From Closterium sp. NIES-65 (Eukaryota > Streptophyta > Zygnematophyceae > Desmidiales > Closteriaceae), in the NCBI GenBank assembly GCA_948144175.1, contig CANXME010002192.1:1612001-1676000 (forward strand): a DNA stretch of 64,000 nucleotides, in the 5' to 3' direction. Within the stretch, counting starts at the first letter, position 1. Each line of letters opens with the position of its first letter. Positions 1-64,000 of the stretch are shown piece after piece. The notes under the pieces were generated by a model, which was given only the letters and a program-made list of their open reading frames with translations, searched no databases and had not been told where the DNA came from. Made by a program: the position numbers and the translations under genes.

Positions 1-140
1 AGTCAACAACTCCACAGCGGCAACTTTGACCTTCAAGCAGCCAAATCGCCTCAACGCAAGCAAATCCCACGACTCAGATTCAAGCCTCAACGACCTCAAC
101 AGGACAACCTGCACAAGGAGCAAGAAACATCGTCAGCTGC

Positions 141-2648
141 ATGGCAAAGCTGAGTGACTCCTACATCACTGAGTCACCACCACACTACTCACCGGAAGAA
201 CAACTCGACGAAACCACACCCCACCGCGAGTCACTTCAGCCGAACCCGAAATATGCCGCCATCGCCCAAAGCGAACCATCCGGAAAGGACACATGGTTCT
301 TGGACACTTGCTGCGGACAGCACATTTGCTCCTCGGGACGCTTCGTTCAACGAGAACACCAACTTCAACGCAAAGTTGTCATTACAGTCGCCTACAATCA
401 GGTGTAGTTCAAATTTAGTCAAGGGAAACAAACGTTATACTGCAGATGTCAAAAGTACTAATCGCGGAGGGACTCGGCTACAACTTACTGAGCGTCAGTC
501 AGCTAATGGCGAAAGGGATTCACCTCGAAGCAGACAGCACCACCCAAGAATTCAAGCTGTATCACGGGAGAGGAGGACTCTACATCGGCAAGGCGGTCCT
601 CAAGAACAACGTCTTCGTTCTTGACTTCGTTCTTGATCTTGGCACCGCCGATAGCAAAGCCATCGTTAACTTCACCAACTGGACACACCCTCCAGACCTT
701 GATCAAGAGGTTCAGTCCAGAAGGCTTCTGGTATTCACACACCATCCCCGAAGCAGAAAGAACAAGGGCGTTAGCAACAATTCAGACAACATCAGCAGCA
801 GCAGAGACAACATCAGCACCAGCAGAGACAACATCAGCAGCAGCAGAGACAACACCGGCAGCAGCAGAGACAACATCGGCAGAAGCAGAGACAACATCGG
901 CAGCAGCAAAGACAACATCGGCAGCAACAGAGACAACATCGGCAGTAGCAGAACCATCAACGGCAGCAGCAAGAACGTCAACACCAATTGCTGGTCCTTC
1001 AACGACACCGCTCCTCATCGACGACACACCACCGACACCCGCGCAACAACTACACCCAGCACCACGAGAAGTTCATCGTAGCGCCAACTTCACCGCCAAC
1101 TTCTACTCCAACTCCGATATGTACCGACGATCACCCGGACATCGCGCCGACGAAAGCACCTGGCACGCAAGGATGGGACACCCAAGCAACACAGTATTAA
1201 ACAATACGATAAGAGCAGGAGTACTCGACAAGGACTCACTCCTACTGACAGACGGACGAGAACTTCAACGAGTACGCGGAACGTGCTTCACCTGCCCTGA
1301 AGGTGACTTACCACATCGACCGTTTGCATCTCATCACAACCCGAGCGCCCCCGCTTACGCACCACTTGAGAAGGTGTATAGCGACATCCTGTTCAATCGG
1401 GAACCAGGACAAGTAATTTACAACTATACAATCACCTTCATCGACGCCGCCACCCGTTACGTCTGGCACCTAAACCTCCCTAGCCGCGACATGGCATTCG
1501 AAGCCTTCGTTGCCTGGCTACCAGTAGCAGAGAGAGAATCTGGCGTGAAACTGAAAAGCTTCCAGTCAGACAGAGGAGGAGAATACACCTCTCAGAGATT
1601 AAAGCAGTACCTGGCGGAAAGAGGAATCAAGCGGCTCATCTCCCTTCCCTACGCCCATCAGCAGCAAGGTGTAGCAGAAAGAATGAACAGGACCTTGCAG
1701 AACAGCATGCGCAAACTGTTACGTGGCATGCGGCTACCCAACCACCAGTGGCCTGCGGCAATGGACCACGCCGTCATGCTGCACAACTTGCTCTCGTCAT
1801 CATCGCTTCCAAACAACGCATCACCGCATCTGCTATGGACAGGGAAACAGGGCAACACAAAAATGTTACGAGTATTCGGATGCATGGTACAGTACCGACC
1901 CCCAGCAGCACGAGCGGGCCGATTTTCTCAACGAGCACAGCGGGGACTACACCTGGGAATCGGAAAGAACTATAACGCGTGGAAAATCTTCGACGTCCAT
2001 TCCAAGGAAAGAGTAGCAGCACGTGATGTAATTTTCTACGAACGACTCACGCTCCAGACATACCTTGCCAACCTTCAAGAAGACCAGGATCCCACAGGTG
2101 GTTTTCGCGGTGACCGAGCCTTCGCCTCAGCAGCGGACGAAGCTGACTGGGATGAGCAGAATGTGGACAACGCATCAGAAGAAGCCGGACCTCTTCCGTT
2201 CTGCTCCGTCGACGTTCCCATGGACGAAGATAACCCTCGCGAAAGTGTCAACGCTGAAACCTTCTACTATTTCGCCGACAACGCTTACGTAATACCTGCG
2301 ACAGCCAACACCAACGAAGCAGAACGAGTAGGACCGAACTTCATACCTGATCCAGAAGTGGGAGATGAAGCAGCTTATCCCGAGGACGCAAATCTTCCCC
2401 GCTACTCACAGAGTGGACTGCAAATTCTCGGACTCGTCACCGCAGTCCACGGCACCGCCATTCCTAAAGAGCCTGCGACAGTTCAACGGGCTCTGGAGGG
2501 GGAGCATAAGGAAAAATGGCGCGAAGCCATGGACAAGGAGCTGAAGGCACTGGAGGAACGCAACATGTGGAAAGTGGTTCCTATCGACGTGGCACGGAAC
2601 AAGACAGCGCTCACCGGGATGTGGGTCTTCCGTATGAAGACAGGCTGA
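141..2648 (+). pseudogene. E1 protease, GAG-pre-integrase and integrase region
   Basis: Fossil copia pol segment. A protease-like stretch reads WFLDTCCGQHICSS near 290-340. A GAG-pre-integrase block contains WHARMGHPSNTVL near 1160-1200, and an HHCC-like CFTCPEG follows near 1285-1305. The integrase catalytic core follows with SDRGGEYTS (near 1565-1595) and QQGVAERMNRT (near 1665-1695). The segment ends just inside the reverse transcriptase start (WREAMDKELKALEE, near 2518-2560), where element F begins. It is spread over more than one frame, so it is fossil sequence rather than an active gene. Confidence 0.85.
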
Positions 2649-2687
2649 CGGCATCATTGACAAATTTAAGGCTCGCTGGGTTGTACG

Positions 2688-2819
2688 TGTTGAAATGAAT
2701 GGACAGGAATGAATGAACTAACAGTGAAAACAGTACAAGTACCTAACCCTAGAATTGTGTACCCCCTATAGGCTAACCCACTGTAGCCTAAACAAGCAGA
2801 ACATATATAATGTTTGACA
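2688..2819 (-). repeat. F 3' LTR
   Basis: Near-identical to 8688-8819. A TATATAT run near 2804-2812 is the likely TATA element of this LTR family. Target duplication GTACG lies directly outside at 2683-2687. Confidence 0.93.
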
Positions 2820-3053
2820 CACCCCCATAGGCGAAGTGGGGAGAACTGGGGGTCACAAGACCAGTAAAGGCAAAGCAAGGCAAAACAAGCTCAGGGTGGA
2901 TCTCAAGGATACAACACAAACTCCGAGCACAAACAAGTGGTCACAAGACCAGTTCACATGCAGGTTTATAATAGAACAAGAGGTACAATGATTACAACCT
3001 ACCAAGAGTAAACATGCAGGTATATATATATAGAGATTACAGTACAAACAAAC

Positions 3054-5902
3054 TCAAGAAGTAAGCAAGTGAGGTCCAATAGGCATAAGGCCTAGAAGAG
3101 TGCAACAACGCTGATGGTCACAAGGCTGAAGCGACTTGGTGAACACATCAGCAGTGTTGGCCTCAGAGGCCACGTAACGCAGACGAAGCTGACCACGCTG
3201 CTCCAGCTCTCGAGCAAGGAAGTAGCGCAGAGCAATGTGCTTCGTTCTGTGCTCCAGTCTGTGCTCCTGACACAAGGCAATGGCTGCCTTGTTGTCGATG
3301 TACACCTTGGAGAATGAGGCCGCTCTCCAAGGTCGTTCAGCAAGTAGGTGAGCCAGCGTGGCTCCTGGGCCGCCATGGTTGTGGCGTAGATCTCAGCCTC
3401 ACAACTGGAGCTGAGAACAGAAGAAGAGCGAGTGGAACGCCAAGAAACTGAACGAGAGCCAAGACTGAAGGTGTAACCCTGAGACGACCGCTGTGTGGCC
3501 TGGTGGTCTGCCCAAGAAGCGTCTGAGTGCCCAGTGAGAACAACTGGGACTCGCCCTCCAAGCACTAGCCCCATGCCCGACGTACTGCACAAGTAGCGCA
3601 ACACCCTCTTAGCTGCATCCATGTGCTCCTTCCGGTGACGGCCGGGAGCGACATAGCGTGCAAGAATGCTAAGAGGGTATGCAAGGTCAGGTCGAGTGCA
3701 GGTCATCAGGTACATGAGGCAACCCACAAGCTCTGGATACGGGCCACTCGGCTCTACGGACTCATCCGAAGGCAGAGCTGAGAGAGAGTGACCGGTAGGC
3801 AGAGGAGTGGGCTGAGGCGAGGAGTACGTGAAGCGGAAGCGCTGAAGGACCTGCTGCACCATGTGTGACTGAGTCAAGGTGATGGTGCTGCGTGCTCTGT
3901 CCCGGGTGATCCGCAAGCCAAGATAGCTTGTTAGTTCACCCAGGTCTGTGCACGTGTGTCTCTTCTGCAGCTCCGACTTCACGTGGGCGAGTGCCGCAGT
4001 GTCAGCAGTGGCAAAGACCAAGTCGTCGACGTACACGAGGATGTAGAACGGCGGCAGTGAGGCGTCGGTGCGTAGAAACAGCGACGGGTCAGCAGTAGAA
4101 GGCGCGAACCCAAGAGCCGCAAGTGTAGTCCTCAGTGTGTCGATCCACTCACGTGGCGCCTGGCGAAGACCGTAGACTGGCCGTCGGAGGCTCCACTGGG
4201 TACCAGGAGGGAACGACCCAGTGAAGCCAGGTGGGCGGCGCAGCCAGATCTCCTCGTGCAGGCTGCCCTGCAGGAAAGCAGTGCTGAAGTCAAGAGAGTG
4301 GAGCTCGTAGTCGCGCTGAGCGGCGACGTGCAGCAGAACCCGAAGAGTGGTCATCTTCGGGGTCGGGGAGAAGGTCTGGAAGAAGTCAACTCCCTCTCGC
4401 TGACTGAAGCCTCGTGCAACGTAACGCGCCTTGAAGACAGGCGGAGAGCCCGGCGGCCGCTTCACCCTGAAAATCCACATGCCACTGACGATGTTCGCCC
4501 CAGGCGGGGGAACCTCGTCAACGTAGGTGCCTGTGGACTTCCAGGAAGCCATCTCTGTGTCCATGGCTGACTGCCACTGAGAGGAGTAGGGACCGGCCAT
4601 CGCCTCTACGTAAGAGCGTGGGGTCGGGATGTCTGGTGCATTCGGGTCTCCCTCAGGGGCAACAAGCATGGACACGAGATGGGGCAAAGCGGCAGCAAAG
4701 CACTCAAACTCCTCCTGCCTGTCCTGAAGGACGTCAGTGCTAAGAGCACACTCACCCCCGACGGACGGAGGACAGGTAGACTCAGACTCAGCAACTAGGC
4801 TAGCGGCGTAGTCTAGACGACAGGTGGCAGCAAAGTCGACAAGCTCAGCAACTAAGGCAGACGCAGCAGCGGACTCAAAGGAAGGGTCAGTGACAACAGT
4901 AGCAAGGAGACGCGTGACAGTAGGACTGGCAGCACGAAGGGAGTCTGACCCCGGGTCAGCAAGAGCAGGAAGAGAGGACGCAGGAGGAGACAGCAGTGGG
5001 ACACGCTGTAGAGCAGTGGAGGGACGAAGCGCCATTCCGTGAGTGCCTGGGCCAGCAGGAAGAAGCTGACGCGGGACACGACTACCAGTGAGAGCTGCAC
5101 GGACAGGCGACGCACGACGAGACGCAGGCGACGCAGGACGGGACTCAGGCTCACGACGCGCAGTAAGAGCTCCAGTCGGACCAGTGTAAGGAGTAGGACT
5201 AGGGAGAGAGGAGGCAGACGGTAGCTGCGACTGCAGCTGGACAGACGGAGGACACCCTAAGGAGGGAGGAGGACAAGGAGGAGGGAGCTGACCAAGAAAC
5301 TGCTGAAGGAGCGGAACGAAGTACGGCCGCGACCGTGCAGTGACTCCAGAACTAGGATCCTCAGCAACAGCAGCAACTCCAACTCCCGGGTCCTCAGCAC
5401 CAGCCGCAGCCCCAACGCCCGGGTCCGCAGCACCACCAACGTCCGGGTCCTCAGCACCAGCCGCAGCTCCAACGCCCAGGTCCTCAGCACCACCAGCAGC
5501 ACCAGCGTCCGGGTCCTCAGCACCAGTCGCAGCTCCAACGCCCGGGTCCTCAGCACCAGCAGCAGCACCAGCGTCCGGGTCCTCTGCACCAGCCGCAGCT
5601 CGAACGCCCGGGTCCTCAGCACCAGCCGCAGCTCCAACGCCCGGGTCCTCAGCACCAGCAGCAACTCCAACGCCCGGGTCCGCAGCACCAGCAGCAGCAC
5701 CAGCAGCAGCGGGGTCCGCGACACGAGGCGCACCACTCCGAAGAGTGCAGCGCCGCTCGTACCACTCACGGATCCGCTCACGGGAGGGGAGCTCCCGACT
5801 AGGAGGAGAAGCACTAGCACCAGTCCCAGTAGTACTCCTGGCTCCAGAGGTACCTCTCCTGAGGCTGCAGTACTGTAAGTACCACTCACGCAGCTGCTCC
5901 AA
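3054..5902 (-). pseudogene. F reverse transcriptase and RNase H, with Ala/Gly-rich upstream spacer
   Basis: Copia pol C-terminal half on the minus strand. Seen in order: an Ala/Gly/Asp-rich low-complexity spacer (about 5340-5740), a Ser/Pro-rich linker, the RT start (WQSAMDTEMASWKSTGTY, near 4540-4600), the connection RGFSQREGVDFFQTFSPT, the palm motif LVYVDDLVFA near 4010-4050, and RNase H with SDASWADHQATQRSSQG and SSSCEAEIYA. The copia tail TKHIALRYFLARELEQ lies near 3200-3250. Fossil coding sequence; not intact. Confidence 0.88.
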
Positions 5903-6003
5903 AGAGAGGGCTCCTCCAGGTGTAGGACTACGAGGCTCAGCACCACCAGACTCAGAACCCCCAGACTCCGGACTCTGCAGCTCAGCACCCCCAGGCTCAG
6001 CAC

Positions 6004-8097
6004 CTACAGGCTCAGCACCCCAGGCTCAGTACCCCCAAGCTCCGCACCCCCAGGCTCAGCACCCCCAGACTCCGCACCCCCAGGCTCAGGACCCCCAGGC
6101 TCCGCACCCCCAGGCTCAGCACCCCCAGGCTCAGTACCCCCAGGCTCCGCACCCGCAGCAGGACGAGAGTCAACAGCTACCTCAACAGGCTCAACCGGGT
6201 CTACCTGAGACACACCTGAGGGAGCGGCACCCTGAGGGGGGAGGGGGTCTACGACAGCAGCACCTAGCACGAGGAAGAGAGGCGGCGGGGGGAGCGGGGC
6301 AGTGCGGTAGGGGAAGAGGCGGTAGTAGGGGACGGACTCGTCAAAAGTGACGTCCTGAGAGGGCAAGACTCGGCGCGAGGTGGCGTGGTAAAACTGCCAA
6401 CCAGGCGCGTCCGGGACAAAGCCGAGGAAGACGCAGGGAACAGCACGGGAGGAGAGCTTGTCCGCAGACGTATCGCGGACAAAAGCTCGAGATCCCCAGA
6501 CCCGGAAACGCGACGCATCCCCAACCTCCCCCGTCCACAGCAGTGTGGGCGAGGTCTCCGGCAAGGAGACACGGGGCCAGAGGTTGAGCTGATGCGCAGC
6601 GTACCGGACCGCAAACGGCCACAGAAAGTGGGGGGCAGCCGCATGGATCAAGGAGGTACGGGCGACCTCCATGACCAGGCCAATGCGGCGCTCCGCAACC
6701 CCATTCTGCTGTGGTGAGGCCGGAAGCGTGAACGACTGCTCAATGGCGTGCTCAGCACAGTAGGCTGCCAATAGGTCGGAGGAGAACTCACCACCTCTCT
6801 CAGAGTGCAAGCGCAGGACAGGAAAGTCCGAGTGGAAACGCTCGCTGAGCTGGAGACGGGCTCTGCGGATCCAAGGGATCAAGACATCAGGGACCTCACC
6901 CTTGGTGCGCAAGGGGAAGACCGTGGTGTAGCGCGAGTAGTCGTCAACAACTATCAGGAAGTACCTCTCCTGACCCTGACCTCGGACGCAGGCTGGGCCC
7001 CACACGTCCATGTGGAGCGTCTGCAAGGGAGCAGTCGTCGGGGGAAACAAGGAGGAGTGAGGAGCGGCGCGCTGCCGCCCCTCGACACAGGGAAGACAGG
7101 GAGGAGCAGGTGAGGGAGGGAGGGGAGGAAGGACCCTGGGAAGGCCAGAGACAAGGTACCGGGAGTGCATGGCACGAAGCCGCTGCACAGACGGGTGACC
7201 AAGGCGGTGGTGCCAGAGGACAGTCTCGTGTGCCAGAGAGCGACACGAGCAGGGGGCCGACAGCTGACCTGACACAGACGCAGACGCAGCGACCTGAGGG
7301 GACTCAGTGGTCAGTGTGTACAGGTCCGACCCTGGCTGCCGAGTGAAGGTAGCCAAGTGACGGCCCGTACGAGCACACGTGCAGTGTGTCACGCGCTCGT
7401 AGGCAGGGGTGAACTGGTGAACACCCCCGTCCTGGAGCGCACATCCTGCCACCAGGTTCGTAGAGAACGAGGGGAGGTGGAGACCTGACAGTGTGCCCGA
7501 CGGGACCGCAGGACAGGGAAGGAAAGTGGAGGAGGTCGCAATGACTGGACCCCCAGAGGGGTCAGCGAGGGAGACAGCAACTGGCCGAGCAAGCGGCTCA
7601 AGGGCAGTGCGGTCACAAAAGAAGCAGCGAGAAGCACCTGAGTCTAGTGTGAAGGTGTGTAGTGCTGCAGTCGACTCAGTACCAGGGGGGGCAGACGCAC
7701 AAGCACCTAGAGCAGTGGCCTCACCAACACCTGGGGTAGCAGACACGCGAGTACCTGGAGCGGCAGACGCTCTAGACCTAATGCCCGGGTCGGGCGGCAC
7801 ACACAGGTACTCAGCACCCTGTCCACTAGTAGACATCACATACATAGCAGATAGAATAGCATCAAAGTCTAGAGCATAGATATCAATCCCCTTCCTTAAG
7901 AGATCAACCCAGCGGGGCAGCTCAGTGGCCTGAGGGAACTGAACACGCCAAGCATCGTTGAGACGAGCGAAGCACCGCTGTGTGGCGTGCGATCCCCCAC
8001 ACGGCTGACCAGTGCGGTCACCCGTGCGAATGACATACGTGCAGCTAAAGCCACCCCCCCCCCCCCCCCCCCCTCCCGTGCTGTGAGTACCACTCAC
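6004..8097 (-). pseudogene. F zinc-finger, protease and integrase region
   Basis: Minus-strand copia segment opening with a polyglycine run and a Cys/His stretch (CGGSHATQRCFARLNDAWR) that resembles the gag zinc-knuckle of this family. Then come the protease motif TLDSGASRCFF, the GAG-pre-integrase block LWHHRLGHPSVQRL, and the integrase core with VVDDYSRYTTVF, LRLHSERGGEFSS and SPQQNGVAERRIG. It ends in a proline- and glutamate-rich repetitive tail near 6004-6180. Part of fossil element F. Confidence 0.88.
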
Positions 8098-8660
8098 GGA
8101 CCTCCTGGGGCGACGGAGTGTGCTGCTGGCCGGTCCTGGGCTGTGGCGGTCACGGGCCGTTCGGGGCCTCTAGGGGCGGTGAACGCGGGGCCGACGGGGC
8201 CGTTTGGGGCCTCTAGGGAGGTGAGTGCGGGGCCGTAAAGGGGCCTCTAGGGGCCGACGGGGCCGTTCGGGGCATGTAGGGAGGTGAGCGCGGGGCCGAC
8301 GGGGCCTCTAGGGGCCTCTAGGGAGGTGAGCGCGGGGCCGACGGGGCCTTTCGGGGCCTCTAGGGAGGTGAGCGCGGGGCCGACGGGGCCGTTAGGGGCG
8401 ATCGCGGGGCCGACAGGGGCCGCTAGGGGCGAGCGCGTGGGCCGTTCGGGGCCTCTAGGGGCGAGCGCGGGGCCGTAAAGGGGCGAGTGCGGGGCCGTAA
8501 GGGGCAAGCGCGTGGGCCGATGGGGCCTTAAGGGGCGGGTCGCGGGTCGCTAAGGGGCAGGTCGCGGGTCGCGGGGCCTTAGAGGGCCGTGAGAACCGAG
8601 GCGCCCTAGGGCGCAGGTAGGTAGGTAGGTAGGTAGGTAGTGGTGGGCCCTAAAAAATCG
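8098..8660 (-). repeat. F leader: GC-rich minisatellite between primer binding site and coding region
   Basis: Roughly 40-60-bp units rich in GGGGCC and CTAGGG (for example GGGGCCTCTAGGGAGGTGAG), repeated with variation from about 8150 to 8570, then a (GTAG)n run at 8617-8640. Element H carries the same type of array in the same place (61530-61930), so it is a family trait. Confidence 0.8.
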
Positions 8661-8687
8661 GTCCTAGGAAGGACCTGCTCTATACCA

Positions 8688-8819
8688 TGTTGAAATGAAT
8701 GGACAGGAATGAATGAACTAACAGTGAAAACAGTACAAGTACCTAACCCTAGAATTGTGTACCTCCTACAAGCTAACCCACTGTAGCCTGAACAAGCAGA
8801 ACATATATAATGTTTGACA
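8688..8819 (-). repeat. F 5' LTR
   Basis: Partner of 2688-2819 with about 97% identity by eye. On its internal side the minus strand reads TGGTATAGAGCAGG, the primer-binding sequence usual for copia elements (initiator-methionine tRNA type). Confidence 0.93.
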
Positions 8820-9425
8820 GTACGCGGCTTCGACCAAGAACACGGACGAGACTTCACCGAAACTTTCGCTCCCGTTAGCCGCCACACCTCACTACGCATT
8901 CTCCTCGCAATCGCCGCCATGAAGAAGAAGAAGCTGCGACAAATTGACGTTGCGAACGCGTTTCTCTACGCACCTGTTGATGCATAAATTTTCGTCTAGC
9001 TACCGCACGGCTCTCACAGAGAACCCAACCAAGTCTGCCAGCTACTCAAGTCACTCTACGGCATCAAGCAGGCTCCGCGAATGTGGCAACAGTACCTGCA
9101 CGCTCGCCTCATCCGCATCGGCTTCAAGCAACTACCGCACGATCAAGGCACGTACCGGCACACAAAAAACGGCGACTACATCCTACTTATCGTCTACGGG
9201 GACGATCTCTTTTACATCGGCTCAACTGACGGCATCACTACCTGGTTCGAAGGGGAGCTGCATCGAGATCTCACGCTCACAGTTTCATCTACCGTCACTC
9301 AGTACCTCGGCCTCAACATCCAGGAAGAGGAGGACGCCATCTACCTCAGCGCCGAGAAATATGCTGACACTATCGCCAAACGCTTTACGCTCACACCGGC
9401 AGCCATCTCCACGCCATACCGATAC
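8820..9425 (+). pseudogene. E1 reverse transcriptase, middle segment between F and G
   Basis: This piece continues the E1 reverse transcriptase after the F insertion. It reads RGFDQEHGRDFTETFAPV, then IDVANAFLYAPVD, and later the YGDDLFYIGS catalytic region near 9195-9225. The first five bases and the last five bases are the target duplications of F (8820-8824) and G (9421-9425). Part of E1 pol; decayed. Confidence 0.85.
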
Positions 9426-9551
9426 TGATAAGAAACGAGGAATGAATGCATTCAGCAGAATGAGGAGTACAAGTAGTAAACCCTAAAGTATTGTACCTCA
9501 TATAAACTGCCCCACTACAGCCTACACAGACTATAGCATATATACCTGACA
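9426..9551 (-). repeat. G 3' LTR
   Basis: Pairs with 16073-16198. On the minus strand it starts TGTCAGGTATATATGC and ends TTTCTTATCA. Target duplication GATAC lies at 9421-9425. Confidence 0.92.
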
Positions 9552-9750
9552 CACCCCCATAGGCAAAGTGGGGGAGAACAAGGGGTCACAAGACCAGTCA
9601 AGCAAAGCAAGGCAAGCTCAGGGTGGATCACAACGTCACCACACAGTCCGAGCACAAGAGCAAGGCCACAAGGCCAGTTTACACGCAAGATCAAATATAT
9701 AAAGGTAAACAAGCAAGTGCAGGTATAGAAAGAGTACAGTACAAACAAGG

Positions 9751-11240
9751 TCAAGAAGTGAGCAAGTGAGGCCAAGTAGGCACAAGACCTAGCATAGCAC
9801 AGAAGCGCTGATGATCACAAGGCGGAAGGGCCTTGGTCAAGATATCAGCAGTGTTGGCCTCAGAGGCCACGTAGGTGAGGCGGAGCTGACCACGGTGCTG
9901 CAGCTCACGAGCAAGGAAGTAGCGAAGAGCAATATGCTTCGTTCTGTGCTCCAGTCTGTGCTCCCGACACAAGGCCAGCATGGCCTTGTTGTCTACGTAC
10001 AGAACTGGAGGAGAACGAGGCGGCTCTCCTAGGTCAGTCAGCAGGTAGGTGAGCCAGCGTAGCTCCTGTGCAGCCATGGCCCCCGCGTAGATCTCAGCCT
10101 CACAGCTAGAGGTGAGAACAGAAGACGAGCGGGTAGACCGCCACGAAACAGAGCCGGTGCCAAGGCTGAAGGTGTAACCCTGTGACGACCGCTGTGTCGG
10201 CTGGTCGTCAGCCCAAGAAGCGTCAGCGTGACCTGTGAGGACCACTTGACGTTGCCCTCCAAGCACTAGCCCCATGCCCGACGTACTGCACACGTAGCGC
10301 AACACCCTCTTCGTTGCAGCCATGTGCTCTGGTCGGTGTCTCCCAGGAGCAACATAGCGTGCCAAGATGCTAAGAGGGTATGCAAGGTCAAGTCGTGTGC
10401 ATGTCATCACGTACATGAGACAGCCAACAAGCTCTTGGTACGGGCCACTCGGCTCTACGGACTCATCCGAAGGCAGAGCTGAGAGCGAGTGGTGAGTAGA
10501 CAGAGGAGTCGCCTGAGGCGAGGAGTACGTGAAGCCGAAGCGCTGAAGGACCTGCTGCACCATGTGTGACTGAGTCAGGGTAATGGTGCGCTGTGCTCTG
10601 TCCCGGGTGATCTGCAAGCCAAGGTAGCTGTGCAGTTCACCCAGGTCTGTGCACGTGTGTCTCTTCTGCAGCTCGGACTTCACGTGGGCGAGTCCAGTAG
10701 TGTCAGCAGTAGCAAAGACCAAGTTGTCGACGTACACGAGGATGTAGAACGGCGGCAAAAAGGTGTCGGTGCGCAGAAACAGCGACGGATCGGCTGTAGA
10801 AGGAGCAAACCCAAGAGCCGCAAGTGTAGTCCTCAGTGTGTCGTGCCACTCACGGGGCACCTGGCGAAGACCGTAGACTGGCCGCCGGAGGCTCCACTGG
10901 GTACCAGGAGGAAACGACCCAGTGAAGCCAGGTGGGCGGCGCAGCCAGATCTCCTCGTGCAGGCTGCCCTGCAGGAAAGCCGTGCTGAAGTCAAGAGAGT
11001 GAAGCTCGTAGTTGCGCTAAGCGGCTATGTGCAGTAGCACCCAAAGAGTGGTCATCTTTGGGGTGGGAGAGAAGATATGAAAGTAGTCAACTCCCTGCCG
11101 CTGACTGAAGCCTCAAGCCACGTAACGCGCCTTGAAGACAGGCGGAGAACCCGGCGGCCGCTTCACCCTGAAGATACACATGCCACTGACGATGTTCACC
11201 CCAGGTGGGGGAACCTCGTCAACGTAGGTGCGTGTGGACT
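9751..11240 (-). pseudogene. G reverse transcriptase and RNase H
   Basis: Copia palm and RNase H on the minus strand: LVYVDNLVFATADTTGLAH near 10690-10745, the connection LGELHSYLGLQITRDRAQ, RNase H with HADASWADDQPTQRSSQG and SSCEAEIYAGAMAAQELR, and the tail RTKHIALRYFLARELQ. The RT N-terminus (VNIVSGMCIFRVKRPPGSPP) lies near 11140-11200. Fossil; not intact. Confidence 0.87.
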
Positions 11241-12740
11241 TCCAGGAAGCCATCTCTACGTCCATGGCTGACTGCCACTGAGAGGAGTAGGGACCCTCGA
11301 TCGCCTCAGCGTACGATCGAGGAGTCGGGATGTCTGGTGCATTCGGGTCTCCCTCAGGGGCAATGAGCGTGGACATGCGATTGGGCAAAGCAGCAGCAAA
11401 ACACTGGAACTCCTCCTGCCTGTCCTCAAGAACGTTCGTGCTAAGAGCAGACTCACCCCCGACGGACGGAGGACAGACAGACTCAGACTCAGCAACGAGA
11501 TTAGCAGCGTAGTCTAGACAACAGCGAGCAGCAAAAGCAACAAGCTCAGCAACTAGAGCAGACGCAGCAGTGGACTCAAAGGAAGGGTTAGTGACAACAG
11601 TAGCCAGGAGACGCGTGACAGAAGGACTAGCAGCACGAAGAGAGTCAGACTCCGGGTCAGCAAGAGTAGGAAGAGAGGACTCTGGAGGAGATGGCAACGG
11701 GACCCGCAGAGGAGCAGTGGAAGGACGCAGCGCCATCTGGTGTGTGCCGGGGACCGCAGGAGGACGCGGACGCGCAGTACGACCACTAGTGCGAGCAGCA
11801 CGAACAGGCGACGCAGGACGAGACGCGGGCTCACGACGCTCAGCAAGACCTCTAGTAGGACCAGTGTAGGGAGAAGGAGCAGGTAGAGGGGAGGCGGGCT
11901 GTAACTGTGACTGCAACTGGTCAGGCTGTGGACACTCTAAGGGAGGAGCAGGACCAGTAGAAGGCGGGAGACCAAGAACTTGCTCCACGAGCGGATCGAA
12001 GTACGGCCTCGGCCGCGCAGCGCCTCCAGAACCAGCAAGGACAGCACCAGTACCCCCAACGGCAGCACCAGCGCCAGCAGCACCTCCAGCTCCAACAGCG
12101 CCAACTCCAGCACCCTCATAAGCAGTAGCGCTAGCAGCACCGCCAGCGCCAACACCCCCAGCAGCTCCAGCTCCAGCTCTAGCAGCACCAGCTACACTAG
12201 GACCGTCAGCTCCACCAGCCTCAGCAGCACCCCCAGACGCACCAGCGCCAGTACAAACACCAGCGCCAACACCCCCAGCAGCTCCAGCTCCAGCAGCACC
12301 AGCACCGCCAACAGCTCCAGCAGGACCAACTCCAGTAGCCCCATCAGCACCCCCAGTCCCAGCAGCTCCAGGACCGCCAGTACGAGCACCTCTGAGACCA
12401 GTAGTAACAGCAGCACCTCCAGCTCCAGCAGCAAGTCTCCAGCGGCGGGCAAACCACTCGCGCAGCTCCTGTGGAGAGAGTGGCTCCCACCTCGACGAAG
12501 CACCGCCGGCGGCCACACGAGTAGACCCAGCGCCCCCACGCTCCGCACCCCCAGGCTCCGCACCCCCAGACCCAGCACCCCCAGGCTCAGCACCCCCAGA
12601 CTCAGCATCCCCAGTCTCAGCACCTTAGACTCAGCACCTCCAGACCCGGCACCTGCAGGCTCAGCACCTCTAGCAGCACCAGAGTCAACAACTACCTCGA
12701 CAGGCTCGACTGCGTCTACCTGGGACACACCTGAAGGGGC
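11241..12740 (-). pseudogene. G spacer between integrase and reverse transcriptase
   Basis: Long low-complexity coding stretch. An Ala/Gly-rich block (about 12000-12450, units like GAAGAGAAGGVGAG) and a Ser/Pro-rich block (about 11600-11990) precede the conserved LEDRQEEFQCFAAALP and the RT start. The 12540-12660 end carries short repeats (GGAEPGG-type) also seen in F. Confidence 0.75.
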
Positions 12741-13676
12741 AGGACCCTGAGGGGGGAGGGGGTCTACCGGGGGAGGACCTGGCGCAAGGAAGAGCGGCGA
12801 CGGGGGGACGGGCGCAGTGCGGTAGGGGAAGAGACGGTAGTAAGGCACCAACTCGTCAAAGGTGACGTCCTGGGAGGACAAAACACGGCGCGAGGTGGGG
12901 CGGTAAAACTGCCACCCAGGCGCGTCAGGGGGGAAGCCAAGGAAGACGCAGGGAACAGCACGGGGGGACAGCTTGTCCGCAGACAAGTCGCGGACAAACG
13001 CCCGAGATCCCCAGACCAGAAACGCAGACGCATCGCCAACATTCCCCGTCCACCGCAAAGAGGGGGAGGTCTCTGGCAAGGAGACCCGGGGATGAAGGTT
13101 GAGCTGATGCGCGGCGTACTGAACCGCAAACAACCACAGAAAATGGGGAGCAGCCGCATGGATCATGGACGTACGAGCGATGTCCATGACCATGCCAATG
13201 CGGTGCTCAGCAATCCCGTTTTGCTGTGGAGAGGCTAGAAGCGTGAAGGTCTAGCGGATGCCCCGTACACGACAGAAGGCTCCCAGACGGGCAGAGGAAA
13301 ACTCCCCGCCTCTGTCCGAGTGCAGACGCAGAACAGGAAAGTCCGAGCCGAAGCTCTCTCTGAGCTGGAGACGAGCTGCGCGGATCCAGTCGATAAACAC
13401 CTCAGTGACGTCACCCTTGCTGCGCAAGGGGAAGGCTGAGGTGTAACGCGAGTAGTCGTCAACCACCAGCAGGAAGTACCGCTCGTGCCCCTGCCCACGG
13501 ACACGGGCGGGGCCCCACACGTCCATGTGGAGGGTCTGTAGCGGAGCCTCTGTTGGAGGAAACTCGGAGGAGTGAGGGGCGGCGCGCTCTCGCCCCTCGA
13601 CGCAGGGGACGCAAGTAGGGCCAGACCCCAGAGGGAGAGACCGAGGGAGACCAGAGACAAGGACACGGGAGGCCAT
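12741..13676 (-). pseudogene. G integrase
   Basis: Copia integrase on the minus strand with TLHMDVWGPARVRGQGHERYF, VVDDYSRYTSAFPL, LRLHSDRGGEFSSARL, then HAAAPHFLWLFAVQYAAHQLN and the C-terminal CVFLGFPPDAPGWQFY. The pieces lie in more than one frame. Fossil. Confidence 0.85.
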
Positions 13677-13679
13677 GCC

Positions 13680-14402
13680 TCAGAGACGAGGCAGGGAGGG
13701 GTGACCAATGCGGTGGTGCCAGAGGAGAGTCTGGTGGGACAGTAGACGACACGAGCAGGGAGCAGACTCAGGACCAGACCTGGACGCTGCAGCAAACACC
13801 TGACTCGACGCAGCTACCTGGGCAGACTCAGCAGCCGGAGGAGACTCAGTAGTAAGGGTGTACAGGCTCGACCCTGGCTGACGGGTGAACGTGGCCAAGT
13901 GTCGGCCTGTCTGAGCACACGTGCAGTGGGTAACTCGCTGACTCGCAGGAGTGAACTGGTCAACCCCCCTATCCTGTAGGTCCGCTCCACTCACCAAGTT
14001 CGTAGAGAACAAGGGGAGGTAGAGACCTGACAGGGTACCAGAGGGGGCTGCCCGGCACGGTAAGACAGTGGAGAAGCTAGCAAGGACAGGACCCCTAGAG
14101 GGTTCCGCCATGGAGACTGCAACCGGCCGACTGAGCGGCGTAAGAGTGGTGCGGTCTCGAAAGAAGGAGCGGGACGCACCCGAGTCAAGGGTGAAGGTGT
14201 GTAAGGCCAGAGCCGACGTAGTACCAGAGAGAGCAGACTCACTAGCACCTGGGGCAGCAGACCCACTAGCACGTGGGGTAGCAGACGCACTAGCACCTAG
14301 AGCAGCAGCCTCACCAGCACCTAGAGCAGTGGTCTCAATGCCCGGGTCAGGCGGTACACACAGGTAACAGTCACCCTCAACACTAGTAGTCACAGAATAC
14401 AT
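13680..14402 (-). pseudogene. G protease and GAG-pre-integrase region
   Basis: Minus-strand segment with the aspartic protease motif TLDSGASRSFFRDRTTLTP near 14140-14200 and the GAG-pre-integrase motif LLWHHRIGHPSLPRL near 13680-13725. It is preceded by a Ser/Ala repeat-rich linker (about 14220-14340). Confidence 0.85.
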
Positions 14403-14465
14403 GGCAGCAATGATAGCATCATAGTCAAGATCGAAAATGGCAACCCCCGCCCTAGACAGATCTCC

Positions 14466-15749
14466 CTAGCGAGGGATCTCTGACGCCTCAGGGAACTGAG
14501 GACGCCACGCGTCCGTCAAGCGACCGAAGCAGCGCTGGGTGGAGTGCGGGCCCCCGCACTGCTCACCACCTCGGTCGCCGGTACCGAGGACGTAAGTGTA
14601 GGGACCAGTACCCCCACCGCGCTGACGCGCAGCGTACCACTCACGAAGCTGCTGAGGGGACAGGGTCACACCACTCCGCTGCTGCTGGCGCGGACCACCA
14701 CCTGAGCCACTCCTCTGCGCAGAGTCGCGACCCGCTCCACCACCGCCGCCGCCGCCGCCGCCGTCTCCGCCGCCTCCTCCACCTCCGCCTCCTCCGCCAC
14801 CTCCGCCGCCTCCGCTCCCTCCGCCACCACCGCCGCCTCCTCCGCCTCCACTGCTGCCGCCGCCGCCGCCACCCCCGCCACCACTCCCACCACCACCCCC
14901 ACCCCCTCCACTGCCTCCACCACCACCTCCACCGCTCCCGCCAACCCCTCCAGCGCCCTTGCCCCCCTTGCCCTTGCCGGTGCGGCGTCTCCCGCTAGGG
15001 GCAGACGCAGCGCCGACCGACTCGAAACCAACGAGGTCGGCCGCAGCAGCAGAAGCAACAGAGGGCAAGAGGGGGGAGGGGGAACACCCCTCAAAGACGG
15101 GGGTGCGAGGGTCACCACGAGAGGCTCCTACAGCGACGGTGCTCTTCTCTGCTGTTAGGAGGCCCTTCTCGAGGAGGTCAACGATGAGAGTGGTGGGGCA
15201 AACTAAGAGGAAGTGGTCCCTGACTATGCGAAGAGAGTCAGGGAGCCGAGTGACTATGTAGTAGAGGGCGATGTACATGGGGGGGGGGGTTCTTGGCGCA
15301 GAACTCAGCAGGAAGCGCAGCGCGGTAGGAAGTGTCACTAGTGCGGAGGTGCGAAATGAGGTCAGCGACTGTGGGAAAGGCAGCAAGGTCAGGGAAGAGG
15401 TACGGTAGCATGAGGCGGCTCAGTGCAGCAGTGGCAGGGGAAGAGTAGCGTGCAACTACAGCGTCGTACAAGGTCTGAGCACTCTTGTACTGGCTAAAGT
15501 GTGCACGCTTAGTGGTCGGTAAGTGGCGACGCACAGCAAGGCGAGCAGCAGCATCGCGTGTGGCCCACTGTGAGCGAACAGTGCTGTCAGCAGTAGCAGG
15601 CGGGGCAGGAGATCACCAGAGGTGAGATCGAACAGAGAGAGTCCGTCTGCCCTATCGCACTGGAGAAACAGCTGGAGGTCATCGACCCAGACCTCAAAGT
15701 CAACGGCACGGCCCTCAGCATCAAAAGTAAGGACACTGGGGGTAGCCAT
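14466..15749 (-). pseudogene. G gag with polyglycine hinge and zinc-knuckle-like end
   Basis: Copia gag on the minus strand. It starts near 15749 (MATPSVLTFDAEGRAVDFEVW, then WVDDLQLFLQ), continues through AVVARYSSPATAALSRLML and ISHLRTSDTSYRAALPAEF, and passes into a long (GGX)n glycine run (about 14735-14960). It ends in the Cys/His stretch EQCGGPHSTQRCFGRLTDAW. Fossil; split over more than one frame. Confidence 0.83.
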
Positions 15750-15779
15750 GACTGCAGTGGCCTATTAGGGAGTGAGCTC

Positions 15780-16010
15780 ACCAGTCCGGGGAAGGAGGGC
15801 CGGGGCGCACCGGTGGGAACAGCAGCGGCTCGACAGTAGGGCGGCTCGGCGGCAGGGCGGCTCGGCTGCTGGGCGGCTCGGCTGCTGGGCGGCTCGGCGG
15901 CTCGGCGGCTCGGCGGCAGGGCGGCTCGGCTGCTGGGCGGCTCGGCTGCTGGGCGGCTCGACGGCTCGGCTGCTGGGCAGCTGGGCTGCTGGAGTGAAGC
16001 GCGCTCCGGG
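15780..16010 (-). repeat. G leader: GGCGGCTCGGCTGCT-type microsatellite
   Basis: About 180 bp (15835-16000) of 10-15-bp units built from GGCGGCTCGG and CTGCTGGGC lie between the primer binding site and gag. It sits in the same place as the F/H leader array but has a different unit. Confidence 0.78.
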
Positions 16011-16072
16011 CAGGAAAAAAAATCGTGGTGGGCCCTAGGTAGCGTTCCCACTTGGGAACCTGCTCGATACCA

Positions 16073-16198
16073 TGATAAGAAACGAGGAATGAATGCATTG
16101 AGCAGAATGAGGAGTACAACTAGTAAACCCTCAAGTGTTGTACCCCATATGAACTGCCCCACTACAGCCTACACAGACTATAGCATATATGCCTGACA
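16073..16198 (-). repeat. G 5' LTR
   Basis: Pairs with 9426-9551 at about 94% identity by eye. The second copy of the target duplication follows at 16199-16203, after which E1 pol resumes. Confidence 0.92.
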
Positions 16199-16974
16199 GA
16201 TACACGGCAGGGAACGACAAAGGAAGCTCCGCTCTACTTAAGCCCGCTGGCATACGAGACTACCAGAAGAAGCTGGGATGTCTTCTCTTCGCAGCCGTCA
16301 CCTGTCACCCCGACCTCTCATACTCCGCAAGCCAGCTCGCCACCTACCTCAAGAAGCCTGAAGTAGAACATCTGGCGGAGATCGACCGCGCTTTTCACTA
16401 CTTCGTCAGCACCCCAACGATCGGCCTAACTTACTACAAGAACGCAACCACACCGACTAAGTTAATCGGCTACGTCGATGCTGATCACGCTGGCGACTCC
16501 GACAATAGGCGCTCTCGCACCGGCTACATCTACCGCCTCGAACCTATCGGACCTATCTCTTGGCAATCGAGCAAGCAGGAATTAATTGCTCTCTCGTCAG
16601 CTGAAGCAGAATATATTGCACTCTGCTCAGCCACCAAGGAAGGACTCTATCTTCGCGAGCTGCTGGAAGAAGCGAAGTTAGCCGAGTTACCCAACTTCAC
16701 CCTGTTCTGCGACAACCAGTCGGCAATTCGCATCGCCAACAAGAACGGCTTCACGAACAGGACGAAACACATCGCCCTGCGATATTTCTTCGTGAAGGAC
16801 GAGATCGAGAAGGGAAGGCTCGAGCTGTCATACTGTCCCACGTCCGAGATGGCAGCTGACTACCTGACCAAGAAGCTCGGAAAGCAGAAGTTCGAATACT
16901 GCATGCTGCTGACTGGACAGAGCCACGTCAGCGACACTCCAGAAGCGAAGGGGAGTGTTGGAAACAATCGGTCC
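16199..16974 (+). pseudogene. E1 reverse transcriptase end and RNase H
   Basis: E1 resumes after element G. The protein starts with a typical copia connection segment (KKLGCLLFAAVTCHPDLSYS) and runs into RNase H with GYVDADHAGDSDNRRS, SSAEAEYIAL and CDNQSAIRIA, and the copia tail TKHIALRYFFVKDEIE. It ends in a terminator just past the start of the 3' LTR. The first five bases (16199-16203) are the second copy of G's target duplication. Confidence 0.88.
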
Positions 16975-17296
16975 TAAGCGCCTCTGTCGTGTCGAAACAC
17001 TAAGACACAAAAGAAACGAAGTATAACGAATCACCGGCGAGTCAACCCTCGGAGGTTGAAAGTAACTGTTGGAGGTTACGCGAAGGTCAGCGACCTTTGA
17101 CCTGACAAATACAGCGCGACAGCAAGGACACACAACTGACTCGCTACAGAGCAGTTGCCCGAGTTGTCACTGTTTCAAACCTCAACAGCAATACAGTTAT
17201 AACTGCATCTCTTCGTATTCCTTGTACTCATATAAACCTGTATCCACCTGTTTTAATCAACTTACTTTGCCCTCACATACTAGCGCAAGGTGGTTC
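16956..17296 (+). repeat. E1 3' LTR (end uncertain)
   Basis: A purine tract (GCGAAGGGGAG) immediately precedes TGTTGGAAAC at 16956, the expected start of a copia LTR after RNase H. No partner LTR is in the window, so the 3' boundary, near a CA at about 17296, is approximate. Confidence 0.55.
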
Positions 17297-17649
17297 ACAA
17301 CCCTTTAATCAAAGGCTTCCGCTACTACACCAACTCTACCCAGAGTTCACCCCTGCAAAGATTTTAAGGGTTTTTCAGCCCAACATTATTTACCACGTTT
17401 GTCCATGTGCCTTCGTGCAGGCCTTTTATTCAGTCCCAGAAACGGCTCGGGAACCCTATTCTGCCAAGCCCCCCGAAGAACTCCTTTGAGACCAAAGCAC
17501 AGACTTATTTGAAATCCACGAATAACAAATACCAGTCTTCATCGCCATTGCAGGCAGCGTCAATAATTAACCTGTACTGCTGAAGTGTTTTGGCAGTGCG
17601 GCCATGGCGCCCAACACAATCTATGCAACCACACGCGCCATATAGATTG
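17297..17649. other. Stretch with no recognised gene
   Basis: The presumed junction between the E1 3' LTR and host DNA, followed by the 3' flank of gene X. I see no ORF, repeat or RNA signature that I can support. Confidence 0.5.
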
Positions 17650-20600
17650 TCAACACGATTCTACAGCAGCGTCAGCATCGCGTTCTTTCACAGCGAAACT
17701 GCTCCTGTCACAAGCACCATGCGAAGCAGAAGAAGCACTGCCGTGGTGCTGATATGGCAGGCGCAGCAGTTGAGGCACGTGGTATGACGCATGGGAGAGC
17801 CTGTGGGCCACAGGAGGACTCGGCATGAATGCTGCTCCTGCCTCTGCTCCTGCCTCGGCTCCTGCCTCTGCTCCTACCCTTCTCCTGTCCCCTAACCCTG
17901 GACCCACCACATCCCCTGCTTTATCTGTATTGTCTGCTGTCTCTCCTTCACCCTCGTTATAAGCTCCCTCGATGACAGCAGGAAAATCATCCTTGTGCGT
18001 GTTGCTAAGAGTGCGGCTGCGAACAAGGATATCCGTACCATCTGATAGGCTGATCTCTTCTTCAAGAAAGTCAAGGCTCTGGTAGGTAGCAGTGCCCTCC
18101 GAATCATCAGCACAGGGAAACTCGGAGGTTTCACACTTGCTAGCAGATGTTGAGTCAGCACCCACGGATGCAATAGCACCCTCAGCAGCATTAGCACCCT
18201 CAGCATCCTCAGCAGCACTCTCAGCAGCGTTACCTGTATCCATGTCGAAAGAAGCACTGGCAGCAGGGACTTCGAAAGATACAGTAGCCACAGCTGCACC
18301 AGCTCCACTGTTACTCTGCTCACCCTGCTTCTGACTCACCTGCCCACCTTGCTGCTCCCCCTGTTGCTCCCCCTTTTGCTCCCCCTGTTGCTCCCCCTGT
18401 TGCTCCCCCTGCTGCTCCCCCTGCTCCTCCCCCTGCTCCTCCCCCTGTTGCACCCTCTGATCCAACCCCACAAGTGGCGCCCTCCAAATAATGCCTCCTA
18501 CGAGCGAGCCAGCTTCAGCGGCTCCCTCAACTGATTCACCAGCTGCACTGACTGCCACTGACAGCACAGCAACACTGGGAGACCTCTCACCGTCCACGGC
18601 GAAGCAAGCGAACCGATTGAACACGCCCTCAGTCATGTTTTGAACAAGCCCTTGCAAAGAAGAGCCAGCACTGCCGCCCCCACTGCTGCTGCTCCACCTG
18701 CTGCTGCACTGCGCCCGCCACATCTGTGGCTTCAACTCCGCCCACGAGTCACACTGAAGCGAGGCGACTTGTAACGAGGAGGCTTGTAATGAGGACGGGT
18801 CGGGGTAATCAACGAGGAGATTGATGGCGGAGGGTTTTTGCGCAGGGCCGATAACACGGATGTCGTAATTCACCACCACATGGCCGTCCCTGAAGGAAAG
18901 TAGATCAAGAAGCAAGGGAGAACAAAGAAACGGTATCTCAGGCACCTCAACGATGTCAAATACCGTGACAATCCCTTAGGCGCCTCAGACATGTCGTGAT
19001 TCAGCACCACGTGACCAGCCCTGAAGAAGACAAGAGGAACAAAGGGAACCAAAAAATGCTAAACAGGGTGCTGCTTGGACTCGTCTACGAAAAGTTGCTC
19101 CTAAGAATATGAAAAAAGCGCGCGAAGGAGGAGAACTAGTGGCAAGGAGCTGCACCTGTAAGGAGCTGCACCTGCAAAAGCTGCTGAGCTCAAAAGTTTC
19201 GGGGTAATCCTACTGAATCCACACTACTTCCCCAGTATTTGAACAAGACCTCTTTTACGTTGTCGTCTCAAGCAAGAAACAACAATGCCGCGAGCGAATT
19301 TTGAGAATTCCCACATATTCAGGTCGTTGTATCTTACTTGAAAGCCCCCAGCATAAACGCCCCTCCGCGCATAGCCCCTGATAGCCCCTCCCCCAACTCC
19401 CCCCTCTCCCCCATCTTCCCCATTCCCCCCTTCAGGCGCACTTCCAGGCGGGGGTCCTGTGGGGGGTAGCGCGGAATGATGATGCCTGTGGTGGGAGGGA
19501 GGAAATGGCCGGGCGAAGGACGAGGTGAGGAGGAGCGGTTGGTTAGGAGGGATGGCAGGGATGGCAGGGATGGCAGGGATGGCACGGATTGGGTTTGTTG
19601 GTGGAGTAGACGAGGGACAACAAGGGGATGGGGTGCGACACAGTATGCGCATACAGTGGGCGCATACAGTGGGCGCATACAGTGGGCGCATACAGTGGGC
19701 GCATACAGTGGGCGCATACAGTGGGCGCATACAGTGGGCGCATACAGTGGGCGCATACAGTGGGCGCATACAGTGGGCGCATACAGTGGGCGCATACAGT
19801 GGGCGCATACAGTGGGCGCATACAGTGGGCGCATACAGTGGGCGCATACAGTGGGCGCATACAGTGGGCGCATGGGGAAAATCGCATTGCCGGCCAAGTG
19901 AGGTGCATGCAGCTCATACTGTGGCTCATTGGATGAACAAAAAAAGGGCGAAGTCGGGGAGGAGGGGGGGTGGGGGGAGAGGGGGGGAAACGAGCTCATC
20001 GTACTGTGGCTGATTTGCAGGGTGATTTCGAGAGTTCTCAAAAACACCCTGAAACAACGAGCTGCGCCGTACTGTGGCTGATTTGGTGAACCAAAATAAT
20101 GGGAGAGTGGGGAGGAGGGGGGGAGTTGGGGGAGGGGGGGGAAGTTGGGGGAGGGGGGGGAGAGCTGGTACATGACAGTACACACGGGTTCTCCGTAGCG
20201 CTCCCATTTTGATCACCATGCCCCTCATCCGCCATTCTTACAGTCATGTCCTCCCCTCTCCCGATTCTATCATACCCCTCATCCCCACTGACCACCACCA
20301 CAGCAGCACGCACGCACGCACGCCATACACAGTCAATAGAAGGGATAGAGGGATAGAGCTCACCACCACTTCCACTCCCCACACAATAAGAGGGATAGAG
20401 CTCGTACCGTGGCTGTACTCGCGGCTTCTCTGTAGCGCTCCCAACAAATCATCGTGCCCCTCCTCCCCGCCTTCCACCACAGCAGCAGCGCTCACGCCAT
20501 ACCCTGCCGCTGCATCACTCCCCTCCCCCACCGCTGCACTATCCTCCCCACTCCCTCCCCCCTCCCCCACCGCAGTTAGCATGTCTTCCAGTGCCCTTCC

Positions 20601-23485
20601 CTGCCGCGCATCCACCCCTCTCATCCTCCTCTCCCCTGCCGCCTCCCACACGGATGGTGTTGTTGCCACCCACTGGCACTCAGCCGTTCCCCCGCATAGG
20701 ACCAATGGCGGCGCTCCACGTGGCAGCGAGAGGAGGAGGTTGCTTGGAGGGGAGTCGGCGCCAGCGACGGCGGCACCGAAGCGGATGGTGTAGGCCGGGG
20801 CCGTGCCTCGCGATATGGCCCTGCGGTATGTTGGGGAAGAAAAGCGAGAAAGGGGGGAAGGAGGGGAGGGAACAGCGGAGGGTAGGGGAGTGAGCGGAAG
20901 TGTTGGCGGCACCGACGCGGATGGTGTAGGCCGGGGCCGTGCCTCGCGATATGGACCTGGGGTATCCAAGCAGGAGAAAGGGGAGTTTGGGAGGAGGAGA
21001 GGGGAAGGCGGAACGGAGGGGAAGAGGTTGGTGGGAGGGGAGTGGGCGTCAACGGCGTCACTGAAGCGGATGGTGTAGGCTGGGGCCGTGCCTCGCGATA
21101 TGGCCTTGCGGTGTTCGGGAACAGATAATAGGGGGGGAGAAGAGGGGAGGGGGGAGCGGAGGAGAGGAGGGGGGGAAGGAGGGGAAGAGGTTACTGGAAG
21201 GGTCGTGAGCGCCAGCGACGGCGGCACCGAAGCGGATGGTGTAGGCCGGGGCCGTGCCTCGCGATATGGCCCTGCGGTGTTCGAATTAGAGAACGGGGTT
21301 GTGGGGGGGGAGGAGATGGGAGGAAAAGCGGAGGGGAGGGAAGTGGGCGGCAGTGGTGGCAGCACAAAAACTGATGGTGTAGGCTGGGGCCGGGCGTCGC
21401 AATTTGGACCTTTGGTGTCCGGGAAGAGAAGGGGCGTGGGGGAGAGGAGGGGAGCCGGGAGGGGAGGGGAGCAGAGAGGGAGAGGAAGGGAGACGGGAAG
21501 TAGGGCACTGGGGAAGTGGAGGGGAGGGGGGGAACGAGGGTAGAGGGGAGAGAAAGGGAGAGGGGGATGAGGGTAAGGAGTATTGAGAGAGGAAAGAAAG
21601 CAGCTGGAGGATTTAGCTCTCGCGAGAGCTCTCATGAGTCATTGGGAGGCGGTTGATGCAAGCAATAAATTTCGCGGAAGGAAAAAAATGGTGGAGGGAG
21701 TAAGAACCATGTTACGCAAAGGGAGGGAAGGGAGGGAAGGGAGGGAAGGGAGGGAAGGGAGGAAGGAGAAGGTAAAGCCGTGCAATAAAAACACTACGAG
21801 ATGCGGCATGCCAGTTAAGCAGAGTGTCCTTTACCTTGAGACGGATATGCTTATAGTGCCTCTCATTCCACGGGCGCTCAGCAACTGGGCGTCGAAGTGA
21901 GCTGCAAGGGGAGCATCGTGGGGGAGGCGCGGAGCGAGGAGAGATGGGAGAGGGGGGGAGAAAAGAGAACGGAGCGTGGGAGAAAGGGAAGAAAGGAGAA
22001 CACAAAATGATTTTAGTGCCTCTCACTCCACGGGCGCTCAGAAGCCAGGCAGCGTAATGAGCTGCAAGGAGCCCCAGTGGGGCGCGGGGGAGCGAGCGAG
22101 GAGCGTGGAAGAGGGGGATGAATGGAGAATGGGGAAGTACGAGAGCGAATAACCAAAAGAGTAAGGGGAAAGGGAAAAGGAAGGAGCGAGGGAGAGTCGG
22201 GGCAAGGGAGCGTCGGGGTACGAGAGTGTGAAGCAAGGGAGTGTGGGGAAAGGAAAAGATGGAGAGGAGGCGGGAAAGAGGAGAAGTAGACAAAGAGGAA
22301 GGTTGAAGAGAAGAGTGAGAAGTGTGGAAGAGGCAGAAGGATCCTACTGCAGATGAAAGCAGCACGAGAAGGTGCGGTCTTGCTGCAAAAGAGACAAGAG
22401 ACACACGAGAAGCAACAGAAACAGAGGAAACAGCAGACAACAGAAACAGAGGAAACAGCAGATAACAGAAACAGAGGAAACAGCAGACAACAGAAACAGA
22501 GGAAACAGCAGACAATAGAAACAGAGGAAACAGCAGACAACAGAAACAGAGGAAACAGCAGACAACAGAAACAGAGGAAACAGCAGACAACAGAAACAGA
22601 GGAAACAGCAGACAACAGAAACGGAGGAAACAGCAGACAACAGAAACAGAGGAAACTGCAGACAACAGAAACAGAGGAAACAGCAGACAACAGAAACAGA
22701 GGAAACAGCAGACAACAGAAACAGAGGAAACAGCAGACAACAGAAACAGAGGAAACAGCAGACGACAGAAACAGAGGAAACAGCAGACAACAGAAACAGA
22801 GGAAACAGCAGACAACAGAAACAGAGGAAACAGCAGACAACAGAAACAGAGGAAACAGCAGACAACAGAAACAGAGGAAACAGCAGACAACAGAAACAGA
22901 GGAAACAGCAGACAACAGAAACAGAGGAAACAGCAGACAACAGAAACAGAGGAAACAGCAGACGACAGAAACAGAGGAAACAGCAGACAACAGAAACAGA
23001 GGAAACAGCAGACAACAGAAACAGAGGAAACAGCAGACAACAGAAACAGAGGAAACAGCAGACAACAGAAACAGAGGAAACAGCAGACAACAGAAACAGA
23101 GGAAACAGCAGACAACAGAAACAGAGGAAACAGCAGACAACAGAAACAGAGGAAACAGCAGACAACAGAAACAGAGGAAACAGCAGACAACAGAAACAGA
23201 GGAAACAGCAGACAACAGAAACAGAGGAAACAGCAGACAACAGAAACAGAGGAAACAGCAGACAACAGAAACAGAGGAAACAGCAGACAACAGAAACAGA
23301 GGAAACAGCAGACAACAGAAACAGAGGAAACAGCAGACAACAGAAACAGAGGAAACAGCAGACAACAGAAACAGAGGAAACAGCAGACACAAGAGATTCC
23401 AGCGGTGCGTGGCCTCACCTTCCCCCGTGCTGCTGGCGAGCGCGAGTGACGGCAGCACAAAGGCGAGAAGCGCTGCTGCACGCAC
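17650..23485 (-). CDS. Gene X: unrecognised, probably secreted protein, five exons
   Basis: Five minus-strand exons whose splice phases all fit: exon 1 ends at 23419 (start not fixed; no in-frame ATG close upstream), then 21835-21901, 20408-20820, 19338-19485 and 17650-18892. Each intron uses GT-AG. Exon 1 codes a hydrophobic signal-like run (AAALLAFVLPSLALASS). The middle holds AYTIRFGAAVAGAD and LPRGAPPLVLCGGTAECQW. The last exon begins KDGHVVVNYDIRVIG, carries a Gln/Gly/Glu repeat (EQQGEQQGE, about 18345-18465) and an Ala/Glu repeat (EAGAEAGAE), and ends AVESC. I recognise no family. Copies of exon edges lie beside exons 2, 3 and 5. A cell-surface or extracellular role is inference from the signal-like start only. 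Confidence 0.6.
18975..19030 (-). repeat. Ghost copy of the start of gene X exon 5
   Basis: The minus strand reads a branch/acceptor-like TCTTCTTCAG and then GGCTGGTCACGTGGTGCTGA, a diverged copy of the true exon 5 start at about 18850-18910. The copy stops at a degenerate palindrome (TGAGGCGCCTAAG, 18975-18988). Confidence 0.7.
19647..19873. repeat. 13-bp minisatellite, about 17 copies
   Basis: Near-perfect tandem units GCATACAGTGGGC in an intron of gene X. Because 13 is not a multiple of three and the unit has no stop in any frame, several frames on both strands stay open and give spurious ORFs (SGRIQWAHTVGAY repeats and the reverse). Confidence 0.95.
19900..20205 (-). repeat. Ghost copies of the end of gene X exon 3
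   Basis: Three minus-strand stretches around 19900-19925, 19990-20012 and 20060-20085 share AATCAGCCACAGTA or a close variant. A further copy at 20160-20205 (GGGAGCGCTACGGAGAAC) repeats the exon 3 end, including its GTAC donor. A near-palindrome (20025-20044) sits between two of them. Confidence 0.6.
20900..21430 (-). repeat. Four extra tandem copies of the 5' end of gene X exon 3
   Basis: Units of about 145 bp repeat the acceptor and first 50-60 bases of exon 3 (minus strand CATATCGCGAGGCACGGCCC). Copies lie near 20905-20960, 21050-21110, 21205-21275 and 21360-21415, upstream of the true exon start at 20820. Each keeps an AG at the acceptor position, so alternative acceptors are possible. 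The copy at 21360-21415 is the most diverged. Confidence 0.85.
21720..21768. repeat. GGGAGGGAAG short tandem repeat
   Basis: Five units of 8-10 bp (GGGAAGGGAG) immediately after the exon 2 donor region of gene X. Confidence 0.85.
22010..22080 (-). repeat. Ghost copy of gene X exon 2
   Basis: The minus strand from about 22075 to 22015 repeats exon 2 (TTCTGAGCGCCCGTGGAGTGA, compared with 21835-21901) and loses similarity before the donor. The true exon 2 keeps the phase needed to join exons 1 and 3. Confidence 0.75.
22413..23387. repeat. 25-bp minisatellite, about 39 copies
   Basis: Near-identical units of 25 bp (CAGAAACAGAGGAAACAGCA plus GACAA) fill intron 1 of gene X. Scattered single-base variants (GATAA, GACGA, ACGGAGG) are present. 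Both strands stay open in several frames, giving long but meaningless Cys/Phe/Leu or Gln/Thr/Glu ORFs. Confidence 0.95.
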
Positions 23486-23489
23486 GAGC

Positions 23490-24900
23490 GACGGCAGGTG
23501 AGAAAGAGGGGTGGCGGGAGGGAGAGACGAAGACAGGGCAGGCAGGCGGGAAGCAAGGCAGTCAGGAAACGGGCAGGGAAGGAAACAAGGCAGTCAGGAA
23601 ACGGGCAGGGAGGGAAGTAAGGCAGTCAGGGGAACGAGAGAAGAGAGGGAGGCAGAGAGGGGTGCAGCGACGGGAGAGAAAGGATTACCCGACTGGAGAG
23701 AGAACACGCGCACGAAAACAGCACCAGCGAGGGGGGCTAGTGGTACGTTGAAATTTCGGGGATTACCTACGGCAGTGATAGGCGCGGCTCGGGATCTCGA
23801 GGAGCGTTGACCATCGCGTTGACTTTCACGGGAATCACTCATCGTGCGTGCCTCAAAACACCCACGAGGTACTATCGGAGGTCACAACAGCAACTCAACA
23901 GCGGTAGTAGCGCGGCGCGGCAAGTCGACTCCCTCGAACAAATTACTACTGCGAGGTCTCTTCGAATGAAACCTCAACTCAAGTTGATCACATAAGAAGA
24001 GCGACGGTCACAAGTAGTACCTCTAAACTGTGTGACTCCTCTTACGCCCGTCAAGTTGAAACCTCTGAGCTGAAAGTCAGCCGGGTGCTCTTTTGAGGCG
24101 CCTAAAAAATCTGCGGCGGCGCGTGCGTTCCTCTACTGAATGAAATCCCGCCAGAATCTCAAATGTCGCTGTCTGGAAGTGGAAATAAGCGACAATCGAG
24201 AATGCTCGCAAGGGGTGTACATTCTAGTAATACGTTGCAGGTTCAGTCGAGCTACACGGTACCAGCAGCTTACTTGCGACGAGCATGCGAGCTCCACAGC
24301 GAAGGTCGCATGTCGCCGTCGCCACCGTGAGGTCGCATGGCGTCGCATTCTGTCGCAGGAATCCAGAGATGGATTTGCTAGCTCACGGAGCATTGTGACT
24401 TGTGCCCGTCCACTGGGAAGGTGAGGGCCGCTCGTCGCACTATGCATTGCACAAGGCGCATACGTGTTCGCAAAATTAGGTTAAAGTATGGTATCACGGA
24501 AAACGCCTCCCCAAGCAGCGGTGAGGTCGCTGCGCGCGGCGACCCACCGTTCCAGCTGCACACGGCGGGAATTCTCGAGACGACCCGTAACGCAAAGCGC
24601 GCCGGAAATGGTACTCCGAACCGCACTTAGAGGAAGCAGTGGCGTTACTAGTTACTGGTGCTGTAAGTCTAGTACATCTGCAACGCTTCGCCAGCATGTT
24701 TCTTGCCTCACGCAAGGCTGTCGCGCCGCGAGGTATGCTGTCGCGACACGCAATTCCAATAAGATCCACAATCCTACCCTCAATACCCAATATGCGGCCG
24801 CTAGTCCCGTTTGTGAGACGGAAAATTCCACGTAATAGAGTCAGTACTGTAGCTGTGCGCGTGCTGTTGTGCGAATACTGTGCCGTCATTCACGGATGGT
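23490..24900. other. Stretch with no recognised gene
   Basis: Contains purine-rich GGGCAGGGAAGGAAAC-type repeats (23560-23640), one palindrome (24091-24108) and only short unconvincing ORFs on both strands. It may include the 5' end of gene X, which I could not place. Confidence 0.45.
24091..24108. repeat. Palindrome, core GCGC
   Basis: TTTTGAG GCGC CTAAAAA, one mismatched pair. No flanking duplication noticed. Confidence 0.85.
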
Positions 24901-24924
24901 TACATAACTGCCGCTATAGCATCG

Positions 24925-25085
24925 GTGGATCGATATGACAGCCATACGTTCGGTGGGTTTACGCTACAGTAACGATAGACCAGCCATAGCCTCACTGGAA
25001 GTTGCTGGATCGATATGCCAGCCATGATACGCTACAGTAAGATAGAACAGCCATAGGTTCGGTGGGTTTAGATGGATAGGACAAG
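24925..25085. repeat. Imperfect tandem duplication
   Basis: Two units of roughly 85-100 bp share GGATCGATATG, CAGCCAT, ACGCTACAGTAA and TTCGGTGGGTTTA. A further short partial copy of the CAGCCATAG motif follows to about 25145. Confidence 0.75.
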
Positions 25086-25235
25086 CACAGGCTTTTGGGA
25101 TATGAATCTATGCTTGACAGCCATAGCCTCGCTGACAGCCATAGGCGCGCGTCGCTTTCCAGCCTAGCCAGCGATCGCACAACCTCTGCCGCACGAGGCG
25201 GGTTGTGTCAGAACTTGTGTCGCAATGGTGAGTGG

Positions 25236-25889
25236 CGAGATTTGCTCCAAACCCTTGTTTGGGGATTCGTTGCTGCACACGTGGCTACCGTTTGCTCGAG
25301 TGGTTCTCATATTCAGTGATAATTGCTCGAGTGGCCTCGCCTGTGGATTCTCAACGTCTTTTTTTTAGAATGAACATTACCCTTCAGGGGTATCTATTCT
25401 CGAAACTTCTGTATTGGTTATTGCGCGATCTTTTATATCCGAAATTTATGTTCGTGACCCTATATGACCGCCCCTGATTGGACGCTCATATAATCGACCA
25501 ATCCTGCGCGGCCATTAATGGTCGCGCGCATCATATTTTAATGCCCGATCATATATTTCCGCAGTTATAAACTGCAATGCCCTTAATGACCACGCATGAT
25601 TGGTCAATTATATGCGCGGTGCCTTTTTTTGAATTGCGCGTCCAATCAGGCGCGGTCATATAGGGTCACGAACATAGATTTTGGATACTGAAGATCGCGC
25701 AGTAACCAGTACAGAAGTTTCGGGGATAGAAACCCGTTTAGGGTAATGTGAAGGGTTAAAAAAAGCCAATGGGAATCCCCTGGCAAGGCCACTCGAGCAA
25801 TTATCACTGAATTTGAGAACCACGCGAGCAAACGGTGGCCACGTGGGCAACGCTGAATCTTCAAACAAGGGTTTGGAGCAATTCTCTCG
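25236..25889. mobile_element. Fold-back/MITE-like DNA element with about 230-bp inverted repeats
   Basis: The left arm (about 25236-25480) reappears reverse-complemented at about 25645-25889. Both arms begin GCTCCAAACCCTTGTTTG at their outer ends and share GTTTGCTCG, ATTCAGTGATAATTGCTCGA, CGAAACTTCTGTA and TTCGTGACCCTATATGACCG. The AT-rich centre (about 25480-25645) holds shorter inverted motifs (ATTGGTC, GCGCG). No transposase. Arm identity looks near 80%, so it is old. I could not fix a target duplication. Confidence 0.85.
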
Positions 25890-26075
25890 TGGGTGGCTCT
25901 TGTGCCTCCAGCACCCGTGATGGCGGGCGCATCGCGGGTGCAACGATGTGAAGGATTCTTGTGGTCTGGCGAAATCTCGTTGCAATTCGTTAAGCATGTG
26001 GATATAGTATATCCAAAATCTTTTGCCGATATAATATACCTGTAAAGCCCTTGCTGTCAGCTGATCAAACTATTT

Positions 26076-26357
26076 TCAATCCGCAGTGTTTCCAGCCATT
26101 GTCTCTGTATTGTAACATGGGATGAGTTCAGAGGACATGCATAAATAATTGCTTCTTGGTATGTGCCCAAATTTCTGTAGGTTTTCATAAACGGCATTCC
26201 TAGGTGTAAAGGTGTCTGGGAGCAAGTACTCAATTATGTGTACAAGTAGGGAAATGATGGCGTTAGTGACTCCAAACATAGTAACGAAGAAGGTGGGAGG
26301 AAGCACTGGATACAAGGAGAGGGACCCATGAAGGGAATGGTAATTAACACTGCGCAT
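26076..26357 (-). CDS. Unidentified ORF, 93 aa
   Basis: Minus-strand ORF with a plausible globular composition (FFVTMFGVTNAIISLLVHII, then TFTPRNAVYENLQKFGHIP). No family recognised. It lies directly downstream of the ORF at 26385-26783 on the same strand; whether the two belong together is unknown. It could be the remnant of a transposon protein. Confidence 0.35.
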   Translation of the reverse strand: MRSVNYHSLHGSLSLYPVLPPTFFVTMFGVTNAIISLLVHIIEYLLPDTFTPRNAVYENLQKFGHIPRSNYLCMSSELIPCYNTETMAGNTAD

Positions 26358-26384
26358 GGCAAGAATTCTATCCTTGAACCAACT

Positions 26385-26783
26385 CTACTCTTCTGGAGTC
26401 AAAGTTAACTTGTCGTTGACCTTGTTCTTGGTGCCGACTGTGAACTCATGCTCAATGAGTGCAATACCTTCAAATGGATTTTGTGATAAATCATCCACGT
26501 TCATTTGTTTCTCAGGCTCCTCTTCCACGTCTGCTTGGAAATCTGATCCGACAAGAGTACGAATGCCATCGTAGTATGTACCAAACCGCGATGGAGCGAA
26601 CTTTATTCGCTTGCTGATGCGTGTGGCTGCAGCATGCGGCTCTCGGCTTCGGCAGGAACTTACTCCATCATCCTTGACCCACATTCTTCTTCTTTTCCGC
26701 TTTGGCTTCTTGTCCTTGTCTTCTTCACTTTTTATGGCTGAGCATCGGTCCATGGGCTGTGAAAGACTAGTAGCGGCGTCCAT
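26385..26783 (-). CDS. Unidentified basic ORF with nuclear-localisation-like run, 132 aa
   Basis: The minus-strand ORF opens with ATG at 26783. Residues about 25-35 read KKPKRKRRRMWVK, a strong nuclear-localisation-type cluster. It then reads RFGTYYDGIRTLVGSDFQADVEEE and TKNKVNDKLTLTPEE. Base composition is lower in GC than the neighbouring genes. No domain recognised; it could be a transposon-derived or a host nuclear protein fragment. Confidence 0.4.
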   Translation of the reverse strand: MDAATSLSQPMDRCSAIKSEEDKDKKPKRKRRRMWVKDDGVSSCRSREPHAAATRISKRIKFAPSRFGTYYDGIRTLVGSDFQADVEEEPEKQMNVDDLSQNPFEGIALIEHEFTVGTKNKVNDKLTLTPEE

Positions 26784-26924
26784 TATAAGAACCGATGTGA
26801 AGCGTGTTGCTCACTCTCTGAACACAGTAAACACGAATGCGAGAAAGTCCGGAAGGCGGGAAGCAAGAAAATCAATGCCAGCTATTTCCGCAAGCTTCTG
26901 CTTGAATGTGCTGGAAACAGTGGG

Positions 26925-27075
26925 ATGGGAAAAGCGGGATGACGTATATTCTCTGACGTACGATGGGAAAAGCAGGAACGGCGTATTCTAGGAAGTGAAA
27001 TGGGAAATGCAGGAATCGCGTATTTTAGGGAGTCAAATGGGAAAGCAGGACTAGCGTATTTCTGAAGTAGAGGAA
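26925..27075. repeat. Degenerate 40-bp tandem repeats, four copies
   Basis: Units share (A)TGGGAAA(A)GCAGGA, GCGTATT and a GAAGT/GAGTC spacer, decaying from left to right. Confidence 0.75.
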
Positions 27076-27563
27076 TGAGTGAAAAAACAAGTGACGAGAT
27101 AGTGGTTCTGTGCGATGGCATGTGCAGTCAGGCCGTGGCTTGTGCTGGGGTCGTTTCGCGAGCGGGGCGAACATACTGACGACTCGTAACACACAAGAAC
27201 TTGTTTCGTGCAAATGTAATCAGCGGCCAGCAGCAAGGCGAAATCATCGACCCTGCTATCCGACCGTACAGACCTGTCTTTTTTCACCATCAGATTTCGC
27301 AGCAACCGAACCAAACCGCAACTTAGCCCATTGAAACTGCACAAATCTCGAGGTTCAAAGAGCCTGCTGTACTTTCACATGATCCTATCCCAAGCACTCA
27401 GTTTCTGCATCTTCGTAATTTCTGGGAGGTTATGTTCCTTCTCCGCAGCTCGCAATCCACGACACTAGCCTAAGAGCGTGTATTTGAACCGGTCTTCGTT
27501 CCTCTCATCTCGGTCACCGCCGCCGTTTGTTCCAGTCGGTAACGTTCACCGGCGCTGCGAATC

Positions 27564-30500
27564 ATGACGAAGCGCACCCTCGAGCTTGTCGTGCCCGTGG
27601 CTCCCCAGCATCGCCTGGACGAGGTGGCCGTGCTGAGCTACCTCAAGCAGCACGTCAGGAACGTGCCGGCGAACACCGACGCGCTGAAGATATCGCAGGC
27701 GAGCCATCCATTTTCTTTGTCGAATTCGATTACGCAATTTCTCACAGGAGCTTGTATTAACAATCTAAAATTCTCGAGTGATTTTTCGCCGCGGTGAAAG
27801 AACAAGGTATTCGCGTTCCATTCGACTTCCCACCATGATCGTTCGTCCTTCCTGCGCTTCCCATCCAGTCAGATAAGCGCAGTCGTTACCACTGTCTCAT
27901 GTGTGCATCATTTTCCTCTCCGTCCTCTCTCTTTCTCTCCGCATCGCAGTTCGGCCATGGTCAGTCCAACCCCACTTACCTCCTGGAAGTGTCTTCCGCT
28001 CATCATGGCTCCCAGCCCGCCAGATTCGTGCTCCGAAAGAAACCCCCTGGTCACCTGCTCAAGTCCGCCCACGCCGTGGAGCGAGAATTCCAGGTAACCA
28101 TAACCTGCTGCAGCAATTGATTGTTCACAAAGCTATCACTCCATCAGCTCTCATGCTCCAAAGAAACTGCTGAATCACTTGCTCAAGTTCACGCAGGTCG
28201 TGGAGCGAGAATCCCAGGGTAGCAAGAGGCCGAAGTTCTCCTTGTGCTATGCTTTGACCCACCAAGGTTGTGCTTTGAGCGAAACCTTTTCGCGAGGAAA
28301 TGTGAGGAGGGAAACGAGTCAAAGGTGAAAGCGCAAGTCACGCAGAGTGCCATTAAGCCAAGCATTTGCTTGTCTCTATACCGGTCTCTCTTCCTTGGTA
28401 CCCCCAAAATGCCTGCTAATCACCACTCAAATTCAACCCACCGGCACTCCCCATCGCCCCAGGTGCTGGCAGCGCTGGGCTCACAGGCTGGAGGGGCAAC
28501 TGTGCCCGTGCCAGCAGTGCACGCCCTCTGCACCGACCCCTCTGTTATCGGCACGCCCTTTTACATCATGGACTTCGTCCCTGGTCGCATCTTCACCAAC
28601 CCTCGCCTCCCTGTGAGCCCCTCGCCTCCCTGTGAGCCCCTCGCCTGTTACTGTCAGCTGCATTTCTCCTGGTTTTTGTGCCTTCCCGTATACAGTGGTC
28701 ATGGTTTCCGACAGTGGTTTAGTTTCACTTGGTTTAATGCTTCCATCTAATAGTGATTGATTTCAGCTCCTGTTTGATCGCTAAGGCACTCTTTCCTTGC
28801 TGGATCTCACTTCCGTCCTTCTTCCCCATCCACCCAACCAGGATCTACCACCTGCCGCCCGGACGCAGATCTACACCGCCATGGCCGGCACCCTTGCCGC
28901 CCTGCACTCCGCCCGCCTGCCCCAGCTACAAAAAGATGGGTTCGGCCGCCCGGACAGCTACTGCCGGCGGCAAGTGGAGCGGTGGGCAAAGCAGTACGAG
29001 GCATCAATGAAATCCATAGGGGAGGAATTTAGGGAGGAGGATGGGAGGATGAGGGGGCTGATTGCGTGGCTGAGGGAGAATGTGCCCGGGGAAGATGCAG
29101 AAGCAGAGGGGGTGATGCGAGGCGTGGTGCATGGGGACTTTCGGCTCGATAACCTCGTGTTTCACCCCACTGAGGTGCGGCAAAGCAGTACGAGGCATCA
29201 GTGAAATCCATAGGGGAAGAGTTTAGGGAGGAGGATGGGAGAATGAGGGGGCTGATTGCATGGCTGAGTCGGAATGTGCGTGGGGAGGATGCAGCAGCGG
29301 AGGGGTTGATGAGGGGCTTGGTGCATGGGGATCTTCGGCTCGATAACCTCGTGTTCCACCCCACTGAGGTGTGCGCACTTGAGTCTTGGCTTATGTCACA
29401 AAAGAAAGGAATCAGTGTTTTCTTCTTCTTGCCTGCGTGTGGAGAACCGTGTGTGGCTTGCATTGCTTACTATTAGGGCCCTCTTCTTGTTTTTGCCACC
29501 TTGTGCCCACTTTCTCATGCTCGTTGTGGGATTTCTCTGCTTGGTTGGCAGCCGCGAGTGGTGGCAGTACTGGACTGGGAGCTCTCGACCCTGGGAAACC
29601 AGATGTCTGACGTCGCGTACTGCTGCCTCGTAAGTGATTAACCTCGAGCCGACTTCTGAGAATTCTCCCGAGTGACTTCCATATAGCCCTGAATCTACTT
29701 AGCAACCAGATGTCTGAGGTCGCGTACTGCTTCTTGGTGACTTTGGAAATTAGATGTCCCAGGGGGCGTGCTGCTGTCTGGTAGGTGGTAAATGAGGTTG
29801 GCTTGCCACGCGTTCCAAAAAACGATAACTTCACCTGTACCTACCTACCTACCACCTGCTGCTGTCTTGGTATGACTTTTGAGAATTCTCAAAAGTCATA
29901 CCAACTTCAGCTGTACCTACGTACCTACCACCTGCTGCTGTCTCAGCCATGCCCATGCTTCCCTTTCTCTGCCTGGTGCTCCTCCTTTCACTCAAATTCT
30001 CCCGTCTATCTTCTCCCTTCTCCCTTCTCCTTCTCCCTTCTGCCTTCAACCTAGGCCCGCCCATCCCCATGCCCCCAGCCATACCATCTGCCGCCATCTC
30101 AGCCTGGGAGCCATGCTGCCATCCCTGGACATCACCCAACTGCCCGTGCGCCTCCCTTCCTTCACACCCAGCTTCTCCCTTCTTCCTTCCTCTCTCCAAC
30201 ACCCCACCCACGCATGCCCCAGCCATACCACCTGCCGCCATCCCAGCCGGGGGCCATGCTGCCATCCCTAGGCATCACCCAACTGCCCGGTGGGCCTCCA
30301 GCAGGATCTCTGCCCGGTGGGCCTCCAGCAGGATCCCTGCCCGCTGGCATCCCCTCTGAGGCGCAGTTCGTGCGCGCATACTGCCACGAGATACAGCGCC
30401 TGCAGGTGAGCTGGCTGTGCGTGCTCGGTTTTGTGTGTGGCAATGCAGCCATTGCAGCGGGAGGGGAGCCACGCTGCCGTCTCTCTCTCGGCATCACCCA

Positions 30501-33500
30501 GCTAGCTGCCCGAGGCACCACCAGCAGGATCCCTGCCCTGCCCGCTCGCACCCCCTCCGAGGCACAGTTTGTGCGCGCCTACTGCCACAAGATACAGCGC
30601 CTGCAGGTGTGCTGTGCTTGCTCGTGCTTGCTGTATGGGAGGCTGGCTGGCTGCCATGCCTTGCACTGCCGCATGGTATTCCTCTCCCTTCCCTCCGAGG
30701 CACAGTCCGTGCATGCTTACTGCGATAAGAGGAGTCAGAGGAGGGAGAGGAGGCAGAGGAGGATGAGGAGGCAGATGGGGCGCAGAGGATTTGAATGTTG
30801 TCAATTGATGCTTTTCTGCTCTCGCTCCCTCAAACGGTGCTTTGTGTTATATCGGCCATAGTTACATGCAAATGAGCAAGAACAATCTGACAGCTACATG
30901 CTTTTCTGCTCTCGCTCCTTCTGTTTCTGTTGCGTGCAGGGCGTCAGCCTATGGCCCGGTGACACATGGCGCTTCTACGTGGCCCTTTCGCTGTTCCGCG
31001 GCGCTGCTATCTTCACGGGGATTTACCAACGAGCACTGCAGGTAGTGCACGGTATTGTAAGCTGTGCAGGCAAAGCACTGCAGGTAGTGCACGGTATTGT
31101 AAGCTGTGCAGGCAAAGCACTGCAGGTATTGACGCATGGTAGTACCAACCAAGCATGGCAGGTACTGGAAGTATATGCATGGTACTGCAAGGAGTGTGGC
31201 ACAGGTGGTGGATTGAGTGCTTGGAGGTGCTCCAGGTAGAGCAGTGCAGGTAGAGCAGTGCAGGTACTGCACGGTCGAGGTGTGGTACGGGTGGTGGAAC
31301 GAGCGCTGGAAGATACTGCAGGCCCGTGCATATGCTCCCTAGTGCACCAGTGCAGTGCCCTTTTGAGGCGCCTCAAAAGCAGTGCAGTGCCCTGTTACAT
31401 GCGCACGACTCACCATTCCATCCCCTGCTCTTCTGCCCCCTGCTCTCCCCTCCTTCCTCCTCAGGGCAGGCGGGCTCTCAGGTGGCTGGGCTCATAGCAT
31501 GCGCCCTGCACTGCACTGCACGTGCTGCACTCTCACTCCCATTCACCTCACACCCTCTTCCCTCATTTCCCTGAGTGACGATGCATATTCCCTCCCTCCC
31601 TATCTTCATCCCCCATCAGGGCAATGCATCCTCCAGCAGGGCAGGCCAGGCCGGCCGTCAGGTGGCGGGTCTGATAGCATGCGCCCTGCACGTGGTGCAC
31701 TCGCCCCCCTCCATTCCTGCCCGACCACCACAAGGCAGCAGCAGCATCAGTGGTTCAAGCGGCGCAGTGGGTATTGCAGGGGGTTGGGATGGATCCAGTG
31801 CGGTTCCAGCATCGCCATCCCATCCTGTGGGGCTGGCGCCCAGCCCGCGAGCCGAGGCACTGAGGAGGCGAGTGGCGGAGTTTGTAACGCAAGAGGTGTT
31901 GCCTATAGAGGGGATATTGGAGGAACATGCAGTGGGGGAGGCACGGTGGACTATTCACCCCCTGGTGGAGCAACTGAAGGGGAAGGCCAAGCAGGCTGGG
32001 CTCTGGAACCTGTGGATTCCCGCTCTGGTGAGTCGACGGCTTGTTACAACACATATGACGTGATGCGGATGCTTGTTTAGGGGATGAAGACAAGACGTGA
32101 GAGGTCGCAGAACTGCTGTTGCTCGCACTTGTGCACAATCAGTTGCCTGTTGCATGTTGAACATAGAGTCATAGGCTACGACACTCATGCGTGCAAGGAT
32201 AGACATCAACCCCCTTCCCCCACTCCACCCCACTTTCCACCGTCCCCTGAACAACTTCAAGGCCTCTCAGACTGCACAACTGACATCAACCCCCTTCAAC
32301 TCAATTCTTCCTCTCCTTCGCCGCCCTCCGCCCTCCCCCTCCTCCCCCCGCCCTCCCTCCTCCGCCCTCCCCCCTCCGCTCCCTGCCCTCCCTCCTCCGC
32401 CCTCCTCCCTCCGCTCCCTGCCCTCCCTCCCCCGCCCTCCCCCTCTCTTATGTCAGGATGCGGGAGTGCCAGTGACGCCTGTCCTTGGGGAGTGTCAGAG
32501 CCGGGGGCTGCTGGGGGCGGGGCTGTCGAATCTGGACTATGCGCACGTGTGCAAGGAGATGGGCAAGAGCGTGTGGGCGCCTGAGCTCTTCAACTGCTCT
32601 GCGCCCGACACCGGCAACATGGAGGTGGGATGAAGGGTTTGAGGGTGGTAAAATGCGGTACTGCACAGTGGGATGCGGTTTAGTGTGGTGGAATGCGGTT
32701 CAGTGCGGTGGGACAGGGTTCTGCTGCTGGGGGCGGGGCTGTCGAATCTGGACTATGCGCACGTGTGCAAGGAGATGGGCAAGAGCGAGTGGGCGCCTGA
32801 GCTCTTCAACTGCTCTGCGCCAGACACAGGCAACATGGAGGTGGGATGGGAACTGAGGTGAACCTGCTTTTGGCTTGTTGACCATCTCGATCTGTTATTC
32901 CATTGCAACACCCCACTCGTTTCACCTGTCGTAGGCGTGCATCAAACGGTGTCGTGTTGCAACGAGTGAAACGTTATTCTGCTGAGCCAACTGTCCCCTT
33001 CCTCCCGCCTACAACCAGGTTCTCTTGCGCTACGGCAACGAGCAGCAGCAGCGGGAGTGGCTGGTGCCTCTGCTGGAGGGCAAGATCCGTTCGTGCTTCG
33101 CCATGACAGAGCCACGAGTGGCATCCAGCGATGCCACCAACATCGAGGCTCGGATAGAAAGGTGGGGATAGAAAGGTGGGGATAGAAAGGTGGGGATAGA
33201 AAGGTGGGGATAGAGAGGTGGGGATAGAGAGGTGGGGATAGAGAGGTGCAGACACACGTGTCAAGTGTTGGATGGGCAGTTGTGCTTGAGATTTGACTCA
33301 AAAAGAAGTGCGGGCAGAGTGTGCACCGTTCAACCTCTTGCTGATTTCCACTGAAACACCCTGTCGTCTTCCTTCCACTTCACCACGCTGTCTTCTTCCC
33401 CATACAGTGCGGGCGACCACTACATCCTACACGGCCACAAGTGGTGGGCCAGTGGCGCCAGCGACCCGCGCTGCAAAGTGGCAATCTTCATGGGCAAGCA

Positions 33501-35152
33501 CCCCGAGCGAGCTGCTCCCTCCGGCCCCCACTCCGCGCCCGCACACAGGCAGCAGTCCATGCTGCTCGTGCCCATGAGTGCTCCTGGGGTGACTGTAGTG
33601 CGCCCACTGTTGGTGTTTGGATATGATGATGCGCCTCATGGGCACTCGGAGGTGCTGTTTGAGGGGGTTAAGGTGCCCAAGACAAGTGTGCTGCTGGGTG
33701 AAGGCCGAGGCTTTGAGATTGCTCAGGTGAGCACGGGAGCCAATAGTTGATTCAGACGCAGCAACTGTTTCAGGTGCTGTACCTGCTTCAGTCGCTTCAG
33801 GTGCTTCAGATGCTGTAGCAGAGTTGCTTCAGGTGCTGTAGCAGAGCTGCTTCAGGTGCTTCAGGTGCATCAGGTGCCCGTGCCATCCGCTGCCGGTGTT
33901 TGGGAACCCTGCCCCCCCCACCACACACGCACACTATTGACGGTGACTTGCACTGACCCTGAACCCTTTATGCATTACGGGTCGGTTAGGCCCGGGTCGG
34001 CTGCACCACTGCATGCGGATGATAGGAGCCACAGAGCGAGCCATGGACTGCATGCTCACCTGTGCCCTTTCCAACCCCATCACGCCTTCCCCCGAATCCA
34101 TCCCCCCCCCCCCCTGCCCCCCCCCTGTTTCTTGTCCTTCTCCAATCGCTTGCTCTAATCCCTTCATGTGCTACCAGGGTCGTTTAGGCCCGGGTCGGCT
34201 GCACCACTGCATGCGGCTCATAGGGGCCACAGAGCGAGCCATGGACTGCATGCTCCAACGCGCACTCTCCCGGGTGGCGTTCGGGCGGCCGCTGGGCGGC
34301 AACGAGTCGGTGATGAGGGATACTGCCGAATGCCGCATCACGCTGGAGGCGGCGCGACTGCTGGTGCTGCAGGCGGCTGCTGAGTTAGACGCCAAGGGGA
34401 ACAAGGAGGCCCGGATCGCTATCGCTATGGCCAAGGTGAGTGAGAGACAGAAGGTCAGAGGGAACAGAGTGCGGTGTTCATGTGCCGCATCACGCTGGAG
34501 GCAGCACGGCTTCTGGTGCTGGACGCCAATTGGAACAAGGAGGCACGAATTGCTATTGCCATGCAGCTGCTGGTGCTGCAGGCGGCAGCTGAGCTGGATG
34601 TGAGGGCGAACAAGGAGGGCACGGATTGCTATTGCCATGGCTAGAGTGATTGACTGACACTCGTGTTGGAGAGAAGACGGTTATGTGTTGGTGTTGCTGC
34701 TTTTGCTGCTGCTGCAGAGTTGGCAAGAATAGCAAAGAGGGGAATGCAGCTGGCTGAGTTGTTGCCGTCGTCGTACCATCGTAATTCCTCCCCTTCCTCT
34801 TGTGCTTTGAGACTTCTCAGAACTCGTACCAATTTCTCCGCCCCCCCATTCTTTTCTTGAATTCCTCTCACTATCGCCCCTCCATTTCTGATTCTTCCAG
34901 GTGGCTGCCCCCCGGGCAGCTCAAAAAGTTCTGGACAGGGCGATCCAGGTGCACGGGGGTGGGGGGGTGAGCTCGGACTTCCCTCTTGCCCGCCTGTGGA
35001 CAGCAGCTCGCACTCTGCGCATCGCTGACGGTCCAGATGAGGTGCACCTGGCCTCCATTGGGAAGAAGGAGCTGCGAGATTGGCAGAAGAGGATGATGGG
35101 GGGTGGGAGCAGTGGCAGCTCGGGTAATAGTGGAGCGTCAGCCCGCTTGTAG
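27564..35152 (+). CDS. IBR3: IBR3-like peroxisomal acyl-CoA dehydrogenase with N-terminal kinase-like (APH) domain (ACAD10/ACAD11 type)
   Basis: Thirteen exons, all phases joining: 27564-27698, 27950-28093, 28463-28612, 28842-29174, 29552-29629, 30223-30405, 30940-31041, 31620-32027, 32457-32624, 33019-33161, 33408-33726, 34178-34435, 34901-35152; about 890 aa (Arabidopsis IBR3 is about 824). Residues about 20-300 form an aminoglycoside-phosphotransferase-like domain with HGDFRLDN (240-247) and LDWE (261-264). Residues about 450-885 form the acyl-CoA dehydrogenase: CFAMTEP (593-599), [40 protein letters not shown] (822-829). The C-terminal tripeptide ARL is a peroxisomal PTS1. Family knowledge: IBR3 acts in peroxisomal beta-oxidation linked to indole-3-butyric acid; other acyl-CoA substrates are possible. 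The start ATG begins [14 protein letters not shown]. The first intron uses a GC donor. Several exons have partial tandem copies nearby. Confidence 0.9.
28130..28218 (+). repeat. Diverged ghost of IBR3 exon 2 end
   Basis: Resembles the last 75 bases of exon 2 (CTGCTCAAGT...GTGGAGCGAGAATCCCAGG instead of a usable CAG|GTAACC donor). Confidence 0.6.
29175..29372 (+). repeat. Tandem copy of the 3' two-thirds of IBR3 exon 4
   Basis: Repeats about 190 bases of exon 4 from AAGCAGTACGAGGCATCA to CCCCACTGAG|GTG, directly after the true donor at 29174. The copy stays open in the same frame, keeps HGDLRLDN, the phosphotransferase motif, and ends in a GT donor. It lacks the first part of exon 4, so it would need an acceptor inside its own start (an AG lies at about 29183-29187). 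Confidence 0.9.
29700..29800 (+). repeat. Two ghosts of IBR3 exon 5 end
   Basis: AACCAGATGTCTGAGGTCGCGT at about 29703 and a weaker ATTAGATGTCCCAGGGGGCGTG at about 29749 copy the end of exon 5 and its donor. A palindrome remnant (29654-29671) lies between the exon and the first copy. Confidence 0.75.
29867..29904. repeat. 38-bp perfect palindrome, core AATT
   Basis: Arms extend ACTTTTGAG outward to TTGGTATG on both sides. It separates two direct copies of a 40-bp intron segment (29827-29866 and 29903-29942) in IBR3 intron 5. Confidence 0.97.
30060..30155 (+). repeat. Ghost of IBR3 exon 6 start
   Basis: CCCCCAGCCATACCATCTGC to GACATCACCCAACTGCCCG copies the acceptor and first 75 bases of exon 6, which begins at 30223. 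Confidence 0.8.
30440..30735 (+). repeat. Further copies of IBR3 exon 6, one nearly complete
   Basis: 30447-30606 repeats most of exon 6 (GGGGAGCCACGCTGCCG ... CGCCTGCAG|GTGTGC) and keeps a donor. A shorter third copy of the central part (CCCTCCGAGGCACAGTCCGT) lies at about 30690-30730. Either may be an alternative exon or a fossil. Confidence 0.8.
31036..31130 (+). repeat. Reiterated donor of IBR3 exon 7 (42-bp unit)
   Basis: GCACTGCAG|GTAGTGCACG recurs at 31034, 31076 and, truncated, at 31118, so the 5' splice site with its upstream exon bases is present two to three times. Confidence 0.8.
31361..31378. repeat. Perfect palindrome, core GCGC
   Basis: TTTTGAG GCGC CTCAAAA, flanked on both sides by the direct repeat CAGTGCAGTGCCC (31348-31360, 31380-31392). 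IBR3 intron 7. Confidence 0.97.
31460..31525 (+). repeat. Ghost of IBR3 exon 8 start
   Basis: TCCTCAGGGCAGGCGGGCTC to ATAGCATGCGCCCTGCACTG copies the beginning of exon 8 (about 31645-31695) including an upstream CAG. A perfect palindrome lies just before it (31361-31378). Confidence 0.75.
32720..32850 (+). repeat. Tandem copy of IBR3 exon 9 3' half
   Basis: GCTGGGGGCGGGGCTGTCGA to CATGGAG|GTGGGA repeats exon 9 bases about 32509-32630, almost unchanged, with donor. Confidence 0.9.
33150..33247 (+). repeat. Reiterated donor of IBR3 exon 10 (14-bp unit, about 7 copies)
   Basis: The exon 10 end GATAGAAAG|GTGGG is the first unit of a 14-bp array (GGTGGGGATAGAAA then GGTGGGGATAGAGA). Every unit recreates an AAAG|GT or GAG|GT donor-like site. 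Confidence 0.92.
33980..34065 (+). repeat. Ghost of IBR3 exon 12 start
   Basis: GGTTAGGCCCGGGTCGGCTG to CATGGACTGCATGCTC repeats the first 75 bases of exon 12 (from 34178). Confidence 0.85.
34484..34645 (+). repeat. Two ghosts of IBR3 exon 12 end
   Basis: TGCCGCATCACGCTGGAGGC to ATTGCTATTGCCATG and then CAGCTGCTGGTGCTGCAGGC to TTGCTATTGCCATGGCTAGA both copy the end of exon 12. Neither keeps the full reading frame and donor. Confidence 0.8.
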
Positions 35153-35194
35153 ACAACTGGATTTTTTTTTTCGAGTCTACATGGGTTAAGTGGA

Positions 35195-35414
35195 GTCTGA
35201 GGGTGGAAGAGGGGGGGGTGAGCTTGGACGGACTTCCCTCTGGCCCGCCTGTGAGTAGCAGGGCGCACTCTGCACATTGCGGATGGTCCAGATGCGGTGC
35301 ACTAGCCTCCATTGGGAATGAGGAGCTGCAGGACTGGCAGAGAAGGATGATGAGGGGGGATGGGAGGAGTGGGAGGCCAGGTGGGAATGGGAGTGGAGTT
35401 TCAGCGAGGTTGTA
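35195..35414 (+). repeat. Ghost of IBR3 terminal exon, including a second SARL terminus
   Basis: A diverged copy of the last exon from GGGGGGGTGAGCTTGGAC onwards. It repeats CTGCAGGACTGGCAGAGAAG and ends in codons for VSARL and a stop at about 35412-35414, like the real exon's ASARL. The frame is not open throughout. Confidence 0.8.
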
Positions 35415-35447
35415 ATGGGCTCAGTAATCGATTCAATTCACATGTTC

Positions 35448-35471
35448 CTGTGGGTGTGGGTGTGGGTGTGG

Positions 35472-35524
<53 letters not shown>

Positions 35525-35797
35525 CGTGTGTGTGTGTGTGTGTGGGCGTGTGTGTGTGTGTGTGTGTGAGGGGGGGGGGTGTGTGGGCGTGTGGTGTGGG
35601 TGTGAGTGTGTGTATGGGCGTGTGTGGGTGTGAGTGTGGGTATGGGCGTGTGTGTGTAGGTGTGTGTGTGTGTGTGGGTGTGTGGGTAGCTGGAACAAGG
35701 GAAGGGATCAAGGACAGGAAAAGGGCGAGAATGAGGGTAAGGAAGGGAAGAGAACAGGGACAGGAGGAAGGAAGCAGAAGGTATATGGGTTTGCCGA

Positions 35798-35876
<79 letters not shown>

Positions 35877-35890
35877 TGTGCATGTGTGTG
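35448..35890. repeat. GT/TG microsatellites
   Basis: Two (TG)n tracts with GTGGGCG interruptions, 35448-35690 and 35801-35890, separated by a purine-rich unique stretch. They explain several long Thr/His or Val/Cys ORFs on both strands. Confidence 0.95.
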
Positions 35891-36455
35891 GGGGGGGGGC
35901 GTGGATATGGGAGTGGGAGTGGGTGTGTGGGTGAGGATGAGGGTGTGTGTGAATGTGGGTGGATGTGGTGGTGATATTCTTTGAGCTAGGCCTCTAGTAG
36001 GTACCATCAACAGATGCCCCCCTATCAACCCATCCTCAATGCTCCGCTAAAACAACCCAAGATCCACAATTTTCTCCAGCAAATCTGTTGTTCAGTTCAT
36101 TAACGTTCATTAATCACAAACACAATGGACATAGTGTGCTACTTTAGAGGCGCCTCAAAAGTCGTTACAATTGCCCACACCAGATATTTTTTCAGTGCAA
36201 GTGTTCTCAAATCACCAAGTACATAAGCCAGAATGTGTGCTAGCGCTATTCACTCGCTGAACAGGTTAGCCTTCCCTAACAATCACATTATTCCCCACTA
36301 ACTTCGCCTCACAATAACCAATGAGAGATGCATAAACCAACAGCATGCACAGCATGTTCTGCAGTGTCGAACACACTCACTCCTACTGTACCGTACCATA
36401 CCACATACCTCCAGGTGCAGTGCAGTGAAGGGTCAAGACAAGCCTGTTTGTTACC
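35891..36455. other. Intergenic stretch between two convergent genes
   Basis: The region between the 3' ends of the IBR3-like gene (+) and the protease/LysM gene (-). Contains one palindrome (36141-36162) and no supportable ORF. It presumably holds both 3' untranslated ends. Confidence 0.5.
36141..36162. repeat. Palindrome, core GCGC
   Basis: ACTTTAGAG GCGC CTCAAAAGT, one mismatched pair; intergenic. Confidence 0.9.
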
Positions 36456-39427
36456 TCAACGTGTGGAGAGCTTCAGCCCTACATAGAGCCTATCATCGTT
36501 GCACACGTACCCATTATTCAGCTCCGCCAGCTTCTTTGCACTATTCTGGAACTTGAGCGATATGATCTGCGCACAGAAGTCCCCCCTCTTCACCGAGTAA
36601 GACTTCTCGCTCTGCTGCTTAGACCCCGCCAGCTGGCGGCCCGTCGGTGAGCGAGCCGCGGCCAGCAGCGCCAGCTGGCGGCCCATCGATGAGTGTGTGG
36701 AGTGAGAAGGAATGGAGGAGGAGGAGGAGGAGGAGGAGGAGGAGGAGGAGGAGGAGGAGGAGGAGGAGGAGGAGGAGGGAGAGGAGAGGGCCGAGGGGAA
36801 GAGCGTGGAAGGAAGCTCACGGACTGAGCGAGGCTTGATTGCGCTGGGGGAACCCGCGAGGTGGGCATCCACACACACCTGTGGTAGTGAGGATGGGTGT
36901 GGACGGTGTATCATTGATTGAGTGCTTTCTAGGATGGATGGGTCCATGGTAGTGGGGGGAGGATGGGGTGATTGCGCTGGGGGAACCTGCTTTGCATGCA
37001 TCCACACCACACACACCTGTGGTAGGGAGGATGGGCGTGGACGGTGTATCATTGAGTGCACTCTAGGATGGATGGTAGTGGGGGGGAGATGGGGTGATTG
37101 TGCTGGGGGAACCAGCCTGGTATGTATCCACACACTCCTGTGGTAGGGGGGATGGGTGGGTGTGGAGCACAGAGGGGGTAAGATAGGCGTGCGCGGGGAC
37201 GATGTGAGAGTGAGGGCAATGGGCCGGGTGTTCAATCGCGGAGGCACAATGTATGCATCCCCACACACCTGCGGTGAGGGCGTGTTCATTCGCGGGTGCA
37301 TACAATCACTGCTACACAACCCTCACCTGCTACACAACCCTCACCTGCTACACAACCCTCACCTGCTACACAACCCTCACCTGCTACACAACCCTCACCT
37401 GCTACACAACCCTCACCTGCTACACAACCCTCACCTGCACACCACCACTACGGGCATCATCACTGCTCTTCACCCAACCAGTCCCTCAGCTTCACCTATT
37501 CTAGCCCAAGCCAGCCCCGCTGCCTTAACAGGCGGAAGAGATGTTTTTGCAGCCCACCCCACGGTTGAGTGGGGTATGGGGACTCACCCCCCGGTTGAGT
37601 GGGGTATGGAGACTCACCCCCCGGTTGAGTGGGGTATGGCGTCGCAGCGCACCCCCGGGTTGAACGAGAAGAATGGACGGAGAAATCAAACCCCATCCCA
37701 ACTTCCATTATCACCGCATCCCACTCCTCACCTGCACGCCTTCCCCATCCCAGCCGACGCGAGAGCCTCCGAACGACGGGAAGAGGCGGTCACAGGCCAA
37801 CCCTGGGTTGAACGAGACGAAGGCGGTTCGGTTGAGAGCGTGATCCTGCATGATGCTTCCACACGTGTCCCCTGCGCGCACCGTGTACCATCGAATGCAC
37901 ATGGGCAGCTTGGGCACGTCGTTCTCTCCGCTGCCCTTCACCACACATAGCTGCCATTCAGGGGAAGGAGAGGAAGGAGGGGACGGTTTGGTTGAGAGAA
38001 TTGTCTTTTATGATGCTTCCACACGTGTCTCCTGAGCGCACAGTGTGCCATGTGGTGCACATTGGCAGCTTCGGTACGTCCTGCGTCCCGCTGCCCTTCA
38101 CCACACATAGCTGCGTCGTGGATTGAGAGAGGAAGACGGGGAGCAAGCAGGAGAGCAAGGAATGGGAGCCGGTGGGGAAGGGGGTGGAGAGGAGGAGTGG
38201 GAGGATATGTGTCGGCACGTGGAGGGAATAAGGTGGTGTTGTTGAGAGCATGATCCGCTATGATGCCATCACTCACACGTGCCCACCACACCGCACTGCA
38301 CCGCATCTCACCTGCTGGTTCACGCGCGGAGCTCTCCTGGTGCTATCGCACTTGATCCCCGGGTTGAGAGCCAGAAACTCGTCCACTGTGAGGGAGAACG
38401 AGCTTGCCACACCGCCGAGCACCGCACTGCACCGCATCTCACCTGCTGGTTCACGCACGGAGCTCTCCAGGTGCTATCGCACTTGATCCCCGGGTTGAGA
38501 GCCAGAAACTCGTCCACTGTGAGGGAGAACGAGCTTGCCACACCGCCGAGCACCGCACTGCACCGCATCTCACCTGCTGGTTCACGCGCGGAGCTCTCCA
38601 GGTGCTATCGCAGCTGATCCCCGGGTTGAGAGCCAGAAACTCGTCCACTGTGAGCGAGAACGAGCTTGCCAGGCTGTCACACGTGTCCTGTGCCGTCCAC
38701 GAGTAGAAGAGCACGCAGTGCACCGCTTCTGTCAGCGGCGGCGCCACGCTCACTGGTGTGTCGTACATGATTGAAACGCACTCTCCTGCGCCCTGTGGTG
38801 GGGTGGGGTGGGACCGTGGGGGATGGGGCAAAATCACTTTGGAGAATTCTCAAAAGTGATTTCATCATGGCAGCGCCACGCTCACTGGTGTGTCATACAT
38901 TATTGAAACACACTTCCCCATGCCCTGTGGGTGGGGTGGGGTGGGACCGTGGGATGGGGCGTGAGTTGCATCACTGGCCAGTTCACGAGTAGTAGACGTG
39001 GCAGGCAAGTGCAACATTCTCGCGGAATGAAGGAGACAAGGAACAGAACAGCCCTCCAGCTCTGAAGTGGACCAGGTGCGTCAAAAGTGAGAGCTCACCA
39101 GTTGGGAGTTCTGAACGAAAAAAGCCTCATGCGTGCAAGGACGTAGAGATGGTAGACGAGATGAATGCAGGGGAGGAGCAACAAGGTAGCAGCTCAGAAG
39201 GGGGAAGGAGTTCAGTTCAGTCGCATCAAAAGGTAAAGCTCACCAGGTTGAGGTCCTGCGCTGAGGAAGGCCTTTTCTGTGGGGCCGTAGAGCTGGTAGA
39301 CGCACGGAACAAAGGAGGTGAAAAGGGACAGCCCCCCAGCTCTGAAGAGGAATCAGGCACGTTACAAGAGAGAGCTCACCAGTTGCGGGTTCTGTGCAAG
39401 AAATTCTTGCTCTGTGAGGCCGTGGAT
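36456..39427 (-). CDS. LysM block of the large gene
   Basis: LysM domains bind N-acetylglucosamine glycans such as chitin or peptidoglycan. Exon 39380-39427 codes IHGLTEQEFLAQNPQL, the second half of a LysM. Exon 38574-38792 codes DTCDSLASSFSLTVDEFLALNPGISC. Exon 37732-37950 codes WYTVRAGDTCGSI and FVSFNPGLAC. The last exon 36456-36878 carries a Ser-rich linker with about 20 serines and a C-terminal YSVKRGDFCAQII ... LNNGYVCNDDRLYVGLKL, ending STR. All four exon joins are phase 0. A companion copy of the third module (about 37990-38110, SGDTCGSIIKDNSLNQTV) is truncated. Confidence 0.75.
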
Positions 39428-42400
39428 CTGGTAGACGAGCGGGCAGACGATGAAAATCGGGAAGGAGAGATTGACGGTGCGGGTGGTGGCTGCAGATGGG
39501 GGAGAGGGGGAAAGGACGGATGGTGGAGAGGTGAAAAAACGGAGGAGGCTGGAGATGAGAAAGGGGGAAGACGAGAGGGTAGTCGATGTCAATCTGGATG
39601 TCGAGATTAGAAAAGATGAGACGGTGTGTTGTGTATTAGAAAAGATGTCGAGATTGGACCTAAACCTAATTGAACTTGGGGTGTGTCCAGTTTAAGCTAA
39701 GAACTGCGAAATGAACCTAAAATGAACCCTTAGGTGTAACAAATGAACAGAATAACACCATGAGAGCGAGCTCCAGCCTACTCCAACACGGCGTAGGAAG
39801 AGGAGGAGAGGCGAGGAAGAGGAGGAGAGGCGATTGAGATGCGAGGAGAACACAAGGGAGAGGAAGGTGCACCCATGGTTCAGGGATGGGATAAATACGA
39901 TTCGTTGTGGCTCCTAAAAAAACCCCAAAAGGACCAGAGGAGCGGGCCAGTTGAACACATATTGGGACGCATGTGGGAGCGCCTGTCAACGGGAGTGTTG
40001 TTTGGCCCCGTCCTCGCTTGGGCGGAGCCGACCTCGTGGTCGGATGTACGGGGGTTGCAGCCGACCTGCAGCAGCGGGCATGGGGGCCACTGCAAGGGCG
40101 CCGAGCTGGAGGGCGCCTGGCTGGAAGGCGCCGGGCAAGAGGACGCTGTCCTAGACGCTTGGTCCTCGTCCTGGACGCCTGGTTGGCGTCCTGGTAGGCC
40201 AGACGCCGACCTGGGCATCCGCACGGCGTCCTGGGAGCCTGGGACGCCGCCTTGGGCGTCTGCATGGCGTCCCGGGGGCCCGGACGCCGACCTCGGCGTC
40301 CTAGGGGCCCGGACGCCGACCTGGGCGTTTGTTCGGCGTCCTGGGAGGCTGGGCGCCGCCCTGGACGTCTGCAACGCACCCTGGGCATCTGGACGCCGGA
40401 CTGGGGATGCCGGGCATTGGTGGCCGACTACGGACTACGATGGTTGATCAGGTGTGGTTGCCCGGTCGACCGGGATACCCGGGCGACGTGCGCGAGTGTC
40501 GCCGGGGTGGAGTCTGTGAGGCTGACCTCGGGGGTGGTATCCCGAGGTCGACGTGGCTGGTGGGCGCAGTCGCTGGCATGGAGTCTGCCAGGTGTCTGCG
40601 TTGTGCACGTGACAGGGAAGTGCGCACCAACCAGCTGCACGCACCTGCGAAGCAGGTGCACCGTTGTCTTGCGGGTGCAACGCAGTGCAACCGACTTGTT
40701 GCAGCGTTGGCACAACATGGACTTGCAACGTTGGCACACCACTACTCTGCAACGCTGGAGCGGTGCGAGCGCTACTGCGCTGGAGCGCGGTCGACCATGC
40801 TGCGCTGGAGGTCGACCAGCAGCCTAGCTAGCTCTGATGTAGTATGTGTTGCCAATGTTGTTGTCACCATTGTTGTCAATCTTTGCTAGTGAAACTCTTG
40901 CAAAATATCCCCGTGAATGTGCAAGCAGAGATCACTCAAGCAAACGACGAAGGAACGCAGAGATCACACGAGCACCCGTGCCTAGCTCGCAGCCTAGCTC
41001 CCATTGCTAAAGCTATCTCCGTATGGTGCGGTGAGCGTGGACGACACCGCGACGATGTTCAGTCTAGCCGACTTTGCACCAACCGTGTTCGTAGGCCGGC
41101 AGCCGTGCAGTCACTAGCGTGCGCGTAGGTGACGCCGAGGTGATGGACACCCTGGAGGCACAGCTGGAGGATGCGAGGAGACGCCACGAGGCCCAGGAGT
41201 GCAAGGCAGTCGTCGAGGCAAGACTCCGCTCCGTGTGGGCGGCGGAGCACCCCCCTTCTCGGCCTGCCTCTCCTCGACCGGTGAACAACGACGGCGGCGT
41301 CGACGTGGGCATTAACGCCAGTGGAGGTCAGGTCGGCAGCAGTGCGGGAGGCGCGTCAAGGCAACGAGGTGTGACACACGCCGGTGAAGCCGACGGCGTT
41401 CGGGCACGAGGGATGCAGTCGTCGGCGGCTGCTAACTCCTCGCAGGGCAACGTCGGAGGGCGTCGAAGCGGATTGTCGCCGATGTCGGCGACCCAGGTGA
41501 CGGCGGACGGGATTGCACTGAGTTACGGCTACTTCAAGTTTACGCTGGACAGGATCTTGGTCACCCCTCCGCTGTTCGGTCGACCCGACATTCTCACCTG
41601 GAAGGTAGCCATCGAGCCCCAGCTGGAAATGGCCAGGCTGATCGGCTTCGCCCGAAGGACCGTGGCGACGCCGGGGGAACACTAATAGAAATGGAGCTCA
41701 ACTGATTTATTAGGAAAGAAGGGACTAGGCCTTAAGTACAAACGAGGTTGGGATGGGAAAGGCTAGGGAAAAGATGGGATGGGAATCCTAGCAAATCTCC
41801 AATTGGTGAGTTGGCAGATTTGCAGGATTACGAGTTAATCCCAACCAGATAGGGTTGGGATCACAAACTACACCCAACCCGCAAATAACCTACGCGATAG
41901 GATATAGTATACAAAGTGTTGACAGTCTAATTCTAACACACCCCCTAGGCTGCAACACATCAGCCACAAGGAGGCCCAACACCCATGGCCGAGAGGAGGC
42001 GGTAATGATCCTCGCAAACAAGCGACTTGGCAAACAAGTCAGCAAGGTTGCAATCGGAGGCAATGTGTTCAGCCTTCAGCTGCTCGCGCTGCACCAGCTC
42101 ACGAAGAAAGTAGTGACGGACTTCAATGTGCTTGGTGCGGCCATGGAAAACGGGGTCTTTGGTGAGATGAATGGTGCTCTCGTTGTCACACCAAAGCGTT
42201 GGGGTTGGTTGGGGATACCCCAGTTCTGTCAGCAGGAAGGAGAGTCAACGAGCCTCCTGTGCAGCCATGGTCCCGGCATACAGCTCTGCCTCACAGGTCG
42301 ACAGTGAGACGGAGGACGACCGAGTGGAGCGCCAACTTACAACCCCACTGCCAAGGGTAAAGCAATACCCTTGGGACGAGCGCCGATCACTCTGGTCATC

Positions 42401-45400
42401 AGCATAGGATGAGTCACTGTACCCCTCAAGGCGAACATGGGAAGTGCCGCCAAGTGTGAGCACATAATCCTGTGTGCCTTTGAGATAGCGAAGAACCCGC
42501 TTGGCGGCAGACCAGTGGTGGCGAGTGAAGCGACCAGGTGCAACGTAGCGGGACAGTACACTGACTGGATAGGCTAAGTCTGGTCGAGTGCACATCATCG
42601 CGTACATGAGGGATCCCACGAGCTCGGGGTAAGGCTCGTCACAGGGCTCAGGTGAGGGAACGGAGGGTGCAGTGAGTTGGTGTTGCAGAGAGATTGGGGT
42701 GGGCATTGATGCTGCTTCCTACATCTGGAACCTTGTCAGAACGTTGTTGATGTAAAACTTCTGCGAAAGGGTGATGGTGCGGGCTGTGCGATCACGTGTG
42801 ATTTCCATTCCCAAATAGTTCGTCAGCTTCCCAAGGTCCTTCATGGCCAGCTTCTCACCAAGTGCGGTTTTGACTGCTGCCAGCTCAGTCTGATCCTTGG
42901 TGACAAGGATCATGTCATCGACATAAACGAGGATGAAGAACCAGGAGGGTGTCGCTCGGATGAAGAGGCTGGGGTCAGAGGTGGATGGGTGAAAGTCGAG
43001 GGACCCTAAGGTGCTCTTTAGCTTGTTGTGCCATTCCCGGGGAGCTTGCTTGAGGCCTTACACTGGCCGATTCAACTTCCATACAGTGCCTGGTGGAAAA
43101 GGAGCTGGAAATCCTTCGGGCCGCTCCATATAGATTTCCTCTCGAAGGATCCCTTGCAGGAACGCAGAAGACACATCCATGCAGTCAACCTCCATGTCAT
43201 CTCGAGCAGCGACATCGAGAAGGGTGCGCAGTGTGGGAGGTTTGGCGGTGGGAGAGAATGTCTCAAAGAAGTCCAGTCCACGCTTTTGGGTAAATCCCTT
43301 GGCACAGTACCGGGCTTTGAAAACAGGAAATTCGCCTGGAAGTTGTTTCACCAGAAAGACCCATTTTCCCTTCACAATGTTGACGCCGGAGGGAGGAGAG
43401 ACGTCTGTGAAAGTTCCTGTGTGAATGAAGGCCTCACATTCTGCGACAATGGCCCCCAATCATTGAGCGGCGTGAGGACCAGAGACTGCTTCAACATAGG
43501 TGAGAGGTGTGGGGATGGAGGGGTTGTAGGAGAAATTGAGGGTTGGAGAGTCTGCGATGTCTGGAAAGAGGAAGCAGAGTGCGTGGATGGCTGAGTCGAT
43601 ATCAATCAACTCCTCATGTCTGTCTTCAAGGAGGGATGGCATGAGAGAATAATCACCCCCGACAGGAGGAGGATTGAGAGAGACGCGAACGGAGAGGGAG
43701 AACGGTTGTGGAGGTGTGCGAGAGCGGGTGCGAGAGCGGGTGCGAGAAGCGATGGGTGAGGGAGGCGGGGCCGGAGTAGGCGTAGCGGAAGGGGGGGTGG
43801 GAGTGGGAGGGAGAGTGGAGACAGGATCGGGATCAGGGGTGGGAGCAGGAGGAGGAGGAGGAGCTGGGTGACGGCGTTGGTAGGTTTTGAGAGGAACGGG
43901 CTCGGTAGGAGGAGATGCGAGAGGAGATGGAGGAGGGGTAGCGGAGGAGGGAGGGAGCGAGGGAGACTGTGTGGTACTGGAGGGGGAAGCGGGTGATGGG
44001 GGATCAGAAATGGTGGAGGGAGCGGGAAGAGGAGGAGATGGAGTGTCGGGAAGAGGGAGACTGTCAAAGTCAGCCCAAGTAAGAGAGGGAGGCGGAGGAA
44101 GCCTTGGAGGAGGGGTAGAATGGGTGGGACTCATCAAAGTAAACGTCCCGGCTGCGATAGAGCTTGTTGGTGGAAGGATGGAGGAAGAGATAGTCTGGCG
44201 AATCTAAGTTGTGCCCGAGGTATACGCACGTGATCGTTTTGGGAGCAAGTTTGCCGCCAGCCGCACGACGGGCTTGGGAGTTGAGGAGGACATATGAAGT
44301 GCACCCCCATACACGAAGAGGGCAGACGGATGGCTTTTGACCCGTCCATAGCTCAGCAGGGGTGGTGTGGGTGTGATGAGGATGGGGATGGAGATTGTGG
44401 AGGGCGGCAGCATGAAGCATGGCGTACCCCCAGAGAGAGGGAGGGGCTGAGGCGTGCGTGAGGAGGCAGCGAGCAATCTCCACCAATGTACGGTTCCGAC
44501 TTTCGGCAATACCGTTCTGTTGGGGACTGTCCGGGAGAGTGAAGGTCTGACAGATACCCTCAGTGGAGCAGAAAGCTTTGAGAGTGTTGTTGCGGAATTC
44601 ACCGCCACCGTCAGAGTGAAGGACCTTGATGGTGGTTTTGAAGTGTTTGTGAGCCTGCTTCGCCCATTCAATGATGACGCCTCGGGCTTCGGATATGGAG
44701 GAGAGGTGGACAGGCACATAGCCGACCCCGACCACCGTTGGGAGATCTCGGCGATGACGGTGAAGGAGGAGTTGGCAAGCTGGAAGGGCCCGGCCGTAAA
44801 GGCTGCCATGGAAGAGGAGATCCACAGCCTCATCAACATGGGCACGTGGGAGCTGGTCGAACGTTCGCCGGGGGTGAACATCATGAAGAACCGGTGGGTG
44901 CTGACGACGAAGTACCGCATCGACGACACCGTCGAGCGCGAGAAGGCAAGGCTGGTCGTGAAGGGCTTCACGCAGGTGTACGACGCCGACTACGACGAGA
45001 CGTTCGCGCCGGTAGGCAGCTACGTCACGCTGAGGATCTTCCTCAGCATCGCCGCCGTCCTCAACCTCAACCTGATGAAGCTCGACCGGGTGCTGTACAT
45101 GTCCCAGCCGGACTACTTCAACGACGGAACCGGCTGGGTGTGCAAGCTGCTGAAGAGCCTGTACGGGCTAAAGCAATCGCCGCTGCTGTGGTACTTGGCG
45201 CTCAACGATGTGCTGGTCGGCGCCGCGTGGAAGAAGAGTCAGGTTGACGAGGCTCTGTACTTAAAGATCAGCGACGACGGAGTGGCCTACTGGGTGTTGG
45301 TCTACGTCGACAACCTGCTCGCCGCCAGCAGCAGCACCGAGATGCTGAAGGAGTTGAAGGAGCTGCTGGAGTCCGCCTTCAAGCTGCGTGAGATCTCGCC

Positions 45401-48400
45401 GGTGCAGAAGTACCTCAGGCTGAAGATCGTGCGCGACAGGTCGGCGGGGAAGCTGTGGCTGCATCAGCAAGGCTACGCCAACAAGCTGCGTAGGCGCTTC
45501 ATCGACGAGGAGCAGACCGGGCGCACCCCGAAGACGCCGGTCTCGGTCGACGCCTACGCCGAGCTCACCTTTGACGACGAGGAGGCACAGGAACGCCAGG
45601 AGGAGGAGTACCGCCATGCGAGCACGAGAGGTTACGTGCTCGTCTACGGAGGGGCCGCACTCTCCAGGTCGAGCCAACGCATCAAGTGCGCGACGCTGTC
45701 GTCAACCGAATCGGGGTACGTGGCGGCCACCGAAGCCCGCAAGGAGGGACGCCGCCTTCGCTTCCTCCTTACTGAGTTCCGGCAGCTGGATGCCGGGAAG
45801 CCGATCGTCCTTCGGGTGGACAACAAGTCGGCCATCACGGTCGCCGAGGGCATGGGGTTGACCGGCAACCTCAAGCACATGGAGCCGCGACAGGCCTGGC
45901 TGCAGCACAAGGTGAGGCGCTGGAAGTTCTCGCCGAGGTACATCCCGACCACCGAGCAGCCGGCCGACTTCCTGACGAAGGCGCTTCACTACCCGGCCTT
46001 CAACCGGTGCTCCGTCACAATCGGCCAGGTGCGCTTGGTCATCGTGGGCGACGGCGACGACGTCATGCAACAGTAGGTGCCATGCCTTCTTGCATGGCTG
46101 GTGCGATGACCAACGTGCTGTGTGTTGGGTGCACGCCGACAGGCTATTCTCGGAGCTGTACTGCCGTGTGGACTGGGGGCCCAAGCGTGAATGCGGCAGG
46201 GGAGTGTCAACGAGAGTGTTGTTTGGCCTCGTCCTCGCTTGGGCGGAGCCGACCTCGTGGTCGGATGTACGGGGGTTGCAGCCCACCTGCAGCAGCGGGC
46301 ACGGGGGCCACTACAAGGGCGCCGGGCTGGAGGGCGCCTGGCTGGAAGGCCCCGGGCAGGAGAACGCCGTCCTGGACGCTTGGTCCTCATCCTGGACGCC
46401 TGCTTGGCGTCCTGGAAGGCCAAATGCCGACCTGGGCGTCCGCACGGCGTTCTGGGAGCTTGGGTCGCCGCCCTGGGCGTCTGCACGGCGTCCTGGGGGC
46501 CCGGACGCTGACCTAGGCGTCAAGGGGACCCGGACGCCGACCTGGGCGTCCTAGGGGCCTGGACGCCGACCTAGGCGTTTGGTCGGCGTCCTGGGAGGCT
46601 GGGCGCCGCCCTGGACGTCTGCAAGGCGTCCTGGGCATCTGGACGCCGGACTGCGGACTGCGATGGTCGATCAGGCGTGGTTGCCCGGTCGACCGGGATA
46701 CCCGGGCAATGTGCGCGAGTGTCGCCGGGGTGGAGTCTGCGAGGCCGACCTCGAAGGTGGTATACAGAGGTCGACGTGGCTGGTGGGCGCAGTCGCTGGA
46801 ATGGAGTCTGCCAAGCGTCTGCGCTGTGCACGTGACAGGGAAGTGCGCACGAACCAGCTGCACGCACCTGCGAAGCAGGTGCACCGTTCTCCTGCGGGTG
46901 CAACGCTATGCAGCTGACTTGCTGTAGCGTTGGCACAACATGGACTTGCAACGTTGGCGCACCGCTACTCTGCAACGCTGGAGCGGTGCGGGCGCTGCTC
47001 CGCTGGAGCGCGGCCGACCATGCTGCGCTGGAGGTCGAACAGCAGCCTAGCTAGCTCTAATGTAGTCTATGTTACCAATGTTGTTGTATAACCATTGTTG
47101 TCAATCTTTGCTAGTCAAACTCTTGCAAAATCTCCCCGTGAATGTGCAAGCAGAGAACACACAAACAAACGACAAAGAAACACAGAGATCACACGAGCAC
47201 CCCTGCCTAGCTCGCAGCCTAGCTCCCGTTGCAAAAGTTATGTCCGCAGCGCCACCCACTTAGGAGCATGAGGAACAAAAGACAAGTGTAGCCGCCCGTT
47301 AGATCACTTACTCGGGACGCATGTGGCAGCGCCGTGTCAGAGGTCTACTGGTGATCCCCGATTGATCCTAGGGAAGGGTTACAGGCATGTTGGCCTGGGG
47401 GGTTATGGGCGCACTGACCCGCTACTTAATAAGCCCTTTTATCCCAGTGGTTTAGTGGCTGGGATTCTGACATAGTATCAGAGCGAAGGTCTCAGGTTCG
47501 AATCCCGGTGTGTGCACTTCGGGCATCCCAGTGCGGGGGGGTGTCAGAGGTCTACTGGTGATCCCCGATTGATCCTAGGGAAGGGTTACAGGCACGTTGG
47601 CCTGGGGGGTTATGGACGCACTGACCCGCTACTTAACAAACCCTTTTATCGCAGTGGTCTAGTGGTTGGGATTCTGACACGCCGATGAGGCGACGCCCTT
47701 GCTTGAATCCCCACGGACAGATACAAAAGTAATCGCCCTCGTTGTTGTTGGTGCACGTGCTTTTGAGACGTCTAAAAAACAACCTTTTTTCACGTGCTTA
47801 CTTGGGACGCATGTGGTAGCGCCAGAAGGGCGACGCCCTTGCTTGAATCTGCAGGGTTTTTTTTAGAATTCTCAAGAATTCCCAAGGATTCAAGTTCATA
47901 GTGGAGTTGCTGCAACTGAAATTCGTTGGGTTCAAGAATACCCTGCAGTTCATACCCTGAAGCCTGAAGGGATTTAGGTTCATAGTGGAGTAGCTAGCTG
48001 CAAGCCTGAAGAGAACATTTAAGCAACTTACTGGGGACGCATGTGAGAGCGCCAGAGGGGCGGCGCCCTTGCTTGAATCCCCACGGACAGATGCAAAAGT
48101 AGTCGCCCTCGTTGTTGATGCACGTGCCGACCGCACATGGATTGCTGTCCTGCATGCTGCATGCGTCATCTGCAGGGGGCGAGTGGGGGAGGGGCGGAGG
48201 GAGGGGAAGATGGGCAGGTGGGATGGGGAGGGATGGGGGGGAAAGGGGCAGAGGCGAGGGTGTGAGGTTGAGGGAGGAAGAGGTGTTTTAGGCGTGCCTA
48301 TAGCTAACAGGACAGGAGGGACAGTAGGGTAGGGGAAGGAATGGGGGGAAGTAGGGCAGGCAGGTGATGGTGATGATGGGGGATGGTGATGATGGGGGGT

Positions 48401-51400
48401 GGTGATGATGGGGGATGATGATGATGGGGGATGGTGATGATGGGGGATGGTAATGATGGAGAGTGGTGATGATGGGGGATGGTGATGATGGGGGGTGGTG
48501 ATGATGGGGGGTGGTGATGATAGGGAATGGTGATGATGGGGGATGGTGATGATGGGGGATGGTAATGATGGGGGATGATGTCGATGGGGGATGATGACGA
48601 TGGGGGATGATGCTGATGCAACCCAACCAGCTGCACAGTGCAGTCTCTGACGCACCACTCACTCACCAAACACACAACCACACAATCAGAGGCCACACCC
48701 ATGCACCGCCATTCACCAACCACACAATCACTCTCGTTTGAGTGCCACTCACCAAACACACACGTCTCGCGGTTGCCTATGTCAAGAGCGGGAATGAAGG
48801 GAGGATACAGACACGCGCATGTGTAGCCGTACTCTCCTCCCACTGCACACACAGCTCCCCCACAGGGATTCTGCTCTGACATGCACGGCGTGGGTTCTGG
48901 TGTGGGGGGGAAGGGGGGATGGGGTGGGGGAGAGGACTTGTGAGGCGCCTCAAAAGAGCAGGAATGAAGGGAGGATACAGACAAGACACGCGCATGGGTT
49001 GCCGTACTCGCCTCCCACCGCACATGTAGCCCCCCCACAGGGATTCTGCTGCAACAGGCATGGCGTGGGTTCTGGCGTGTGGGGGGAGAGGGAGGGGGGT
49101 CAAGGGAGGGGGGATGGGATGGGGGAGAGGACTTGTGAGGCGCCTCAAAAGCGCGGATACATGCATGCACGTGCATGTGAGTCGCCGTTTTCTGCGTCCT
49201 CACATCACTATACCACCTCCCCCATATTGGAAGGAGGAAGGGAAGGTGGGGATGGTGGGGTGAGGGGTGAGGAGCGCTTCCAGGCACGTGCATGTGAGTC
49301 ACTGTTTTCTGTGTCCTCACAGGTACCACCTCCCCCGTATTGGTTCTGCAGCGACACGCACAGAGAGGGCGCTGGTGACCGGGGAATGGGGAAAGGGGGG
49401 GTGGTGGGTGGTGAGGGGTGAGGAGCGGTTCCAGGCACGTGCATGTGAGTCGCCGTTTTCTGTGTCTTCACATGTGCCGCCCCACATGGACTTGTCTAGA
49501 CAGGTGGGCTGCTTATGTAGTCACCGCCTCCTATGTCCTCACATGTGCCTTCCCCACATGGATTCTGCTGCGATAGGCACATAGAGGATGCTTGAGTGGG
49601 GCGGGAAGGGGAGCGGGAAGGGGAGAGAGAGATGACTTGTGAAGCGCTTTAAAAGAGAAAGTGCGGGCACATGCATGTGTAGCAGCGAGTGCTCAAATCT
49701 GGTTTCTGAGATTCGTTTTTTGATATCTGTTTTTTTAGAATTCTTATAAAACATATTCGAACTGCAAACACGTGCATGTGTAGCAGCGAGTGCTGTAATC
49801 TCATTGCCAATGCACAACGCATGTGTGCAAGTGCATGTGTGCATGTATGCATGTGTGCATGTGTGCACATGTGCATGTGTGCATGTATGCACGTATGCAT
49901 GTGTGCATGTATGGATGTGTGCATGTGTGCACGTGTGCATGTGTACACGTGTGCATGTGTGCATGTGTGCACTGCAGATAAGCAAGGTTCGCTCACTCTT
50001 AACGATGGGGTAGATGGCCGGCACAGAGTGAATGCCACAGATGCCAATGCCTCCCCCAAAGGCCATTTGCATGTAGCCCTGCACGCAGAGCGAGATGAGA
50101 GAGCAATGCGCAGCGAGTAGGGCAGAGAAGGGAAGAGAGGAGGGAAGGCGAGAGGAGGAAAAAGTGATGGAGGAAAGGAGGGAAGAGGGGAGGGAAGATA
50201 GAAGGGGAAGAAGGAAGGGAAGAGGGGAGGGAATAGCGGAGGGAAGAGAGAGGGGACAGGCAAAGGCATGCAAAAAACCACAATCGGTTGCGACCTTGCT
50301 GGTGAGGCGCCTGCATGCATCCCACGTGCATGCATCCCACGTGCATGCATGCATCACACCTGCATGCATCCCACCTGCATGCATGCATCCCACCTGCATG
50401 CCCCAGCCAGCCCCCCAGGGGTTGCGGAGGATCCAGAAGGCGCCCTCAGGCGAGATGCTGCCTGGAATGGATACCGCCGCACTGTGACCCACCACCCCTT
50501 TTGACACGTCTCAACAAAACATGCCGTTTATCGCACCTGCATGCCCCAGGTGGCTCCCCAGGAGTTGCGGAGGATCCAGTAGGCGCCCTCAGCCGTGATG
50601 CTGTAGCCCATCACCAGCACGCTGTGATCCACCACTCCTGCCGCTGCACACCCTGCGTCGTTGTATATGCCCTGGGGTGGAGGGAGAGGGAGCACGGTGG
50701 AGGGAGAGGGAGCACGGTGGAGGGAGAGGGAGCACGGTGGAGGGAGAGAGAAGTGGAGGGGTTGGAAAGGGGAAAGAGGAGGAGAGTGCAATGCATGGTA
50801 CCTCACTCACGCCACCCCATCACCACCACACCGTGATCCAACACTAATGCTGCTGCACACCCTGCGTCGCTGCATCATCACCCCCGCCCGCCACTGTGCA
50901 CCATGGGTCGCTGTATGTGCCCTGGGGTGGAGGGAGAGGTGGAGGGAAAGACATGGAAGGGAGAGGTGGAGGGAGAAGAAAAATGGTGAGTGCCGTGCAG
51001 TGCAATGCAGTGCAGAGCAGTGCAGTGCAGAGCAGTGCTGTGCAGTGCAGTGCAGTGCAGAGCAGTGCAGTGCAGAGCAGTGCCGTGCAGTGTAGTGCAG
51101 TGCAGTGTAGTGCAGTGCAGTGCAATGCCGTGCAGTGCCGTGCAAGCCATGGTAGGTTAACTCTCACCCCTTCGTCACCAGCACGCTGTGATCCACCATC
51201 CCTGTTGCTGCACACCCTGCATCACTATTTATGCCCTGAGGGGGGCGGTTCAATGCGGTACCTCTAACACCGCCCCATCAACAGTAGCTGTGATCCAGCA
51301 GTGATGAGTCTACTAGAAAATAGGCTCATCATGAGAATCGATTTTTATCTGGATTCTAACAAAAAAAAAACAGAAAATAGGCTCGTCGTGAGCGCAGTGC

Positions 51401-54400
51401 AATGTGTGGTACTTCTCACACCAACCCCCCCCCTGTCACCAGCACTCTGCATTCCATCACTGCACACCCTGCATCATCGCTGTACATGTCCTGCATCATC
51501 ATCGCTGTACATGTCCTGCATCATCATCGCTGTACATGTCCTGCATCATCAACGCTGTCTGTACATGCCCTGCATTCATCATCGCTGCATAAAAAAGGTG
51601 TTTCCCTTACATCTGTGTACGTCTGGAAGGAGGGGTAGGAGCCTCGCACGAATGCAATGGTGGGCTGAGCCTGCGACAGGGGAGCGGAGAAGGGAAGAGA
51701 GAAGACGAGATAAGGACTGGGCGGAGGAGGGGAAACAGCAAAGCAAAAGCTACAGCAGACTCTCGCTGACTGAGCAGTACCAAACTATGTGCACAAATCC
51801 AATGCATGCACGCATGTATCCTGCACTGCTGCCCGCCCGCTGCACTGCCACCATCATCGGAACCACTGCAGCAAATCAGCACCCTGTGTGTCTTGTGTAC
51901 AAGCTTACGTTGACAGCCAGGAGAAGACGCAGCCAGGCATAGAAGATGACTGCTTGTGAAAATCCCATGTGGTAACCGGATTGGACTCATAGGCTTACGT
52001 TCACTGCGAGGAGAAGACGCAACCAGCCGTAGAAGATGAGTGCTTGTGAGAATACTGTGTGGTAACGGGATTTGATTTTTAGGCTTACGTTCACTGCGAG
52101 CCGCAGACCCAGCCAGCCATAGAAGGTAACTGCTTGTGAAAATACTGTGTGGTAACGGGTTTTGTTTTTCGGGCTTACATTGACAACGAGGAGCAGACCC
52201 AGCCAGCCGTAGTAGTCCACCTGGTAATACCCCCTGATGCCTATGGTCGTTGCCTTCTGCTCCGCCTGGGGGGAGAAACAGGGCATGGGCACATGGGCAT
52301 GAGCATGGGTGTGTGGGCGCGGGTGCGAGCATGGGTGCGAGGGTGGGTTGTACTCGATCAACCAGACTCTACGACGGCACAAGCGGTGCGACGGCACATG
52401 TGGTGCGACGGCACATGCGGTGCGACGACACATGCGGTGCTACATACAACACATGTTGTACGACCGTGCAACATTCTGTCATCTTCGTCGAAGCATTTCG
52501 GAAAACATTGCCTCAAACAAGGCTTGGACGGGCAAAAGTGCCCCACCCATGAATGGCACTCAACTGCTTTATGATTGACATGGGTGCATGAGCAGGGTGA
52601 CTTTTGAGTCGACTCAAGTCAAAAGTGCCCCACCCATGAATGGCACCCAACTGCTTTATGATTGACATGGGTGCATGAGCAGGGACGCATGGCAGGAGCA
52701 CATGGGCATGTGAGCATGGCACAAAAGCACGTGACAAAACTTGAGCAAGGGTACAAGAGCGTGTGACTATCCACGGGCAAACATCGTCCCCGACTGTTCG
52801 ACCTCCTCAAAGCGTACCTTCCACAGTTGTACCCCCCCCAGGCGTACCTCCCCCAGGCGTACCTCCCCCATCCCAGGCGTACCTCCCCCAGGCGTACCTC
52901 CCCCAGCCGTACCTCCCCCAGGCGTACCTCCCCCAGCCGTACCTCCCCCAGCCGTACCTTGGCGTGTTTGCATTTGCCGTTCTTCTGCTTGTACGCGTAC
53001 CCAGCGTGGGTCGCAAGCCCCCCCCACTCCTGTGTGGCGGCCACCATGTAGTCCAGTGCTGTCGTCGGCCACGCGCCCGCAGCACAGCTGCTGTTCCTGC
53101 CTTTCCTGCTGCAGTCCAGTACCTAAAGGGGTGGGGGTTGAGTGGGGGGAGAAAGAAGAGAAGAGCGCGGAGGCAATGAGATGCTGTGAGTGAGTGAGGC
53201 TGCCCCCACTGTACTGTAGTGTGGCATGGCATGGCATCCACCGTGTAGTCCAGCTCCTGAGGAGCAACATTACATTGTGGCGGAGGGAACAGCTGGGTGG
53301 CAAGCCCCCCCCACTGCGGAGATAAATGCTGCAACGGGAGCTAGACTGCGGGCTAGACACGTGTGCTCGTGTGATCTCTGCGTTCGTTAGTCCTTGGTGG
53401 TTTTCCTTGTGCACACACTACTTGCTAGTTCACGGGGAAAGTTGGCAAGAGTTTCACTAGGAAAAGTTCAGAACAATAATACAATGAAGTTGGCATAGCA
53501 AGACTACATCAGAGCAAGCATTCAGGTCGGCCAACTGCCAGCGCAGCGCGATCGACCGCGTTCTAGCACGACTTGGTCGACCGTGCTCCAGCAAGGCAAG
53601 GTCGATGGTGTGCCAACGTCGCAGGTTGACGGCGTGCCAGCGTTGCTCACGCAGGACAGCAGTGCATCCGCTTCGCAGGTGCACGCAAATGATTGGCGTG
53701 CAGTATCTCGTCACCTGCACAGTGCACAACACCACGTCAACCTCGAGCTGACGACTGCCTCTGATCGGCCACGTCGACCTCGGGATACCACCACCGAGGT
53801 CGGGCTCGCCAACTTCGCCTGGGCGACCGTCGCACTCCTCCGCAGCACTTCGTCACCCAAGTAACCTGGTCGACCGGGCAACCACGTCGACCAGCAGCTC
53901 CGGTACGTGCCCGTCGACCTCCCAAGTCGACGACCACCTCCATCGGTCGACCTCCTCCAGGTCGACGTCCCTTCTGGTCGACCAGCTCCGCGTCGACCAG
54001 CACAGTCGTCGGCCGACCACCCACGTCGACCACACGAAGTTGGCGTCACGAAGTTGACGCCCCGCTACTCGACGCCCAGCTGCTCGGCGTCCTGAGTCGA
54101 CGTCGACGTCGGCCCCTCCTTTGTCGACCACCAGGTCCAGTCGACCACCCACAGGTCGACCAGCGGTCCATCAGCCGACCACCGAAGTCGGCTTCCCCAA
54201 GTTGACGTCATCCGCAGGTCGACTCCCAAGTCGACCTCCCCAAAGTCGGCGCCACCCTGAGGTCGGCGCCCGTGCAGTGGTCCTCGTGCAGGTCGACCTC
54301 CTCGTCAACCAACTCGCCCACTGCTGTAGGTCGGCTGTTCCCCTCACACTCGACCACGATGTCGGCTCCGCCCAAGCGAGGACGGGGCCAACACACAACT

Positions 54401-57062
54401 CCTGTTGACACTCCCCTGCCGCGTTCACGCTTGGGTCCCCAGCCCACACGGCAGTACAGCTCCGAGAATAGCCCGTCGGCGACCGTGATAGCCGACTTGT
54501 TGTCCACTCGCAGGACAGTCGGCTTCCCGGCGTCCAGCTGCCGGAATTCGGCGAGAAGGAAGCGAAGGCGGCGTCCCTCCTTGCCAGCTTCAGTGGCCGC
54601 CACGTACTCCGACTCGGTCGACGACAACGTCGCGCACTTGATGCGCTGGCTCGACCAGGAGACTGCAGCCCCTCCGTAGATGAACACGTAGCCGCCCATG
54701 CTCGTCCTGTTCTGCTTGTCACCGGCGTCGTCGGCGTCCACGTAGCCGACCAGCTCCAGCGACTCAGGTCCACCGCCAAATTCCAGGGCGGTGTCACGCG
54801 TGTTGGCGAGGTAGGCGAGGCAGCGGTCGATCTCGCGTCAGTGCTGGTCGCTCCTCACCGTGAGGCCGTTCCCCTGCTTGCTGCAGGCGAAGGCGATGTC
54901 TGGCCTTGTCGTCGTCGCCGCGAGCTGCAGCGAGCCGACCTTCTGCCGGTACTCCTCCTCTTGCCGTTCTTGCGCCTCCTCGTCATTGAAGGTGAGCTCG
55001 GCGTAGGCGCCGACCGAGACCGGCGTCTTCGGGGTGCGCCCTGTCTGCACCTCGTCGATGAAGCGCCTACGCAGCTTGTTGGGCTGAGAAATAGCTCCAC
55101 TGCGCTCACTGCTGTGATGGCCCATGATGAATCTGGGTTGGGGAGTGAAAAGTGGAGGGGAGGGAGGGGGGAGGAAGGGGCGGAGCGGAGGGAAGGGGGA
55201 AGTGGACGGGGAGGGGGAAAAGAGGAGAAGGGCTGAGAGAAGGTTCTTTTGTGAGTAACAACACTGAGTAACGCTGGGGGGAATCCATGGAGGGCGTCGA
55301 GTGAGCCACTAACGCGTACGCCATTTCTACCGCGCTCACTGCTGTGATGGCCCATGATGACCCTGGGGTGGGGAGTGAGAGGGGGAGGGGGAGGGGAAGG
55401 GAAGAGGGAGGGGAGCGGGAGGTGGATGGATGGGGAGGGGAGGGGAAAAGAGGAGAAGGGCTGAGATATAGTTCCTCATTGCGTCTGCCCGCTCGCTCCC
55501 TCGCGCATGCCAGCGCGTGTCCGTTCCGAGGCATCGCGCACGCATTCCACATGGATTCGCCTTTCGAGAGCTCTCGAAAAGCCACTATCGCGTACGCCAT
55601 TTCCACCGCGCTCACAGCACACCGGTTACCGCACCAGCCATGCAAGAGGGCATGGCACCTACTGCTGCACGTCGTTATCGCCGTCGTCCACGTCGGCCAA
55701 GCGCACCTGGCCGATTGCGACGGAGCACCGGTTGAAGGCCGGATAGTGCAGCGCCTTCGTCAGGAAGTCGGCCGGCTGCTCAGCGGTTGGGATGTACTGC
55801 AGCGAGAACTTCCTGCGCTTCACCATGTGCTGCAGCCAGGCCTGTCGCCGCTCCATGTGCTTGAGGTTGCCTGTCAGCCCCATGCCCTCGGCGACCGTGA
55901 TAGCCGACTTGTTCTCCACTCGCAGGACAGTCGGCTTCCCGGCGTCCAGCTGCCGGAATTCGGCGAGAAGGAAGCAAAGGCGGCGTCCCTCCTTGCCAGC
56001 TTCAGTGGCCGCCACGTACTCCGACTCGGTCGACGACAACGTCGCGCACTTGATGCGCTGGCTCGACCAGGAGACTGCAGCCCCTCCGTAGACGAACACG
56101 TAGCCGCCCGTGCTCGTCCTGTTCTGCTTGTCACCGGCGTCGTCACCGCCATTTGCCTTCGGAGCGCAGCGCGAAAAAGGGCTCGAGGCGAGGGTCCTCG
56201 ACCCAGTTGCGACCTTTCGTGAAAAGGTCGGTTGCGACCTCCCCCGTCCTCGCGTCATAAAGGGTGCTGATAAACTGGAAGAGCCGGAACGCGTACTTGG
56301 GAGCCACGGCCACCGCGGGATTTGCGCTACACCGATACCTCTGGGCTGGTCGTACCGCGGGGGAGGGGGAGGAAGGGTAACGGGAGGGAGAGGGGAGGAA
56401 GACGGGTGAACTTCCGAGGCGCCTCAATGGTCGGGATTTGCGCTGTATCGATACCTCTGGGCTGGTACGGGGCCACACGGGGAGGGAGCGAGAGGAAGGG
56501 ACTTGGCGGTTGCTGCTTTTATGAAACATGATGAGAAGGGCGATTGGACTTTCTAATCGACCCAGAGGTGCATGGGAAGGATGGAGGACGGGGAGGAAAG
56601 GGAAGGGAAGGAAAGGGGGGAGGGAGTTGGAGGTTGCTGCGATATCATGATGGGAAGGGCGATTGGCCTCTCTTATCGACTCAGAGGTCGCAACGAAAGG
56701 ATGGAGGACGGGGAGGAAGGGGAGGAAGGGGGCCGGGGAGCCTGAGTGTTGCCTGGGATGCGCGAGTCGCGATCGGACAAGGGAAGAAAACGGAAGGCAA
56801 GGACGGTGGAAGGACGGGCCGACGCATCAACACTGACCTGCGACAGCGACGTTGCCATTCGCGAGCATGCTCAGCGAGAAGCACGGCGACACAAGTTGTG
56901 AGTCGACTCAAAAGTCAACTCGACGCAAGACTGACCTGCGACGGCGACGCCGCCACTCGCGAGCAGCGCAGCGAGAAGCACGGCAATCAGCGCCGCGTAG
57001 CACGCCGCCTGTCGGGACGCGAAGTCCCCGCGGCGCGAGGCGGCGCGGGGGATTGTCTGCAT
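36456..57062 (-). CDS. Large secreted papain-family / EGF-like / LysM protein, interrupted by retroelements
   Basis: Minus-strand exons I can support, from the 5' end: 56936-57062 (signal peptide), an exon near 56145-56320 (ANPAVAVAPKYAFRLF...), 55290-55362 (SSWAITAVSAVE), 52958-53122, 52179-52265, 51611-51670, 50537-50671, 49997-50078, EGF exons 48753-48896 and 48032-48169, then LysM exons 39380-39427, 38574-38792, 37732-37950 and 36456-36878. Phases join within the papain run and are 1-1 in the EGF exons; the joint between the EGF and LysM blocks is not fixed. Reading this as one gene is inference from strand, order and domain logic; two genes (protease/EGF and LysM) remain possible. LTR element A, a TRIM and fragments C and D lie inside it. 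Confidence 0.6.
36719..36782. repeat. GGA trinucleotide repeat inside the last LysM exon
   Basis: About 20 GGA/GGAG units. On the coding (minus) strand they encode the polyserine linker before the C-terminal LysM. Length variation would change the linker without shifting frame. Confidence 0.9.
36879..37280 (-). repeat. Three tandem ghosts of the last LysM exon start
   Basis: Units of about 120 bp repeat the acceptor CTACCACAG|GTGTGTGTGG and following exon bases, centred near 37010, 37130 and 37260. The true exon starts at 36878. Confidence 0.8.
37310..37440. repeat. 18-bp tandem repeat, about 7 copies
   Basis: Units CTACACAACCCTCACCTG in the intron before the last LysM exon. Confidence 0.95.
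37555..37650 (-). repeat. 28-bp array that repeats a splice-donor-like site
   Basis: Minus strand units CCGGGG|GTGAGTCTCCATA..., three copies, start at the end of a ghost LysM exon (FNPGVRCDAIPHS). Each restores a GTGAGT donor. Confidence 0.85.
37955..38310 (-). repeat. Two partial copies of the 37.7-37.95 kb LysM exon
   Basis: About 37955-38115 codes LCVVKGSGTQDVPKLPMC and SGDTCGSIIKDNSLNQ. About 38220-38300 codes VSDGIIADHALNNT. Both lack the exon's second half. Confidence 0.75.
38288..38672 (-). repeat. 131-bp tandem repeat carrying the LysM exon end and donor, three copies
   Basis: Units share CACTGCACCGCATCTCACCT and CGGGTTGAGAGCCAGAAACT. The copy at about 38540-38670 belongs to the complete exon 38574-38792. 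The two downstream copies repeat its second half (SLTVDEFLALNPGIKCDS) with the GTGAG donor. Confidence 0.9.
38735..38965 (-). repeat. Tandem duplication of the LysM exon 5' part with a palindrome at the junction
   Basis: About 90 bp (GCGCCACGCTCACTGGTGTG to GGGATGGGGC) occurs at about 38741-38829 and again at about 38873-38960. Between them sits the palindrome 38831-38862. Confidence 0.9.
38831..38862. repeat. 32-bp palindrome, core AATT
   Basis: AAATCACTTTGGAG AATT CTCAAAAGTGATTT with one mismatched pair; at the junction of the 90-bp duplication 38741-38960. Confidence 0.95.
39095..39310 (-). repeat. Two ghosts of the short LysM exon
   Basis: Minus strand VYQLYGPTEKAFL-type coding near 39245-39300 and a weaker copy near 39095-39165 repeat the GTCTACCAG acceptor and exon, each ending in a GTGAGC donor. 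Confidence 0.65.
39984..41023 (+). repeat. A 5' LTR
   Basis: Starts TGTCAACGGGAGTGTTG and ends CTATCTCCGTA. The centre (about 40140-40400) is an internal array of GGACGCC/GACCTGGGCGTC units. Confidence 0.9.
41110..41685 (+). pseudogene. A gag-like N-terminal region
   Basis: Open plus-strand stretch with a coiled start (LEAQLEDARRRHEAQECKAV), a Gly/Ser-rich middle and a copia gag-like end (FDRPDILTWKV-type, read here as FGRPDILTWKVAIEPQLEMA). Cut by fragment B at about 41686. Confidence 0.6.
41686..44726 (-). mobile_element. B: copia fragment nested in A (3' LTR side, RNase H, RT, integrase)
   Basis: Minus-strand copia of another family. A probable 3' LTR lies at about 41690-41940 (minus strand start TGTTAGAATTAG, next to a purine tract CCTAGGGGGTG). 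Then come RNase H (GYSDSSYADDQSDRRSSQG, CEAELYAGTMAAQEA, 42245-42706), RT (MKDLGKLTNYLGMEITRDR near 42800, and SGVNIVKGKWVFLVKQ near 43380), a Pro/Ser-rich spacer (43620-44130), and integrase (LHSDGGGEFRNNTL, DSPQQNGIAESRNRTL, 44140-44720). Gag, protease and the 5' LTR are absent. Broken; truncated against A at about 44726. Confidence 0.83.
44727..46076 (+). pseudogene. A reverse transcriptase and RNase H
   Basis: Copia pol: WKGPAVKAAMEEEIHSLINM, RLVVKGFTQVYDADYDETFA, LVYVDNLLAASSSTEML, then RNase H with TLSSTESGYVAATEARKE, LRVDNKSAITVAEGMGL and the end QPADFLTKALHYPAF. Fossil; part of A, upstream boundary set by B. Confidence 0.85.
46205..47248 (+). repeat. A 3' LTR
   Basis: Starts TGTCAACGAGAGTGTTG, ends TTATGTCCGCA, and is followed at once by GCGCC, the second target duplication copy. 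Confidence 0.9.
47254..47334 (-). repeat. EGF-exon tail remnants between A and the TRIM
   Basis: CTTACTCGGGACGCATGTGG (47307-47326) is the end and donor of an EGF exon copy on the minus strand. The TRIM starts eight bases further on. Confidence 0.6.
47335..47472 (+). repeat. TRIM left LTR
   Basis: 138 bp, TG...CA, ends in the imperfect terminal inverted repeat TGTCAGA/TCTGACA. Confidence 0.92.
47542..47679 (+). repeat. TRIM right LTR
   Basis: 138 bp partner of 47335-47472; followed by CGCCG. Confidence 0.92.
47680..49700 (-). CDS. EGF-like block of the large gene, real and ghost modules
   Basis: Exon 48032-48169 codes a complete six-cysteine module: ACSMQDSNPCAVGTC, NNEGDYFCICPWGF, ALTCVP. 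Exon 48753-48896 codes PCMSEQNPCGGAVCAVGGEY, CACLYPPFIP and RETCVF. Both are phase 1-1 exons, the usual class for shuffled EGF modules, and follow the phase-1 end of the papain exon at 49997. Partial copies lie at 47680-47850 (CICPWGFKQGRR), 48955-49080 (CLLQQNPCGGATCAVGGEYG), 49140-49240, 49300-49375 and 49440-49600 (CLSQQNPCGEGTCEDIGGGD). How many copies are spliced is unknown. Confidence 0.7.
47890..48010. repeat. Tandem duplication of an intronic 55-bp unit
   Basis: GGTTCATAGTGGAGT-type units at about 47890 and 47978, after the palindrome remnant at 47861-47876. Confidence 0.65.
48360..48625. repeat. Imperfect GATGGTGATGATGGGG minisatellite
   Basis: About 15-18-bp units of GATGATGGGGGATGGT over 265 bp between two EGF exons. 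It creates Ile/Thr/His-rich ORFs on the minus strand that are not genes. Confidence 0.9.
48936..48956. repeat. Palindrome, core GCGC
   Basis: ACTTGTGAG GCGC CTCAAAAG; at the junction between two EGF exon copies. A near-identical site lies at 49131-49151. Confidence 0.93.
49810..49975. repeat. GTGCATGT microsatellite
   Basis: Short alternating (GCATGTGT) units with CACGTGTG variants, in the intron after the papain domain's last exon. Confidence 0.9.
49997..55362 (-). CDS. Papain-family (C1A) domain of the large gene
   Basis: Exons on the minus strand: 55290-55362 (SSWAITAVSAVEMAYALV), 52958-53122 (VLDCSRKGRNSSCAAG, GYAYKQKNGKCKHAK), 52179-52265 (ATTIGIRGYYQVDYYGW), 51611-51670 (AQPTIAFVRGSYPSFQTYTD), 50537-50671 (VVDHSVLVMGY with catalytic His, YWILRNSWGATWG with catalytic Asn), 49997-50078 (GYMQMAFGGG, CGIHSVPAIYPI). 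The last five exons join in phase. The position of the catalytic cysteine in GSCWAF reads Ser (TCA, 55355-55357), in both complete copies of that exon. By family knowledge such proteins may be non-proteolytic or serine-type; that is inference. Confidence 0.75.
50315..50400 (-). repeat. Reiterated donor after a ghost catalytic-Asn exon
   Basis: The minus strand ...GGGGCATGCAG|GTGGGATGCATGCATGCAG|GTGGGATG repeats the exon-end/donor four to five times. The preceding ghost exon (50385-50490) codes FWILRNPWGAGWGMQ. Confidence 0.8.
50385..50500 (-). repeat. Ghost of the catalytic-Asn half of the papain exon
   Basis: Codes ISPEGAFWILRNPWGAGWGMQ, a diverged copy of 50537-50600. A near-palindrome (50499-50517) separates it from the true exon. 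Confidence 0.8.
50672..50755. repeat. 20-bp repeat in the polypyrimidine tract of the His/Asn exon
   Basis: GTGGAGGGAGAGGGAGCACG four times. On the minus strand it is a pyrimidine-rich tract next to the CCCCAG acceptor. Confidence 0.88.
50815..51245 (-). repeat. Ghosts of the His exon start, plus GCAGT microsatellite
   Basis: Minus strand copies near 50825-50925 (GTYSDPWCTVAGGG) and 51170-51240 (SDAGCAATGMVDHSVLV) repeat the first half of exon 50537-50671. Between them 51000-51140 is a (GCAGT/GCAGA)n tract. Confidence 0.78.
51905..52180 (-). repeat. Exon end plus donor repeated four times (about 85-bp unit)
   Basis: The end of exon 52179-52265 (GGCTGGGTCTGC...GTCAAT|GTAAGCCC) recurs at about 52085-52110, 51995-52025 and 51905-51935, each with a GTAAGCC donor and the following ATCCCGTTACCACA-type intron sequence. 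Confidence 0.85.
52535..52690. repeat. 62-bp tandem duplication with palindrome at the junction
   Basis: GTGCCCCACCCATGAATGGC to GGTGCATGAGCAGGG occurs at 52537-52598 and 52624-52684. The stretch 52599-52623 holds the palindrome ACTTTTGAG TCGA CTCAA. Confidence 0.9.
52600..52617. repeat. Palindrome, core TCGA
   Basis: ACTTTTGAG TCGA CTCAA, then GTCAAAAGT; at the junction of a 62-bp tandem duplication. Confidence 0.93.
52830..52957 (-). repeat. 15-bp array repeating the donor of papain exon 52958-53122
   Basis: On the minus strand the exon end GCCAAG|GTACGG is followed by eight to nine units GTACGGCTGGGGGAG or GTACGCCTGGGGGAG, each a GAG|GTACG donor-like site. Confidence 0.92.
53170..53314 (-). 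repeat. Ghost of papain exon 52958-53122
   Basis: Contains copies of GGGGGGGCTTGCCACC and GAGCTGGACTACACGGTGGA, matching the ALDYMVAA part of the exon in scrambled order. Element C begins directly after, at 53315. Confidence 0.6.
53315..54410 (-). repeat. C 3' LTR
   Basis: 1096 bp, TG...CA on the minus strand. Terminal about 60 and 130 bases resemble the A LTR; the GTCGAC-rich centre does not. Confidence 0.82.
53315..55085 (-). mobile_element. C: truncated copia element related to A
   Basis: 3' LTR 53315-54410 (minus strand TGTCAACAGGAGTTG ... TTATCTCCGCA). Its ends match the LTR of A, but its centre is an array of GTCGACC-rich units. Upstream lies RNase H (ADDAGDKQNRTSMGGYVFIY, TLSSTESEYVAATEAGKE, 54440-54741) and a little of the connection region (LRRRFIDEVQTGRTPKTPVSV). 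It ends against host exon sequence at about 55085. Broken; no 5' LTR. Confidence 0.85.
55085..55618 (-). repeat. Three copies of the papain active-site exon
   Basis: Minus strand copies near 55090-55135, 55286-55362 and 55580-55615 share CAGCAGTGAGCGC and flanking TCATCATGGGCC. The third starts inside the exon at the edge of fragment D, and the palindrome 55562-55579 lies at its downstream end. The first two both read SSWAITAVSAVE. Confidence 0.85.
55562..55579. repeat. Perfect palindrome, core AGCT
   Basis: TTTCGAG AGCT CTCGAAA; abuts the third copy of the papain active-site exon. Confidence 0.93.
55618..56150 (-). mobile_element. D: internal copia fragment (RNase H) of the A/C family
   Basis: Minus strand: GGDDAGDKQNRTSTGGYVF, LSSTESEYVAATEAGKEG, LRVENKSAITVAEGMGL, MERRQAWLQHMVKRRKF, QPADFLTKALHYPAFNRC, then 40 bases of the non-coding tail. 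No LTR. Both edges abut host exon sequence. Fossil fragment. Confidence 0.85.
56145..56480 (-). CDS. N-terminal exon of the large gene and its ghost
   Basis: About 56155-56320 on the minus strand codes VAPKYAFRLFQFISTLYDAR and TDLFTKGRNWVEDPRLEPFF. It lies between signal peptide and papain exons, so it may be part of the propeptide, but I do not recognise the inhibitor-I29 motif. Its start (QRYRCSANP) recurs at about 56430-56475 (QRYRYSANP), next to a GAGGCGCCTC core. Confidence 0.5.
56540..56720. repeat. Tandem duplication, about 125-bp unit
   Basis: GAAGGGCGATTGG...TATCGACTCAGAGGT with GGATGGAGGACGGGGAGGA occurs at about 56535-56600 and 56653-56725. Confidence 0.82.
56830..56935 (-). repeat. 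Ghost of the signal-peptide exon end
   Basis: GTGCTTCTCGCTGAGCATGC to GTCGCAGGTCAGTGTTGATG repeats the last 50 bases of the exon and its donor. The palindrome 56896-56913 lies between exon and ghost. Confidence 0.88.
56896..56913. repeat. Palindrome, core TCGA
   Basis: TTGTGAG TCGA CTCAAAA; between the signal-peptide exon and its ghost. Confidence 0.93.
56936..57062 (-). CDS. Signal-peptide exon of the large gene
   Basis: ATG at 57062-57060 (MQTIPRAASRRGDFASRQ), then the hydrophobic run AACYAALIAVLLAALLASGG and VAVA before the donor GCAG|GTCAGT (phase 1). A typical N-terminal secretory signal, although the first 18 residues are long and basic. The assignment to the papain gene rests on strand and position. 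Confidence 0.6.
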
Positions 57063-57554
57063 CGCGTTTGATTTGAGATTTGCAGTGCTCTTGAGCCGCC
57101 GCCGCTGCGTGCGCGCAACAAACCGCCGTGGATGCCGCGCTGCGGTTATGCGCACAGAATGTTCACTACTAGTAATCTCGGCGCACTCGATACTAGTCGG
57201 CGCTGCTGCCTCGGAGGTGAATTTTGGACCACCTCAATAGTCCCGGACGCAGAAGATTGTGACAATCGACTCGAAAACACACCTGGACGCGGCAAATCTG
57301 AGGCGCTTCGAAATCTGAGCCGCCTGGGTGGGGTATCTCGTGACGAGCCTAGAAATATGGGACCGGCGCTTGGATGCAATCTCGTGCTTTAGCCATCATC
57401 TTTACCTCCGAGTTACCCACCCTCCGAGTCCCTCTCACACACTCCCCATTGTTACCCACCCTCTCCTCCCCCTCCCCTTCCCCCTGCCCCTCCCCCCGCC
57501 CCTACCCCTACCCGACTGCTCCTAGCAGTGTCATTTCATCCATGTGATGGGTGT

Positions 57555-57960
57555 GTTGGTCACCATCCATTGTCGACAGTCGACACCTCCTAGTATTGAT
57601 GACCAAGCACGGTGCTTTGCTGGCCTGCTCGTCATCATTGCCAACGTGTACGGCCTCTGCACCGGCAGCTACAACACGTGCGGTAGAAGCGAGGTTATAA
57701 CGCGTATGGATGCTGTGTGGCATCTGAGCTAGCCTGCTTGTTATCGTTGCCAACGTTGGCTACGACCTACATCGGAGTCGGTATCGTCAGCTACAATAGG
57801 TGCGACAGAAACTAAGTCCACAACACGTATGGAGGGGTTTCTGTGGTTTCTGGAGCACCTGCACTGGTCTGCTTGTCACATCATTGCTGATGTTGGCTAC
57901 GGCCACTGCACCGTTGCACCACATGTTCGTGTTCAATCAAACCCTGGAGCTTCGTCGTGA
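57555..57960. repeat. Diverged 140-bp tandem repeat, about three copies
   Basis: Units share GCTTGTTATCGTTGCCAACG-like, TACGGCC and CACAACACGTATGGA-like stretches. No coding sense. Confidence 0.7.
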
Positions 57961-59970
57961 ACACAATTATCAGAAAGCTGCGTGAATGGCTCGAGAGAAG
58001 GAAGTGCACATGGCCCTGAATCCTGATTTTCAGGCGTTATTGCTGCCGCAGAATTGTAACGGAGGTTGAGGCCGTCTCATATGAGTTCGTTTGGGAAGAA
58101 AAGCTGTGTCTTCTTTGACATAGCAAATGACTGAACCCTCGAACGAAATACACCCTCTTTCTCACCTCTCTCACCGGCGGAAGCACTGGCTACAGTGTTT
58201 GGACGTAGCGGGCTGGTGAGATAAGTCGGTTGCGGGCAAAGTCGCACGAGGCTTTGAAACACGCCTTGGGCCGTAAAAAACCATTAACGTTGAATAACCG
58301 TCCTGACCGCTTTGAAAACAACAGTACCATTGTAGAACGTAGAAAACCTTGACTAAACGCCCTGGGTCAAATTGTCACTGTAACGCATGTGATAGGGCCT
58401 TCTTTGGTCCGGTGCGGCTACACTAAGCGTCTCGGTCAGTATAACATATGCCAGTCTATCGAGAATGAGGGTGTATAACTGCAATGCTCAGCTACGCGCC
58501 AAACGAATTTGCACCACACAAACACAGCGCCCCGCCCGTTCAAAACTCCTCCCTCCAATCACTTGACATAGTGCGCAAGCAGTAACCCTGCCCCGCTGCG
58601 AATCGACTGCAAAAAACTGGCGGTGGTTGCGCAGCCGCAAACACACTAAGCGACAATCGTTATCTTCGTATGTGGAGGCTTGGGCGGATTTCTAGATTGG
58701 GGTGACAGCCAAATGGGATGTGTTAGAAGGGAGGTGTTACGGATGCAATTGAGTGAGCGAGCTAGAATTGCACTATCTGAGCAAACAATACAATGAGCGA
58801 AGGCATGAGCAAATTGTTAAATACACAGAAAACGCGTTCGACTCCCACAACTTTTCCCGTCATTTGGGTGTTTAGTGAGCAGCCCTATTTCGCTTCCTCG
58901 CCAACGTTCGCCACGGGCAAAATCGGGACTGTAGTGGGCAGGTGAAGAAATGTAACCAGCTTCTTCAAAATATCTCACGAACGGACGGATGCCAGCGTGA
59001 TAACCTGCTTGTTCAACGGCTGCGATCAAAATAGGGGCTTGTATCGTGCGTGCAACTGGCTCGTGCTACTTGCAATTGGGCAGGCTGTCGAGCTTGGGCA
59101 GACCAAATTCGAGTGCAGTCGCTGAGCATCCTGTGTGGCTAAAACATTCGACAGCGATAACACGCTTTCGAAGGGGTGCCCTATGTGCTAATGCCGAGGC
59201 TGGGTCGTGGGTTACCAACTGAGCCGGGTGGTTTGGGCGCAAGGGTTGTGGTGGCGGAAACAGTGTCGCGAAGTGACACGGATTAATGTTGGGTATACAG
59301 TGGCTAGAATAGTCATGTACACGGTATGCTATGTGATGCGGGGTAAGGAAATGATGTTTCTTTACATTACCCCCCTCCCCAAGGGAGGCCCTTATGAAAG
59401 CGCGTAGATGTCGCGAAAATTCCGGCTGCTCGGATACTCGGTGAAGACGGGTTGGATTTCGGTTTTTTTCAAGGGGGGGCAGCTGTCTTCAGTTGGTGTT
59501 CAGTCATTCCGGCGAATCAGAAACTCGATGTGTCGGGCTCTACGTGAGTTGCGTACTCAGTGACATACTTTTTTTTCCCGGTGCGATGATCGGCTCAATG
59601 GCGGTCGTGCCATGCTGGATGGTCGGCCGCGTGGTAGTTGACGGAACGTAGGGGTGGAGGAGACTGATGTGGAAGGAGGGGCTAACGTACTAGTCAGCAG
59701 GGAGGAGGAGGTGTGTTGTTAAGATGGTAATCATGTTACTGATGCGAAATTTGGGAGTAATGGCCATGCGAAGGGTCTGGGTGTGAATAAAATCAGGTCG
59801 TCAGGCTGGTGAGTAACAGGGCGACGGTGATGATCACCATTGCGCTTAGCGATGATATTTGTTTTTTTTATTGCGTTTGTTCCTCAGGTCCGAGCTGCGT
59901 GTAATATTTCAGCGAACTGATGTTCACGTGGGATGGGGTTGTTCGGATTCGGCGTGATGGGTAGTGTAAG
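57961..59970. other. Stretch with no recognised gene
   Basis: Lower-GC, apparently unique sequence. Only short ORFs (for example 58817-59029, minus, with YHAGIRPFVRYFEEAGYISS) that I cannot assign. Confidence 0.4.
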
Positions 59971-59979
59971 TTTTTGTTT

Positions 59980-60770
59980 GTAATTGAGGTAAAACGGTTA
60001 CTGTTGGGTGGTGGCGGATGGCGAGTTTGTGTGCGAACTCGATGGGTGGCAGTTGCTGCTCCTATATTGCCGGTTCGTCACATGTGGCGCGAATCAACTA
60101 CTCCATGGTTTGATTGGCGCGCTCGGTCTATTAGTTGGTTTCGGGGTGGTACAATGAGCTGAGCTGGATTGAAGTGCCGAACTGATGCCACAGGTTCGTC
60201 TAGAAGTTGCTGGTAAATTTCGTGTTGCAGTCGCTGATCATCGCCGCTGGTATCCCATGCAGGCGAACGTCGATGATGATGAAGAGCCGAGCTATTTCTT
60301 TAGCTGAGATTAATTTCTTGCATGCTACGAAATGTGTCATTTTCATCGGCCAGCCGATGACCATGAGGATCGTATCGTTCCCACTTGGCTTTTGATGTGA
60401 CAGCTCGTTTAATTGTGATGGCATTGACGTGGACCGTTGAAGACTCGGGCGATGGCCAGCGAGATAGAGAGACCCAATTGCCCCCGCTTCGGACAGTGCA
60501 GCTACCTGTCGTCCAGTCGATTTGCAAGTTATGCTGTAGTGGCCAATCTCATCCCAGTAATATGTCGGTCCCATCTAGTGTTGTCGCGGGCATCTCCTGT
60601 GTAAAACCGAAATGTCCCCCGCCGTGAATCTTTACCCTGTCCACATTTTCCCATATTGCCATTAGTGTGCCATCGACGAGTCGTGCGTCGTTCTCAGGCA
60701 AACAGCGGCTAAGTGTCAGTTGTAGCTTCCTCACAGTCGCGGATAGCCCCTCCGTCGATGACAACCTTCA
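59980..60770 (-). mobile_element. Ty3/gypsy LTR retrotransposon fragment (integrase region)
   Basis: Minus strand near 60200-60420 reads GNDTILMVIGWPMKMTHFVA, CKKLISAKEIARLF and RLHGIPAAMISDCNTKFTSNF, the gypsy integrase core. Matches to the following WHQFGTS and YHPETN parts continue to about 60120. No LTRs found. Old, heavily decayed, many breaks. Confidence 0.78.
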
Positions 60771-61294
60771 CTGCTGTCCCCTATATTTTCTCGTAAATCA
60801 GTACTGGGTAATTTTTCGTTGTAGCCTCCTTATTCAGCCGAGCCTGATCGATAATGTGAAATGGTACAATCACTTGGTGAGGGTCAGTAGGGTAGGGCGA
60901 GCAGTGAGTCACGTCAGTAGTGTGCTCGTACTCTACTAACTATTGGTGTTTCCTTGCCTTCCAGACTTTATCCCCTGCTTTGCTCCTCGGCGTTTCTGCT
61001 CCTCAAAACACTCACTTTTGTGATGGCCCGGCCTGTTGCACGCGAATCAGCGTCCTTGAAACGGTGCGACAACTTCATTTGTCGCAACGACATATACCGC
61101 GGCATGTTCGATTGTTCCCCAACTGTGTTTGCAGTAGTGATAGGATCCCGGCCTCGGTCAGCGTAGGATATCGATTTTCTCGGCGAGCGCCATGATTTTA
61201 CTGAAGTTCGCGATCACGCGTACGAGAATCATATGCAAGAGTTATGACTTCAAGCCCCCCACGTAGCGATCTACTTGCTTCGCTTCGTGCATGT
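60771..61294. other. Possible further gypsy remains
   Basis: Only short frames. A minus-strand stretch around 61030-61120 (MPRYMSLRQMKLSHRFKD) could be gypsy-derived, but I cannot support a domain. Confidence 0.3.
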
Positions 61295-61429
61295 TGTCAA
61301 ACATTATATATGTTGTTGTGCTTGTTTAGGCTACAGTGGGTTAGCCTGTAGGGGGTACACAATTCTAGGGTTAGGTATTTGTAATGTTTTCACTCTTAGT
61401 TCATTCATTCCTGTTCAGTTCTTTCAACA
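61295..61429 (+). repeat. H 5' LTR
   Basis: 135 bp, same family as F (2688-2819, 8688-8819 in reverse orientation). TATATAT at about 61305-61311. Confidence 0.9.
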
Positions 61430-61479
61430 TGGTATAGAGCAGGTCCTTCCTAGGACCAAACTGTTAAGGGCCCACCACT

Positions 61480-61935
61480 ACCTACCTACCTAACTACCTA
61501 CCTACCTAGGGCGCCTCGGTTTTTTCACGGCCACCTAAGGCACTGACGGCCCGCCCCTAGAGGCCCCTCACGGCCCACGCGCTTACCTCCCTAGCGGCCC
61601 AGAACGGCCCCGTCGGCCCCTAGTGGCCTCGTTAGGCCCCGCGCTCAACGTCCTAGCGGCCCCGTCGACCCCTAAACGGCCCCGCGCTTACCTCCCTAGC
61701 GGCCCCAAACGGCCACGTCGGCCCCTAGTGGCCCCGTTAGGCCCCGCGCTCACCGTTCTAGCGGCCCCGTCGACCCCTAAACGGCCCCGAACGGCCCCGC
61801 GCTTACCTCCCTAGCGGCCCCGTCGACCCCTAAAAGGCCCCGAACGGCCCGCGCTCACCTCCCTAAGGCCCCAAACGGCCCCGTTGGCCCCACGCCCACC
61901 GTCCCTAGAGGCCCCGAGCGGCCTGGTACCGCCAC
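61480..61935 (+). repeat. H leader: (CTAC)n run and GGCCCC minisatellite
   Basis: Starts with CCTACCTACCTA (61480-61510), then roughly 45-60-bp units containing GCGCTTACCTCCCTAGCGGC and CCCCGTCGACCCCTAAACGG. The following (CCGAGCCGCGCGAC)n run occupies 61945-62060. Confidence 0.88.
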
Positions 61936-62136
61936 AGCCCGGGGCGAACCGAGCCGCGCGACCGAACCGAGCCGCGCGACCCGAGCCGCGCGACCCGAGC
62001 CGAGCCGCGCGAACCCAGCCGAGCCGCGCGACCCGACCCGAACCGAGCCGCCCCACCCGAGCAGCGCCGCCCTGCCCGAACTGAGCCGCCGTAACTGCTT
62101 CTTCTACTGCTACTACTGCTACTTCTACTGCTCCTA

Positions 62137-63205
62137 TGGCTAGCCCACAGGTTCTAGCTTTTGATGCTGAGGGCCGCCCAGTGAAGTTTGACACCTGGCT
62201 AGATGACCTGCACCTCTACCTATAGCTCACAGCAAAGGATGACATCTCACTGTACGATCACACCCTAGGCCATGTCACTGCCCCTGCTTCTACTGCTGAC
62301 AGCACTGCTCGCTCACAGTGGCAGACTCGTGATGCCCACGCTCGCTTCGCTATTCGCAACTCCCTGCCGATAGACGAACGCGAGCACTTTGGCCAGCACA
62401 AGACTGCACAGGCACTGTACACAGCTGTAGTTGCTCGCTACTCCTCACCTGCCTCTGCCGCACTAGGCCGTCTCTCCCTTACCTACCTGTTTCCCGACCT
62501 GGCCTCTTTACACACAGTCGCTGACCTCATCACGCACCTCCGTACTAGTGAGGCCCGCTTCCGTGCCGCCATGCCCGCTGAGTTCCTTGCCACGCACCCC
62601 CCTCCACTCTGGCTCACTCTCTACCACCTAGTCACCCGCCTCCCTGACACACTTCGTGCTGTCAGGGACCACTTCCTAGCTTGCTGCCCCACTGAGCTCA
62701 CCATTGCCCTCCTCGAGAAGGAACTGCTTGCAGCTGAGACTAGCATAGTCGCTGTAGGTGCCTCTCGTGGCGACCCCCGAACCCCGTTCTTTGAGGGGTG
62801 TTCTCCTTCCCCCCTTCTTCCCTCTATCGCCTCTGCTGCTGCTGTCGACCTTCTTGGTGTTGAGAAGGTCGGTGCTGCGTCTGCTTTGAGCGGGCGCCAC
62901 AGCGGCAAGGGCAAAGGGGGCAAGGGTGGTGGTGGTGACGGCGGGGGAGGCGGCGGTGGGGGCGGTGGAGGCGGCGGGGGTGGTGGCACGACTGGGGGGA
63001 TTAGTGGCGGCGGTGGGGGTGGTGGCGGCAGCGGCGGGGGAGGTGGCAGGGGCGGAGTCGGTGGTTGGGGTGGCGGTGGATGAGGCGGCGGCAGGGGTTG
63101 GGGTGGTCGAGGAGGTGGTGGCGGTGGTGGTGGCCGTGGAGGCGCTGGCGGTGGCCAGGGCCAGCAGCACACTCCTTCGCCCCAGGAGGTCCGTGAGTGG
63201 TACTC
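62137..63205 (+). pseudogene. H gag with polyglycine hinge
   Basis: Copia gag: LAFDAEGRPVKFDTWLDDL, ALYTAVVARYSSPASAALG, ISHLRT-like ITHLRTSEARFRAAMPAEFL, then SGKGKGGKG and a 240-bp glycine run. Fossil. Confidence 0.82.
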
Positions 63206-64000
63206 TTAGCACGGGGGTGGGGGTGGTCTTAGCTGCACGTACGTCATTCACACTGGTGACCGCACTGGTTAGCAGTGTGGACGACCGCACGCCACACAGC
63301 GCTGCTTCGCTCGTCTCGACGACGCTTGGCGTGTTCAATTCCCTCAGGCCACTGAGCTGCCCCGCTGGATTGATCTCCTGAAGAAGGGGATTGATATCTA
63401 TGCTCTAGACTTTGATGCTATTCTATCTGCTATGTATGTGATGTCTACTAGTGGAGAGGGTGCTGAGTACTTGTGTGTGCCGCCCGACCCGGGCATTAGG
63501 GCCAGTGCGTCTGCCGCTCCAGGTACTCGCGTGTCGGCTACCCCAGGTGCTGGTGAGGCAGCCGCTCTAGGTGCTTGTGTGTCTGCCCCCCTTGGTACTG
63601 AGTCGACTGCAGCACTGCACACCTTCACACTGGACTCAGGTGCTTCTCGCTGCTTCTTTCGTGACCGCACTGCCCTTGAGCCGCTTGCTCGGCCAGTTGC
63701 TGTCTCCCTTGCTGACCCCTCTGGGGGTCCGGTCATTGCGACCTCTTCCACTGTCCTTCCCTGTCCTGCGGTCCCGTCGGGCACACTGTCAGGTCTCCAC
63801 ATCCCCTCGTTCTCTACGAACTTGGTGGCAGGATGTGCGCTCCAGGACGGGGGTGTTCACCAGTTCACCCCTGCCTACGAGCGCGTGACACACTGTACGT
63901 GTGCTCGTACGGGCCGTCACTTGGCTACCTTCACTTGGCAGCCGGGGTCGGACCTGTACACACTGACTAATGAGTCCCCTCAGGTTGCTGCTTCTGCGTC
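63206..64000 (+). pseudogene. H zinc-knuckle-like and protease region
   Basis: Continues with a Cys/His stretch (RPHATQRCFARLDDAWRVQF-type), the linker CVPPDPGIRASASAAPGTR, protease TLDSGASRCFFRDRTALEP and the GAG-pre-integrase start. Cut by the window edge. Confidence 0.82.

Follow-up and report, generated by a model that had tools for sequence, protein, structure and literature searches.

A short palindrome, about 18–60 bp in total length, is dispersed through the genome of Closterium sp. NIES-65, where it is evidently mobile, judging from sequence comparisons, and doubles a target of 13–150 bp. We give a probability of about 0.58 to the reading that its sites are members of a dispersed family of very short nuclear mobile elements, which would spread via a hairpin entering staggered nicks. 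We examined these sites within the window, the 64,000-nt stretch of DNA that was analysed, which lies on a 2.9-Mb contig and carries a plant-type IBR3-like gene with introns. Each palindrome is built from a constant centre, TTTTGAG-NN/NN-CTCAAAA, and arms specific to a variant, and most are flanked on each side by one copy of a target stretch of ~13–150 bp. The features of the window are as follows (unstranded unless a strand is given):

18975–18988: strongly decayed GCGC site; 34-bp direct repeats nearby, 18862–18895 and 18993–19026.
20026–20043: quasi-palindrome, AGTT core; direct repeats left and right.
24091–24108: GCGC-core palindrome with one mismatch; abutting repeat not found.
29654–29671: decayed AATT-core site between exon-end copies 29597–29624 and 29704–29731.
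29827–29867, plus strand: duplicated target, left copy, 41 bp, 39/41 identical to 29903–29943.
29868–29902: inserted 35-bp palindrome, AATT core, constant centre TTTTGAGAATTCTCAAAA, arms TGGTATGAC/GTCATACC; perfect over 38 bp counting flank bases.
29903–29943, plus strand: duplicated target, right copy, 41 bp, from the repeat comparison.
31360–31379: perfect 20-bp palindrome, GCGC core; 13-bp direct repeats 31348–31360 and 31380–31392.
36139–36164: GCGC-core palindrome; abutting repeat not found.
38830–38868: insert, AATT core, with a 32-bp palindrome at 38831–38862; repeats 38737–38829 and 38869–38960; also in the copy on contig C531 (99.2%).
47758–47796: ACGT-core copy with a single long arm ending TTCACGTG; abutting repeat not found at the strict threshold.
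47860–47877: decayed AATT-core site, a motif match.
48937–48956: palindrome, GCGC core; repeats about 48788–48925 and 48958–49100.
49132–49151: palindrome, GCGC core; own abutting repeat not found (score 4).
49732–49749: decayed AATT-core site; repeats 49668–49700 and 49769–49801.
50499–50516: decayed palindrome, ACGT core; repeats 50387–50460 and 50530–50603.
52598–52619: insert TGACTTTTGAGTCGACTCAAGT, TCGA core; repeats 52533–52597 and 52620–52684 (98%).
55562–55579: AGCT-core palindrome TTTCGAGAGCTCTCGAAA; abutting repeat not found at threshold 16.
56412–56429: decayed GCGC site; repeats 56316–56377 and 56432–56500.
56894–56915: palindrome, TCGA core; repeats 56828–56887 and 56926–56984.

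The exact motif TTTTGAG-NNNN-CTCAAAA occurs 30,327 times in the 874-Mb genome, a count raised by duplicated contigs and tandem arrays, compared with 4 matches for the reversed pattern, which is palindromic too. An earlier, sequence-only reading of the window described the cores as self-complementary and proposed comparing the motif's genome-wide frequency with chance and its cores with all tetramers. Both comparisons favour that reading: the excess is extreme, and TCGA, GCGC, ACGT and AATT, four of the 256 tetramers and all self-complementary, provide the core of 26,579 of the exact matches. With up to two mismatches allowed, the window contains 15 matches, present where that reading had placed them, whereas five first-order Markov sequences gave 0, 0, 0, 2 and 0. 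The eighteen or more sites that it named are located as given, but those at 18975, 29654, 49635 and 56412 are decayed. Among the chance motif matches listed from viral contigs, 2 of 120 have a self-complementary core and 0 of 116 testable ones have abutting repeats. A chance origin is ruled out by the Markov sequences, the reversed palindromic control, random positions, other palindromes and these viral-contig matches. Rfam models of known structured RNA families gave no match to the window at gathering score.

Direct repeats flank the palindromes far more often than they flank control positions, a comparison that the sequence-only reading had proposed. In a strict test, 75 of 96 collapsed sites had an abutting direct repeat compared with 56 of 500 random positions; the remaining 21 sites, without one at threshold, count against insertion. 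An unconstrained aligner found repeats at 47 of 89 sites versus 186 of 3,000 control positions, and target duplications at the 47 passing sites measured 18–152 bp (median 54). For the repeat tests and the arm-matching count below, matches within 150 bp after the previous one were left out before counting, as were sites with less than 120 bp of flank (strict test) or 230 bp (unconstrained aligner). The array locus L015 was excluded from controls and palindrome scans, and its copies past position 3300 from the lists. Apart from those in the window and C1894, sites were mostly chosen by exact motif match, so the sample leans to young copies. Within the window, repeats had been described at most sites; under the strict test this held for 6 of the 10 sites with at most one mismatch and not for 24091, 36143, 47761 and 49133. 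The repeats named individually were recovered: 13 bp at 31348/31380, 41 bp at 29827/29903, about 93 bp at 38737/38869 and 63–65 bp at 52533/52620. Among the 44 of 96 sites with the best-defined targets, picked by alignment quality, target ends showed no clear consensus or sequence preference.

Outside the constant centre, the two arms of a copy match each other, at the first base in 82 of 104 cases compared with 47 expected when partners are shuffled, and at the second in 64 compared with 37. This matching has other possible sources as well: a folded RNA under selection, or palindromes corrected afterwards by template switching. Several arm variants exist, and some ACGT copies have one long arm only (one arm-variant comparison, of 35 rows, dropped L015 and L008 wholly and left same-locus sites uncollapsed). 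One variant, a perfect 44-bp palindrome, is present in 34 exact copies in the genome. Fourteen stretches with this variant were drawn from matches of the empty-site search, and 13 of them hold the exact 44-mer, including two near-identical pairs (L230/L231 and L242/L243). An abutting duplication (score at least 14) was found in all 13, compared with 51 of 500 random positions at the same settings; the fourteenth stretch, L238, has a near-exact 44-mer and a repeat score of 12.5, under the threshold. Insert ends differ by a few bases among these loci, with target duplications of 14–55 bp.

At 29867 and 38831, locus-specific flanks had been thought to extend the palindrome. They are better read as variant-specific arms, since arms match within a copy and one variant is exact at 34 places. 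Local self-copying of the arms at each site is weakened as a candidate by the same 34 copies, which make the arms look inherited by variant and truncated. Left and right arm lengths showed no significant correlation (rho 0.23, p 0.15, for 42 of the 96 sites, picked by alignment quality); adding nine 44-bp copies, all of one fixed length, gave a rho of 0.46. This correlation gives no support to the idea that a shared open hairpin end was trimmed, which had been considered as a source of equal arm lengths.

The 34 exact copies also bear on whether the palindrome is a scar of replication or repair, in which a flap left unprocessed turns back on itself, is self-extended and becomes ligated, with a preferred template supplying the constant centre. 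Lengths of tens of bases and the missing target consensus fit such a scar, and flap processing without FEN1 is described as yielding 'alternative duplications', two duplicated units around an internal sequence (PMC13202174). In that account the internal sequence is a self-extended local flap, whereas the Closterium insert is a multiplying, genome-wide constant and not a copy of its local flank. The genome is indeed rich in small tandem duplications lacking a palindrome: a count that includes overlapping pairs gave 116 close repeat pairs across the window and 19 further stretches (background 56/500). Palindromes of other sequence, however, seldom lie within duplications: in 254 kb scanned, abutting repeats flanked 3 of 23, compared with 12 of 17 motif palindromes. 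We therefore regard a flap origin as improbable. The sequence-only reading had itself offered a duplication scar with a fixed sequence as one of two options, and this remains as a question on mechanism only.

Its other option, a hairpin-type insertion that comes with a duplication of its target, is supported by the exact 44-bp copies with their duplications and by exact pairs of empty and filled sites. Of seven young sites selected, five were searched for an empty counterpart, and two had one, in near-identical copies within the same genome; for the other three this same-genome search found no empty copy. At L042 (contig C14), compared with C975, a 55-bp target is single when empty and double around a 40-bp palindrome when filled, the filled copy being longer by exactly 55 + 40 bp. 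L056 (C21) and C1907 form the second filled/empty pair. The presence and absence of the insert, suggested earlier as something to look for in related strains, was thus seen between same-genome copies, and is a trait shared with organelle mobile palindromes. Because exact recombination between target copies could also empty a site, either direction is possible at L042 and L056. L202, a ~73% identical paralogue of the 38838 site, has no motif site with up to 3 mismatches there, and its best match to the duplicated exon piece, with a local score of 15 of 37 against 13 for the runner-up, is too weak to establish a single copy.

This coexistence of empty and filled states is one of several observations that leave almost no room for a library or assembly artefact or for a protein-binding palindrome under selection. 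The sequence is short and constant, as either would have it, and near-identical contigs mean that the assembly may be partly redundant; but copies range from perfect to decayed, most have their own duplicated target, arm variants are multiple, and a binding site leaves the duplications unexplained.

The unit of target plus palindrome can grow into tandem arrays. L080 and its C1893 copy differ by exactly one 47-bp unit (28-bp target + 19-bp palindrome), the extra one being in C1893, and the array at L015 comprises 122 units at 57-bp spacing.

Earlier emphasis on exons was not upheld. A duplicated target may take in an exon end (29654 is an example), but the 44 best targets show no clear preference, and the exon association of the palindromes is incidental. 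The IBR3-like gene has bigger partial exon copies too; for the three that we checked (29180–29398, 32724–32843 and 33980–34072), no motif site with up to 3 mismatches lies between the paired copies. On the homologous contig C531, 16 of 20 stretches of 400 bp match the window at 98.5–100%; of the remaining four, two (of differing length) match at 90.75% and 95%, and the others fall in a region without a colinear match. Empty counterparts of comparable window sites were not found on C531. It has lost 23 bp at 29877, spanning the left arm of the 29868–29902 palindrome, and has an additional 43-bp copy of an exon end and splice site at 29643, at the 29654 site.

Insertion with a doubled target is also expected of known transposon types. 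MITEs have target duplications of fixed length and conserved ends, and SINEs have a tail and a promoter. Both resemble the Closterium element in being short, non-autonomous and dispersed with target duplications; it is several times shorter, and their hallmarks are missing or unseen in it. MITE-like DNA transposons of which only the two end repeats are left, mobilised by a transposase, would match the palindromic build, the many copies and the duplicated targets. We think this very unlikely: the duplications are of no fixed length (18–152 bp), a conserved centre with outer arms that vary by variant, and are ragged within one variant, is the opposite of terminal inverted repeats, and none of the loci examined showed a longer copy that shares these ends.

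Less unlikely, though still doubtful, is a minimal retroposon, for which a LINE-like endonuclease and reverse transcriptase acting in trans would insert a small hairpin RNA into staggered nicks by target-primed reverse transcription. Target duplications of variable length are a trait of LINE-mobilised SINE-like retroposons, and ragged ends, truncated-looking one-armed copies and one high-copy variant would be in keeping. The genome has abundant RVT_1 domains (150 of 15,064 candidates were scored, all above cut-off). Most of the RVT_1 domains listed look LTR-type, judging by length. The retroposon account is at odds with raggedness at both insert ends, and the listed inserts include no A-rich or short simple-repeat tail (by eye) and no longer family member. 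No LINE was recognised: a reverse transcriptase motif regex applied to frames of at least 250 aa in 19 of 20 sampled stretches gave copia-like matches only. The targets are also longer than the 10–12 bp duplications given for SR3, an RTE-clade LINE (PMC1291365).

For the short mobile element that we favour, we propose copy-and-paste spread through a hairpin intermediate of single-stranded DNA or RNA. Pairing of the hairpin arms would keep them complementary; each target strand would be nicked once, the two nicks lying tens of bases apart, the hairpin would enter this opening by copying or ligation, and fill-in of the staggered ends would double the target. The candidate machinery would act in trans. 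More tentatively, as a possibility we hold at somewhat less than even odds, the element may belong to a class of nuclear mobile element that is new altogether: a palindrome, protein-free and tens of bases long, that replicates via a hairpin, enters nicks with a wide stagger, maintains or restores its symmetry and turns its duplicated targets into local tandem repeats.

The element appears to fit no known class of nuclear mobile element. Introners are short elements that multiply within genes, duplicate their targets and are spliced out as new introns, and the Closterium palindromes are like them in being short and multiplying with duplicated targets. Bacterial REP/REPIN sequences are palindromes of tens of bases spread in trans by RAYT proteins, with a single-strand hairpin thought to be the substrate; they are alike in palindrome size but bacterial, and we know of no long target duplications associated with them. 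The closest known kind is the mobile palindromes of organelle genomes, which differ in their location and in having no target duplication or one of 2–3 nt, whereas the Closterium sites lie on a nuclear-type contig with targets of 13–150 bp. The GC clusters of yeast mitochondria (GC42) are described as dispersed palindromes of ~40 bp, present or absent among strains, with flanks resembling target site duplications and a mechanism left open (PMC4478555). Their four commonest types number 5 to 25 identical copies in the reference genome, with flanks of AG or ACT only (PMC4478555). The Closterium element is unlike GC42 in being nuclear, with tens of thousands of sites, long targets, a conserved centre and variable arms. 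Repetitive hairpin elements of sponge mitochondria (PMC7218506) and double-hairpin elements of Allomyces (PMC2800124) are likewise small hairpin-formers inferred to be mobile; they are organellar, and those of Allomyces are reported without flanking duplications (PMC2800124). Titles and abstract openings of open-licence papers yielded no nuclear-genome element of such form.

If our reading is right, this would be, to our knowledge, the smallest nuclear mobile element, very abundant and recent enough that one assembly holds both filled and empty sites. Every insertion would double tens to more than 100 bases of target, which would account for part of the genome's small duplications and show satellite arrays growing by single units. 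It would also connect the nucleus with the mobile palindromes of organelles, which are unexplained. Were the element truly of a new class, the palindrome would be a source of satellite DNA and of partial exon duplications. With tens of thousands of sites, its movement becomes testable.

The motif TTTTGAG-NNNN-CTCAAAA (NNNN being the core) is in excess within the window, and sites do stand at the window positions where the sequence-only reading had placed them. Searching 874 Mb, with the NIES-65 genome given as 876 Mb in a passage of PMC10407611, we found 30,327 exact matches genome-wide, against 4 for a control, the reversed pattern, which is likewise palindromic and of the same composition. 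Four cores were counted at TCGA (13,080), GCGC (5,851), ACGT (5,047) and AATT (2,601), these counts, like the motif total, taking in tandem arrays and near-identical contigs. Because both inflate the total, independent insertions must be fewer, and we infer thousands to about ten thousand. On viral contigs, where the pattern turns up by chance, 2 of 120 among the matches listed had a self-complementary core.

We compared motif sites with random positions by forcing an alignment to end at the palindrome's left edge and start at its right edge. An abutting repeat (score at least 14) was present at 75 of 96 collapsed motif sites vs 56 of 500 random positions drawn from the window and 19 sampled stretches, a high background that reflects the numerous small tandem duplications in this genome; the flanking duplications described from the sequence alone thus hold up against controls. 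An unconstrained aligner found repeats at 47/89 motif sites vs 186/3,000 controls. Across 254 kb, an abutting repeat accompanied 12 of 17 motif palindromes vs 3 of 23 palindromes without the motif, and among the matches listed on viral contigs such repeats occurred at 0 of 116 chance pattern matches. The duplicated target measured 18–152 bp (median 54; 47 sites, unconstrained aligner), and the shortest duplication seen, 13–14 bp, is at site 31361. Target ends lacked a clear consensus in 44 well-defined targets; their last base was T in 48%, as expected from overlap with the insert's T run. Flap-type duplication, as treated in part of PMC13202174, accounts for duplication with internal sequence, but it leaves a constant insert found genome-wide unexplained.

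Near-identical loci differ in whether they carry the insertion, and the target is duplicated where they do. To find empty sites (target once, palindrome absent), seven young sites were prepared and five queried. The counterpart of locus L042 on contig C975 has its 55-bp target once, the filled copy being longer by exactly 55 + 40 bp, and the counterpart of L056 on C1907 is also empty (98%). The counterpart of L080 on C1893 carries one additional 47-bp unit of target plus palindrome; direct sequence reading confirmed both empty copies and this expanded one. For L055 and L031, the palindrome was present in the counterparts found. Recombination between two target copies could in principle recreate an empty site, so the direction, insertion, rests on simplicity.

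The L042 insert belongs to a 44-bp variant, GAAAGAAGGAGTG-TTTTGAGACGTCTCAAAA-CACTCCTTCTTTC, with 34 exact copies in the genome. We sampled 13 exact copies, which include two near-identical locus pairs, and one near-exact copy. Abutting repeats scored at least 14 in 13/13 exact copies and at least 25 in 12/13, vs 51/500 and 34/500 random positions under identical settings; the near-exact copy scored 12.5. Insert ends vary by a few bases from locus to locus. The copy in L242 (and the near-identical L243) is nested in another palindrome of the family; by eye its duplicated target is 17 bp, the program's repeat being the longer outer one. The exact copies, the duplications at those fetched and the nested copy together lead us to conclude that the palindrome multiplies as a unit, to high copy number. 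At L234 1–221 (C926), a single target duplication encloses two adjacent palindromes, one with an AATT and one with an ACGT core, an arrangement that would fit joint insertion or insertion of one into the other's edge.

The centre of the palindrome is constant and its arms differ among variants, an arrangement opposite to that of terminal inverted repeats. The paired arms of individual copies matched at the first base beyond TTTTGAG in 82 of 104 cases vs 47 expected with partners shuffled, and at the second in 64 vs 37, declining to chance level by the seventh. The arms thus stay complementary beyond what a shared consensus explains. Among ACGT-type palindromes, arms were at least 70% alike over positions 9–24 in 9 of 35 rows, vs 3% of between-copy comparisons; by eye, the remaining rows mostly have one long arm or none. 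A hairpin intermediate may carry the palindrome and be inserted at staggered nicks by machinery that would act in trans. The main rival is a hairpin retroposon driven by a LINE, and RVT_1 domains are abundant in the genome. A simple trimmed-hairpin model is disfavoured, since left and right arm lengths showed no significant correlation.

Contig C531 carries a copy colinear with the window (C531:849501-894900), matching at 98.5–100% in 16 of 20 sampled 400-bp stretches and ending at window position 36261 against copia-like sequence; contigs C6, C347 and C1658 have a 3.5-kb stretch in common at 99%. In the C531 copy, the palindrome at 29877 bears a 23-bp deletion that spans its left arm, and the site at 29654 has gained a further tandem copy (43 bp) of an exon end and splice site. 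Units of target plus palindrome also expand into arrays, which consist of such units repeated. One array is a satellite:

L015 3068-10000 (C1894:1223068-1230000): satellite of 57-bp units, each combining a target stretch with an ACGT-core palindrome

It runs on to where the retrieved stretch stops, with 122 copies, 119 of them exact, at 57-bp spacing. Two minisatellites in the window have no palindrome:

window 19640-19873: 13-bp units (ACAGTGGGCGCAT)
window 22420-23390: 21-bp units (ACAGAGGAAACAGCAGACAAC)

The window gene encodes an IBR3-like acyl-CoA dehydrogenase, as judged from the protein assembled from its exons, whose ten top-ranked matches are to Closterium strains. Protein alignment places sites 29654, 29877 and 31361 in the introns of this gene; at 29654, an exon end forms part of the duplicated piece. 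The palindrome had been proposed to mark the junctions of tandem exon duplications, a role that does not extend to the larger exon copies here. Between positions 28900 and 35400, partial exon copies adjoin real exons (e.g. 29180-29398, 32724-32843 and 33980-34072), and no motif site, allowing up to 3 mismatches, lies between the two members of a pair. Exon duplication in this gene is therefore not generally marked by the palindrome, and small tandem duplications must also be common by some other route. Also in the window, an inverted-repeat element at 25237-25886 (arms 25237-25488 and 25635-25886, 252 nt, 85% complementary, 146-nt spacer) resembles a foldback or MITE-type element. Sites 55562 and 56412 stand either side of a copia-like fragment. 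In the random sample L001–L020, by inspection, the motif was absent from those stretches that carry long copia-like open frames (e.g. L002, L012, L016–L020).

The nearest known kind is the mobile palindromes of mitochondria, as portrayed in parts of PMC4478555, PMC2800124 and PMC7218506.

Bacterial REP sequences are also among the nearest kinds. To our knowledge, no other system is at once nuclear, present at tens of thousands of sites and accompanied by target duplications this long, and there is a real chance that the Closterium palindrome forms a class of its own.
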